Shown here: positions 1-46,797 of the stretch, one piece after another
How the letters are laid out: the number at the start of each line of letters is the position of its first letter
How positions within the stretch are numbered: position 1 is the first letter of the stretch
Assembly: GCA_004293655.1 (NCBI GenBank)
Contig: RDZZ01000046.1
Location: forward strand, 1-46,797
Source: Polaromonas sp.
Lineage (GTDB): Bacteria > Pseudomonadota > Gammaproteobacteria > Burkholderiales > Burkholderiaceae_C
DNA: 46,797 nucleotides
Reading direction: 5' to 3'
Notes under the pieces: generated by a model
The model's input: the letters and a program-made list of their open reading frames with translations, nothing else
Told to the model about the DNA's origin: nothing
Databases searched by the model: none
Program-made: the position numbers and the translations under genes

Positions 1-2
1 AG

Positions 3-98
3 ATGAATGAGAAACAACTGTGGGTCCATCTGCTGGCCTACAACGTGATCCGGCTGCTCATGGCGCAGGCCGCCTGCCATGCGGGCATAGACCCGCGC
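3..98 (+). pseudogene. IS4-family transposase remnant (C-terminal piece, cut at both ends)
   Basis: About 32 codons read NEKQLWVHLLAYNVIRLL and then MAQAACHAGIDPR, the conserved segment near the C-terminus of IS4-family DDE transposases (recognised from memory of the family). The 5' part lies outside the window. The homology stops at about position 98, where a copy of the dispersed GCTA-N9-TAGC repeat begins; beyond that the frame continues without resemblance to the family. It is a relic that cannot encode a working transposase. How much survives upstream cannot be judged from this window. Confidence 0.75.
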
Positions 99-100
99 AT

Positions 101-160
101 ATCAAATAAGGCTCTACGGCAATCAGCATCGAGGCTGGCAGCTATTTATTTGGTAGCAAA
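101..160 (-). repeat. Dispersed GCTA-N9-TAGC repeat, copy A
   Basis: Read on the minus strand it begins TTTGCTA, has a 9-base spacer, then TAGCTG, and ends with TGCCGTAGAGCC and an A/T-rich tail. The string TGCCGTAGAGCC is shared exactly with copy F near 25.0 kb. This copy starts where the IS4 transposase homology ends. Confidence 0.75.
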
Positions 161-171
161 GCAGCTCGGAT

Positions 172-1110
172 TCAGGAGCCTGGCCCAGCGGCTGGCTGAG
201 CCACTGAAAAGCTCAGGTTGCCCCACAGGCTGTCCCAGTCGATGTCTTTCTCGCCCACAGCAGGCACCATATGAACGACGCTGACCATCCAGGCACCGGC
301 GTAAGGCAGGTTGACCGTTGCCCGCCCGTCTGCGGCTGTGATGGCACGAACCATGAGGGTCTGTCCTTCACGTTTGTTGCCCGGCTCGCCACCTCCTTTG
401 TGCCAGGCCTTGAGCAACGCACCGGCCAGCGGCGCGCCGTCAAACAGCACCTGCAAGCCCAGCGCATCGCCCGGTGCCAGGCTCAGCGGGTCAGCCAGCG
501 GCAGCAGTTCCAGCCGCTGGCCTGTGCGAATGGCATACGTCATGTCTTTGGCAGCAGGCACTGCCGGTTGCCCGGCGTCAAGGGGGCGTATGCTTGCAAC
601 TGCCCGCACCAGGGTTTTGACATAACGTCGATAGCGCTCGCGACCGGGCTGGGCAGCGGTGCCTGCAGCCACACGCATGGCCTTGATGAAGTCCAGCCCC
701 TCTTCATGCAGGTACGCATGAAACGTGTCTGCTGGCAGTGAAATAAAGCTGGGCTGGCTGTCAAAAATAACCATCTGCGTGCCCGCAGCAGGCAGCGACA
801 ACGACAGCACGGGCAGCGTGGCGCGCAGAGACAGAATCGGTGCCAAGTCTCGTACACCAGACGCCGAGTAGATGCGCAACGCCACGGTTTGCCCTGCGGC
901 AAAAGGCAATGGCTCGCCCTGGAAATACTCGCCCACCTCTAAAGTCAAGCGGGCTGTCTTACCCACCTGCAGCGGGTTGGGTGCAGGGTTGATCCAGAAC
1001 TCGTGCGCCTGGGCGCATAGCGCGGCACTGAGGCCAGCCAGCAACAAGGCCAGGCGATGCACAAGTTTGCGGACAGTCGTCATCATGGTCATGGTCATGG
1101 TCATGGTCAT
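172..1110 (-). CDS. DUF4198-type exported protein
   Basis: Predicted secreted or periplasmic protein of about 300 residues. After a basic segment (VRKLVH) comes a hydrophobic stretch ending in ALCAQA, followed by HEFWINPAP, a typical signal peptide plus the start of a mature DUF4198 protein. The rest is beta-rich and ends with GRATVNLPYAGAWMVSVVH, as in the NikM-like/DUF4198 family, whose members are often linked to metal uptake or cobalamin. No metal transporter is adjacent, so the substrate is unknown. The start is ambiguous: in-frame ATGs occur at 1110, 1104, 1098, 1092, 1086 and 1083 because a hexanucleotide repeat covers the initiation region, and no clear Shine-Dalgarno is visible. It lies downstream of, and codirectional with, the EamA permease gene. 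Confidence 0.7.
   Translation of the reverse strand: MTMTMTMTMMTTVRKLVHRLALLLAGLSAALCAQAHEFWINPAPNPLQVGKTARLTLEVGEYFQGEPLPFAAGQTVALRIYSASGVRDLAPILSLRATLPVLSLSLPAAGTQMVIFDSQPSFISLPADTFHAYLHEEGLDFIKAMRVAAGTAAQPGRERYRRYVKTLVRAVASIRPLDAGQPAVPAAKDMTYAIRTGQRLELLPLADPLSLAPGDALGLQVLFDGAPLAGALLKAWHKGGGEPGNKREGQTLMVRAITAADGRATVNLPYAGAWMVSVVHMVPAVGEKDIDWDSLWGNLSFSVAQPAAGPGS
1087..1110 (-). repeat. Hexanucleotide tandem repeat (ATGACC)4 at a gene start
   Basis: Four perfect copies of ATGACC on the minus strand (GGTCAT on the plus strand) form the 5' end of the DUF4198 gene. Each unit supplies an in-frame ATG. Because the unit is six bases, gain or loss changes the number of possible starts and the N-terminal Met-Thr repeats without shifting the frame. 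Confidence 0.9.
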
Positions 1111-1156
1111 GGTCGGTTGAGGGTGGTGATGGCGAGGCCAAGTAGCGGGTCAATGG

Positions 1157-2095
1157 TCAAGACGGGCGTGTTGCAGGCAGCGGTTGCCGCGCACCCTGCG
1201 CGTAGCGGGTGACCAGAAAAACCCCAGGCAGAATCAGCGCCGCACCCGCCAGATGGTGCCAGCCCAGCGACTCCCCCAGCACGACCCAGGCCACCACAGC
1301 GGCATACAACGGGCCCAGGTACAGTGCCACCGCCACACGACTGGCACCCAGCAATTTTTGCGCCCAGCCATACATCCAGTAGGCCCCCAGACCCGGCACC
1401 AGCCCGGCCACCACCACCAGCCAGGCGGCTTGCAGACCCCAGACCGTCAAGCCTGGTTGCTGCGTCTCCCAGGCGGCAAATGGCAGCAACACCGCCACAC
1501 CCCCCAGGCAAATGGCGGCTAGATGCGCTGTGGCACTCAAACTGCTGGGCCACTTTTTTTGCAGCAACGCATAGCCTGCCCAGGCCACCGTGGCACAAAC
1601 AATCCAGGCGTCCCCCGGTACAAACCTGACAGACGCCAGCGCTGTCCACTGACCCTTGACCACCACATGCAGCACCCCCGTCAGTGCCAGTGCCACGCCC
1701 AAGCCTTGTCGCCAGCCAAAACGCTCACCCAGCCAGCGCGCTGACCCGAGTGCAATCAGCACCGGTGAGGTGGCGTAGATCAGCGCAATGTTCATGGCCT
1801 CGGTCGAGCGGGCACCCTGGTACACCCAGGCACCACACACCAGCATGCCCAGCGCGCCCAAAATGGCGTATTGCCACCACACCCGCATCACTTCAGCACG
1901 CTGACGCCACAGCTCGGGGCCAGAAAACGCCAGCAGCACTGCTGCTGCCAAAGCCCAGCGCCCCAGGGCCAGCAGGTGCGGCCCGATCACGCCGGGGGCC
2001 TGACGCGCCACCACGTAGTTGACTGTCCACAACATGGGCACCAGCCAGACCAGCACCAGGGCGATGCGTATTTTTTGCGGTGTGCTCTCAGGCAT
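1157..2095 (-). CDS. EamA/DMT-superfamily permease
   Basis: Integral inner-membrane protein of 312 residues with about ten hydrophobic segments arranged as two EamA repeats. Features such as NYVVARQAPGVIGP in the first helix and YLGPLYAAVVAWVVLGE in the second repeat are typical of drug/metabolite transporters of the RhaT/YdcZ/EamA type. The substrate cannot be inferred. The ATG at 2095 overlaps the end of dusA by 8 bases, so the two are probably translationally coupled in one transcript. Confidence 0.85.
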   Translation of the reverse strand: MPESTPQKIRIALVLVWLVPMLWTVNYVVARQAPGVIGPHLLALGRWALAAAVLLAFSGPELWRQRAEVMRVWWQYAILGALGMLVCGAWVYQGARSTEAMNIALIYATSPVLIALGSARWLGERFGWRQGLGVALALTGVLHVVVKGQWTALASVRFVPGDAWIVCATVAWAGYALLQKKWPSSLSATAHLAAICLGGVAVLLPFAAWETQQPGLTVWGLQAAWLVVVAGLVPGLGAYWMYGWAQKLLGASRVAVALYLGPLYAAVVAWVVLGESLGWHHLAGAALILPGVFLVTRYAQGARQPLPATRPS

Positions 2096-3134
2096 GCAGC
2101 GTGTCCAGAGCTTGCCCTGCAGACTCTGAGCCTGAGTGCTGACTGGCCAGCGCCATCACCTCATGGACAGGCAGGCTTTTGAGGCGGTGGTCGCTCCAGA
2201 CCTGACGCCAGCGGCGGCTGCCCGGCTGGCCGTGGCGCAGGCCCAGCATGTGGCGGGCCATGGCGCTCCAGGGCGTGCCGTGTGCGGCGGCCTCGCGTGC
2301 CATGTAGTCCACCATTTGCGCTTCGACCGCTTCGCGGGTGAGGTGCGTTGGCGCAGCGCCGAAGAAGTCTGCATCCCACGATGCCAGCCAAAACGGGTTG
2401 TGATAAGCCTCGCGGCCCACCATGACACCATCGACGTGCTGCAGCTGCTCGGCGACTTGCCCACCCGTGTTCAAGCCGCCATTGATGGCAATGGTGAGGT
2501 GCGGAAATTCACGCTTGAGCTGATGCACCAGTGCGTAGCGCAGCGGCGGTATGTCGCGGTTTTCCTTCGGACTCAGGCCCTGGAGCCAGGCGTTACGCGC
2601 ATGCACAATGAAAACGCTGCAACCCGCCTCGCTCACCGTGCCGACAAAATCGCGCACGAAGCCATAGTTTTCAGTTTTGTCAATGCCAATTCGGTGCTTG
2701 ACGGTCACGGGCACACTGACCCTGTCGACCATCGCCTTGACGCAGTCCGCCACCAGACCCGGCTCGGCCATCAGGCAAGCGCCAAAAGCACCACGCTGCA
2801 CCCGCTCACTGGGGCAGCCGCAGTTCAGGTTGATCTCGCCGTAGCCCCACTGCTCGCCCAGTCTGGCGCAATGCGCCAGATCAGCCGGCTCGCTACCGCC
2901 CAGCTGCAGGGCGAGCGGGTGCTCCTGGGCGTTAAAGCGCAGGTGGCGCTCAATGTCGCCATGGATCAAAGCGCCGGTGGTGACCATTTCGGTATAAAGC
3001 AGCGCATGGCGCGACAGCAGGCGGTGAAAGTATCGGCAGTGGCGATCTGTCCAATCCATCATCGGGGCGACTGACATGCGCCAAGGCGATGCGTTGGGGT
3101 GTGGCATGTGGGGGGCGGGTAAGGGCGCGGACAT
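2088..3134 (-). CDS. dusA: tRNA-dihydrouridine(20/20a) synthase DusA
   Basis: Flavoenzyme that reduces uridines in the tRNA D-loop using FMN and NADPH. The 348-residue protein shows MSVAPMMDWTDRHCR at 20-34, TEMVTTGALIHGD at 48-60 and NCGCPSERVQ at 104-113, where C107 is the expected catalytic cysteine. It also has KHRIGID and the DusA-specific HARNAWLQGLSPKENR segment, which separates it from DusB and DusC. FMN-phosphate contacts are expected at INGG and the VMVGREAY motif. Alternative downstream starts (for example Met10 or Met20) are possible, since family homology begins near Met20. The EamA permease gene overlaps its end. Confidence 0.93.
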   Translation of the reverse strand: MSAPLPAPHMPHPNASPWRMSVAPMMDWTDRHCRYFHRLLSRHALLYTEMVTTGALIHGDIERHLRFNAQEHPLALQLGGSEPADLAHCARLGEQWGYGEINLNCGCPSERVQRGAFGACLMAEPGLVADCVKAMVDRVSVPVTVKHRIGIDKTENYGFVRDFVGTVSEAGCSVFIVHARNAWLQGLSPKENRDIPPLRYALVHQLKREFPHLTIAINGGLNTGGQVAEQLQHVDGVMVGREAYHNPFWLASWDADFFGAAPTHLTREAVEAQMVDYMAREAAAHGTPWSAMARHMLGLRHGQPGSRRWRQVWSDHRLKSLPVHEVMALASQHSGSESAGQALDTLHA

Positions 3135-3251
3135 CTCTGCATTTTCTCAGAAAGGCCGGAAAGGTCAGGTATTGCAGATCAGGCAGCGGTTGGACCCAGC
3201 TGGCCCAGACAGTTAACATGCAGGCACATCGGTCACATGAGGCCCATGCCA

Positions 3252-3281
3252 TCACCGCGTCACCGCGTCACCGCGTCACCG
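3252..3281. repeat. Tandem 8-bp repeat (TCACCGCG)
   Basis: Three perfect TCACCGCG units plus a partial fourth lie between the divergent dusA and M14 peptidase genes, 25 bases upstream of the peptidase start. They would change frame if translated, which supports starting the peptidase downstream of them. Confidence 0.85.
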
Positions 3282-3305
3282 AACCATCAGAGCAGAGGAA
3301 CAAAA

Positions 3306-5183
3306 ATGACCACCACCCAAACCCGTGCAGGGTTAACAACCGGAAAGTTCGCGCGCCGTCTCAAGCGTGGTAATCCAGACACCTTCAGGTTGGTTGCCCT
3401 GCTGCCCTTGCTGGCTGCCATGAGTCTGCTGGCGGCATGCAACTCTGTGCCATTGCCGGACTGGAGGGCAGTTGACTCAAAGCCATCGACAGCGACTGTA
3501 CCCATGCCAGTTGTCACCCCGCTGACTGCCTCGGTACCGTCGATTTTGATACCGCCAGTGCTACCACGGGCATCTGTTCCTGCGTTGCCGGGCACGGCCA
3601 TCACAACCGCCCCAGCCGCCCAGCCTGGCAATGCAACTGCGCCTTACAACGCGGCTGTGGCGGCGCGCTTTGCGCCCCCATCGGTGACGTACACCACCCC
3701 AGGTCTGCAGAGTGGCCGGGTCAACTTCACCACGCCAGCAGAAATTCAGGGCTGGTTGCGTGAGCAAGCGGCGGCGGCATCACGCACGCCAGGCGTTGTG
3801 GCAACGGTGCTGCCGATTGGCCAGACGCAGCGCGGGGTCACGCTTGAAGCACTGGTTCTGGCCCGCAGTACCCGCACCGACGCCGCCACACTGGCCGCGT
3901 CAGGAAAACCGACCGTGTTGCTGGTGGGCCAGCAGCACGGCAATGAGCCTGCGGGCAGCGAGGCGCTGCTGGTCATAGCACGCGAGCTGGCACAGGGCTT
4001 GTTGCAGCCATTGCTTGAGAAGATCAATGTTGTGATCGTCCCGCGCGCCAACCCGGACGGTGCCAACGCAGACCTGCGCCCCACCCACAGTGGGCTGGAC
4101 ATGAACCGCGACCACTTGCTGCTCAACACACCCGAGGCCCAGGCGCTGGCCAGGCTGCAACACAGCTACCAGCCCACAGTCGTCGTCGATGCACATGAAT
4201 ACACCGTGGTGGGGCGCTACCTTGAAAAATTTGGCACGGTGCAAAAATTTGACGCGCTGCTGCAGTACGCCACCACCGCCAACCTGCCGGAGTTTTTGAC
4301 CAAAGCGGCCGACGAGTGGTACCACCGCCCCCTGCTGGCAGCACTCAAGACCGAAGGCTTGAGCACCGAGTGGTACTACACCACGTCGAGTGATCTGCAA
4401 GACAAAAAAATCTCGATGGGTGGCGTGCAACCCGACACGGGTCGCAACGTCAGCGGGCTTAAAAATGCCGTCAGTCTGCTGATTGAAACCCGTGGTGTGG
4501 GCATTGGCCGCCTGCACATCCAGCGGCGCGTACACACGCATGTGGTGGCCGTCTCCAGCGTGCTGGCCAGCACGGCCCAGCGCGCCTCTGAGCTGAGCCA
4601 GCTGCGTGCCTACATTGACAAGGAAGTCAGCCTGCTGGCCTGCAAGGGTGAAGCGGTTGTGCAAGCCGGCCTCACGCCTGGCAGCCATGAGTTGGTGATG
4701 CTCGATGCAGCCAGTGGTGCTGACAAAGCCGTCACAGTCGATTGGAGTTCCGCGCTGCTGCTGCGCACTGTCAAGGCGCGTGTGCGTCCCTGTGGCTATT
4801 GGCTGGCTGCGTCATCCAGCACGGCTGTCGAGCGGCTACGGCTGCATGGCGTGCAGGTACTGCGGGTGGCCGAGTCGGGCGGCATGCTGGGCGAGCGCTA
4901 CCAGGAAACCGCACGCACGGCAGGCGAGCGGCAAGATGTGCGCGGCACCATTGCAGACGCCAGCCCCATCACACGGGTAGAAGTCAGCCTGAGCCGGGGT
5001 CTGGTGGATGTCCCGCGCGGCAGCTACTATGTGCCGCTTGGCCAGCCGCTGGGCAACCTGGTGGTGGCAGCACTGGAGCCTGACACGCAAAGCAGCTACT
5101 TCGCCAATCAACTCATCCCCGATGTGCAACACATCGTTCGGGTGGTGGTGCCGCCGAATGTCAAGTTTGAAGGGCTGCCCTGA
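3306..5183 (+). CDS. M14-family zinc carboxypeptidase, predicted lipoprotein
   Basis: Predicted envelope-anchored metallopeptidase of 625 residues. The start at 3306 is preferred because GAGG precedes it and it gives a lipoprotein signal: basic residues 13-28, a hydrophobic stretch, then LLAAC with C45 as the lipid-modified residue. Residues 46-140 are Pro/Ala/Ser/Thr-rich and probably a flexible tether. The peptidase domain follows: H211 and E214 in GQQHGNEPAG, R268 in DMNRDH, H297 in VVDAHEY, and E394 in LLIETRGVG. These match the M14 zinc ligands (H, E, H), substrate-binding Arg and catalytic Glu. An unassigned C-terminal region of about 200 residues follows. The specificity is unknown. 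It converges on amiC, but a role in peptidoglycan peptide trimming is only a guess from that neighbour. Confidence 0.85.
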   Translation: MTTTQTRAGLTTGKFARRLKRGNPDTFRLVALLPLLAAMSLLAACNSVPLPDWRAVDSKPSTATVPMPVVTPLTASVPSILIPPVLPRASVPALPGTAITTAPAAQPGNATAPYNAAVAARFAPPSVTYTTPGLQSGRVNFTTPAEIQGWLREQAAAASRTPGVVATVLPIGQTQRGVTLEALVLARSTRTDAATLAASGKPTVLLVGQQHGNEPAGSEALLVIARELAQGLLQPLLEKINVVIVPRANPDGANADLRPTHSGLDMNRDHLLLNTPEAQALARLQHSYQPTVVVDAHEYTVVGRYLEKFGTVQKFDALLQYATTANLPEFLTKAADEWYHRPLLAALKTEGLSTEWYYTTSSDLQDKKISMGGVQPDTGRNVSGLKNAVSLLIETRGVGIGRLHIQRRVHTHVVAVSSVLASTAQRASELSQLRAYIDKEVSLLACKGEAVVQAGLTPGSHELVMLDAASGADKAVTVDWSSALLLRTVKARVRPCGYWLAASSSTAVERLRLHGVQVLRVAESGGMLGERYQETARTAGERQDVRGTIADASPITRVEVSLSRGLVDVPRGSYYVPLGQPLGNLVVAALEPDTQSSYFANQLIPDVQHIVRVVVPPNVKFEGLP

Positions 5184-5222
5184 ACCTGTATGGCAGGGTG
5201 CGCACATCAGTGCTGGCAACGG

Positions 5223-6644
5223 CTACAGTGGCCGGTTTCTCGCCAGCGGCGGGTTGCGTGCAAAGTAGCGCCGGATGCCGCGCATCAAGGCATCTGCGAG
5301 TTGTGCCTGGTAGTCTTCGCTGCGCAGCCTGGCCTCTTCGTCAGGGTTGCTGATGAACGCGGTCTCCACCAGCACGCTGGGAATGTCGGGCGCTTTGAGC
5401 ACGGCAAACCCGGCTTGTTCCACCCGGGGTTTGTGCAGCTTGCCCACACTGCCGATCTCGCCCAGCATGGCACTGCCGAGTTTGAGGCTGTCGCTGATTT
5501 GCGCGGTGGTGCTCATGTCGAGCATGGCTTTTTGTACCTGATCGTCCTTGGCTTTGACGTTTAAGCCGCCCACCAGATCGGCAGAGTTCTCCTTGTCGGC
5601 CATCCAGCGGGCGGCGCTGCTGGAAGCGCCTTTCTCGCTCAGGGCAAAGACGCTGGCGCCTTGCGGGCGTTCGGTGAAAAAAGCGTCAGCGTGAATGCTG
5701 ATGAACAAATCGGCCTGCACCTTGCGCGCTTTTTGCACCCGGATGTGCAGCGGCACAAAAAAATCGCTGTCACGCGTCAGGTAAGCCCGCATGTTCGGTT
5801 GCTGGTTGATGCGGCTTGCCAGGCGCTGGGCAATCTGCAGCACCACATCTTTTTCACGCGTGCCACCGGGGCCGATGGCGCCGGGGTCTTCGCCACCGTG
5901 GCCCGGATCCAGCGCGACGATGACCAGGCGGTCTGTTTTGCCTTCTGGTGCTGCGGGTGCTGCAGGCGTTGCGGCTTGTACGGGCGGCGCAGGGGCGGGC
6001 TTGCTGATGCTGGGTCTTGTCGTTGAAGGGGCAGGAGAGGGCGCAGGTGCGCTGGAAGGTTTGACCGATTGCTGGGCCATCAACTCCCCCAGCTCGTCGC
6101 GTGCGGGTCTGGCTGTGCCGGGAGCAGGCGGCGCTGCAGTTGCCGGGGCTGTTGATTTGTCGATGAGCCTTTCAGCGATCAGCGCCTCCAGCGGGTCCAC
6201 AGGCTGCGCGGGGTACAAGTCAAACACCAGCCGGTACTGGTAGGCCGCCACGGGTTTGAGCGTGAACACCTGCGGCAGCATGGGTTGCTTTAAATCCATC
6301 ACCAGACGCACAACGCCCGGCGCATTTTGCCCGACACGAATGCGGGAAATGTTCGGGTCATCCGACTTGACCTTGGCCACCAGCTCGCGCAGGGCGGGAA
6401 TCAGGTCAATGCCTTCAATGTCCACGGCCAGACGTGGCGGGTCGGCAATGAAAAACTGACGCGCCTTGATCTCGCCGTCGGACTCAATCGTCAGCCGCGT
6501 GTAGTCTTTGGACGGCCAGACGCGTACCGCCAGAATCGTCGCGCCACGCGCAATGTGCTGCACACCCAGCAACAGCACGGCGCTGCCGAATTGCAGGGCC
6601 TGGCGCCTGTTGGGTCGCGCAAAGTTCTGAGGTGTGTCTTTCAT
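5223..6644 (-). CDS. amiC: N-acetylmuramoyl-L-alanine amidase AmiC
   Basis: Periplasmic amidase that cleaves the bond between muramic acid and L-alanine of peptidoglycan during daughter-cell separation. The 473-residue protein starts with a twin-arginine signal (NRRQALQFG at 12-20), so export by Tat is expected. An AMIN domain spans about 37-145, a Pro/Ala-rich linker about 165-235, and the Amidase_3 catalytic domain about 240-465. Zinc ligands are H249 (LDPGHGGEDPG), E264 and H318 (ISIHADAFF); the catalytic Glu is E427 (LVETAFISN). The ATG overlaps the tsaE stop codon by four bases, so it is cotranscribed with tsaE, an arrangement common in Burkholderiales. Confidence 0.94.
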   Translation of the reverse strand: MKDTPQNFARPNRRQALQFGSAVLLLGVQHIARGATILAVRVWPSKDYTRLTIESDGEIKARQFFIADPPRLAVDIEGIDLIPALRELVAKVKSDDPNISRIRVGQNAPGVVRLVMDLKQPMLPQVFTLKPVAAYQYRLVFDLYPAQPVDPLEALIAERLIDKSTAPATAAPPAPGTARPARDELGELMAQQSVKPSSAPAPSPAPSTTRPSISKPAPAPPVQAATPAAPAAPEGKTDRLVIVALDPGHGGEDPGAIGPGGTREKDVVLQIAQRLASRINQQPNMRAYLTRDSDFFVPLHIRVQKARKVQADLFISIHADAFFTERPQGASVFALSEKGASSSAARWMADKENSADLVGGLNVKAKDDQVQKAMLDMSTTAQISDSLKLGSAMLGEIGSVGKLHKPRVEQAGFAVLKAPDIPSVLVETAFISNPDEEARLRSEDYQAQLADALMRGIRRYFARNPPLARNRPL

Positions 6645-7129
6645 GCCAGCAGGGCCTCGCCTGTTGGGCTCAATGCGCTCAGCGTCAATGCGCGTGTATC
6701 GTCAGCCCGCACCTCAATGGCCACCCGCAGGTCTGCTTGTGGCAGGTGCGGCCCGGCTTTTTCGGGCCATTCGACCAGTTTGAGGCCGGGGCTGGCAAAA
6801 ATCTCGCGAAAACCCGCCTCTTCCCATTCATTGGGGTCATTGAAGCGGTAAAAATCAAAGTGCCAGATGTTCAGATGTGCCAGCGTGTACGGCTCGACCA
6901 CGGCGTAGGTCGGGCTTTTGATGCGGCCCGCCACGCCCAGCGCCTGGAGCAGATACCGTACAAATGTCGTTTTACCCGCACCCAGGTCACCATGCAGCGC
7001 CAGCGTGGCGTGGCCAAGCGCGGCCCGCGTGGCCAGGTTCTGGGCAAAGGCCTGCGTGGCGGCTTCGTCCAGCCATGTCGATGTTTTTACAATCAAGGTG
7101 TGGAACCGATCAGTTATCAAGTCAGTCAT
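6641..7129 (-). CDS. tsaE: tRNA threonylcarbamoyladenosine biosynthesis ATPase TsaE
   Basis: ATPase that works with TsaB and TsaD to form the t6A modification of ANN-decoding tRNAs. The start at 7129 gives 162 residues, a normal size; the open frame runs on to 7204 but those 25 residues are unlike the family. Walker A is GDLGAGKTT at 47-55, followed by the family signature SPTYAVVEPY and the HFDFYRF segment, with LVEWPEKAG near the end. The first residues come from a repetitive stretch (ATTGACTTGATGACTGACTT-like), so the start is uncertain; a TTG at 7096 is another option. The 5' end overlaps that of the divergent queG, and amiC follows with a four-base overlap. Confidence 0.9.
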   Translation of the reverse strand: MTDLITDRFHTLIVKTSTWLDEAATQAFAQNLATRAALGHATLALHGDLGAGKTTFVRYLLQALGVAGRIKSPTYAVVEPYTLAHLNIWHFDFYRFNDPNEWEEAGFREIFASPGLKLVEWPEKAGPHLPQADLRVAIEVRADDTRALTLSALSPTGEALLA

Positions 7130-8212
7130 CAAGTCAATCGTCAGATCGATCATCGGTTTGCAAGTCAAATTCAAACGTGGGCGCTTGAGCTTGGATTCTC
7201 GCAAATTGGCATTGCAGGCGTCGATTTGTCGTCTGCCGAGCCTGGATTATCAGCCTGGCTGGCCGCAGGCTTTCATGGTGACATGCATTACATGGCAGCG
7301 CACGGGCTTAAACGGGCGCGGCCCGCCGAGCTTGTGCCTGGCACCGTCAGCGTGATCACCGCGCGCATGGACTACCTGCCTGGCTCTACCCAGGCTGGCT
7401 GGCAGGCACTGGAGTTCAGCCGCCTTCAGCGCCCAGGCGAGGCCATCGTCTCGGTGTACGCCCGGGGCCGCGACTACCACAAGGTCATGCGCTCACGTCT
7501 GCAAAAACTCGGGGAACGTATTGCGCTGCATGTTGAAAAGCTCGGCCACCGCGCTTTTACCGACTCAGCGCCTGTGCTGGAGGCCGAACTGGCCGCCCGC
7601 TCGGGCCAGGGCTGGCGCGGCAAGCACACGCTGGTGCTTGACCGCGCTGCTGGCTCCATGTTCTTTCTGGGTGAAATTTACGTTGATCTGGCGTTGCCGC
7701 ACAGCGCGCCTGTGAGCGCCCACTGCGGCAGCTGCAGCGCCTGCATGGACGTATGCCCCACCCAGGCCATTGTTGCGCCCTACCGGCTCGATGCACGGCG
7801 CTGCATTTCGTACCTGACGATTGAGCATGCCGGGCCGATTCCGCTGGAGTTCCGGGCCGCCATCGGCAACCGCATCTACGGCTGCGACGACTGCCAGCTG
7901 GTGTGCCCGTGGAACAAGTTTGCCCAACGCAGTGCCCTGCCTGACTTTGACGAGCGCCAGGGCTTGAGCGGCCAGCAACTCGTCACGCTGTTTGCCTGGA
8001 CGGAGGCCGAGTTTTTAAGCTTGACCGAAGGCAGTGCCATTCGCCGCATCGGCCATGAGCGCTGGCTGCGCAACATCGCCCTGGCCCTGGGCAACGCCCT
8101 GCGCGCCGGGCATGACGGCGGCGTGCGCGAGGCGCTCTTGGCGCGGCAAGGGCATGCAAGCGAGGTGGTCAGGGAGCAGATCGGCTGGGCTTTACAGGCC
8201 CATGCCAAGTGA
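7100..8212 (+). CDS. queG: Epoxyqueuosine reductase QueG
   Basis: Cobalamin- and iron-sulphur-dependent enzyme that reduces epoxyqueuosine to queuosine in tRNA, the last step of the pathway. A GTG at 7100 preceded by CAAGG gives 370 residues, close to the E. coli length; no ATG lies nearby in frame. Family features are ELGFSQIGIAG near the N-terminus, ARGRDYHK, DSAPVLEAELAARSG, and two ferredoxin-like clusters, CGSCSACMDVCPTQAI and CDDCQLVCPWNKF. A HEAT-like C-terminus ends it. It is divergent from tsaE, and the two 5' ends overlap by about 30 bases under the chosen starts, so their promoters must lie inside each other's 5' regions. Confidence 0.92.
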   Translation: MEPISYQVSHQVNRQIDHRFASQIQTWALELGFSQIGIAGVDLSSAEPGLSAWLAAGFHGDMHYMAAHGLKRARPAELVPGTVSVITARMDYLPGSTQAGWQALEFSRLQRPGEAIVSVYARGRDYHKVMRSRLQKLGERIALHVEKLGHRAFTDSAPVLEAELAARSGQGWRGKHTLVLDRAAGSMFFLGEIYVDLALPHSAPVSAHCGSCSACMDVCPTQAIVAPYRLDARRCISYLTIEHAGPIPLEFRAAIGNRIYGCDDCQLVCPWNKFAQRSALPDFDERQGLSGQQLVTLFAWTEAEFLSLTEGSAIRRIGHERWLRNIALALGNALRAGHDGGVREALLARQGHASEVVREQIGWALQAHAK

Positions 8213-8292
8213 TCAGTGCGTTTTCCTCCTGATCACCTTGTGCAAGTTTCTTCTTCCTGATGGCAGGCGCGCCCACAGCCTGATCGTTTCGA

Positions 8293-8361
8293 TATCAAGG
8301 TCTAAAACCGGCCCTGCAGCAATATCTACAAGGATTGTATGCTATCTAAATAATAGCAAAT
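8293..8361 (-). repeat. Dispersed GCTA-N9-TAGC repeat, copy B
   Basis: On the minus strand: ATTTGCTA, nine bases, TAGCAT, then TGCTGCAGGGCCGGTTTTAG. It fills most of the gap between queG and the convergent SWIM gene. It is next to the downstream end of the DUF4132-MoxR operon. Confidence 0.75.
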
Positions 8362-8378
8362 AGACCCATGAATCAGGA

Positions 8379-10451
8379 TCACCCACCACCATGCAACCCC
8401 ACCACCACCCGCGCATCCTCATGCAACTGTGCCAAGGCCGCCATTCTCATCAACGCCGGGGCCAGGCACGCATCTTTGTGCATGGCCTGTGCGGTTAACG
8501 TGGCTCCGAGAAGCGTTTTCAGCGCATCGGCCAGCGCAAACAGGCTTTGCGCGGTGAGCTGGCGTATGGTCTGGTTGCAGTCGGTGCTCCAGCTGGCGGG
8601 CAGTTGCATCAAACCGTGGTGCAGCAAAGTGGCCAGCACGTCGCGCAGGCTGGCCAATGCTTCTACGACCGGGTCACTTGCTTGATCGGGCAAAAAACCG
8701 AGCGGCAGGCGGGCAAGTGCGTCGCTGTTCTGGATTGAAGCGGCGGCAAAGTCGGGCACGACGATGCTGCTGGCGGCCACTGCCCAGGGTTCGATCACGG
8801 GCAGGCCGCCTGACCAGTGCAGCAGACCGGCTAGATGACTGACTGGCCCCTGTTTGCCTGACAGTGCATCGGCCAGCGCGGCCAGGGCGTGGCGGTTGTG
8901 GCTCTCAAAGCTGCGTTTTAGCAGCATGGGCTGGTCATCGGCGTCATGCAGCACGGCCATCAGGGCTTGTGCGTGCGGGTCGTAACTCGGGGTTTCGATT
9001 CTTGCGGGTGTGAACACGACAAACCGCTGGGCTGCATGGCGCGGCAGGATTTGTGCTGTGGGCTGGGCCTGCTGGGCTGTAGCCAGGGCGCGCACGCTGT
9101 CGTAACGCAGTGGCGCACCAAACTGCATCCAGTCGGGCACCTGCGGCAACACGCTGTTGTGCGAACTTCGGCTTTTGGCGAGTTTGAGGCTGCCGTCGGG
9201 CAATCTGCGGGCTTGCCGGGCCAGCAGCTGACCCCGGCTCAGGGCTTCAAGCAGGACGCCAGGGGCCAGGCGTTCTGATGCACGGGTGCTGATCTCGTCC
9301 GCCGTTGTACCGTCTGCCACCTTCCATTCATGATTCAAGACAAGTGCCGTGCCGGTGTCGGTATCTGCCAGCAGCAGGCGGGTGCGGCGGTTGGGGCCGT
9401 CGCGCACCGTGCGGGCGCCCAGGCAGACCAGGCGCAGGCGATCCAGTTCGGTCTCACCGGGTTCGGCCAGACCCAGCACGGCTCTGGCGTTGCCGGGCAA
9501 GACCCCGGCGTGCAGGCGCAGCGCCAGCTCTGCCACCAGCGCCAGGCCGTCTGCTGGCTGATATGTAGCACTGCGTGTTGACCAGGCACCGCACCAGTGC
9601 TCAAAATCTTGCAGAAGATAGACCAGCCAGGTGGCGTTGAGGGCACGGCTGGCATCCAGTGCATGGCTTAAAGCCTGGGCGATGGGCGCTGCACCGGCGC
9701 TGACACCGTGAAGAAGCAGCGCTTCAACCAGCGCCTGCCAGGGCGCAGTGTCCAGCACCAGACGCGTGCCGTCACTGCCCAGACGCACGACCTGTGCTGA
9801 CTGAGTTGCCTCTTCCCTGTCAGCCTGCCGAAAAGCCCAGACGCCCAGCGCCACGTGTTCACAGGCCGCAGCAGCAATGCAGTCGCAACGGGCTGCCTCC
9901 AGCGCAGCACCCGCCCAGAAACGCACTGTGGCCGATGGCAGGCGCGCGGTGTCGCAAGGCTCGCCGCTGGCAGTTCGGCGAATGGTGATGGAGATACCGG
10001 CATCGCGCGCCAGCGCGGCCTTGGCCAGCAAGGCGGCGGGAATGACCCGTGCCAGCATGTCATCGCTGGCCTGGCCGGGTGATGCGGCTAAAGCAGGTTG
10101 AGCCGAACCGGCAGATGCCCCGCCAGACGAATCGCCAGAATCGCCAGCCTGTGCAGCGTCCCGCACCTCTTGCTGCAGCTTTTCCCGGTAAGCCAGCGCC
10201 ACAATGATGCGATGCCTGCAAACCGTCGCCGCACCACAACTGCAGCGCACCTGCCCGATGGGCGTGGCAGCAGGCCAGACGGTGTTGATGCCGTCGCTGA
10301 ACGTGGCTTCAAGCGTGCCATCTGCACCCAGCGCCAGTTGCGGGCGGTAACCGCCTTGCAGCTCACGCACAGCGCGTTTGACCACACCCGCGTTGGCGGC
10401 TTGCGCCAGCGCCTCGGGGCTGAGGTGAAGCAAATCCTGACGTGGATTCAT
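8379..10451 (-). CDS. Double SWIM zinc-finger protein (YehQ-like)
   Basis: Cytosolic protein of 690 residues, last gene of the DUF4132-MoxR operon. Two SWIM-type C-x-C-x(n)-C-x-H motifs are visible: C70/C72/C78/H80 in RCSCGAATVCRH and C189/C191/C197/H199 in RCDCIAAAACEH. A low-complexity Gly/Ser/Ala linker lies between them at about 100-130. SWIM domains bind zinc and are associated with DNA or protein binding. The remaining roughly 480 residues show no motif I recognise. Size, double finger and position after a VWA gene match what I recall of E. coli YehQ. The ATG is seven bases after the VWA stop, with GGGG inside the end of the VWA frame as a likely ribosome site. Confidence 0.8.
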   Translation of the reverse strand: MNPRQDLLHLSPEALAQAANAGVVKRAVRELQGGYRPQLALGADGTLEATFSDGINTVWPAATPIGQVRCSCGAATVCRHRIIVALAYREKLQQEVRDAAQAGDSGDSSGGASAGSAQPALAASPGQASDDMLARVIPAALLAKAALARDAGISITIRRTASGEPCDTARLPSATVRFWAGAALEAARCDCIAAAACEHVALGVWAFRQADREEATQSAQVVRLGSDGTRLVLDTAPWQALVEALLLHGVSAGAAPIAQALSHALDASRALNATWLVYLLQDFEHWCGAWSTRSATYQPADGLALVAELALRLHAGVLPGNARAVLGLAEPGETELDRLRLVCLGARTVRDGPNRRTRLLLADTDTGTALVLNHEWKVADGTTADEISTRASERLAPGVLLEALSRGQLLARQARRLPDGSLKLAKSRSSHNSVLPQVPDWMQFGAPLRYDSVRALATAQQAQPTAQILPRHAAQRFVVFTPARIETPSYDPHAQALMAVLHDADDQPMLLKRSFESHNRHALAALADALSGKQGPVSHLAGLLHWSGGLPVIEPWAVAASSIVVPDFAAASIQNSDALARLPLGFLPDQASDPVVEALASLRDVLATLLHHGLMQLPASWSTDCNQTIRQLTAQSLFALADALKTLLGATLTAQAMHKDACLAPALMRMAALAQLHEDARVVVGLHGGG

Positions 10452-10458
10452 ACAGCGA

Positions 10459-11458
10459 TTACCCCAGCTTTCCGGCCAGCCATGCGGCCAGCTGGCCCGG
10501 CGTCATCGCGCCGATGTGCGCGCCCACGTCGGCCAGTTTGCCTGCCAGGGTGCGGTCGTAGTCGGGGTTGGCTTTCTCATCGAGTGCGGCCAGCCCCAAA
10601 ACCTGGGTGCCTTGGGCGCACAGGGCGCGTACCTGGCTGACCAGCACATGCTCGGCTGCGCCTTCATAAAAGTCGCTGATGATGACCACGATGGCGCGGC
10701 GTGGCGCTTCAATCTGCCCGGCGGCGTACACCACGGCCTTGCCGATGTCGGTGCCGCCGCCCAGTTGCACAGCCATCAGCACCTGCACCGGGTCTTGCAC
10801 GCTGTCGGTCAAATCGACCACCTCGGTGTCAAACGCCACCAGATGGGTCTTGACACCGGGCAAGGCCCACAGGCATGAGGCCGTGACCGCCGAATGAATC
10901 ACGCTGGAGACCATGCTGCCGCTCTGGTCCACCAGCAGAAAAACCTGCCACGGCTGCAGCGAGCGGCGGGTGTTGACATAAAACAGCGGCTTTTCAATCA
11001 GCAGGCGCTGGCGGCGCTGGTCGTAGTGCTTCAGGTTGCGCTGCAGGGTTTCGGGTGCGCATCACGGCTTGCAGCAGCGCGGGGTTGGGTGTGGCGCGGG
11101 CCAGCACTTCGGGGTTGGTCACAACCTCGTCAATGCCGTAACGCTCGATGGCGTCGCGCTCCAGCCTTTCAATGGTTTCTTTGGGGAACAGCTCGTGAAT
11201 CTCGTTAATCCATTCAGGCACGGTCAGTTGTGAAGCACCCGCGCCGCCGTGGCGGTCCAGCCGGTCTGCGGCATCACCGCCACCATCACTCTGGCCGTCG
11301 GGTGCATCACGGCCATAAAGCCAGGCCAGGGCGCGGTCCATCGCCATGGCCTGCATGTCGCCCGCGCTGCCCAGGCCACCTGCCAAAGGCTGCTGCGCGG
11401 CTTCACCGAGCAACAAACGCCAGCGTTCTACTGCAGACAGCACGATGACTGGTTTCAT
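10459..11458 (-). pseudogene. VWA-domain protein (YehP-like), broken by an internal deletion and frame change
   Basis: The N-terminal part starts at an ATG (11458) overlapping the DUF5682 stop. It reads VERWRLLLGEAAQQ, DRALAWLYGRDAP, TVPEWINEIHELFPKETIER and IDEVVTNPEVLARA, then ends in a new frame and stops at 10994. The second part, in another frame, resumes at about 11052 with TLQRNLKHYDQRR and VFLLVDQSGSMVSSVIHSA (the MIDAS motif D-x-S-G-S), then THLVAFDTEVVDLTD and ISDFYEG, ending at 10459. Compared with E. coli YehP as I remember it, about 55 codons between the halves are missing and the frame changes at about 11050-11060. A TGA directly upstream in the second frame rules out simple restart with the whole VWA fold. 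An intact version would be the partner of the MoxR ATPase encoded upstream in the operon. Confidence 0.85.
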
Positions 11459-13785
11459 GCCTGAATCTCCAGCGCACGCGCCCATGCCAGTGCCTGCGCC
11501 TCGATGCGTTTGGCGTCCAGCAGTACCCGGCTGCCGGTGTGCAGTGACAGCAGGCCCGATTGTTCGTTGGCCGACAGACCCAGCAAGGCCGCCACGCGCT
11601 GGGCCAGCGCGCCACGCTCACGCGGCGGAAACCAGGCAAAAGCGGCGCGCAACTGCGGCAGCGCGACCAGAAAATCATCACTGCCCATACCTTCAAGCGC
11701 CTCATGCACTGCGCCCACGATGGCGTCTGACTCGGTGGCCAGCACGCGCGCGCAGCAAAACAGGCCGTATAAAAAATCGCCCAGCTCGTCACGCGGCGGC
11801 ACGGCGCGTACCAAGGCCAAAATTTGCTGACGCCCTTGTTCGCCCAATGCGTCATGCACATACACCACGGCCAGGGCCGCACCCCGCAAAGCCGGTGGAG
11901 ACAAAGAACTGCGTGCCAGACGCAGCAAGGTCGCCAGCGTGGCATCACGACTCAAACCGGAGGCGGCCTCCAGTTGCAGGCGCAGCAGGCTGTCAAAAAT
12001 GCTGACGGCCGCCACGTCGGCTTGCATCTGTTGGGCTTGTGAGCCTTGGCGAGCTTCCAGCAGCCAAAGGATTCGGGCAGCCAGCACCGACAAGGCCCGC
12101 GCGAGCAGGGCGCGTGTGTTCTGACCCCAGAAACCGGCCTGCACCACCTGCTGCAACAAGCCGGCGGCTTTTGCCAGCGCGGCCAGGTCATGCGCGGCAG
12201 GAATCGCCGCTTCAAGCTGCTGGCCCAGCGCATCGCCCATGTCGAGCAAACCGGCACGCACGGCTTTTAGCAGGCAGCTGGTGGCCTGGGCCACATCGCC
12301 CTGGCCTTGGGCAATGAGTTGGGTCAGGCGGTTTCTGGCCGCTGACTCAAGCGTCGCGCCGTATGCGGCGGCTTCGATCAGGTTGGGAAACCAGCGATCA
12401 CTTTTGATCAGTGACCAGTGTTCCTCAAAATTCAGTGCGGCAGGCAGCTGGCGGGCGGCATGCGGGGCGCGGGTTTCGACAAGTCTTGCGCCTTCCAGAC
12501 CAATCAGTTGCAACTGCCACAAGGTGTGGGCGCGTGGCAGGTCAGCGGCGCGGCGGCGGTCAATGATGATGTTTTGCCTGGCCTTGCCGGTTTGATGTGG
12601 CGATTGCGCAGCCAGCTCACACTGCACCAGCCGTGCCGCCACGTCATGCACCAGCGGCGGCAAAGGCGTGTCGGTGTGCAGCGTACCGCCGCCCTCGCCT
12701 GTCAAAGCCAGCAAGGCTTCACGCAAAACCGGGTGGTGCCGGTCACCCAGCAAACCCTGGCTGGCCCACGGGGCAGGCGCGTCCAGTGCTTCCTTGATCA
12801 CTGTGGATTGCAGCGCATCCAGAATGTCGCCGCGCAAGGGCTGGGCATGGCCGCGCAGTTGCGCCAGAGATTGCTGGGCGCAGCGCATGGCAATCATTTC
12901 AGCCGTCGGAAAAGCCACATCCTTTGCACGCAAACGCCGGGTGATGCACTGCAGCGCCTGCTCGCCCGCAGCTTTCAGCCCCGATTGCCACACCCACTGG
13001 TAAAAAATGGGCGACTGCATGCCCGAGCTGTAGCCGCCCAGCGCATCGACCTGCCGGTATTCATAAGGCACCAGATAACAACCGGCGGCCCGCACATCAG
13101 TTGGCGCGGGCGACACGGGTTCTGGCGCGGTCGGCTGCAGCGGCCAGAGCTGTTCAATCGCCCGTTTGTGCCAGCCGCCGCAAATCACCAGCACATCGCC
13201 TGTGACTTGCTGCTGCGCCCAGGCCACCCAGCGCGCCATGTGTTGTTCACGCGCCTGGTCTTGGGGTGTACCGGGGTCGTCGCCGCGCAGCTCATCAAAA
13301 TAAAGGTCCAGGCGCTGCTGCAGGGCGGCGTCGTTCAGCTCACCTTCAAACAGGTGATCCCACAGGGCATTGCTGCCATCACAGCCAAAGCGCTGACACA
13401 TCAGCGCCAGCACCTCGGCATAGCGTGAGTGGGGCTGCAAACCGCTTTTATGCTCATGTGCGTCCGCAATCGCCCGGTATTGCCAGTGCGGCAAGTCTAT
13501 AAACCTCAGCAGCGCGCCGATTTGATGGGCGCTGCGCAGGGCCACCCATTCAGGCGAACAGTCCAGAAAAGGAAACCAGCACTGCGCCGGGCTTTGGCCT
13601 TCATTGGCGTAGCTGTACAGGGCAACGGGCAGCGTGTGCTCAAGCAACAGCTCAGCCATGCGCGGGTTGAAGTCGCCTGGGCCTTCTATCAACACAGCGG
13701 CAGGTTTGTCGCGTTCTATGACCCGCTGGATCAGCCGGGCACACGCTGGGCTGTGGTGGCGCACACCGATGACGCGAACGGTCAT
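11455..13785 (-). CDS. DUF5682 protein (YehM-like), possible TIKI/EreA-type metal hydrolase
   Basis: Cytosolic protein of 776 residues; the start at 13785 is preferred because family homology begins at MTVRVIGVRHHSPACARL and AAAAGG lies upstream. The first about 220 residues contain GVRH (7-10), an acidic IEGPGDF (E34 at 33-39), CSPEWVALRSA, and VICGGWHKR (GGWH 203-206). Two G-x-x-H motifs and an early Glu resemble the TIKI/TraB/EreA/ChaN superfamily of putative metal-dependent hydrolases; this is my inference, not an established assignment. The remainder is Leu/Ala-rich and helical. It follows the MoxR gene after a gap holding repeat copy C, and its TGA overlaps the ATG of the VWA gene (ATGA). 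Confidence 0.8.
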   Translation of the reverse strand: MTVRVIGVRHHSPACARLIQRVIERDKPAAVLIEGPGDFNPRMAELLLEHTLPVALYSYANEGQSPAQCWFPFLDCSPEWVALRSAHQIGALLRFIDLPHWQYRAIADAHEHKSGLQPHSRYAEVLALMCQRFGCDGSNALWDHLFEGELNDAALQQRLDLYFDELRGDDPGTPQDQAREQHMARWVAWAQQQVTGDVLVICGGWHKRAIEQLWPLQPTAPEPVSPAPTDVRAAGCYLVPYEYRQVDALGGYSSGMQSPIFYQWVWQSGLKAAGEQALQCITRRLRAKDVAFPTAEMIAMRCAQQSLAQLRGHAQPLRGDILDALQSTVIKEALDAPAPWASQGLLGDRHHPVLREALLALTGEGGGTLHTDTPLPPLVHDVAARLVQCELAAQSPHQTGKARQNIIIDRRRAADLPRAHTLWQLQLIGLEGARLVETRAPHAARQLPAALNFEEHWSLIKSDRWFPNLIEAAAYGATLESAARNRLTQLIAQGQGDVAQATSCLLKAVRAGLLDMGDALGQQLEAAIPAAHDLAALAKAAGLLQQVVQAGFWGQNTRALLARALSVLAARILWLLEARQGSQAQQMQADVAAVSIFDSLLRLQLEAASGLSRDATLATLLRLARSSLSPPALRGAALAVVYVHDALGEQGRQQILALVRAVPPRDELGDFLYGLFCCARVLATESDAIVGAVHEALEGMGSDDFLVALPQLRAAFAWFPPRERGALAQRVAALLGLSANEQSGLLSLHTGSRVLLDAKRIEAQALAWARALEIQA

Positions 13786-13796
13786 TTTTTCATGCC

Positions 13797-13854
13797 TTTT
13801 TTGGCCCCTGCGCAATTGCAGCGGACATGAACAGCTATCAAATACGTAGCAAAT
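13797..13854 (-). repeat. Dispersed GCTA-N9-TAGC repeat, copy C
   Basis: On the minus strand: AATTTGCTA, nine bases, TAGCTG, then TGCGCAGGGGCCAAAAAAGG. It fills the junction between the MoxR and DUF5682 genes, and its A-rich tail provides the AAAAAAGG that serves as a ribosome-binding sequence for DUF5682. Confidence 0.75.
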
Positions 13855-13872
13855 TCAGACATCACAATGCCC

Positions 13873-14958
13873 TCAGGGCAACAAATGCCGCGCTGCATAA
13901 AAGTCGCGCCAGTGCTCGCCCTGGCGTTTGGCGGCCTTGTTTTCGATGTAACGGCGTATCTTTTTAAGGTCATCGGGGTTGTCTTTGGCGGCAGCACCTG
14001 CCAGCGCTTCCACGATGTCTGATGGCTGGCCCGCATCACCACGCAGATAGTGGCCCCGCAGCGCCACGCTGTAGGCCACGCTCACAGCTTCAGCCGTGCT
14101 GACCACGGTGGACAGGCGCTCGCTGGCCGCGCCGTCGCGGTCAACGCCCTGGCGCAGCTCGCGGAAGGTGGTGACCAGCACTTCCAGCACCTCGGCAGCG
14201 GGCTGCAATTTGAGGCCGTCGTTGGCCAAAAGGCGTGCGACTTCGCTTTGCACCAGCGCCAGCTCCTGGTCGTAATCGGCAATCGGAAAGACGGTTTCAA
14301 ATGAAAAGCGGCGTTTCAGCGCGGCTGACATCTCGTTGACACCCCGGTCACGGGTGTTGGCGGTGGCGATCAGGTTAAAACCCGGCGCGGCAAACACCGC
14401 GTTGTCACCGGGCAGCTCGGGCACCATCAACAGCCGTTCAGACAATATCGAGAGCAAACCGTCCTGCACTTCAGGCGGGCAGCGGGTGATCTCTTCAAAC
14501 CGCACAATGCGCCCGTCCTGCATGGCGCGGTACAACGCCGACGGTACCAGTGCGCGCGTGCTGGGGCCTTCAGCCAGCAGCAGCGCGTAGTTCCAGCCGT
14601 ATTTGATCTGGTCTTCCGTCGTGGCGGCGCTGCCCTGGATCGTCAGCAAGCTGGAGCCACAAATGGCGGACGCCAGCAACTCTGACAGCAGACTTTTGGC
14701 CGTGCCCGGCTCGCCCACCAGCAGCAAGGCACGGTTGGAGGCCAGCGTGACCATGGCGCGTTCAATCAGGCTGGGTGCGCAGACAATTTTGGTGCGAATG
14801 TCCTTGTCACCCACAATAAAACGCCGCACCGCCTTCATCGACAACTGCCAGCCTGGCGGTTTGGGGTCACGGTCAGACTTTTTCAGCCGCGCCAGCTCAT
14901 CGGCGTAAAGATGCTCGGCGGGCGGGCGCTGCTGGCGTGTGGGGGGCGCTGGGGTCAT
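13873..14958 (-). CDS. MoxR-family AAA+ ATPase (YehL-like)
   Basis: AAA+ ATPase of 361 residues. Walker A is GEPGTAKS at 82-89, Walker B IVRFEE at 151-156, sensor 1 is ATANTRD at 198-204, and the arginine-finger region is ALKRRF at 213-218. The segment ITRCPPEVQDGLLSILSER is the usual MoxR stretch after Walker B. MoxR ATPases act as chaperones or remodelling machines, usually with a VWA-domain partner encoded alongside. Here that partner gene is two genes downstream and broken. The YehL subfamily assignment rests on gene context (DUF4132, DUF5682, SWIM). Its ATG overlaps the stop of the third DUF4132 gene (ATGA), which indicates translational coupling. Confidence 0.92.
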   Translation of the reverse strand: MTPAPPTRQQRPPAEHLYADELARLKKSDRDPKPPGWQLSMKAVRRFIVGDKDIRTKIVCAPSLIERAMVTLASNRALLLVGEPGTAKSLLSELLASAICGSSLLTIQGSAATTEDQIKYGWNYALLLAEGPSTRALVPSALYRAMQDGRIVRFEEITRCPPEVQDGLLSILSERLLMVPELPGDNAVFAAPGFNLIATANTRDRGVNEMSAALKRRFSFETVFPIADYDQELALVQSEVARLLANDGLKLQPAAEVLEVLVTTFRELRQGVDRDGAASERLSTVVSTAEAVSVAYSVALRGHYLRGDAGQPSDIVEALAGAAAKDNPDDLKKIRRYIENKAAKRQGEHWRDFYAARHLLP

Positions 14959-17900
14959 GGTGCAGTCATGATGTTGTAGGGGTTGAGCAGGCTCAGGTCA
15001 CGCAGGACTTCGCTGATAAAAACAGTGTCCAGGCTGTCAAAGGTAGCGGGTTGCTGTGCCACGCCTTCAGTATGGCGCAGCAGCCACAGCTCGCCGATGT
15101 CCTGGCGCGGCTCCATCTGGCCGCCGCCTATGAAAATGCCGGGTGAAATGCTCAGGCTGACTTCCAGGCCGTCACGGCTCCTGCGGCTGTAGTCACAAAT
15201 CATGCCGCCGTCCTGCGGGCTGCCGCGCTCCCAGCCCCTGGGCTGCAGACTCATGATGGCGCCTGACGCAACAGACTGGCCCTCGAAGCGTTTGAGGATG
15301 TGCTGTTTCTGCTCGTCCGGCGTCAGCGCATACGTCTCGCGGCCCAGCTGTTTGAAGGGTTGCAAAATTTCGTAGTCGGCAAACACCTGCGAAAACCTGG
15401 CCAGCACGCTGGGGTTCATCTCCAGCACATGGGGGATGCCCAGCACCGCGTCGTCTGCCCGTTCGACCCATTCATCGCCGCCGTCGGCCAGCGTCCAGTC
15501 TTCGGCAATGCGCAGCGCCTGCACCATCTGGTCACCCTCATAACGCCCCCACACCAGCCGCGCGGCAAGATAACGCATCAGCGGGTGATCGATAAAAAAG
15601 CGTTTGAATTCAGCCAGCGGCCAGCGCCTGGCATTGACCATGGCGCGCTCCATACGCGTGATCTGCAAGCTGGCCAGCGTGCGCGCGTCCTTGCGCAGCA
15701 GTTTGAGCCGGTCTGCCGTGGCCTTGGCCCGCACTGCGTCGTCACTTTTATTCGGTTTGGGCAGGTCTTTCAGGCGCGTGCCTTTGCTGTCCATCACCAC
15801 GGGTTTGAGTTCTTCGTCAAAAGCCAGGGTGAATTTGCGCGGGCCAAAGTCCAGCTCGAAAGCGGCTTCTTGATCCAGGCCAAGAGCCGGAACCAGCCGG
15901 TCGGCAAGCTCTTCAAGGCTTAAACCGCGCGTTTCGGCGGCACCCTGGATCATCACACCCGCACGTTCTTGCAGGATTTTGTGTTTGCTTTTGGCGGCAA
16001 TCACACTCAAAAGCATCAGCGCCACATCGCTGCCGATGGTTTTGAGCATGTGCATGGCCTCGGTGGCGCGGGCACGCAGGGCGTAGTTGGCCGCCCAGTC
16101 ATTGATGCGGGTGAACAGTCGGCGGGCGGTTTCGTCGTCACCGAGCAAACCCAGGCAAGTAAAGGCCCAGCGGTGTTTACCCGGCCTTTCGGCTTCGTCC
16201 CAGGCTTCGTAAATGTCCCAGGCAAACTCGGCCAGACTGGCGCGGGTGCAACTTTGTTTGACGATGTCCAGGCCCGCATAAGGCACACCGGGCTGCTCCA
16301 GCGCCAGCATGCGGCCGATATGTTCCATTGCCACCACGGGCAGCGCGCCGCCGCTGAGCAGCTCGGGCCGGCGAAATGAGGCGGCGACAAAAAAATCGGG
16401 CAACTCGGGCATCACGCCAGGCAGCAGAAAGATCGGGTCGGTGGTCAGCAGCGCCTCAAGCGCGGCGGGCATGGCACCGCAATAGATACCAGCCACCTCA
16501 CGCGCCAGATCGGCATGGCCTTTTTCTGCCAGCCAGGTGATCGCGTGGCGTGCATCGTCACGACCCGCGCTGTATTGAGTTGCGAAGGCCTGCGGCAAGG
16601 CCTTGAACAGCACAGTGCGCGGGAAGCGCTCGATCCAGCGGCCAGCACTTTCCTTGTGCAGCCTGACGTTGCGCAGGCCGTGCAGCATGTGATTGACCAG
16701 GCCAGGGCTATCGACCATGGACGCCAGCCACGGTGCCTTGCCGTCATGGGTGGTCAAAAAAGCCACGGTGCCACGAAAAGCCGCCGTGCCGTAGCTGGCC
16801 AGCAGCGCGGGAATGACACGGGTAGTTGTCCAATCGCGGCTAGCCATGCCGGGGTAAGCGTTGAACAGGGCCAGCCGGGCCGGTTCGGGCGCTCGCAAGA
16901 GGTCATCAAAATCGACACGGAAGACGGCCTCGTCCACATCACCGGGCTGCAGCGGCTGGCCGGCCAGCAAACGCTGTGAAACCGACGGTCTGAGTCCCAG
17001 AGTTCTGGGGAAACCCCATTCGTCGCTTTCAGGCACACGCCAAGTGCTGGGTGTGTATTTGGCAGCCTCTTCCTGGCTGCTCTGGTGCCACACCGTGGGC
17101 TGCGGCCAGGCGAGCGTCTCGGGTGTGGTGATCACAGGCACATCAAAAGCGGGCAACTCGCCCGGCCTGTCGGCGCGCAGCCAGGGCGGCTCACGCAGCA
17201 GCGGCGGCAGGTTGTCTGGCGCGGCTACTTCGCGGTGAAGCGCAGCCCACTGGGTTTCAAACCGTTTGCGGGACGACGGCTCCAGCGCTGCCAGCGTGCC
17301 CGGCAAGGCGTCCGGGTGCTGCAGGGCCAAGCGGATTGTCCAGTTTTCGGTAGCGCGATTGCGTCCGGCCAGACTGTGTTCAATCGCAGTTTTGAGCACG
17401 GCAGCAGGGAATTGCGCCGCCAGTTTTTCAATCGCCGAGCGCACCTTGGGCACGGCGATGCCAGTCATCAGCAGGGCTGGCATTTGGGGAACGTGCAGGC
17501 GCACAAGCACATCAAGCAGCATGTTCAGTGCGACCTTGTCCTCATGCTTGATGGCACGCGCCAGCAGCGGCGATATTGCCTCCAGGGCGGCATCCTGGTG
17601 CAGGTGGACTTGCAGCAAAAGCATGGAAAGCTTTGATTTTTGCGTGATGCGAGACGTGTGCATCATGTCAATGTGTTGCTCTACGTAGCGAGCAAACACA
17701 GAGGCAGGCAAAACGCAGTCCCTCAGAAGGTAGCCGTGCAGGTCGGCGTTCTGCTCGGCATGCTGGGTCAGCCACTCCTGAGCCCACTCGCCAATATGTG
17801 CAAACAGGTGGGCACAGAAACGGTGCATCTCAGCACTCTGGCTTTTTGCGGCTTTGGCAACAGCAAGTGCCTTCTCGCAGTCTTCATCACTGGCGCAGGC

Positions 17901-18479
17901 AATGGCCTGGCGCAGCGGTGCCAGCAGCGTGCGCAACCAGTCCTGTTTGCCCGATTCAAACCAGCGAGACTTCAGCTTGTCAGACCAGGCGACCAGCTGC
18001 AGCGCCACATCCAGCGTAAAAAACAGGCCATGCCGCGCCAGGCAAATACGTGTCACCCAGTCAAGCGGTTTGTCATAACCCGTTTTATCACGCTCTTTTT
18101 CAGTATGTTCCAGTCCGTTTTGCACGCCCTTGCGTGCCTGAAAGTCAATTTGCTCGCTGCTGGCAGCCTGGGTCAAAAGTTCTAGCCATAGCGCAAGGTC
18201 GGGCAAGCCATGAGCGGCTTTGTGCGTGAACACGGCGGCACCAGCAGACCCCACGTAAACCCATGGAGCGGCCTTGAGAAAATCATCCAGAGAAAAGCTT
18301 GACCACGAGTCGTCACGGTCGCGCAGCTTTGGCACTCTGGCCAGCAACGATTCAAGCGATTCCATCTTCGGCGCATGAATGCCCCGCACAGCGGGAAGCT
18401 GTTTGCGCCACTCGGGTTTCCACTGAAAACCGGCGGTCAGTGTGGTGATGGTTGCTGTTGTGTGCTCTTTTTGCACCAT
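14955..18479 (-). CDS. DUF4132 protein, third tandem copy (1174 residues, no WGR domain)
   Basis: Large helical-repeat protein. It lacks the WGR-like domain of the first copy but keeps GFQWKPEWRKQLPAVRGIHA at 17-36, which corresponds to residues 129-148 of that copy. It then follows the same architecture: NLPPLLREPPWL, a TVLFKALPQAFATQ segment, LGLLGDDETARRL, the DUF4132 core DRLVPALGLDQE with LDFGPRKFTLAFDEELKP and RLKDLPKPNKSDD, and the conserved tail EILQPFKQLGRETYALT followed by RGWERGSPQDGG. A strong AAGGGGA precedes the ATG at 18479. It is coupled to the MoxR gene by an ATGA overlap. The function is unknown; DUF4132 proteins such as E. coli YehI and MolR are poorly characterised. Confidence 0.85.
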   Translation of the reverse strand: MVQKEHTTATITTLTAGFQWKPEWRKQLPAVRGIHAPKMESLESLLARVPKLRDRDDSWSSFSLDDFLKAAPWVYVGSAGAAVFTHKAAHGLPDLALWLELLTQAASSEQIDFQARKGVQNGLEHTEKERDKTGYDKPLDWVTRICLARHGLFFTLDVALQLVAWSDKLKSRWFESGKQDWLRTLLAPLRQAIACASDEDCEKALAVAKAAKSQSAEMHRFCAHLFAHIGEWAQEWLTQHAEQNADLHGYLLRDCVLPASVFARYVEQHIDMMHTSRITQKSKLSMLLLQVHLHQDAALEAISPLLARAIKHEDKVALNMLLDVLVRLHVPQMPALLMTGIAVPKVRSAIEKLAAQFPAAVLKTAIEHSLAGRNRATENWTIRLALQHPDALPGTLAALEPSSRKRFETQWAALHREVAAPDNLPPLLREPPWLRADRPGELPAFDVPVITTPETLAWPQPTVWHQSSQEEAAKYTPSTWRVPESDEWGFPRTLGLRPSVSQRLLAGQPLQPGDVDEAVFRVDFDDLLRAPEPARLALFNAYPGMASRDWTTTRVIPALLASYGTAAFRGTVAFLTTHDGKAPWLASMVDSPGLVNHMLHGLRNVRLHKESAGRWIERFPRTVLFKALPQAFATQYSAGRDDARHAITWLAEKGHADLAREVAGIYCGAMPAALEALLTTDPIFLLPGVMPELPDFFVAASFRRPELLSGGALPVVAMEHIGRMLALEQPGVPYAGLDIVKQSCTRASLAEFAWDIYEAWDEAERPGKHRWAFTCLGLLGDDETARRLFTRINDWAANYALRARATEAMHMLKTIGSDVALMLLSVIAAKSKHKILQERAGVMIQGAAETRGLSLEELADRLVPALGLDQEAAFELDFGPRKFTLAFDEELKPVVMDSKGTRLKDLPKPNKSDDAVRAKATADRLKLLRKDARTLASLQITRMERAMVNARRWPLAEFKRFFIDHPLMRYLAARLVWGRYEGDQMVQALRIAEDWTLADGGDEWVERADDAVLGIPHVLEMNPSVLARFSQVFADYEILQPFKQLGRETYALTPDEQKQHILKRFEGQSVASGAIMSLQPRGWERGSPQDGGMICDYSRRSRDGLEVSLSISPGIFIGGGQMEPRQDIGELWLLRHTEGVAQQPATFDSLDTVFISEVLRDLSLLNPYNIMTAP

Positions 18480-18491
18480 GAATCCCCTTTT

Positions 18492-18560
18492 AATTGCTAC
18501 TTGATGGATAGCTGGTTATGACCGATGCACTTGCACGGCAGGCTTACAAGGCTTAAAAAA
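18492..18560 (+). repeat. Dispersed GCTA-N9-TAGC repeat, copy D
   Basis: AATTGCTA, nine bases, TAGCTG, then CCGATGCACTTGCACGG (itself an imperfect inverted repeat), AGGCTTA and an A-rich tail. It occupies most of the 103-base junction between the second and third DUF4132 genes, in the orientation opposite to transcription. Confidence 0.8.
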
Positions 18561-18582
18561 TACCGCTGCAGCTCTTTGGGAG

Positions 18583-20901
18583 TCAGTTTTTCGCCAGCGC
18601 CAGCAACGCCAGATCCCGCAAAATTTCACTGACCAGAATCGTGTCCAGACTCCCAAATTTCAACTGTTCACTCGCGCCGTAGCGGTTGCGCTCAGTCAAG
18701 GTGACCGTAGGGATTTTTTGCCGGGGTTCGTGGGTGGGGTTGCCCATGATGGTGCCAGGTGTCAGTTGCACCGTGACCTGGTGCTCTTCGCCCAGCGGTT
18801 TGCGGTATTCACCCAGCCAGCCGCCGCCATGCTCCATACCCTCCCAGCCGCGATTGGCCAGGCCCATCACGCTGGCGGTGTTGAGCACGCGGCTGGCAAA
18901 ACGGGTCAGCACGCTGGTTTGTGCTTCCTCGGGGGTCAGCGTGTAGGTTTCGCGGCCCAGTTGTTTGAAGGGTTGCAGGATGTCGTAGTCGGCAAAAATC
19001 TGGCCAAAAGCGGCTGCCACCTCCAGCGGCATTTCAAGCCGGTGCGTCAGGCCGACAAACACATCGGCTGGCAATTCAAACAGGCTGTCGTCGGCATCGG
19101 CCAGCGTCCAGTCCTCGGCAATGCGAAAGTTCTGTTGCAGTTTGCCGTCGGGCTGGTCGGTGTCATACACGCCCCAGACCAGGCAGGCAGCCAGGTGGCG
19201 CATGACGGGGTGGCCCAGCAGCAGTGCGCTGAAATCGGCTGCCGTCCAGCGGCGGCGCAGCACCATGGCCGATTCCAGCCGCAGCAACTGCAGGCTGGCG
19301 ACGGTTTTGGCGTCTTTCTTGATCTTTTTGAAACGGTCGACCGCTTCGCTGGCCAGGCGGCTGTTGTCGCCCTGGTTGGGTTTGGGCAGGTCTTTCAGGC
19401 GCACGCCTTCGGCGTTCTTGACGATGGGTTTGAGGGTTTCGTCAAAAGCGATGCTGAACTGGCGCGGCCCAAAGTCCAGCACCAGTGCGCTGCTGCCTCC
19501 CCCGTCCTCGTCCAGACCCAGGCGCGGCACCAGCCGGTCGGCCAGCTCTTCGGTGGTGAAACCGCGTGCATCGGCCAGGTCCTTGATCTTTTCCCGGGCT
19601 TTTTGCTGCAACGGTTTGTATTTGATCTTGGCGGCAATACCGTTGAGGTGCATCAGCGCCACGTCGGAGCCAATGGCCACCAGCATGTCCAGCCCGGTCA
19701 CGGCGCGGGCGGTGGCTGACTGGCCCGGCCACTCGCGCACCAGCGGCGTCAGGCGGCGGGCGGTTTCGTCGTCACCGAGCAGGCCCAGCGCGGTGAAAGC
19801 CCAGTTGTAGCTGGCCGGTGTGCCGCAATAGAGCCACACCTCAAACAAATCCCAGACAAAAGCGGCCAGGCTGGCACGGTTGCAGGTCTGGCGCACGATG
19901 TCCAGACCGGCGTAAGGCGCGTCAATTTTGCTGATGGCCAGCATCAGGCCAATGTGTTCAACCGCTTCCAGCGGCAGCGGCTGACCATTGAGCAGTGTGG
20001 GCCGGTGAAATTTGGCTGCATCAAAAAAGTCTGGCAGTTTGGGCATGCGGCCCGGCAGCACCAGCAGCGGGTCGGCGCTGAGCAGCACCTGCAATGCATC
20101 CGTCATACCCTGGCCATAGGCTGCAGCGACTTCACGGGCCTGTGCCTCGCCGCCGTTGGCTGCCAGCCAGCGCAGGCCGTGCCTGGCGTTGTCACGCGCC
20201 TGGCTGTGGCTGGCCTGAAAAGCCAGCGGCAGCGCCTTGAACAGCACGGTGCGGGCATGGGCCAGAATCCATTTCTGGGCAACCGTCTTCAGGGTTTTGC
20301 TGTGGCGCAGGGTGTGCAGAAAAGGCTCGACCAGTTGCGGGCTGTCCACCTTGGGCGTGTTGTAGTAGCCGGATGCTGGCTGGCTCTGGAACAGCCGCAC
20401 CAGGCCAGGAATGGCCACCACACCGTAGTCGCCAAACATCTTGCGTATCACGTCGCCACTGACCTGCCAGCTCAGCCATTCGGTGGCCGGATAACTGTTC
20501 CACAGCAACAGCCGGGCCGGCTCGGGCACCAGCAGCACATCGCTCATGAAGGCACGGCAGTCGTCCATCACGTCACCGGGCAACAGGCCCTGCCCTTGCT
20601 GCAGGCGCGCTATGCCGGCCGTGGTCAGGCGAAGGCGCTGCGGAAACACGTCGGCCACGGCAGCAGCGGGGTTGTATCTGTCCTTGTAATGCCTGAACTT
20701 TTCCAGCTCCTCTTTTGTCCAGTGCAGCTTGTCTTGCGTCGGGATGGTGGCCACATCCAGCACGGGCAGCGGGTTCTGGCGCTTTTTGGCGAGCCAGGGC
20801 GGGTTGAGCAGCAATGGCGGCAGGGAAACCAGCGTCTCGCTGCTGGTTTCAGAATTGACGGAGGCGTCTGTCTGTTGGTTGTTTGTCATGTTTGAAAGCA
20901 T
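18583..20901 (-). CDS. DUF4132 protein, second tandem copy (short form, 772 residues)
   Basis: Corresponds to the C-terminal roughly 750 residues of the first copy (from about residue 490). It starts with LPPLLLNPPWLAKKRQNPLP, matching LPEVLRNPPWLGKQRQQDLP there. It contains GQGLLPGDV, ARTVLFKALPLAFQ, ALGLLGDDETARRL, DRLVPRLGLDED, LDFGPRQFSIAFDETLKP, RLKDLPKPNQGD and DILQPFKQLGRETYTLT. The WGR-like domain and the N-terminal helical half are absent, with no sign of a decayed remnant upstream. The start may be ATG 20901 or ATG 20889; neither has a good Shine-Dalgarno. It lies between copies D and E of the dispersed repeat. Confidence 0.85.
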   Translation of the reverse strand: MLSNMTNNQQTDASVNSETSSETLVSLPPLLLNPPWLAKKRQNPLPVLDVATIPTQDKLHWTKEELEKFRHYKDRYNPAAAVADVFPQRLRLTTAGIARLQQGQGLLPGDVMDDCRAFMSDVLLVPEPARLLLWNSYPATEWLSWQVSGDVIRKMFGDYGVVAIPGLVRLFQSQPASGYYNTPKVDSPQLVEPFLHTLRHSKTLKTVAQKWILAHARTVLFKALPLAFQASHSQARDNARHGLRWLAANGGEAQAREVAAAYGQGMTDALQVLLSADPLLVLPGRMPKLPDFFDAAKFHRPTLLNGQPLPLEAVEHIGLMLAISKIDAPYAGLDIVRQTCNRASLAAFVWDLFEVWLYCGTPASYNWAFTALGLLGDDETARRLTPLVREWPGQSATARAVTGLDMLVAIGSDVALMHLNGIAAKIKYKPLQQKAREKIKDLADARGFTTEELADRLVPRLGLDEDGGGSSALVLDFGPRQFSIAFDETLKPIVKNAEGVRLKDLPKPNQGDNSRLASEAVDRFKKIKKDAKTVASLQLLRLESAMVLRRRWTAADFSALLLGHPVMRHLAACLVWGVYDTDQPDGKLQQNFRIAEDWTLADADDSLFELPADVFVGLTHRLEMPLEVAAAFGQIFADYDILQPFKQLGRETYTLTPEEAQTSVLTRFASRVLNTASVMGLANRGWEGMEHGGGWLGEYRKPLGEEHQVTVQLTPGTIMGNPTHEPRQKIPTVTLTERNRYGASEQLKFGSLDTILVSEILRDLALLALAKN

Positions 20902-20903
20902 CC

Positions 20904-20971
20904 ATTTGCTACAACTTAGATAGCTGCTTATACCCGCTGCACGTGCGCGGCCGGCCTAAAACGCTTGAAAT
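20904..20971 (+). repeat. Dispersed GCTA-N9-TAGC repeat, copy E
   Basis: ATTTGCTA, nine bases, TAGCTGCTTATACCCGCTGC, then GTGCGCGGCCGGCCTAAAAC. It fills the 79-base junction between the first and second DUF4132 genes in the same orientation as copy D. Confidence 0.8.
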
Positions 20972-20980
20972 TTACAACAT

Positions 20981-23900
20981 TCAGTCTTTGACGACGGCCA
21001 GCAGCTCCAGATCACGCAAGATTTCGCTGATCACCACCGGATGCAACTGGTCAAAGGTCAGCAGGCTGTTTGGGTCGTGGCTGCCACGCCTCATCAGGGT
21101 GACGGCGGGCAGTTTCTGTTTGGGCTCGCAGGATATGTCGCCCACAGTGGTGCCAGGGTCAAGCTGCACATCCACCTGCAGATGGCCTTCAATCAGTTTG
21201 CTGAACTCGCCCACCCAGCCACCATCCTGCGCCTGGCCGCGCTCCCAGCCACGGTTGACCAGACCCAGCACGCTGCCGGTGGCGACCTGTTTGTCTTTAA
21301 AGCGCGTCAGGGTGCTGAGGCCCTGCTCTTCTGCCGTGAGGCTGTAGGTTTCGCGGCCCAGCTGTTTGAAGGGCTGCAAAATTTCATAGTCGGCAAAGAT
21401 CTGGCCAAAGGCGGCCAGGTTTGTTTTGGGCATTTCAAGAATGTGTGAAATGCCGACGCTGCTGTTTTCTGTTTGTTCAGGCAATTCATAAAGCGTGTCG
21501 TCTGCATCAGCAAGACTCCAGTCTTCGGCCACGCGGAAGTTGCTCACCAGTTTGCCTGCTTCGTAAACGCCCCAGACCAGTCGCGCAGCCAGATGGCGCA
21601 TCAGCGGGTGTTCAATAAAAAACAGCTTGAAATCAGCCACGGGCCAGCGGCGGCGCGCCACCATGGCCATCTCCAGCCGGCTGACCTGCTGGCTGGCAAT
21701 GGCTTTGGCGTCTTTTTTGATCTGTTTGAAACTGGCCGTGGCGGCTTCGGCCAGGGTGGCGTCATCACTTTTGAGCGGTTTGGGCAAATCCTTCAGGCGC
21801 ACGCCCTGCGCGTCCTTGACCAGTGGTTTCAGGGTTTCGTCAAAACCGACAAAAAACCGGCGCTGGCCAAAGTCCAGCACCAGCGTGCCGGTGTCATCCA
21901 GGCCCAGATCGGGCACCAGCCGGTCGGCCAGCGCTTCGGCGGTAAAACCACGCGCTTCAGCCACCGCGCTGATTTTTTCTTTTGCGCGCTCCTGCAGCGC
22001 CTTGAACTTGACCTTGCCAGCAATCGCGTTGAGGTGCATCAGCGCCACATCCGTGCCAATGGCGGCCAGCAAATCCAGACCGGTCACGGCACGTGCATGG
22101 GCAGATTCGCCCGGCCACAGGCGGATGCGCGGCGCCAGGCGGCGGGCGGTTTCGTCGTCGCCCAGCAAACCCAGCGCGGTAAAGGCCCAGCCCTCTTTGG
22201 ACGGTGAGCCGGCGGTAGTCCAGGCGTCAAACACATCCCAGGCAAATTCGGCCAGGCTGGCGGGTGTGCAGACTTCCTTGACGATTTGCAGACCAGGGTA
22301 CGGCGCCTCCAGCGGGCTGATGGTCAACATGCTGGCGATGTGTTCAACCGCACTGGCGGGCAGAGCCAGGCCGCTTTCGCGCAGCTCTGGCCGACGCAGC
22401 GCGCCAGGCACAAAAAAGGTCGGCAGTTTGGGCATCTTGCCGGGCAAAACCAGCAGCGGGTTGACATGGATCAGGGCCTCCAGCGCAGCGGGCATGGCAC
22501 CGCCATACGCCTGTGCCACCTCACGCGCCAACACATCAAAACCATTGCTGCACAACCAGCGTATGCCGTGGCGGGCGTTGTCGCGGGACGGGCTGGGTTT
22601 AGGGTGAAAAGCTGCTGGCAGGGCTTTGAACAACACCGTGCGCGGATGGTCACGCAGCCAGAGCTGGGCCTGTGCCCTGGCTTTTTTCAGATTGCTGGCG
22701 ATATGCAGCACGGCATCGACCAGTTGCGGGCTGTCGATTCTTTCAATCAGGGGCAAACCTTTTTCTGGCGAGAACTGCAGACAGGCCAGCACACCTGGCA
22801 AAGCCGCCAGGCCGTAGTCAGCCAACAGCAGGCGAATCGCGCCTTCGTTGCTGTCCCACAGACACCACTGGTTGACCGGGTAGCTGTTCCATAAGGCCAG
22901 GCGATATTTTTCCGGCACGACCAGTAGCAAGTTAGGTGACTGATAGTTGTATGAGCGGGTAGCCACATCACCAGGCAGCAAGCCCTGCCCAGCCAGCAGA
23001 CGCTGCACGCCAGCGGCATGGATGGCCAGATCGTTAGGGAAACCATCGGTAAAACCAGGCTGACGAAGGTACGCCCTGACTTCATACCTTCTGGCCTGGG
23101 CCAGCTCCTGCGCTGTCCAGTTCATGATTTCGGGCGTGGGCAACGTGGCCACCTCAAAGGCAGGCAAGTCCTGCTGGCGCTGCTTGCCCAGCCAGGGCGG
23201 GTTGCGCAAGACCTCTGGCAGACTGGCAGCCGGGGCTTGTTCACCTTGCAGACTGGCCAGGCGGGCTTCAAAGCGACTGCGCACGTCGGGCTCGACAGCG
23301 GCCAGGGCGGTTTTGAGCGCATCGGCTTCGCGCAGAGCCAGCCGCACCGTCCAGCCTTCAACCGTGCTGTTACGGCTGCTGGCGCTGTAGTCGATAGCGG
23401 ACTTGAGCACGGCAGCGGAATACTGCGGCACCAGCTTTTCAAGTGCGTGGCGGGTTTCGTGGTTTTCAATGCCACTGACCAGCAGCGGCAGCAGCGCCGG
23501 TACATGCATGCGAACCAGCAACTCAAGTGCCTCAACGGCTGTGGCCTTGCTGCCAGTTGACTGCGACAGCACGCAGGCCAGGACATCAAACGCGGCCTCG
23601 CCGTGCAGGTGGATCTGCAGGTAAAGCGCCGGGCGCAGGTAGCTGATGTGAGTTCTGTTTGTCTGGATGTACTGCAAAAAGCGCGGGGCGGACAAGGCGC
23701 AATCCTTCAGCAGCATACGGTCGTCCTGGGCTTGCTGATCCAGACATTGAGTTGCCCAGTCGCCAAGATGGGCAAACAGATGGGCGCAGACACGTTTTTT
23801 CTCGAAACTCTGTTCACGCAAAACCAGCGCAGCCTGCAAGGCCAGGGCATAGTCTGCCTCGTTGGCGCAGGCAACTGCCTGGCGCAGCGGTTCCAGCAGG

Positions 23901-24691
23901 TCAGACATGTCGCTGCGCCGTGTCAAGGCAGGTGCCCAGAAGTTGAGCGCCACCTCCATCGCAAAAGGCAGGCCGTGCAAGCCAATGCACACCTGCGTCA
24001 CCCAGCGCAAGGAGTGGTGTTGCCAGTTGCTGCAAGACGCCTGCGCCATGAGTTCAAGCCAGTATTCAAAATCTGCCTGATCCAGCGCCTCGCGGGTGAT
24101 GCGCTGGCGTGATTCTGCTTCGCTCCAGTACACCCATGGGCGTCCGGCGGCCTGGGTCAGCGCGGCAAAACTTTGCGCCATCCAGTTGTTGCCGCCGGGC
24201 AGCACGATCAGCTTTTCCAACAATGTGCTGACCGGCTCCAGAGGTGGCGCATGAATGCCCCGCACAATGGGCAAGGCATCACGCCATTCTTTTTTCCACT
24301 GGAACCCCCCGCTGGGCCAGATGATGAGTTGGGGTTGTGCAAGAGGTGCATTGTCCCGAGCCAGAACATCAGGCTTGGGAGCCGCAGGACTTGATGGCAC
24401 TGATGCAATGCTGGCTTGGGCCACGTTTGCTGTGGCGACAGGCACTGCCTCAGCAGGCTTTTGCACGGGTTGTTGCGTTGGCAAGCTGCTGACCAGCGCA
24501 TAACCCTTGCCAGTCTTTTCTTTGATGAGTTTGTCACGCTCTCGGGTGGCTGCAGCAGCGTCAGAAAGTGTCTTGGTTTTTCTCTGGCCTGCAGTGCCTA
24601 TGCGCCCAAACAACACAGTCAGATCAGGCCCTGAAACCTCAACCTGCCAGAATTTGCTGGACCCGCCCTCAACCAATTCATATCGCTGCAT
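20981..24691 (-). CDS. DUF4132 protein with N-terminal WGR-like domain, first gene of operon (1236 residues)
   Basis: Residues 1-70 look like a WGR domain: YELVEGGSSKFWQVEVSG, then LFGRIGTAGQRKTK with FGR in place of the eponymous WGR, then ERDKLIKEKTGKGY. A Pro/Ala/Val-rich linker runs to about 120. A helical region starts at GFQWKKEWRDALPIVRGIHA (129-148). The half shared with the second copy begins near 490 and holds LGLLGDDETARRL (840-852), DRLVPDLGLD (923-932), LKDLPKP (966-972) and DILQPFKQLGRETYSLT near the end. WGR domains occur in PARPs and bacterial regulators such as MolR and are thought to bind nucleic acid or protein. GAGAGGG lies about ten bases before the ATG. This is probably the entry gene of a seven-gene operon. 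Confidence 0.87.
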   Translation of the reverse strand: MQRYELVEGGSSKFWQVEVSGPDLTVLFGRIGTAGQRKTKTLSDAAAATRERDKLIKEKTGKGYALVSSLPTQQPVQKPAEAVPVATANVAQASIASVPSSPAAPKPDVLARDNAPLAQPQLIIWPSGGFQWKKEWRDALPIVRGIHAPPLEPVSTLLEKLIVLPGGNNWMAQSFAALTQAAGRPWVYWSEAESRQRITREALDQADFEYWLELMAQASCSNWQHHSLRWVTQVCIGLHGLPFAMEVALNFWAPALTRRSDMSDLLEPLRQAVACANEADYALALQAALVLREQSFEKKRVCAHLFAHLGDWATQCLDQQAQDDRMLLKDCALSAPRFLQYIQTNRTHISYLRPALYLQIHLHGEAAFDVLACVLSQSTGSKATAVEALELLVRMHVPALLPLLVSGIENHETRHALEKLVPQYSAAVLKSAIDYSASSRNSTVEGWTVRLALREADALKTALAAVEPDVRSRFEARLASLQGEQAPAASLPEVLRNPPWLGKQRQQDLPAFEVATLPTPEIMNWTAQELAQARRYEVRAYLRQPGFTDGFPNDLAIHAAGVQRLLAGQGLLPGDVATRSYNYQSPNLLLVVPEKYRLALWNSYPVNQWCLWDSNEGAIRLLLADYGLAALPGVLACLQFSPEKGLPLIERIDSPQLVDAVLHIASNLKKARAQAQLWLRDHPRTVLFKALPAAFHPKPSPSRDNARHGIRWLCSNGFDVLAREVAQAYGGAMPAALEALIHVNPLLVLPGKMPKLPTFFVPGALRRPELRESGLALPASAVEHIASMLTISPLEAPYPGLQIVKEVCTPASLAEFAWDVFDAWTTAGSPSKEGWAFTALGLLGDDETARRLAPRIRLWPGESAHARAVTGLDLLAAIGTDVALMHLNAIAGKVKFKALQERAKEKISAVAEARGFTAEALADRLVPDLGLDDTGTLVLDFGQRRFFVGFDETLKPLVKDAQGVRLKDLPKPLKSDDATLAEAATASFKQIKKDAKAIASQQVSRLEMAMVARRRWPVADFKLFFIEHPLMRHLAARLVWGVYEAGKLVSNFRVAEDWSLADADDTLYELPEQTENSSVGISHILEMPKTNLAAFGQIFADYEILQPFKQLGRETYSLTAEEQGLSTLTRFKDKQVATGSVLGLVNRGWERGQAQDGGWVGEFSKLIEGHLQVDVQLDPGTTVGDISCEPKQKLPAVTLMRRGSHDPNSLLTFDQLHPVVISEILRDLELLAVVKD

Positions 24692-24845
24692 ATGTCTAGC
24701 CCTCTCTAAAAGTCTGTTTCACCGCTGTGTGGTGTCAAAGCACGCGGTGGCGTGTGTTGTGAACTCAAGGAGCTGATTTTCTCAGAGTGATGCCCATGTC
24801 TGGGTGATGAGTACAAAGCCTTGTTGCCGTTCACGCTCTACATCC

Positions 24846-24861
24846 CCGGCCTGAAGGCCGG
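24846..24861. repeat. Perfect hairpin CCGGCC-TGAA-GGCCGG
   Basis: The context on the minus strand (AAACTCCGGCCTTCAGGCCG, then GGGATG) resembles the hairpin ends of IS200/IS605-type or TnpB-carrying elements as I remember them. No transposase or TnpB frame is nearby, so this could be a solo end or simply a stem-loop. It lacks a T-tract and is not a clear terminator. Confidence 0.45.
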
Positions 24862-24960
24862 AGTTTCCCGCTCAAGACTGGATAAACAAAGCTGCTGATC
24901 ACAGGCCGTGGCGAATGGTTCAGAGAGGGCGTGGGCACCAACGGCTTGATCGTTGCAATA

Positions 24961-25026
24961 TTGATGCTTAAAAACGGCTCTACGGCAGCAGATACGGAGG
25001 TTATTAGCTATTGAAATAATAGCAAA
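24961..25026 (-). repeat. Dispersed GCTA-N9-TAGC repeat, copy F
   Basis: On the minus strand: TTTGCTA, nine bases, TAGCTA, then CTGCTGCCGTAGAGCCGTTT and an A-rich tail. It is closest to copy A. It sits just downstream of the AEC permease gene and upstream of the operon. Confidence 0.78.
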
Positions 25027-25051
25027 CAAGCCCGTAAAAGCGTACCTGCAT

Positions 25052-25963
25052 TCAAAGCTGGCGCAGCACACCCAGGGCAAACGACAAGCTCACCATGCCC
25101 AGCAAAGTGGACAGTGTGACCAGACCCGCCACATAGCCACCGTTGTAGCCCATGCGCGCGGCGAGCACATACGCGCTCGATGCTGTGGGCAGGGCTGAAA
25201 ACGCCAGCAATATGGTGGCTTGCACGGGTGCCAGCCCCAAAGCTTGGGCCAAGCCCAGAGCCACCAGTGGCAACACCAGGTGCTTGATGGACAGCACCGC
25301 TACTGACAGGCTTTTGGCATTGGACAGGTGCCCGAACTGCATGCCCGCTCCTGCAGCCATCAAACCCAGCGCCAGCGATGCCCCGCCAATGCGCGTGACG
25401 GTGGGTTCAATCCAGACAGGCATCGTGAACCCCAGCAGGTTGGCCGCCAGGCCTGCAGTGGTGGCCAGAATCAAGGGGTTGCGCAGCAGTTCTGTGCCAA
25501 AGTTGCGTCTGGCGTGCCGCGCCATGGGCCACACTGCCGCAACATTGAACAGCGGCACGCACGTACCAATGAGCACGGCAATCAATTGCAGGCCTTCACT
25601 GCCACCGAGCCGTTCTGCCAGTGCCAGGGCAATAAAAGAGTTGAAACGAAAAGCAACCTGAGCGCTGGCCGCGTGGTCGCGCCTGTCAATGTGCCTGCCC
25701 AGCCAGGGCAGGTAGGGCAGGCTGTAGGCCAGTGCAATACCGCCCAAGCCCAGCAGCAACCCGGCGCTGATCATGGTGGAGGTGGCCCCCAGGTCCAGCG
25801 GGCTGCGCACGATTGAGTGAAACAGCAGCACTGGAAATAAAAAGAAATACACCAGTGTTTCAACCTGCTCCCACACCGTGCGGTTCAGAGCGGTGTAGCG
25901 GCAGACCAGATAGCCACAGACAATCAGGGAAAAATCCGGAAAAAGAAGTTGCGCGTAGTTCAC
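25052..25963 (-). CDS. AEC-family (auxin efflux carrier type) permease
   Basis: Inner-membrane transporter of 303 residues. The GTG at 25963 is chosen because NYAQLLFPDFSLIVCGYLVC directly after it matches the usual first helix of the family; the frame upstream to 26041 looks non-coding. About ten hydrophobic helices are visible, with a central loop after RHARR, and the family-typical LGLMAAGAGMQFG and LLAFSALPTASSAYVLAARM segments near the end. Bacterial AEC proteins export or import small organic acids such as malate or malonate; the substrate here is unknown. It is divergent from the Bug receptor gene, and a shared organic-acid theme is only suggestive. Confidence 0.85.
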   Translation of the reverse strand: MNYAQLLFPDFSLIVCGYLVCRYTALNRTVWEQVETLVYFFLFPVLLFHSIVRSPLDLGATSTMISAGLLLGLGGIALAYSLPYLPWLGRHIDRRDHAASAQVAFRFNSFIALALAERLGGSEGLQLIAVLIGTCVPLFNVAAVWPMARHARRNFGTELLRNPLILATTAGLAANLLGFTMPVWIEPTVTRIGGASLALGLMAAGAGMQFGHLSNAKSLSVAVLSIKHLVLPLVALGLAQALGLAPVQATILLAFSALPTASSAYVLAARMGYNGGYVAGLVTLSTLLGMVSLSFALGVLRQL

Positions 25964-26082
25964 TGCACAAGAATAACCGCAAAAAAGTGTCGATCCGGGT
26001 TTGCCCTTATGTGTAATCCACAAGTGGCACGTGCCGTGCATACGGGTACCATTTCGGTTGTTTTTACTTGAAAGACCAGAAA

Positions 26083-27063
26083 ATGCAACGTCGATCCATT
26101 TTTATCAAAACCACGCTGGCGGCATTGGCACTCGCCACAATTGCGGGCACAGCACTGGCGCAGGGTTATCCCAACAAAGTCATCAAGCTGCAGATTCCCT
26201 TTGCACCGGGCGGCACCACCGACATCATTGGGCGCGTGATTGCCGAGCCGCTGGGCAAGGCGTTGGGCCAAACCGTGGTGGTCGAAAACCGGGCCGGTGG
26301 CGGCGGTGTCGTGGGTGCCACTGAGCTGGCCCGAGCCACGCCTGACGGCTACACGCTGGGCATGGCCACGGTGTCCACCACGGCGGCCAACCCGGCGATC
26401 AACGCGAAAATCCCGTACAACACACTGACGGACTTCACGCCCATCATCAACATTGCCGCAACGCCAAACATTCTGGCGGTACACCCGAGTTTTCCTGCCA
26501 AAAACTTCAAGGAGTTTTTGGCCGAGGTCAAGAAAAGCCCAGGCAAATACTCGTTCTCATCGTCCGGCACGGGCACTATTGCACACCTGCAGATGGAGCT
26601 GTTCAAAAACTTGAACGCTACTTTCATCACGCACATTCCTTACCGTGGCTCTGGCCCGGCGCTCAACGACACTGTGGCCGGTCAGGTCAACATGATTTTT
26701 GACAACCTGCCGTCCGCCCTGCCGTTTGTTTTGCAAAAGCGGCTGGTGCCGATTGCCATTGCCGCACCGCAGCGCATTGCGGCGCTGCCAGACGTGCCGA
26801 CTTTCAAAGAGTTGGGTCTGGAGCCCGTCAACCGCATGGCCTACTATGGCTTGACCGCTCCCAAAGGTTTGCCAAGAGATGTGGTGGACAAAATCAATGC
26901 GGCCACCAAAAAAGCGCTGGAAGACCCGGCGGTGCGCAAGCGCATTGAAGACACGGGTTCTTTGGTCATTGGCAACACGCCTGAGCAGTTTGCAGAGCAG
27001 ATCAAGGCGGAATACGAGGTGTACAAAAAGGTGGTGACTTCCGCCAAGCTCACATTGGAGTGA
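26083..27063 (+). CDS. Bug-family tripartite tricarboxylate transport receptor
   Basis: Periplasmic solute receptor of 326 residues. The start at 26083 gives a signal peptide (MQRRSIFIKTTLAALALA, then IAGTALAQG). The mature part begins YPNKVIKLQIPFAPGGTTDI, with QTVVVENRAGGGG, THIPYRGSGPALND and DNLPSALPF, all hallmarks of Bug proteins, which bind carboxylates such as glutarate, nicotinate or terephthalate and often work with TctA/TctB. No TctA/TctB genes are in the window, so it is an orphan receptor, as is common in Burkholderiales. The ligand cannot be predicted. Confidence 0.92.
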   Translation: MQRRSIFIKTTLAALALATIAGTALAQGYPNKVIKLQIPFAPGGTTDIIGRVIAEPLGKALGQTVVVENRAGGGGVVGATELARATPDGYTLGMATVSTTAANPAINAKIPYNTLTDFTPIINIAATPNILAVHPSFPAKNFKEFLAEVKKSPGKYSFSSSGTGTIAHLQMELFKNLNATFITHIPYRGSGPALNDTVAGQVNMIFDNLPSALPFVLQKRLVPIAIAAPQRIAALPDVPTFKELGLEPVNRMAYYGLTAPKGLPRDVVDKINAATKKALEDPAVRKRIEDTGSLVIGNTPEQFAEQIKAEYEVYKKVVTSAKLTLE

Positions 27064-27131
27064 CGGGCGTAGAGCAATGTGCGCGCCATTGATTCAAGGC
27101 TGCAGTCCGTGCCGATTCATTTCGCCTTTAT

Positions 27132-27962
27132 TCAGCAGTTCAGGCACAGCAGTTCAAGTTCCACTGCATCAAACCCGGCGTGACGTCGGGCTGACAGGTT
27201 CAGCGGCCCTTTGACGCGTGGCGCGCCGTATTGGGCCGCCAGCAATGCGTAAGTCGCTACTGGCTCCAGTCCGCGCTGGGCACACAAGGCGCGGTACCAC
27301 TGGTTGCCAATGGCCACATGGCCGATTTCGTCACGCAGGATGACCTCCAGAATCTCTACTGCCCGCAGCGCGTGGGGTGTGCCCACCTTGCGCAGTTTGG
27401 CCTGCATGGGCGGTGTGGCGTCCAGGCCACGTGCCTCCAGCGTGCGTGGCACCAGGGCCATACGGGCCAGCACATCACCACTGGTTTTGGCCGTCATGTC
27501 CCACAAGCCCGTATGCGCCGGGAAATCGCCATAGTCATAACCCATGGTTTGCAGGTGCGCGCGCAGCAGGCTGAAGTGCTGTGCCTCTTCAACGGCTACT
27601 TTTAACCAGTCAAGATAATAGGCGTGCGGCATGCCGCCAAAGCGCCAGATGGCATCGAGTGCCAGGTTGATCGCGTTGAACTCGATGTGCGTGACGGCAT
27701 GCAGCAGGGCGGCCAAGCCTTCCGTGGTGAAAGGCGAGCGCTTGTGTACATCCAGGTGCGAGCGCAGCTCGGGCCTGGCGGGGCTACCGGGGAGCGCATC
27801 TGGCGTATCTGGCGCTTGAAAGTGTTGATCCGGTGCTATTGAAAATATAGCTGAAAGTCCGTACACACCGCGCACCAGAGCCACTTTTTGTGTGGGGTCT
27901 GGCTGCATCAGTGCTTGCAGGGCCAATTGGCGCAGCTCAGGGGGTGGCATCAAGGCAGTCAT
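27132..27962 (-). CDS. DUF455 ferritin-like protein
   Basis: Protein of 276 residues with a ferritin-like four-helix pattern. E94 in [17 protein letters not shown] (92-108), E125/E126 and H129 in [10 protein letters not shown], a later EARGLD, and [13 protein letters not shown] together can hold a di-metal centre. DUF455 proteins resemble MiaE-like and other ferritin-like oxygenases, but their substrate is not known. The ATG at 27962 lies close to the divergent gamma-carbonic anhydrase gene. An oddity is that residues about 25-43 are encoded by a sequence matching the dispersed GCTA-N9-TAGC repeat, so the N-terminus seems to have absorbed a repeat copy. Confidence 0.85.
27833..27888 (+). repeat. 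Dispersed GCTA-N9-TAGC repeat, copy G, inside the DUF455 gene
   Basis: GTGCTA, nine bases, TAGCTG, then GTCCGTACACACCGCGCACC and AGAGCCACTTTTTG. Spacing and the terminal AGAGCC plus T-rich tail match copies A and F. It lies in the 5' part of the DUF455 frame without interrupting it. Confidence 0.5.
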
Positions 27963-28041
27963 GAGCAGATTGTCGGTGATGCAAGCACTTGCTGCTCCTT
28001 ACAATCAGAGCATTTCAAACACAACACAACACAACACAGAC

Positions 28042-28566
28042 ATGGCCTTTCATCAGCTTGACGACCTCCAACCTGCCGTAGCGGCGACTGCATGGGTGGC
28101 TGACAGTGCCCAGGTCATTGGCCATGTGACGCTCGGTGAGCACAGCAGCGTCTGGTTTGGCGTGGTGATTCGGGGTGACACCTCCACCATCAGCGTAGGC
28201 AAAGGCTCCAACGTGCAAGACAACAGCGTCTTGCATGCAGACCACGGCATGCCGCTGGTCATCGGCGAGGGCGTGACCGTGGGTCACCAGGCCATGCTGC
28301 ACGGCTGCACTGTGGGCAACAACTGCCTGATCGGCATCGGTGCCATTGTCTTGAATGGCGCGAAGATTGGAAACAATTGCCTGGTCGGGGCGGGTGCGCT
28401 GGTCACAGAGGGCAAAGAGTTCCCGGATGGCTCGATGATCATCGGCAGCCCCGCCAAGGCTGTACGCATGTTGTCGCCCGAGCAAATACAGGGTTTAAAA
28501 ATGAGCGCGGAGTCTTATATAGCCAATGCACGCCGTTACAAGGCGGGGCTTAAAAAGCTGGCTTGA
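28042..28566 (+). CDS. Gamma-class carbonic anhydrase family protein
   Basis: Left-handed beta-helix hexapeptide protein of 174 residues. [20 protein letters not shown] leads into the metal site, with zinc-ligand candidates H65 (LHADHG), H82 and H87 ([10 protein letters not shown]). This pattern marks the YrdA/PaaY/CaiE branch of gamma-carbonic anhydrases, in which real activity varies. The start at 28042 fits the family; the frame upstream is non-coding and contains a short CACAA tandem repeat (28018-28039) in place of a clear Shine-Dalgarno. It is divergent from the DUF455 gene. Confidence 0.92.
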
Positions 28567-28692
28567 AGCGTGCAGAGCCTAAGAAAATTCAATCTTCCAC
28601 TTCGCGCTCTTTGCAGCTTTGCGCCTTTGCGTTGGAAACTTCTCAGGAGTTCTGAGTAGTTACGGTGCTTTCAAATTTTTAATTGGCTCAAC

Positions 28693-29661
28693 ATGTCTGA
28701 ACTCCACAAATTTATCTTCGATGGCCTGCCGGTTCGCGGCATGCTGGTTCGCCTGACAGACGCCTGGCAGGAAATCCTCAAACGCCGCCAGGATGCCGGG
28801 GGTTACCCGCAAGAAGTCATGCACCTGCTCGGTGAAATGACCGCCGCCGGGGCGCTGATGCAAGGCAACATCAAATTCAACGGCGCGCTGATTTTGCAGA
28901 TTTTTGGCGATGGGCCGGTCAAGCTCGCTGTTGCAGAGGTGCAGTCTGACCTGAGCTTGCGTGCTACAGCCACGGTTACCGCGTCGGTTGACGCAGGCAG
29001 CTCGCTGAGCCAGCTGGTCAATGTCAACAACCAAGGGCGTTGCGCGATCACGCTGGATCCGAAAGACAAGTTTCCTGGTCAGCAGGCCTACCAGGGCGTG
29101 GTGCCGTTGTTTGGCGACCAGCATGAAAAAATTGAAAAACTGAGCGACGTGCTGGCACATTACATGCTTCAAAGCGAGCAGCTTGACACCCAACTGATTC
29201 TGGCCGCTGACGGCAATGTTGCCGCTGGCCTTTTGATTCAGCGCTTGCCTGTCACAGGGCAGGGCAACCTGCAAGGACAGCTGGACAGTGATGCCAACGA
29301 AGACGAAATCGGTAAAAACGAAGACTACAAACGCATTGCCATTCTGGCCTCGACGCTCAAGCGCGAAGAACTGCTGACGCTCGACGTTGACACGATCTTG
29401 CACCGCCTGTTTTGGGAAGAGCCCATCACCCGGTTTGAGCCTTTGACGCCAAAATTTGCCTGCAGTTGCTCGCGTGAGCGCGTGGCCAACATGCTGCGCA
29501 GTCTGGGCGTGGAAGAAATTGAAAACATCATTGCCGAGCGCGGCAGCGTCAGTGTGACGTGCGAGTTTTGTGGTTCGCAAAACGAGTTTGACCCGGTGGA
29601 TGCCGCGCAGTTGTTCACTCACCCAGACCGCCAGCAGCCGCCAACTCCAACGGTGCAATAG
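28693..29661 (+). CDS. hslO: Redox-regulated chaperone Hsp33
   Basis: Cytosolic holdase activated by oxidative stress through zinc release and disulphide formation. The 322-residue protein begins SELHKFIFDGLPVRGMLVRL, has GALMQGNIKFNG and YMLQSEQLDTQL in the core, and ends with the four-cysteine zinc switch: C257 and C259 in CSC, and C290 and C293 in CEFC. All redox cysteines are present, so a working chaperone is expected. It stands alone between the carbonic anhydrase gene and the convergent ftsB. Confidence 0.95.
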   Translation: MSELHKFIFDGLPVRGMLVRLTDAWQEILKRRQDAGGYPQEVMHLLGEMTAAGALMQGNIKFNGALILQIFGDGPVKLAVAEVQSDLSLRATATVTASVDAGSSLSQLVNVNNQGRCAITLDPKDKFPGQQAYQGVVPLFGDQHEKIEKLSDVLAHYMLQSEQLDTQLILAADGNVAAGLLIQRLPVTGQGNLQGQLDSDANEDEIGKNEDYKRIAILASTLKREELLTLDVDTILHRLFWEEPITRFEPLTPKFACSCSRERVANMLRSLGVEEIENIIAERGSVSVTCEFCGSQNEFDPVDAAQLFTHPDRQQPPTPTVQ

Positions 29662-29729
29662 CAGGCCACAGTAAAAAGTACCCGACTGGCATCAGCGGTG
29701 CCTGGCAGGCAGCCCGCCATGCAGTCTCG

Positions 29730-30011
29730 CTATTTCGAGGGAACGACCTGCACAAATATTTCATTGGGCTTGACCATGCCCAACTCGCTGCGTGCTTTTT
29801 CTTCCACCATTTCAAGACCTTCTTTCAAGTCCCGAACCTCAGCGCTCAGCTGGTCATTACCGGTTTGCGCCTTGGCGTTTTTGATCAGCTGCTCGTCCAG
29901 TCGGCGCTGCATGTCACGCACGTTGGGAATGCTGCCCCGACCCATCCAGAGTTGCGCCTGGAAAGCACCCAGCAACGCAATCAGGATGACAAGAACAAAA
30001 CGGTTTGCCAA
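29730..30011 (-). CDS. ftsB: Cell division protein FtsB
   Basis: Small bitopic inner-membrane protein of 93 residues that forms the FtsQLB complex and signals septal peptidoglycan synthesis. One N-terminal membrane helix (FVLVILIALLGAFQAQLW, about 5-22) is followed by a coiled coil (DMQRRLDEQLIKNAK to VEEKARSELGMVKPNE). The ending ARSELGMVKPNEIFVQVV is typical for FtsB. It lies 48 bases downstream of eno, the usual arrangement in beta- and gammaproteobacteria. Confidence 0.94.
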   Translation of the reverse strand: MANRFVLVILIALLGAFQAQLWMGRGSIPNVRDMQRRLDEQLIKNAKAQTGNDQLSAEVRDLKEGLEMVEEKARSELGMVKPNEIFVQVVPSK

Positions 30012-30059
30012 GGGTGGTCAGCAGCGGCTATGTGCAGTGATACGCAGTTTTGTGCGGGT

Positions 30060-31343
<1,284 letters not shown>

Positions 31344-31387
31344 TTAGGGGCTTTCAAAAAGGTTGCAAAAAAACAAAAAGGTAAAAA

Positions 31388-31678
31388 TCAAACGCCTTCA
31401 ATCACCACCATGCGCATCACCGATGCGCCCTGGCGTGCTGCAATGGCGGCGGTGTATTCAACCGACTGGTAGTAATCCCTGGCCTGTGCCAATGAAGGAA
31501 ATTTCAAGATCACGACCCGGTCAGGTGTCCAGTCGCCTTCGAGCACTTCAACTGCACCACCCCGCACGCAAAACTCCGCGCCGTAGGTTTGAGCTGCAAT
31601 CGTCGAGAGCTTTCGGTACTCTGAGTATTGTTCTGGGTTCGTGACTGTGACATTGGCGATGATGTAGGCAGAGGGCAT
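31388..31678 (-). CDS. DUF1330 family protein
   Basis: Small protein of 96 residues with the ferredoxin-like dimeric alpha/beta-barrel fold typical of DUF1330: SAYIIANVTVTNPEQYSEYR at the start, GAEFCVRGG, LEGDWTPDRVVILKFPS and ARDYYQSVEYTAA. The biochemical function is unknown. It begins three bases after the kdsA stop and sits before eno, so it probably shares the pyrG-kdsA-eno transcript. Confidence 0.9.
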   Translation of the reverse strand: MPSAYIIANVTVTNPEQYSEYRKLSTIAAQTYGAEFCVRGGAVEVLEGDWTPDRVVILKFPSLAQARDYYQSVEYTAAIAARQGASVMRMVVIEGV

Positions 31679-31681
31679 GGG

Positions 31682-32539
31682 TCAAACTCCGAAGTTGTTT
31701 TCTAAAAAGCCATTTTTCTTGGTCACACGGTCCAGCTCAAGCAGGGTTTCGAGCAGCGCTTTCATGTGCTTGAGCGGCACAGCATTTGGCCCATCGCTCA
31801 TGGCTTTAGCGGGATCGGGATGTGTTTCCATGAACAGACCTGCGACACCTGCAGCGACGGCCGCACGCGCCAGCACCGGTACCATCTCGCGCTGGCCGCC
31901 GCTGCTGGTGCCATTGCCTCCCGGAAGCTGCACCGAGTGCGTTGCATCAAACACCACCGGGGCACGGGTTTCGCGCATGATCGCCAGGCTGCGCATGTCT
32001 GACACCAGGTTGTTGTAGCCAAAGCTGGCACCCCGCTCACAGGCCATGAAGCGGTCTTCGCTCAGGCCTTTTTCGCGTGCCGCAGCGCGCGCTTTGTCGA
32101 TGACGTTCTTCATGTCACCAGGGGCCAGAAACTGGCCTTTTTTGATATTGACGGGTTTGCCGGATTGCGCCACAGCATGAATAAAGTCGGTCTGGCGGCA
32201 CAGAAAAGCGGGTGTCTGCAGCACGTCAACGATGGCAGCGACTGCAGGTATATCGACTTCTGAATGCACGTCCGTGAGGATGGCAACACCCAGATCGCGC
32301 TTGACCTTGGCCAGTATTTCAAGACCCTTGTGCATGCCCGGCCCCCGAAAAGTCGTGCCGCTGGAACGGTTGGCCTTGTCGTAACTTGACTTGAAAATAA
32401 ACGGTATGCCCAAGCTGGACGTGATGTCCTTGAGTGTGCCAGCCGTGTCCATCTGCAATTGCTCGGACTCGATCACACACGGCCCTGCAATCAGGAAAAA
32501 GGGTTGGTCCAGTCCAATCTTGAATCCGCAAAGCTGCAT
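31682..32539 (-). CDS. kdsA: 3-deoxy-8-phosphooctulonate (KDO-8-P) synthase
   Basis: Condenses arabinose-5-phosphate with phosphoenolpyruvate for lipopolysaccharide KDO synthesis; 285 residues. The start at 32539 follows CAAGG; the open frame upstream is within pyrG. Hallmarks are [71 protein letters not shown] and [11 protein letters not shown]. The ATG is 31 bases after the pyrG stop. Confidence 0.96.
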
Positions 32540-32570
32540 GGTGCTCAGTCCTTGAAATGATCGACGTGCT

Positions 32571-34280
<1,710 letters not shown>

Positions 34281-34346
34281 TTATAGGTGGTGGTCTCTGG
34301 TGCATCGGCTGTCTGCACCCGCTCGCAAGCTGATACATTGCCCTGC

Positions 34347-35669
34347 ATGATTCATCCGACGACAAACCAGACCCTCGACACCCAGCCGCTGCAATGCGAA
34401 GAGGACAGGGGTGAACCGCTCGACCTGGCTGGCAAGCACCTGGTGCTGGGCTTGTCGGGCGGGATTGCCTGCTACAAATCAGCCGAATTGTGCCGAGCAT
34501 TGATCAAAGCGGGCGCGACAGTGCAGGTGGTCATGACCGAAGCCGCCGGGCAGTTCATCACTCCTGTGACCATGCAGGCACTCAGCGGCAGGCCGGTCTA
34601 CACCAGCCAGTGGGACAGTCGGCCAGCCGGTGGTGTGGCCAACAGCATGGCGCACATCAACTTGTCGCGTGAAGCTGATGCGATTTTGATTGCGCCTTGC
34701 AGTGCCGATTTTCTGGCCAAGCTGGCGCATGGGCGTGCCGACGATCTGCTCAGTTTGATGTGTCTGGCGCGCCCCCTGGACAAGGTGCCGCTGTTGCTGG
34801 CCCCGGCCATGAACCGGGAAATGTACGCGCACCCGGCGACTCAGCGCAATTTGGCACAACTGCAGGCAGACGGTGCCACGGTGCTGGGCGTAGGCACCGG
34901 CTTTCAGGCGTGCGGCGAAACAGGCGATGGCCGCATGCTGGAGCCAGAGCAGTTGTTGGAAGACATGATTGCATTTTTCGCGCCCAAGGTATTGGCTGGG
35001 CAGCGGGTACTGGTCACAGCCGGGCCTACTTATGAGGCGATTGACCCGGTACGCGGTATCACCAATTTGTCCAGTGGCAAGATGGGTTTTGCCATAGCGC
35101 GCGCTGCCCGTGAGGCCGGTGCCGAGGTCACACTGGTCGCTGGCCCTGTGAGCCTGAGCACACCGCGTGGCGTCATCCGCATTGACGTGAAATCAGCACA
35201 AAACATGCTGGAGGCGGTTGTCTCACTTGCACCAGCTGCTAGTGTTTTTATAGCAACTGCAGCAGTTGCCGACTGGCGGCCTGCGGCCCCATCGCAGCAA
35301 AAAATTAAAAAAGACGGCTCCGGGCAGGCACCGTCTCTGACGTTTGCGGAGAACGTGGATATTCTGGCAACCGTGGCGCAATCGGCAGCAGGCCAGTCAG
35401 GTGTGCTTTTCTGCGTTGGCTTTGCGGCTGAAAGCCATGATCTGCATGAAAACGCCCAGGCCAAACGTCTGCGCAAGAAAGTTCCTTTGCTGGTCGGCAA
35501 TATCGGCCCGGACACGTTCGGGCAAGACCACAATGCGCTGCTGCTGGTGGACGCGCACGGCAGCACCGCCTTGCCACGCGCCTCCAAACTGTTCCTGGCC
35601 CGGCGTCTGGTGCGCGAAATTGCAACGCGCATCAAGGGCACAAGCGCCAATGCACAAGCAACAACCTAG
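34347..35669 (+). CDS. coaBC: Bifunctional phosphopantothenoylcysteine synthetase/decarboxylase CoaBC
   Basis: Two consecutive steps of coenzyme A synthesis, 440 residues from the ATG at 34347. The CoaC flavoprotein half has LGLSGGIACYKSAEL (34-48), the active-site His at H103 (HINLSREADAILIAP), PAMNREM (153-159) and C189 in ACGETGDGRM. The CoaB half has TAGPTYEAIDPVRGITN, SSGKMGFAIA and FIATAAVADWRPA followed by KIKKDG. The first about 28 residues are an N-terminal extension. dut follows after 15 bases, so the two are likely cotranscribed. Confidence 0.95.
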   Translation: MIHPTTNQTLDTQPLQCEEDRGEPLDLAGKHLVLGLSGGIACYKSAELCRALIKAGATVQVVMTEAAGQFITPVTMQALSGRPVYTSQWDSRPAGGVANSMAHINLSREADAILIAPCSADFLAKLAHGRADDLLSLMCLARPLDKVPLLLAPAMNREMYAHPATQRNLAQLQADGATVLGVGTGFQACGETGDGRMLEPEQLLEDMIAFFAPKVLAGQRVLVTAGPTYEAIDPVRGITNLSSGKMGFAIARAAREAGAEVTLVAGPVSLSTPRGVIRIDVKSAQNMLEAVVSLAPAASVFIATAAVADWRPAAPSQQKIKKDGSGQAPSLTFAENVDILATVAQSAAGQSGVLFCVGFAAESHDLHENAQAKRLRKKVPLLVGNIGPDTFGQDHNALLLVDAHGSTALPRASKLFLARRLVREIATRIKGTSANAQATT

Positions 35670-35684
35670 CGAATCCAAGAAACC

Positions 35685-36131
35685 ATGAAAATTGACGTCA
35701 AGATCATTGACCCGCGCCTTCACGGCAAGCTTCCCGACTACGCCACACCCGGCAGCGCGGGCCTTGACCTGCGCGCCTGCCTCGATGCGCCGTTGACGCT
35801 GGCCGCCAATGCCTGGCAACTGGTGCCTGTGGGTATCGCCATTTACCTGCACAACTCCGGTTATGCCGCGTTGATTTTGCCGCGCTCCGGCTTGGGCCAC
35901 AAACACGGCATTGTGCTGGGCAACCTGGTAGGTTTGATTGATAGCGACTACCAGGGGCAGTTGATGGTCAGCGCCTGGAACCGCAGTGATGTGCCCTTTA
36001 CCATCGAGCCTATGGAGCGCATTGCGCAGCTGGTGGTTGTACCAGTGCAGCAAGTGCAATTTAACGTGGTGACTGAATTCGCTGCCAGCCAGCGTGGCGA
36101 AGGTGGTTACGGCTCGACTGGCAACGCCTGA
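35685..36131 (+). CDS. dut: dUTP diphosphatase
   Basis: Trimeric enzyme that hydrolyses dUTP to dUMP, keeping uracil out of DNA and feeding dTMP synthesis; 148 residues. The five conserved motifs are visible: [49 protein letters not shown] and [10 protein letters not shown] (the flexible C-terminal motif over the active site). It follows coaBC directly, a pairing widespread in proteobacteria. Confidence 0.97.
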
Positions 36132-36178
36132 GGCCTGAGCTGATGGGGCAACCCGACGCACTGCAAAAATTTGCGCGC

Positions 36179-36703
36179 TCAGTGCAATGTGGAGCCGTCC
36201 GGTGTCGGCGCTTCAAGTTTGAAAAAGCCGATGCCCATGGAGCCATGGCCAATTTCCGCTTCACTGGCTTGTCGCACTGATTGGACTTTCAAGCTGAGCC
36301 GAATCGCTATTCCTGCCAGCGGATGGTTGCCGTCCAGCACCACATGCTCGGGGTAAATTTCTGTAGCCGTGTAGATTTTTTCTTTGGGTATGTCGGGCGA
36401 AGAGCCTGCCGGAAGCGCCATGCCATCGAAAATCATGCCTTCTTCCAGCTCTGCAGGAAATACAGCGCGAGGTTCGAGAAAAACAAGATTCTCGTCATAG
36501 TCGCCAAAAGCCTGGTTTGGCTCTAGGTGCAGATCCAGCGTGTCGCCTGCAATCTGTCCTTGCAGAGCTGCTTGAATGCTTGCGAGCAAATCATCGCCAC
36601 CCAGTAGAAACTCGACCGGCTCGTCAAGCTCGTCGAGCACTTCGCCCAACGTGTCTTTTAATGTCCAGGTCAAAGCAACAACGCATTGTGGAGTGATTTT
36701 CAT
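36179..36703 (-). CDS. FKBP-type peptidyl-prolyl isomerase (SlyD/SlpA-like)
   Basis: Prolyl isomerase/chaperone of 174 residues. It starts KITPQCVVALTWTLKDTLGE, followed by PVEFLLGGDDLLASIQAAL and GDTLDLHLEPNQAFGDYDE, the pattern of SlyD-like FKBPs with an inserted chaperone flap. The metal-binding His-rich tail of true SlyD is absent, so SlpA-like or a short SlyD homologue fits better. It is encoded opposite to dut and divergent from roxA. Confidence 0.88.
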   Translation of the reverse strand: MKITPQCVVALTWTLKDTLGEVLDELDEPVEFLLGGDDLLASIQAALQGQIAGDTLDLHLEPNQAFGDYDENLVFLEPRAVFPAELEEGMIFDGMALPAGSSPDIPKEKIYTATEIYPEHVVLDGNHPLAGIAIRLSLKVQSVRQASEAEIGHGSMGIGFFKLEAPTPDGSTLH

Positions 36704-36717
36704 CCGACAATTGTCCC

Positions 36718-37929
36718 ATGGATGTCAATCAACCTTTGTTACTTCTCGCTGGCTTGACGCCTGCACAGTTCATGCGTCGCCATTGGCAAAAAAAACCTTT
36801 ACTGGTCAGGGGTGCCCTGCCAGATTTCAAGCCCCTGCTGAGCCGCCCCGAGTTGTTCAGGTTGGCCGCACAAGAAGGGGTGGAGTCCCGGCTCATTGTT
36901 CAAAGCCATGCCAACTGGCGCATGACGCAAGGCCCATTTGCGCCGCGCAGCCTGCCTGCCTTGAGCCTGCCTGCCTGGACGCTGCTGGTGCAAGGTGTCG
37001 ATTTGCACGCGCACAAAGCACATCAGTTGCTGCAACAATTTAGGTTCATACCTGACGCGCGCCTTGATGATCTGATGGTCTCGTTTGCCACACCGGGCGG
37101 TGGTGTAGGGCCACACTTTGACAGCTATGACGTCTTTCTGTTGCAGGCCAGCGGGCGGCGGCGCTGGAAAATAAGCCGGCAAAAAGACCTGACCCTGCAG
37201 CCTGACGCACCGCTCAAAATTTTGCAAAATTTTGCGCCAGAAGAAGAATTTGTTCTGGATGCAGGTGACATGCTTTACTTGCCTCCCCGTTATGCCCACG
37301 AAGGTGTTGCCGAAGAGGCTGTTGACTCCAACGGCAAGGCCATTGATTGCATGACTTACTCGGTTGGATTCAGGGCGCCGGCAAAGCGTGAGCTGGCCGC
37401 GGAGTTGCTGCATCGTCTGGCCGAGTTTTCAGACAACGAGAGCGAAGACGAGGGCAAGGGCGACAAGCCATCTGGCATTGCAGGTCAGCGCCAGCGGGCT
37501 GCAACGCGCTATCGGGACCCTGACCAGATGGCCACCGCCACACCCGGCGCGATGCCGCAGGGTTTGGCGGCGTTCGCCACGCAGGCCGTCTTTGAGGCGT
37601 TGCAAGACCCCCAGGCTGTGGCTTGCGCGCTGGGTGAGTACATGACCGAGTTGAAGTCTTCTGTGTGGTTTGATGAGGTGACCGTGTCATGGGCTCCGCA
37701 AGACAGGGTCAGCCTTTGCCTGGCCCCGCAAACACGCATGCTGTATGACACCCACCACGTGTTTATCAACGGTGAAAGCTACCTCGCCAAGGGCGCAGAT
37801 GCCCGGCTGATGCAGCGTCTGGCTGACCAGCGCAAATTGACTGCTGCCGAGCTTGTCAAGGCCAGCCCGGCGGCACGCAGCCTGCTGACAGACTGGCATG
37901 ATGCCGGATGGCTGGTGGCGGGTCTTTAG
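36718..37929 (+). CDS. roxA: Ribosomal oxygenase (JmjC/cupin 2-oxoglutarate dioxygenase), RoxA/YcfD-like
   Basis: Predicted Fe(II)/2-oxoglutarate oxygenase that hydroxylates an arginine of ribosomal protein L16; 403 residues. HWQKKPLLVRGALPDF at 22-37 is the family N-terminus. The iron triad is H133 and D135 in GPHFDSYDVFLLQ plus H194 in LPPRYAHEGV. ASGRRRWKI follows the first strand, and a winged-helix-like C-terminal region completes the usual architecture. The L16 target is inferred from similarity to YcfD. An uncharacterised gene follows 21 bases downstream. Confidence 0.9.
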   Translation: MDVNQPLLLLAGLTPAQFMRRHWQKKPLLVRGALPDFKPLLSRPELFRLAAQEGVESRLIVQSHANWRMTQGPFAPRSLPALSLPAWTLLVQGVDLHAHKAHQLLQQFRFIPDARLDDLMVSFATPGGGVGPHFDSYDVFLLQASGRRRWKISRQKDLTLQPDAPLKILQNFAPEEEFVLDAGDMLYLPPRYAHEGVAEEAVDSNGKAIDCMTYSVGFRAPAKRELAAELLHRLAEFSDNESEDEGKGDKPSGIAGQRQRAATRYRDPDQMATATPGAMPQGLAAFATQAVFEALQDPQAVACALGEYMTELKSSVWFDEVTVSWAPQDRVSLCLAPQTRMLYDTHHVFINGESYLAKGADARLMQRLADQRKLTAAELVKASPAARSLLTDWHDAGWLVAGL

Positions 37930-37950
37930 CCACTGAATCTGCGAGACGCC

Positions 37951-38469
37951 ATGCATCTTGACGACAACCACACCGCGCCTGACCTGCCTGCCTTGCCGGA
38001 AGGGCGATTCAACAGTCCCAGCGAGTTTTCTGCATTGATCCGCCTGGCGTTTGCCACAGCTGCAGCCAGCGGCTGGCGTGAAATCACCTTGAGCGACAGC
38101 AACTTTGAGGACTGGCCTTTAGGTGAGCGCGCAGTCGCGCAGTCGCTGAGCGACTGGTCTCGATCAGGCCGCAAGCTGACCATGCTGGCCAGAAATTACG
38201 ATGAGGTCATGCGGCGTCATGCCCGGTTTGTGACGTGGCGACGCACTTGGGCGCACATTATTGAATGCCGCAAGAACACACAGCTGTCAGCGGACGACTG
38301 GCCCAGTGGGTTGTGGAGTCCGGTCTGGGTTCTCCAACGGCTCGATTTGGCACATTGCACAGGTGTTGTCAGCTCCGAGCCTGCCCGGCGCGTGGTGTTC
38401 AAAGAGCGACTCGATGAGTGTTGGCGCAGAAGCTCCCCAGGTTTTCCTGCCACCACATTGGGCATTTAA
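37951..38469 (+). CDS. Hypothetical protein downstream of roxA
   Basis: Protein of 172 residues with no signal peptide or membrane helix. I do not recognise the family. It is rich in Trp and Arg, with FSALIRLAFATAAASGWREI, DWPLGERAVAQSLSDWSRSG, LTMLARNYDEVMRRHARFVTW, and a later GLWSPVWVLQRLDLAH. The alternation of WREITLSDSNFEDWPLGE and LTMLARNYDE looks like an alpha/beta fold that would position a phosphodiesterase-like or regulatory surface, but no catalytic motif is evident. Close spacing suggests cotranscription with roxA. Confidence 0.8.
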   Translation: MHLDDNHTAPDLPALPEGRFNSPSEFSALIRLAFATAAASGWREITLSDSNFEDWPLGERAVAQSLSDWSRSGRKLTMLARNYDEVMRRHARFVTWRRTWAHIIECRKNTQLSADDWPSGLWSPVWVLQRLDLAHCTGVVSSEPARRVVFKERLDECWRRSSPGFPATTLGI

Positions 38470-38713
38470 TTTTCAAGCCCAAGAAGGGGGTTTTTTGATG
38501 CAAAGTGTGGTTTTTCTGCAGTTCCCTGCCTAGCAGCAGGCTTTATTCAGGCGTGCCAATCGTGTGCTTTCTGAAATCCAGCTTAGAATCCTGAATTGGA
38601 CAAAAAGCACCAGGCTTTTTTACCTAACCAAAAAATACGGGTTGAATCACTCGATTAAAACCTCTCGACAGTTTCCGAAAATCGTTTTCTTTCATCATCC
38701 AAGGACAGTAAAA
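38470..38713 (+). other. Intergenic region before the Ala-rich lipoprotein gene
   Basis: 244 bases, noticeably richer in A+T than the flanking genes, with several A/T runs around 38600-38690. It presumably holds the promoter of the lipoprotein gene. No unambiguous -35/-10 pair was identified. Confidence 0.4.
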
Positions 38714-39022
38714 ATGAACAAATCACTCGTTTTGGCCGCTATCGTTGCCGCCGTTGCATTGACCGCTTGCGGCAAAAAAGAAGAAGCACCCGCACCAGCG
38801 CCAGCACCCGCCGCTGCGCCAGCACCCGCTCCTGCGCCAGCACCCGCTCCTGCCGCTGAAGCCGCAGCAGGTGCCGCTTCTTCAGCTGCTGCTGCTGTCG
38901 GCTCTGCCATGCAAGCAGCATCATCTGCTGTCGATGCAGCTGGTGCCGCTGCTGGTGCTGCTGCTGACGCCGCCAAGAAAGCTGCTGAAGCCGCTGCTGC
39001 TGCTGCTGCCCCAAAGAAGTAA
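38714..39022 (+). CDS. Small alanine-rich lipoprotein
   Basis: Predicted lipoprotein of 102 residues. It starts MNKSLVLAAIVAAVALTACG, where LTAC is the lipobox. KKEEAP is followed by a Pro-Ala repeat of about 25 residues, then an almost pure Ala/Ser/Asp/Lys helix ending in PKK. The Pro-Ala part could cross or extend from peptidoglycan and the helix could form a coiled coil. This organisation recalls small Lpp- or entericidin-like envelope lipoproteins, but no homologue is claimed. AAGGACAG lies upstream of the ATG. It is a single-gene unit with its own terminator. Confidence 0.85.
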   Translation: MNKSLVLAAIVAAVALTACGKKEEAPAPAPAPAAAPAPAPAPAPAPAAEAAAGAASSAAAAVGSAMQAASSAVDAAGAAAGAAADAAKKAAEAAAAAAAPKK

Positions 39023-39040
39023 TTTTTCAAATTGCTGAGA

Positions 39041-39066
39041 AAGCCGCCTCAGGGCGGCTTTTTTTC
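39041..39066 (+). terminator. Rho-independent terminator after the Ala-rich lipoprotein gene
   Basis: AAGCCGCC-TCA-GGGCGGCTT stem-loop followed by a run of seven T. It lies about 20 bases after the lipoprotein stop. The truncated MBL frame on the opposite strand reads into this hairpin and ends at a TGA in its loop. Confidence 0.92.
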
Positions 39067-39478
39067 GTCTGTTCTTCGTCCGTTTTTTAAAGACAAAGCA
39101 CTTTGAACCAAAGTCGAGTCACCGAGGTCAATGGCTTGGGCATCTCTGGCCATACACAGCAGACCATCAAAATCAGGTGACTCCAGAGCGGCATGGGTGC
39201 CCCGGCTCATCCACACCGGTATTGTGTGGCGCAGTACCAGGGTACGGGCGCAGCCAACATGGTCGGCGTCCTCGTGCGTGATAAACAGGGCATTGATCTC
39301 TTCGGGCTGCACACCGGCTTGGTGCCAGCCGACAGAGGAGGTTTTTCAAGCCCAGCCCGCAGTCAATCAGCACGCGCACAGTCAGTGAGCCTGTGGCTTC
39401 TACCAATGTGCAGTTGCCAGAACTTCCGCTGCCCAGGTTTTTGAATCGCAACACGCTGCTAGAGATACGCGGGCGCAA
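39049..39478 (-). pseudogene. Metallo-beta-lactamase-fold hydrolase (YycJ/WalJ-like), frameshifted and truncated
   Basis: The first frame reads LRFKNLGSGSSGNCTLVEA then VRVLIDCGLGLKNLL, typical of the start of YycJ-like MBL proteins. A one-base change at about 39322-39340 moves the homology to another frame, continuing QAGVQPEEINALFITHEDAD then HVGCARTLVLRHTIPVWMSR and ARDAQAIDLGD. The metal motif H-x-H-x-D-H appears as HEDADH, so the second His is replaced by Asp. After about 120 residues the homology ends and the frame runs into the terminator of the opposite gene; the C-terminal half of the family is missing. The start is GTG 39454 or ATG 39478. It follows bamC. Confidence 0.82.
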
Positions 39479-39494
39479 TTGTCCTCGTGGCTGC

Positions 39495-40634
39495 TTACTT
39501 CAAGTCGTCAGCAATCACCTGAACAATACGCTGCGCGTTGGTCGTGGTGTCAATCGCGCCTTGGTCATTGAGTACCAAGACAGTGGTGGCTTCGCCTTGG
39601 CTCTTGACGGACACACGGTATTTCAAAGGTACGGGCGCTGCTGTTGAGCTGAAAATTTTGCTCAGAAACCCCGGATCCTTCTTGTCTGTGGTTGGATCCA
39701 CATAGCGTACAAAGTACATGCCTTTTGCGCGGTCGCGGTCTTCTACCGTGAAGCCTGTGCGGTCAAGGGCCAGTCCGACCCGACGCCAGGCGCGGTCAAA
39801 ACCTTCATCGATTTGTACGGCGGGCGCACCGCTGACGCTGGCCACGCGCGATGTCGATTTGGCCGCACTGTTGACCACCAAGACCTTGGACTGCTCTGGA
39901 CTCACGCCTAACTTGACCATGAGACGGCGTAAAAATTCTGCTTCAAGTTCAACGTCTGCAGGACGGTTTTGCCAGACGGTGCTGTCGCCCTTGGTGCTGC
40001 CAGACCCGCCAGTCAAGACTTCTTCCATGCCTCTGTGGCTGACATAGATTTCAGTTCCACCCGCTGGGTTGCGTTCCAGGCGGGTGCGAAACTTGTCGCG
40101 CTCACCTGTGGAGTACAGGCTGTCAAAAACTTTGCCAATCGACTGACGAATGAAGTCCTGCGGAATTTTGGCCCGATTTTCGGCAAAGTCTGTCTCCATG
40201 ATGCCGAGGTTTTCCTGATCCAGTGACAACAAAAAGCCGCTTTCCAGCCAGAAGTCGCGCACAGGCCCCCACAGCTTGTCCGCCGGGCGGTTAACGACCA
40301 GCCAGCGCTGGTTGCCGCTGCGCTCGATGCGTACATCACCGACAGACACAGCAGCCGTTGGCAACGATGGCGTGGCCTGGCCTCCTTGGTAGGTGCTGGC
40401 AGCAACGGGCGTGCCGGGCACCACATAGCGTGTGTCTTTGGACAGTTGTGTCAAGTCTGGCGGAATGTCCAGCGACGGGGCTGATTTGACAGAAGTCTTG
40501 TAGTCGATCTTTTCACCCTGAAACACTTCATTCAAGCTGGAACAACCGGAAAGCGCCATGGAAATAGTCAGCGTGGTGGCCGTAGCTGCCATCTTCATGC
40601 GGGATGCGCCTGTGCGTTTTTGCAATGTCTTCAC
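39495..40634 (-). CDS. bamC: Outer membrane protein assembly factor BamC
   Basis: Lipoprotein of the BAM complex that inserts beta-barrel proteins into the outer membrane; 379 residues. The GTG at 40634 is chosen because AAGGAAA lies just upstream and it gives a signal with the lipobox ALSGC. The unstructured N-terminal segment that binds BamD in E. coli corresponds to IDYKTSVKSAPSLDIPPDLT. Two helix-grip domains follow, with NRPADKLWGPVRDFW in the first and VQIDEGFDRAWRRVGLALDR in the second. It lies 17 bases after dapA, the classic dapA-bamC arrangement. Confidence 0.93.
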   Translation of the reverse strand: MKTLQKRTGASRMKMAATATTLTISMALSGCSSLNEVFQGEKIDYKTSVKSAPSLDIPPDLTQLSKDTRYVVPGTPVAASTYQGGQATPSLPTAAVSVGDVRIERSGNQRWLVVNRPADKLWGPVRDFWLESGFLLSLDQENLGIMETDFAENRAKIPQDFIRQSIGKVFDSLYSTGERDKFRTRLERNPAGGTEIYVSHRGMEEVLTGGSGSTKGDSTVWQNRPADVELEAEFLRRLMVKLGVSPEQSKVLVVNSAAKSTSRVASVSGAPAVQIDEGFDRAWRRVGLALDRTGFTVEDRDRAKGMYFVRYVDPTTDKKDPGFLSKIFSSTAAPVPLKYRVSVKSQGEATTVLVLNDQGAIDTTTNAQRIVQVIADDLK

Positions 40635-40651
40635 TTGGGTTTCCTTAAAAA

Positions 40652-41536
40652 TCAAACCAGACCGCATTGGCGCAGCGCGCCTTCGAGCACTGCTTCATTC
40701 GATGCTTCCAGCGGCGTCATGGGCAAGCGCAGTGCGGGGCCACACAAACCCATCCGGGCCATGGCCCACTTGACGGGAATGGGGTTGGCTTCTACAAACA
40801 GGTGTCTGTGCAGGGGCAGCAATTGCATCTGCAACGCCATGGCGCGCCTGGCGTCGCCCGCAATGGCGGCCATGCACAGCTCGTGCATCAGGCGGGGGGC
40901 TACATTGGCGGTCACGCTGACATTGCCCTGACCACCACAGAGCATCAACGCCACAGCGGTTGGGTCATCACCCGAATAAACTGCAAAACCTGCAGGCACT
41001 TCCCTGATCAACCACTGCGCACGCTCAATGTTGCCGGTGGCTTCCTTGATGCCCACAATGCCGGGAATTTGCGCCAGGCGTAAAACAGTGCTGTGCGCCA
41101 TGTCAGCCACGGTGCGGCCGGGCACGTTGTAGAGAATGCACGGCAGGTCACCCACGGCTTCGGCAATCGCCTTGAAATGCAGGTACTGGCCTTCTTGCGT
41201 CGGCTTGTTGTAGTACGGCACCACTTGCAACTGGCAGTCTGCACCCACCTGTTTGGCAAACTTGGCCAGCTCAATGGCTTCTGCCGTTGAGTTGGCACCA
41301 CAGCCCGCCATGATCGGCACGCGTTTGGCGGCCTGCTCGACCGACACGCGGATGATTTCGCAGTGCTCCTGAACATTGACCGTCGGCGACTCGCCTGTGG
41401 TGCCCACCACGCCAATGCAGTCGGTGCCCTCGGCAATGTGCCAGTCCACCAGCTTTCGCAGCGCAGGGTAATCCACGCTGCCGTCAACGTGTAGGGGCGT
41501 TGCCAGTGCAACGATGCTGCCAGTAATGGTTTTCAT
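40652..41536 (-). CDS. dapA: 4-hydroxy-tetrahydrodipicolinate synthase
   Basis: Condenses pyruvate and aspartate semialdehyde in lysine and diaminopimelate synthesis; 294 residues from the ATG at 41536. Key residues are T46/T47 in [12 protein letters not shown]136 in LYNVPGRT and the Schiff-base lysine K164 in VGIKEATGN. Family glycines in [21 protein letters not shown] are present. bamC follows directly. Confidence 0.97.
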
Positions 41537-41608
41537 GTCTTGTTGTCTGTGTGTATGGCCTGCAAAGGGCAAGGCAGCATGTGGCGGTGATCCAACCCGG
41601 CCCGATGA

Positions 41609-42238
41609 TCAGCCTTGCATTCTACCCAGAGCTTGCGCCAGCTCATAACGAGGCACAGAGGCGGCACAGACCGCCTCGCGTACAGCCACGATGCGCTGCA
41701 CAAAGCGTGGCGACTGGCCTGGCCAGCCGGCGTGAAAACCGTCTTCAAAAGCCACAATGCGCAAACCACTGCACAGGTGCAGCAACTCCCCGGTACGCAG
41801 TAAAAAATCGGGCCGAGACGGCTTTCCGACGGTCTCGTTGCCTTGAGCAAAGGTCTCGTAAATCAGCACGCCACCAGGCGCTAGGCTGCCGAGCAGCGTC
41901 GATGTCAAGGCGCGCCAGAGGTAGTTCGTCACCACCACCGCGTCAAATTGCCGACCTGCAAAAGGCCACGGTCCGTTTTCAATGTCAGCAATGACGGCTT
42001 CACACCTGTCGCTGGGGATCGGGATCATTTTCGCTATTGAATCAATAGCATCTTGGCTAATATCCACCAGCGCCAGCGCATGGTTTCGTTGGTAAAACCA
42101 GTGCGCGTGACGACCACGGCCACAGGCCACATCCAGCACCACGCCTTGCGGTTTGATCAGATGTGACCAGCGTTCAACCCAGCTCGACGCAGGCTCCAGA
42201 CCATGGGCAGGGCTGGTTTTCAATGTTTTTGGACTCAT
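41609..42238 (-). CDS. Class I SAM-dependent methyltransferase
   Basis: Cytosolic protein of 209 residues with a Rossmann methyltransferase fold. Motif I is VVLDVACGRGRHAHWF (about 33-48), followed by the acidic end of strand 2 in LALVDISQDA, DIENGPWPF and FDAVVVTNYLWR. The substrate is not evident; the short form with GRGRHAHWF resembles TehB/UbiG-like enzymes of unknown target. It is upstream of and codirectional with dapA (72-base gap). A GCTA-N9-TAGC core occurs in frame near 42029. Confidence 0.88.
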   Translation of the reverse strand: MSPKTLKTSPAHGLEPASSWVERWSHLIKPQGVVLDVACGRGRHAHWFYQRNHALALVDISQDAIDSIAKMIPIPSDRCEAVIADIENGPWPFAGRQFDAVVVTNYLWRALTSTLLGSLAPGGVLIYETFAQGNETVGKPSRPDFLLRTGELLHLCSGLRIVAFEDGFHAGWPGQSPRFVQRIVAVREAVCAASVPRYELAQALGRMQG

Positions 42239-42263
42239 GGGTGGTGTTTGATGTCTTTGTACT

Positions 42264-42325
42264 CACTACTATTTTTATAGCGGGTAGTGCCCGTGCAGAC
42301 TGCCACAGGGGCATAAAAGGCTGTT
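42264..42325 (+). repeat. Dispersed GCTA-N9-TAGC repeat, copy J (divergent)
   Basis: CACTA, nine bases, TAGCGG, then TAGTGCCCGTGCAGACTGCC, ACAGGGGC and an A-rich tail. It has the same spacing and overall layout as copies D and E. It lies between the small membrane protein gene and the methyltransferase gene. Confidence 0.65.
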
Positions 42326-42355
42326 CATCTTGACCTCGGGACAGGCTTGAACGCG

Positions 42356-42499
42356 TTAAAAGCACGTCCACATCTGATTGGCAAGTGTCACCAGAAAATC
42401 AGGGCTTGTGTAGAGCGCAAATACGCCCAGCAAGGCAGCTGTCACGCCCGTCCAGAGGCCCGCTTTGATAAGTAAATTGAGAAACAAAGGGCGATGCAT
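42356..42499 (-). CDS. Small single-pass membrane protein, 47 residues
   Basis: The ATG at 42499 lies one base after the stop of the MFS gene. The peptide begins HRPLFLNLLIKAGLWTGVTA, continues ALLGVFALYT (together one membrane helix), and ends with a short amphipathic tail, LVTLANQMWTCF. The tight coupling to the permease suggests a small accessory subunit. It is too short for many gene finders. I recall similar tails after this type of MFS gene in Comamonadaceae, but cannot verify it here. Confidence 0.6.
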   Translation of the reverse strand: MHRPLFLNLLIKAGLWTGVTAALLGVFALYTSPDFLVTLANQMWTCF

Positions 42500-42500
42500 G

Positions 42501-43742
42501 TCAAGCCCCCAGAGGGCGCCGGGCAGGCGCGGCGCGTTGAATCGGTGCTTCCCGAACAGGCAGGTTGACCAGCCCGGCAAAAATTCCCAACGCAATGGCA
42601 ACGTACCAGACGATGTCGTAACTGCCGGTTCGGTCATACATGAATCCCCCCAGCCAGACGCCTAAAAACGAGCCGATCTGGTGGCTAAAGAAGATGAATC
42701 CACCGAGCATCGACAAATGCTGAATGCCAAAAATTTGCGCCACCACCGCATTGGTCGGCGGCACGGTAGACAGCCACAACAGTCCCATCACGCTGGCAAA
42801 GATATAGACACTCATCGGGCTCAGGGGTGCCGCCAGAAACACGGTGATGACAACAGCACGCGAAAAATAAATCGTGGCCAAAATTTTCTTTTTGGCCATT
42901 TTTTGCCCCAGCGAGCCAGCAATGTAGGTGCCAAACACATTGAACAGCCCAATCAGCGCCAGCGCATAGCCTGCCACCTGGGGCGACAGCCCTTTGTCTT
43001 TGAGGTAGCTGGGCATGTGTACGCCGATAAAAACCACCTGAAAGCCGCACACAAAGTAGCCCGCCATCAGCAACTGAAAGCTCGGGTACTTGAAAGCTTC
43101 CCGAAGCGCCTGGACGATGGTTTGATCGCGTTTGACCGCTGCCCCGCTGCTAAAGCTGCTCTCGCGCAAGCCCAACGCCAGCGGCATGATCAGCAACACC
43201 GCGCCCGCCAGTACCAGCAAGGCTTGTTGCCAGCCCAGGCTGCTGATTAAAAACCCTTCGGTCGGCACCATCAAAAACTGGCCAAACGAGCCCGCCGCTG
43301 CTGCAACACCCATGGCCCATGAACGCTTGTCGGCTGAAATATTGCGGCCAATCACGCCGTAAATCACGGCATAGGTCGTGCCTGCCTGTGCCGCCCCAAT
43401 CAGCACGCCTGCCGTCAGCGTGAACAAAAAGCCGGTCGGTGACAGCGCCATGCCCACCAACCCCAGTGCGTACAGCACGGCCCCGCCCATGATGACCCGA
43501 AAGGCACCGAAGCGGTCAGCCACCATGCCTGCAAAAATACCAAAAACGCCCCACGACAAATTTTGAATGGCAATGGCAAATGCGAACGTCTCACGGCTCC
43601 AGCCCTGCGCCTGCGTGATGGGTTGCAGCCACAGCCCGAAGCCGTGGCGTATGCCCATGGACAGCGTCACGATGGCAGCACCACAGACCAGAAGCTGGCG
43701 CATGGAAAGATTTTTTGAAGGGGTAGAGGCATTTGCAGACAT
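42501..43742 (-). CDS. Major facilitator superfamily transporter (monocarboxylate/oxalate-formate type)
   Basis: Twelve-helix inner-membrane transporter of 413 residues. It begins with a basic N-terminus (NLSMRQLLVCGAAIVTLSMG), then IRHGFGLWLQPITQAQGWSR. The loop 2-3 motif is GMVADRFGAFRVI (the usual G-x-x-x-D-R-x-G). The start and the FGLWLQPI/GWSRETFAFA segment resemble oxalate/formate antiporter and monocarboxylate-porter families. The substrate is unknown. A 47-residue membrane protein follows after one base. It is divergent from parE. Confidence 0.88.
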   Translation of the reverse strand: MSANASTPSKNLSMRQLLVCGAAIVTLSMGIRHGFGLWLQPITQAQGWSRETFAFAIAIQNLSWGVFGIFAGMVADRFGAFRVIMGGAVLYALGLVGMALSPTGFLFTLTAGVLIGAAQAGTTYAVIYGVIGRNISADKRSWAMGVAAAAGSFGQFLMVPTEGFLISSLGWQQALLVLAGAVLLIMPLALGLRESSFSSGAAVKRDQTIVQALREAFKYPSFQLLMAGYFVCGFQVVFIGVHMPSYLKDKGLSPQVAGYALALIGLFNVFGTYIAGSLGQKMAKKKILATIYFSRAVVITVFLAAPLSPMSVYIFASVMGLLWLSTVPPTNAVVAQIFGIQHLSMLGGFIFFSHQIGSFLGVWLGGFMYDRTGSYDIVWYVAIALGIFAGLVNLPVREAPIQRAAPARRPLGA

Positions 43743-43869
43743 GCTGTGACTTTAACGGCTTAGCGGCTAGAGTGGGGTCAGGCAAGTGACAATTCACGCC
43801 AGACAACTGTTTTTTTATCCAGCTTTTTTGGAAGCCTGGACTACAATCACCACAATTTTTTGATCCGCC

Positions 43870-45876
43870 ATGGCCACCAAACCCCCTTTATTGACGTCTT
43901 CTTTGACTGCCAGCCGCCCTGAGTATTCAGAGAACTCCATCCGCGTGCTCAAAGGCCTGGAGCCTGTCAAGCAGCGGCCCGGCATGTACACGCGTACTGA
44001 CAACCCGCTGCACATCATTCAGGAGGTGCTCGACAACTCGGCGGACGAGGCACTGGCTGGGCACGGCAGAAAACTCAGGGTCACCCTGCACACAGACGGG
44101 TCGGTCAGCGTGGATGACGATGGCCGGGGCATCCCGTTTGGCATGCACCCGGAAGAAAAAGCGCCGGTGGTCGAGCTGGTGTTCACCCGGCTGCATGCCG
44201 GTGGCAAGTTTGACAAGGGCAAGGGCGGCGCTTACAGCTTTTCAGGCGGCCTGCATGGCGTGGGTGTGAGTGTGACCAACGCCCTGTCAACGCGCCTTGA
44301 AGTGACCTCCTACCGCGAAGGCATGGCGGCCCGGCTGGTGTTTTCAGGCGGTGATGTGGCAGAACCCCTGGTGCTGCGCCAGGCTGACACGTCGGCAGGC
44401 GACCGCAAATCAGGCACGTCCGTCAGGGCCTGGCCAGACCCCAAATACTTTGAGTCGCCTGTTCTGCCGATGGCCGAGTTGACGCATTTGCTGCGCAGCA
44501 AAGCCGTGCTCATGCCCGGCGTGACTGTCACGCTCACGAACGAGAAAACCAAAGACGTGCAGACCTGGCTCTACAAAGGCGGGCTGCGTGACTACTTGAT
44601 GCAGACCCTCAACGACGAGCCGGTCATCCCGATGTTTGAAGGTGACGGTTTTGCCGATGCCGGGCATGACAGTTTTACCGAGGGTGAGGGGGCCAGCTGG
44701 TGCGTCGCGTTCACCGAGGGCGGCCAGCCGGTGCGTGAAAGCTATGTCAACCTGATCCCCACCAGTGCGGGCGGCACGCACGAAAGCGGCCTGCGTGACG
44801 GCTTGTTCATGGCCGTCAAGGGGTTTATCGAGCTGCATTCGCTGCTGCCCAAAGGCGTCAAGCTGCTGCCTGAGGACGTGTTTGCACGGGCCAGCTATGT
44901 GCTGTCGGCCAAAGTGCTGGACCCGCAGTTTCAGGGTCAGATCAAGGAGCGGCTCAATTCGCGTGACGCGGTACGCCTGGTGTCAAGCTATGTGCGGCCG
45001 GCCCTGGAGCTGTGGTTGCACCAGCATGTGGACTACGGCAAAAAACTCGCCGAGCTGGCCATTCGCGCCGCCCAAACCCGCCAGAAAGCCGGCCAGAAAG
45101 TCGAAAAGCGCAAAGGCTCGGGCGTGGCTGTGTTGCCGGGCAAACTGACCGACTGCGAGAGCCGGGACTTGGCCCACAACGAGGTGTTTCTGGTCGAGGG
45201 AGATTCTGCCGGTGGCAGCGCCAAAATGGGTCGTGACAAGGAAAGCCAGGCCATCTTGCCCCTGCGCGGCAAGGTGCTCAACACCTGGGAGGTCGAGCGC
45301 GACCGGCTGTTTGCCAACACCGAAATTCATGACATTGCCGTGGCCATTGGTGTTGACCCGCATGGCCCCGGCGACACGCCCGACATGAGCGGCCTGCGTT
45401 ACGGCAAGGTGTGTATTTTGAGCGATGCCGACGTGGACGGCTCGCACATCCAGGTGCTGCTGTTGACGCTTTTTTTCAGGCACTTCCCCAAGCTGATTGA
45501 AGCCGGCCATGTGTACGTGGCGCGGCCCCCGCTGTTCCGGGTCGATGCACCGGCCCGGGGCAAAAAACCAGCGTTCAAAGCGTATGCGCTCGATGACGGT
45601 GAGTTGAGCGCCATTTTGGACAAATTACGCAAAGAAGGCGCGCGTGATGGCTCCTGGAGCATCAGCCGCTTCAAGGGGCTGGGCGAGATGAACGCAGAAC
45701 AGTTGTGGGAGACCACGCTCAACCCGGACACACGCCGCTTGTTGCCTGTGCAGCTGGGCAACCAGAGTTTCATGCAAACCGAGGGCCTGATCACCAAGCT
45801 GATGGGCAAGGGTGAGGCGGCGGCGCGCCGTGAACTCATGGAATTGCATGGCGACGCTGTGGACATTGATATTTGA
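43870..45876 (+). CDS. parE: DNA topoisomerase IV subunit B
   Basis: ATPase subunit of the decatenating type II topoisomerase; 668 residues. GHKL ATP-site features are VLDNSADEALAGHG, VSVDDDGRGIPFG and GGLHGVGVSVTNALS. The Toprim domain has VEGDSAGGSAKMGRD and SDADVDGSHIQVLLLT. The ending RFKGLGEMNAEQLWETT and TKLMGKGEAAARRELM fits ParE rather than GyrB, as does the length without the GyrB insertion. The next gene starts within its stop codon. Confidence 0.97.
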   Translation: MATKPPLLTSSLTASRPEYSENSIRVLKGLEPVKQRPGMYTRTDNPLHIIQEVLDNSADEALAGHGRKLRVTLHTDGSVSVDDDGRGIPFGMHPEEKAPVVELVFTRLHAGGKFDKGKGGAYSFSGGLHGVGVSVTNALSTRLEVTSYREGMAARLVFSGGDVAEPLVLRQADTSAGDRKSGTSVRAWPDPKYFESPVLPMAELTHLLRSKAVLMPGVTVTLTNEKTKDVQTWLYKGGLRDYLMQTLNDEPVIPMFEGDGFADAGHDSFTEGEGASWCVAFTEGGQPVRESYVNLIPTSAGGTHESGLRDGLFMAVKGFIELHSLLPKGVKLLPEDVFARASYVLSAKVLDPQFQGQIKERLNSRDAVRLVSSYVRPALELWLHQHVDYGKKLAELAIRAAQTRQKAGQKVEKRKGSGVAVLPGKLTDCESRDLAHNEVFLVEGDSAGGSAKMGRDKESQAILPLRGKVLNTWEVERDRLFANTEIHDIAVAIGVDPHGPGDTPDMSGLRYGKVCILSDADVDGSHIQVLLLTLFFRHFPKLIEAGHVYVARPPLFRVDAPARGKKPAFKAYALDDGELSAILDKLRKEGARDGSWSISRFKGLGEMNAEQLWETTLNPDTRRLLPVQLGNQSFMQTEGLITKLMGKGEAAARRELMELHGDAVDIDI

Positions 45877-46778
45877 TGCGTTTTTGCTGTCTGAATCTTT
45901 TTGCCCTGGTGCGCACAGGCTGCCGGGTTGCGGTACGGTCTGGACTGGCTGTTGGTGCAGCCCTGCTGCTGGGCTGGTTTGCCATGCCAGCCCGCGCAGA
46001 TGTCTGGGGCTACATTGATGCCAAAGACGTGGCGCACTTTGCGTCCAGCCGGCTTGACGAGCGCTACGAGCTGTTTTTTCGGGGGGGCGAAAGTTTTGCT
46101 GTTGGCAGGGGCGAACAGGCTTTGGCGACACCATCCGCCGCGTCTGCGCCTTCTGCCCGGGTGCTTTCGGCACCTCCCAGGTTGCTGGCGTTTTTTGATG
46201 TGTCGCCCAATTACAAGGCGGTCAAGCACTTGCTCAAAGACGCATCTACATCCCACGGCGTGGACTACGAGCTGTTGCAGGCGCTGATTGCCACTGAGTC
46301 AGGTTTTGACACCCATGCGGTATCGCCCAAAGGCGCTGTTGGACTGATGCAATTGATACCGCCCACAGCCCAGCGTTATGGTGTCAAGCCGGGCAAAGAG
46401 GCATCGATTGAAAAAAAGCTGACAGACCCCAAAACCAACATTCAGGCCGGAACCCGATACCTGCGCGACTTGATCAACCTGTTCCCCGGCCAGCTTGAAC
46501 TGGCTTTGGCGGCCTACAACGCGGGCGAAGGCGCTGTGCAACGGGCTGGCAACAAAATTCCCAATTACCCCGAGACCCAAAATTACGTCAAAACCGTGCT
46601 GCAGCTCTACAACCACCTCAAGCCACCCGTGGCGGTGCTTGAGGCCCGCCGGTCTGCGGGCCGCGTCCGTATGGAGATGATGGGCGGCGCAGCCGGGCGC
46701 GGCAACATGGTGCCGCCCTTGACGGAGCAGCCCGCAGCCGCTGTGCTGCCGCCAGAACCCAAGGCCCGACAAAATTAA
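45876..46778 (+). CDS. Soluble lytic murein transglycosylase-like protein (SLT family)
   Basis: Exported peptidoglycan-cleaving enzyme of 300 residues. The ATG at 45876 shares its A with the parE TGA (TGATG). A signal peptide runs to MPARA (about 41), then DVWGYIDAKDVAHFAS, a DUF4124-like start. The SLT domain covers about 108-262, with the catalytic E141 in ALIATESGFDTHAVSP, GAVGLMQLIPPTAQRYG, NIQAGTRYLRDL and ALAAYNAGEGAVQ. The C-terminus is basic and Pro/Ala-rich. It is translationally coupled to parE. parC probably follows beyond the window, but that is not visible. Confidence 0.92.
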   Translation: MRFCCLNLFALVRTGCRVAVRSGLAVGAALLLGWFAMPARADVWGYIDAKDVAHFASSRLDERYELFFRGGESFAVGRGEQALATPSAASAPSARVLSAPPRLLAFFDVSPNYKAVKHLLKDASTSHGVDYELLQALIATESGFDTHAVSPKGAVGLMQLIPPTAQRYGVKPGKEASIEKKLTDPKTNIQAGTRYLRDLINLFPGQLELALAAYNAGEGAVQRAGNKIPNYPETQNYVKTVLQLYNHLKPPVAVLEARRSAGRVRMEMMGGAAGRGNMVPPLTEQPAAAVLPPEPKARQN

Positions 46779-46797
46779 GAATCCCGCACACGCACAC

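Follow-up and report, generated by a model that had tools for sequence, protein, structure and literature searches.

The window analysed here is a 46,797-nt stretch of a Polaromonas sp. contig. It carries seven genes, all on the negative strand as an earlier note on this DNA had described, that span positions 24691 to 8379 by their ORF coordinates. The first gene encodes a 1236-aa WGR-DUF4132 protein (20981..24691; Pfam WGR 6e-15, DUF4132 1.7e-53) and is followed by genes for DUF4132 proteins of 772 aa (18583..20901; Pfam DUF4132 1.8e-49) and 1174 aa (14955..18479; 6.8e-52). Downstream of these lie a gene for a 361-aa MoxR-type AAA+ ATPase, placed in the YehL subfamily by identity to E. coli YehL and by its tree position (13873..14958; Pfam AAA_5 1e-38), and a DUF5682/YehM gene (11455..13815, likely start codon ATG at about 13785; Pfam DUF5682 6.5e-95) whose product has a probably Tiki-like N-terminal domain and a helical C-terminal part. 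A broken VWA_CoxE gene, corresponding to YehP (10459..11485; Pfam VWA_CoxE 1.4e-40 on its second piece), and a gene for a 690-aa YehQ-like protein (8379..10451) that carries the SWIM-type motif CxCx5CxH twice complete the series. The order MoxR, DUF5682, VWA, SWIM is thus present on one strand, with VWA in two pieces, and the six other genes are full-length open reading frames. The families first assigned to these genes stand, with the correction that the VWA gene is broken.

The third DUF4132 gene and the MoxR gene overlap by the 4-nt ATGA at 14955-14958, as had been proposed; the same overlap, proposed for DUF5682 and VWA, results there from an ATG at 11458. The remaining intergenic gaps are about 7-103 nt by ORF coordinates. 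Scans for sigma-70 promoters and terminators gave no more than the shuffle level.

The left flank of the operon is a queG-containing reading frame (6632..8212, positive strand; Pfam) and the right flank is a membrane transport (Mem_trans) gene (25052..26041, negative strand; Pfam). A 13-bp direct repeat, read on the positive strand, has its left copy near the edge of the insert (8348..8360) and its right copy at 25014..25026. Because the two flanking genes adjoin each other in 11 of 15 same-genus relatives, the module is an insertion; it is best explained as a copy of the Yeh module that arrived by horizontal transfer.

Recurrence of the module and its layouts

Eighty loci were kept from a genome scan because their MoxR was most similar to that of the window; they are not a random sample. 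DUF5682 is present at 79 of them, VWA at 74, SWIM at 70, DUF4132 at 65 and all five families at 60, and the loci are spread over several bacterial phyla. The co-occurrence looked for beyond close relatives is therefore found, and these counts support the proposal of one conserved module. The loci were annotated with HMMs seeded from the window together with annotated plasmid and E. coli genes, and family pieces shorter than 60% of median length were excluded from the profiles. Rows kept were 100 of 101 for MoxR, 97/105 for DUF5682, 85/95 for VWA, 61/81 for SWIM and 95/117 for DUF4132, sets that include a few repeats of single genes (L001 and L003 duplicate the window, and L004 is paired with L007 and L005 with L006). 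Spacing, measured from a stop codon to the HMM start in the next gene, does not exceed 150 nt between MoxR and DUF5682 in 72/79 cases, between DUF5682 and VWA in 64 of the 69 unfused pairs, between VWA and SWIM in 68/69 and between DUF4132 and MoxR in 45/48. By the same measure SWIM to a downstream DUF4132 is not tight (0/14), because the HMM starts deep in DUF4132 proteins. No module locus was confirmed on viral contigs.

In E. coli K-12 the same families lie in the same order in the molR region (yehF/H/I-yehK-yehL-yehM-yehP-yehQ), where the order yehI-yehK-yehL-yehM-yehP-yehQ is preceded by the WGR-family gene yehF and the pseudogene yehH. The correspondence with yehI-yehL-yehM-yehP-yehQ, given in the earlier note, is borne out. 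The window differs in having three DUF4132 genes, WGR fused to the first of them, and a broken VWA gene, and its 4-nt overlap before MoxR leaves no room for yehK. The yehL-Q stretch is matched in 5301 of 5426 E. coli genomes, 5162 of them over at least 80% of its length.

A sister layout, SWIM-DUF5691-MoxR-DUF5682-VWA, has the MoxR, DUF5682 and VWA families in common with the window, and the SWIM proteins of both layouts are homologous (hhalign 2.5e-8). It differs in carrying DUF5691 in place of DUF4132, in having SWIM first and in forming a separate clade in the MoxR tree. It occurs on Deinococcus, Rhizobium, Methylosinus and Hymenobacter plasmids as well as in two congeners of the window genome. 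Of 281 genomes, seven carry DUF5691 above its cut-off, and every one of these belongs to the nine with DUF5682 (hypergeometric 1.4e-12). DUF4132 is found without DUF5682 in genomes G111 and G149, and in G277 it is located away from a DUF5691-type module.

Protein families of the module

The window MoxR is 59% identical to E. coli YehL. In a MoxR tree of 96 rows it pairs with locus L021 (100/90) inside a 34-row set (100/97) of DUF4132-type modules that includes the E. coli locus. The P-loop GxPGTxKS/T, GEPGTAKS in the window, is present in 99/100 MoxR rows, a few of which repeat one gene. The canonical Walker B motif ends in Asp-Glu; all 100 YehL-type rows, the window included, have Glu-Glu instead, which looks like a trait of the YehL subfamily. 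Since Glu replaces the usual Asp throughout, ATPase activity of YehL is not assured. The best PDB sequence match of the MoxR protein is midasin, and all three MIDAS elements occur in 75/85 VWA rows. The earlier suggestion of a MoxR with a VWA partner is supported.

DUF5682, listed in Pfam as of unknown function, is 37% identical between the window and its E. coli homologue. At E<=10 the ChaN (Tiki) Pfam model matches 23/76 DUF5682 N-terminal domains and the TraB model 6/76, and the DUF5694 model matches 5/76, as does an unrelated exonuclease-domain model. In hhalign the N-terminal domain gives E 1.8e-4 (probability 49%) against the TraB profile and 0.0037 (probability only 9%) against ChaN; the positive control, TraB with ChaN, gives 9.1e-6 (83%) and eight unrelated pairs give 0.098 or worse. 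The first-ranked Foldseek match of the DUF5682 model in BFVD belongs to the TraB family (prob 1.00, TMt 0.45, E 3.8e-3; rmsd 10.5, TMq 0.15), with none at E<=0.001 in PDB or BFVD. A PDB sequence search gave 0.089 at best, and no match to the Tiki superfamily lies above a curated threshold. GxxH and RExxM are motifs of the Tiki/TraB/ChaN superfamily, in part visible in the TraB alignment. The aligned G, H, R and M are invariant in the 76 DUF5682 rows, and RExxM as such is found in 75 of them. Three agreeing remote lines, all below curated thresholds, thus support a position of the N-terminal domain near this superfamily, and DUF5682 is probably a Tiki-superfamily hydrolase, which supports the putative hydrolase of the earlier note. 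Unlike Tiki, TraB, GumN and ChaN proteins, DUF5682 has an extra, long helical C-terminal part and lies in a MoxR operon. At five loci (L014, L035, L050, L053 and L084) DUF5682 and VWA are fused in a single ORF. These single ORFs, and the Tiki placement, are new here.

The AlphaFold2 model of the 772-aa DUF4132 protein (pLDDT 92.4) has a helical body and a C-terminal part with strands. Of 40 DUF4132 proteins, nine match Pfam HEAT_2 at E<=1, the best of them at 2.7e-14. PDB fold searches with the DUF4132 and DUF5682 models returned helical repeats of a generic kind, with no match reaching E<=0.001, and a PDB sequence search with DUF4132 returned nothing at E<=1. Between DUF5691 and DUF4132 hhalign gives E 0.13, from four DUF5691 rows only, and the DUF5691 model is matched by 1/40 DUF4132 proteins, at 5e-4. 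For the SWIM-type protein, zinc fingers had been claimed. The four ligands of the first CxCx5CxH are invariant in 55/55 aligned rows, window included, which favours the claim; the Pfam SWIM model, which matches 46/55 rows at E<=1, leaves the window protein below cut-off (E 3.9).

Possible functions of the module

Taken as a whole, the data are best explained by a Yeh-type MoxR/VWA ring with a Tiki-type hydrolase acting on held targets, an explanation given about an even chance of being right. YehL would assemble as an AAA+ ring, and the VWA protein would dock on it, its MIDAS metal site gripping an acidic patch of the target, as has been proposed for NorQ/NorD (PMC9976466). For NorD, a finger of the VWA protein has been modelled inside the pore. 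DUF5682, sometimes fused to VWA, may then act on the target opened by the ring. The HEAT-repeat DUF4132 proteins, or DUF5691 in the sister layout, may select or hold this target together with WGR and the SWIM zinc finger, possibly on nucleic acid. Gene content and order, co-occurrence across phyla, the fusion ORFs, the conserved motifs and the insertion are direct observations, whereas complex formation, the hydrolase activity, the target and the role are inferred. That the ATPase/VWA pair remodels DUF4132 in particular, as the earlier note proposed, is conjecture, and so is an action on nucleic acid.

The window genome has probably lost the VWA step, provided that the gap is real and was not introduced by assembly. 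The gene is split over two frames, one at 11485-10994 and a stop-to-stop frame at 11061-10459, and by alignment it lacks about residues 130-182 of an intact 381-aa relative. The 167 nt absent in comparison with locus L021, and likewise with L022, are not a multiple of three, so the gene is frameshifted, and no intact VWA cofactor is found in the window assembly, although the three MIDAS elements are intact in the second piece. Such a damaged gene would be in line with a decaying, non-functional copy of the operon, yet the other six genes are open at full length, the short overlap at the junction (6 or 8 nt) fits an assembly fault equally well and the source genome is a draft in 174 contigs with a completeness of 79%; decay is considered somewhat unlikely. 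Membership of the second VWA piece in the CoxE family also recalls metal- or cofactor-insertion chaperones such as CoxD/CoxE and NorQ/NorD. A chaperone of this kind would mature a metalloenzyme, perhaps of molybdenum, with DUF5682 and DUF4132 as accessories, and the title of a cited paper names molR as essential if E. coli is to use molybdate. However, no recurrent client enzyme was seen in the flanks examined, whose families were read by eye, and in a published excerpt moeA and moeB of Deinococcus are unchanged while DUF4132 and WGR genes are induced, which leaves this reading improbable.

Equally improbable is a DNA-damage response machine under SOS control, in which WGR and SWIM would bind damaged DNA and the ring would clear proteins from it. 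Hints in favour are lineage-specific: E. coli molR is given in print as LexA-regulated, a one-mismatch LexA-like box lies directly upstream of yehF, and Deinococcus DUF4132 and WGR genes are described as rising upon DdrO depletion. The WGR domain occurs in 29 ORFs, of which 26 are of DUF4132 type, but at 20/80 kept loci only. A weak one-mismatch box lies upstream of the first gene of the operon (24725..24740, negative strand); boxes of this kind number 26 in the window against 20.6 expected, which is about the chance level. No LexA-like box is common to the loci, with scattered single matches in seven besides the window, in a limited scan of the region ahead of the first gene (one mismatch allowed in CTGTN8ACAG, none in the two other clade styles) in which the first gene was at the edge in nine loci, start codons were uncertain, and the E. 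coli search began at yehH, leaving the yehF box outside its range. The stress role raised earlier thus keeps the lineage-specific hints and lacks a shared box. Anti-phage or anti-plasmid defence, raised alongside it, would agree with the patchy distribution of a mobile module (3 of 41 genomes, its own included), with the type I restriction system that adjoins it on an Iodobacter plasmid and with a DNA methylase or PDDEXK-nuclease gene near it on two further plasmids. Against this, PADLOC matched 0/8 window sequences and found no family in more than one of 102 flanking ORFs (of 122 picked, some in G+C-rich loci probably spurious; no control flanks), the other genes carried at this insertion site look like metabolic or regulatory ones, and the near-core status of the yehL-Q stretch in E. 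coli is unlike that of a swapped defence system. Defence is accordingly not supported and is judged very improbable.

Beyond the preferred ring-and-hydrolase explanation, the module may constitute a distinct type of hydrolase machine driven by ATP, in which a MoxR/VWA ring feeds a Tiki-superfamily hydrolase, sometimes VWA-fused, and targets are chosen by exchangeable HEAT-repeat receptors (DUF4132 or DUF5691), WGR and SWIM. This wider proposal is speculative and, as it stands, unlikely. If true, it would mean that an AAA+ ATPase controls a Tiki-type enzyme within the cells of many bacteria, among them E. coli. The yeh genes are near-universal in that species and the module recurs across phyla, yet it is little studied: among the matches listed in open-licence PMC, no paper by title or abstract concerns yeh gene function. 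The probable Tiki-type domain, fused in places to the VWA adaptor, offers a concrete activity to assay, and the replacement of DUF4132 by DUF5691 suggests that this part is interchangeable and perhaps chooses the target. NorQ/NorD, CoxD/CoxE and RavA/ViaA likewise set a MoxR ATPase beside a VWA protein, but are described as MoxR subfamilies other than YehL; they are not known to have Tiki-like, DUF4132 or SWIM partners. An ATPase/VWA pair is also coupled to a hydrolase in the jumbo-phage MoxR with its VWA-metallopeptidase fusion (PMC7824862), which, unlike the Yeh module, is a phage system.

The gene set and its distribution

Seven coding regions, all on the negative strand, run from 24691 down to 8379, bearing out the single-strand set of seven genes claimed in the earlier note. 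Pfam agrees with the families named there, finding three DUF4132 proteins (with WGR on the first), a MoxR-type ATPase (AAA_5) and DUF5682, and the supposed likeness to the yeh order was found in E. coli K-12, where yehI-K-L-M-P-Q stand in the same order. The module belongs to a known, uncharacterised kind; in the available portions of PMC6442406 and PMC9501238, yehQ is named only within lists. The window MoxR gene lies at 13873-14958. YehL is one of seven MoxR subfamilies (PMC3893208, in the portion available), and Walker B is Glu-Glu, mostly RFEEIT, in 100 of 100 YehL-type MoxR rows. Two CxCx5CxH motifs are present in the last protein. It falls under the Pfam SWIM cut-off (E 3.9), but its first-finger ligands are invariant across 55 aligned rows, and 46 of the 55, other than the window row, are matched by that model at E<=1.

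Eleven aligned MoxR proteins, used to scan genomes, gave at least 592 confirmed places, of which the best 80 were kept and annotated with HMMs built for this analysis. Within these 80 loci MoxR is found in 80, DUF5682 in 79, VWA in 74, YehQ-type SWIM in 70 and DUF4132 in 65, and all five families occur together in 60. Missing families are in part due to contig ends (e.g. L077 and L085), while loci such as L061 and L090 have other layouts. Five-family loci among the kept 80 include 23/26 in Pseudomonadota, 15/19 in Actinomycetota, 16/23 in Bacillota, 2/2 in Planctomycetota, 1/2 each in Verrucomicrobiota, Spirochaetota and unassigned genomes, and 1/1 in Bacteroidota; Myxococcota, Melainabacteria and Armatimonadota each give 0/1. 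The MoxR-to-SWIM core genes are tightly spaced. DUF4132, with one to four matches per locus where present, is upstream of MoxR in 46 of the kept loci and downstream in 17; 2 loci have it on both sides and 15 lack it. Eleven clusters of flanking ORFs recur in at least three of the loci used, the largest in 16 and the next in 5, and by eye these two resemble signalling and transporter families. Another of the clusters is a small protein of 94-111 aa that adjoins the module in four Clostridium-type loci (L056, L059, L064 and L065). MoxR, DUF5682 and VWA are also present on MT835988.1 (L019), a scaffold from faecal samples that is recorded as an unverified phage and is perhaps a bacterial contig.

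DUF5682 and the broken VWA gene

DUF5682 is probably a member of the Tiki superfamily, an assignment that is new here. When 76 of its N-terminal domains were compared with Pfam at a loose limit, ChaN/Tiki was the commonest match after DUF5682 itself (23/76, best 0.0063), followed by TraB/PrgY/GumN (6, best 0.013) and DUF5694 (5, best 0.0022); an exonuclease C-terminal domain, also matched by 5 (best 0.0072), is likely a chance family. By hhalign the domain aligned to the TraB profile with E 1.8e-4 and probability 49%, spanning RExxM...GxxH, and to ChaN with 0.0037 and 9%, as against 9.1e-6 and 83% for the positive control, TraB with ChaN, and 0.098 or worse for eight unrelated pairs. The R, M, G and H of these motifs are invariant in the aligned DUF5682 rows, and the RExxM string is present in 75 of the 76 domains. 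Searched with an AlphaFold2 model (pLDDT 89.7), a viral structure library ranked a TraB-family protein first (prob 1.00, E 3.8e-3; TMt 0.45, TMq 0.15, rmsd 10.5), and the PDB gave nothing at E<=0.001, helical repeats dominating. DUF5682 and VWA share a single ORF at five loci, four of them among the 80 from genomes and one from a plasmid (L014, L035, L050, L053 and L084), a new link that ties the enzyme to the adaptor of the ATPase; the L050 fusion is less certain because a second-frame DUF5682 piece is also there.

The VWA gene of the window is in pieces in two frames, a break missed by the earlier note, although the VWA domain it claimed is present, as a CoxE-type domain with all three MIDAS elements kept, in the second piece. 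Compared with L021 and L022, 167 nt are absent, with a junction overlap of 6 or 8 nt, and some 50 residues of intact relatives are lacking. In this 174-contig draft a real deletion and an assembly fault are indistinguishable; this copy of the module is probably disabled at VWA. DUF5682 or VWA genes also lie in more than one frame at L016, L018, L045, L067 and L074, so that breakage or sequencing faults are not unique to the window. As a precedent, the available text of PMC9976466 describes a NorQ/NorD pair whose VWA finger is modelled in the pore and whose MIDAS is required for target activity. That of PMC7824862 describes a metallopeptidase domain in the MoxR-VWA pair of a phage.

Insertion site and the DUF5691 layout

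The insertion site of the module, between a queG-containing frame (6632-8212, positive strand) and a Mem_trans gene (25052-26041, negative strand), is new. When 15 same-genus relatives were searched with both genes, these were neighbours in 11, separated by 10-171 nt by match ends (2 of the 11 cut by contig ends), 3.2-5.8 kb apart in three and on different contigs in one; in a genome of another family (G031) they are 11 nt apart. The three wider gaps (L156, L157 and L158) carry, from ORF translations judged by eye, cargo unrelated to the module: a TRAP-type transporter set with catabolic genes in one, an amino-acid ABC transporter in another and, in the third, a cyclase and a globin-like gene. 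The interval behaves as an insertion hotspot. A 13-bp direct repeat near both edges of the insert sits within copies of a short GCTAT...AATAATAGC-like element at 8341-8360 and 25007-25026, a third copy of which is at 27835. The G+C of the insert, 0.615, is between the flank values of 0.627 and 0.578. DUF5682 was matched in 3 of 41 genomes, the window genome included, all three among the 25 of the genus, and MoxR was matched at E<=1e-30 by 40 plasmid records, several of them chromosome-sized.

In plasmid relatives from Deinococcus, Rhizobium, Hymenobacter and Methylosinus the order is SWIM-DUF5691-MoxR-DUF5682 with VWA, the last detected by HMM in Hymenobacter and Methylosinus and split in Methylosinus. 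This sister layout begins with SWIM and has DUF5691, whereas the window set begins with DUF4132 and ends with the SWIM-type gene; the exchange of DUF4132 and DUF5691 is one of the new parts. Among 281 genomes belonging to the same class as the window, the cut-off was passed by 9 genomes for DUF5682, by 7 for DUF5691 and by 5 for DUF4132. Every genome with DUF5691 is one of the 9 (hypergeometric 1.4e-12), and so are 3 of the 5 with DUF4132: the window genome, counted by design; G174, in which DUF4132 and DUF5682 lie near each other; and G277, which has a DUF5691-type module with DUF4132 located elsewhere. The other two, G111 and G149, have DUF4132 without DUF5682. Both DUF5682-bearing congeners of the window have the DUF5691 layout, and their MoxR proteins group with that type.

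DUF4132, WGR and possible roles

The AlphaFold2 model of one DUF4132 protein (P0005) is confident (pLDDT 92.4) and mostly helical, with strands in the C-terminal part; neither sequence search nor fold search found a solved relative. HEAT_2 is matched by 9 of 40 DUF4132 proteins (Pfam, E<=1), and 26 of the 29 ORFs with WGR are DUF4132 ORFs. In their available portions, PMC9334617 and PMC11674859 mention DUF4132 without function, and PMC7159879 makes no mention of WGR, SWIM, DUF4132, TraB, MolR or molybdate.

Of the two roles raised in the earlier note, defence is not supported by PADLOC searches of 8 window sequences and 102 flanking ORFs or by the E. coli genome survey. As to stress response, E. 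coli molR is reported under LexA control in the available portions of two papers, and Deinococcus DUF4132 and WGR genes are likewise described as rising on DdrO depletion, but a limited scan found no LexA-type box common to the loci. Among the 102 flanking ORFs (L021-L100), the PADLOC model WGR_XIII is hit by one at E 4.3e-116 and HEAT-ARM_XIII by one, the same or another, a possible connection of the WGR-DUF4132 proteins to the WGR/HEAT proteins of a different system.
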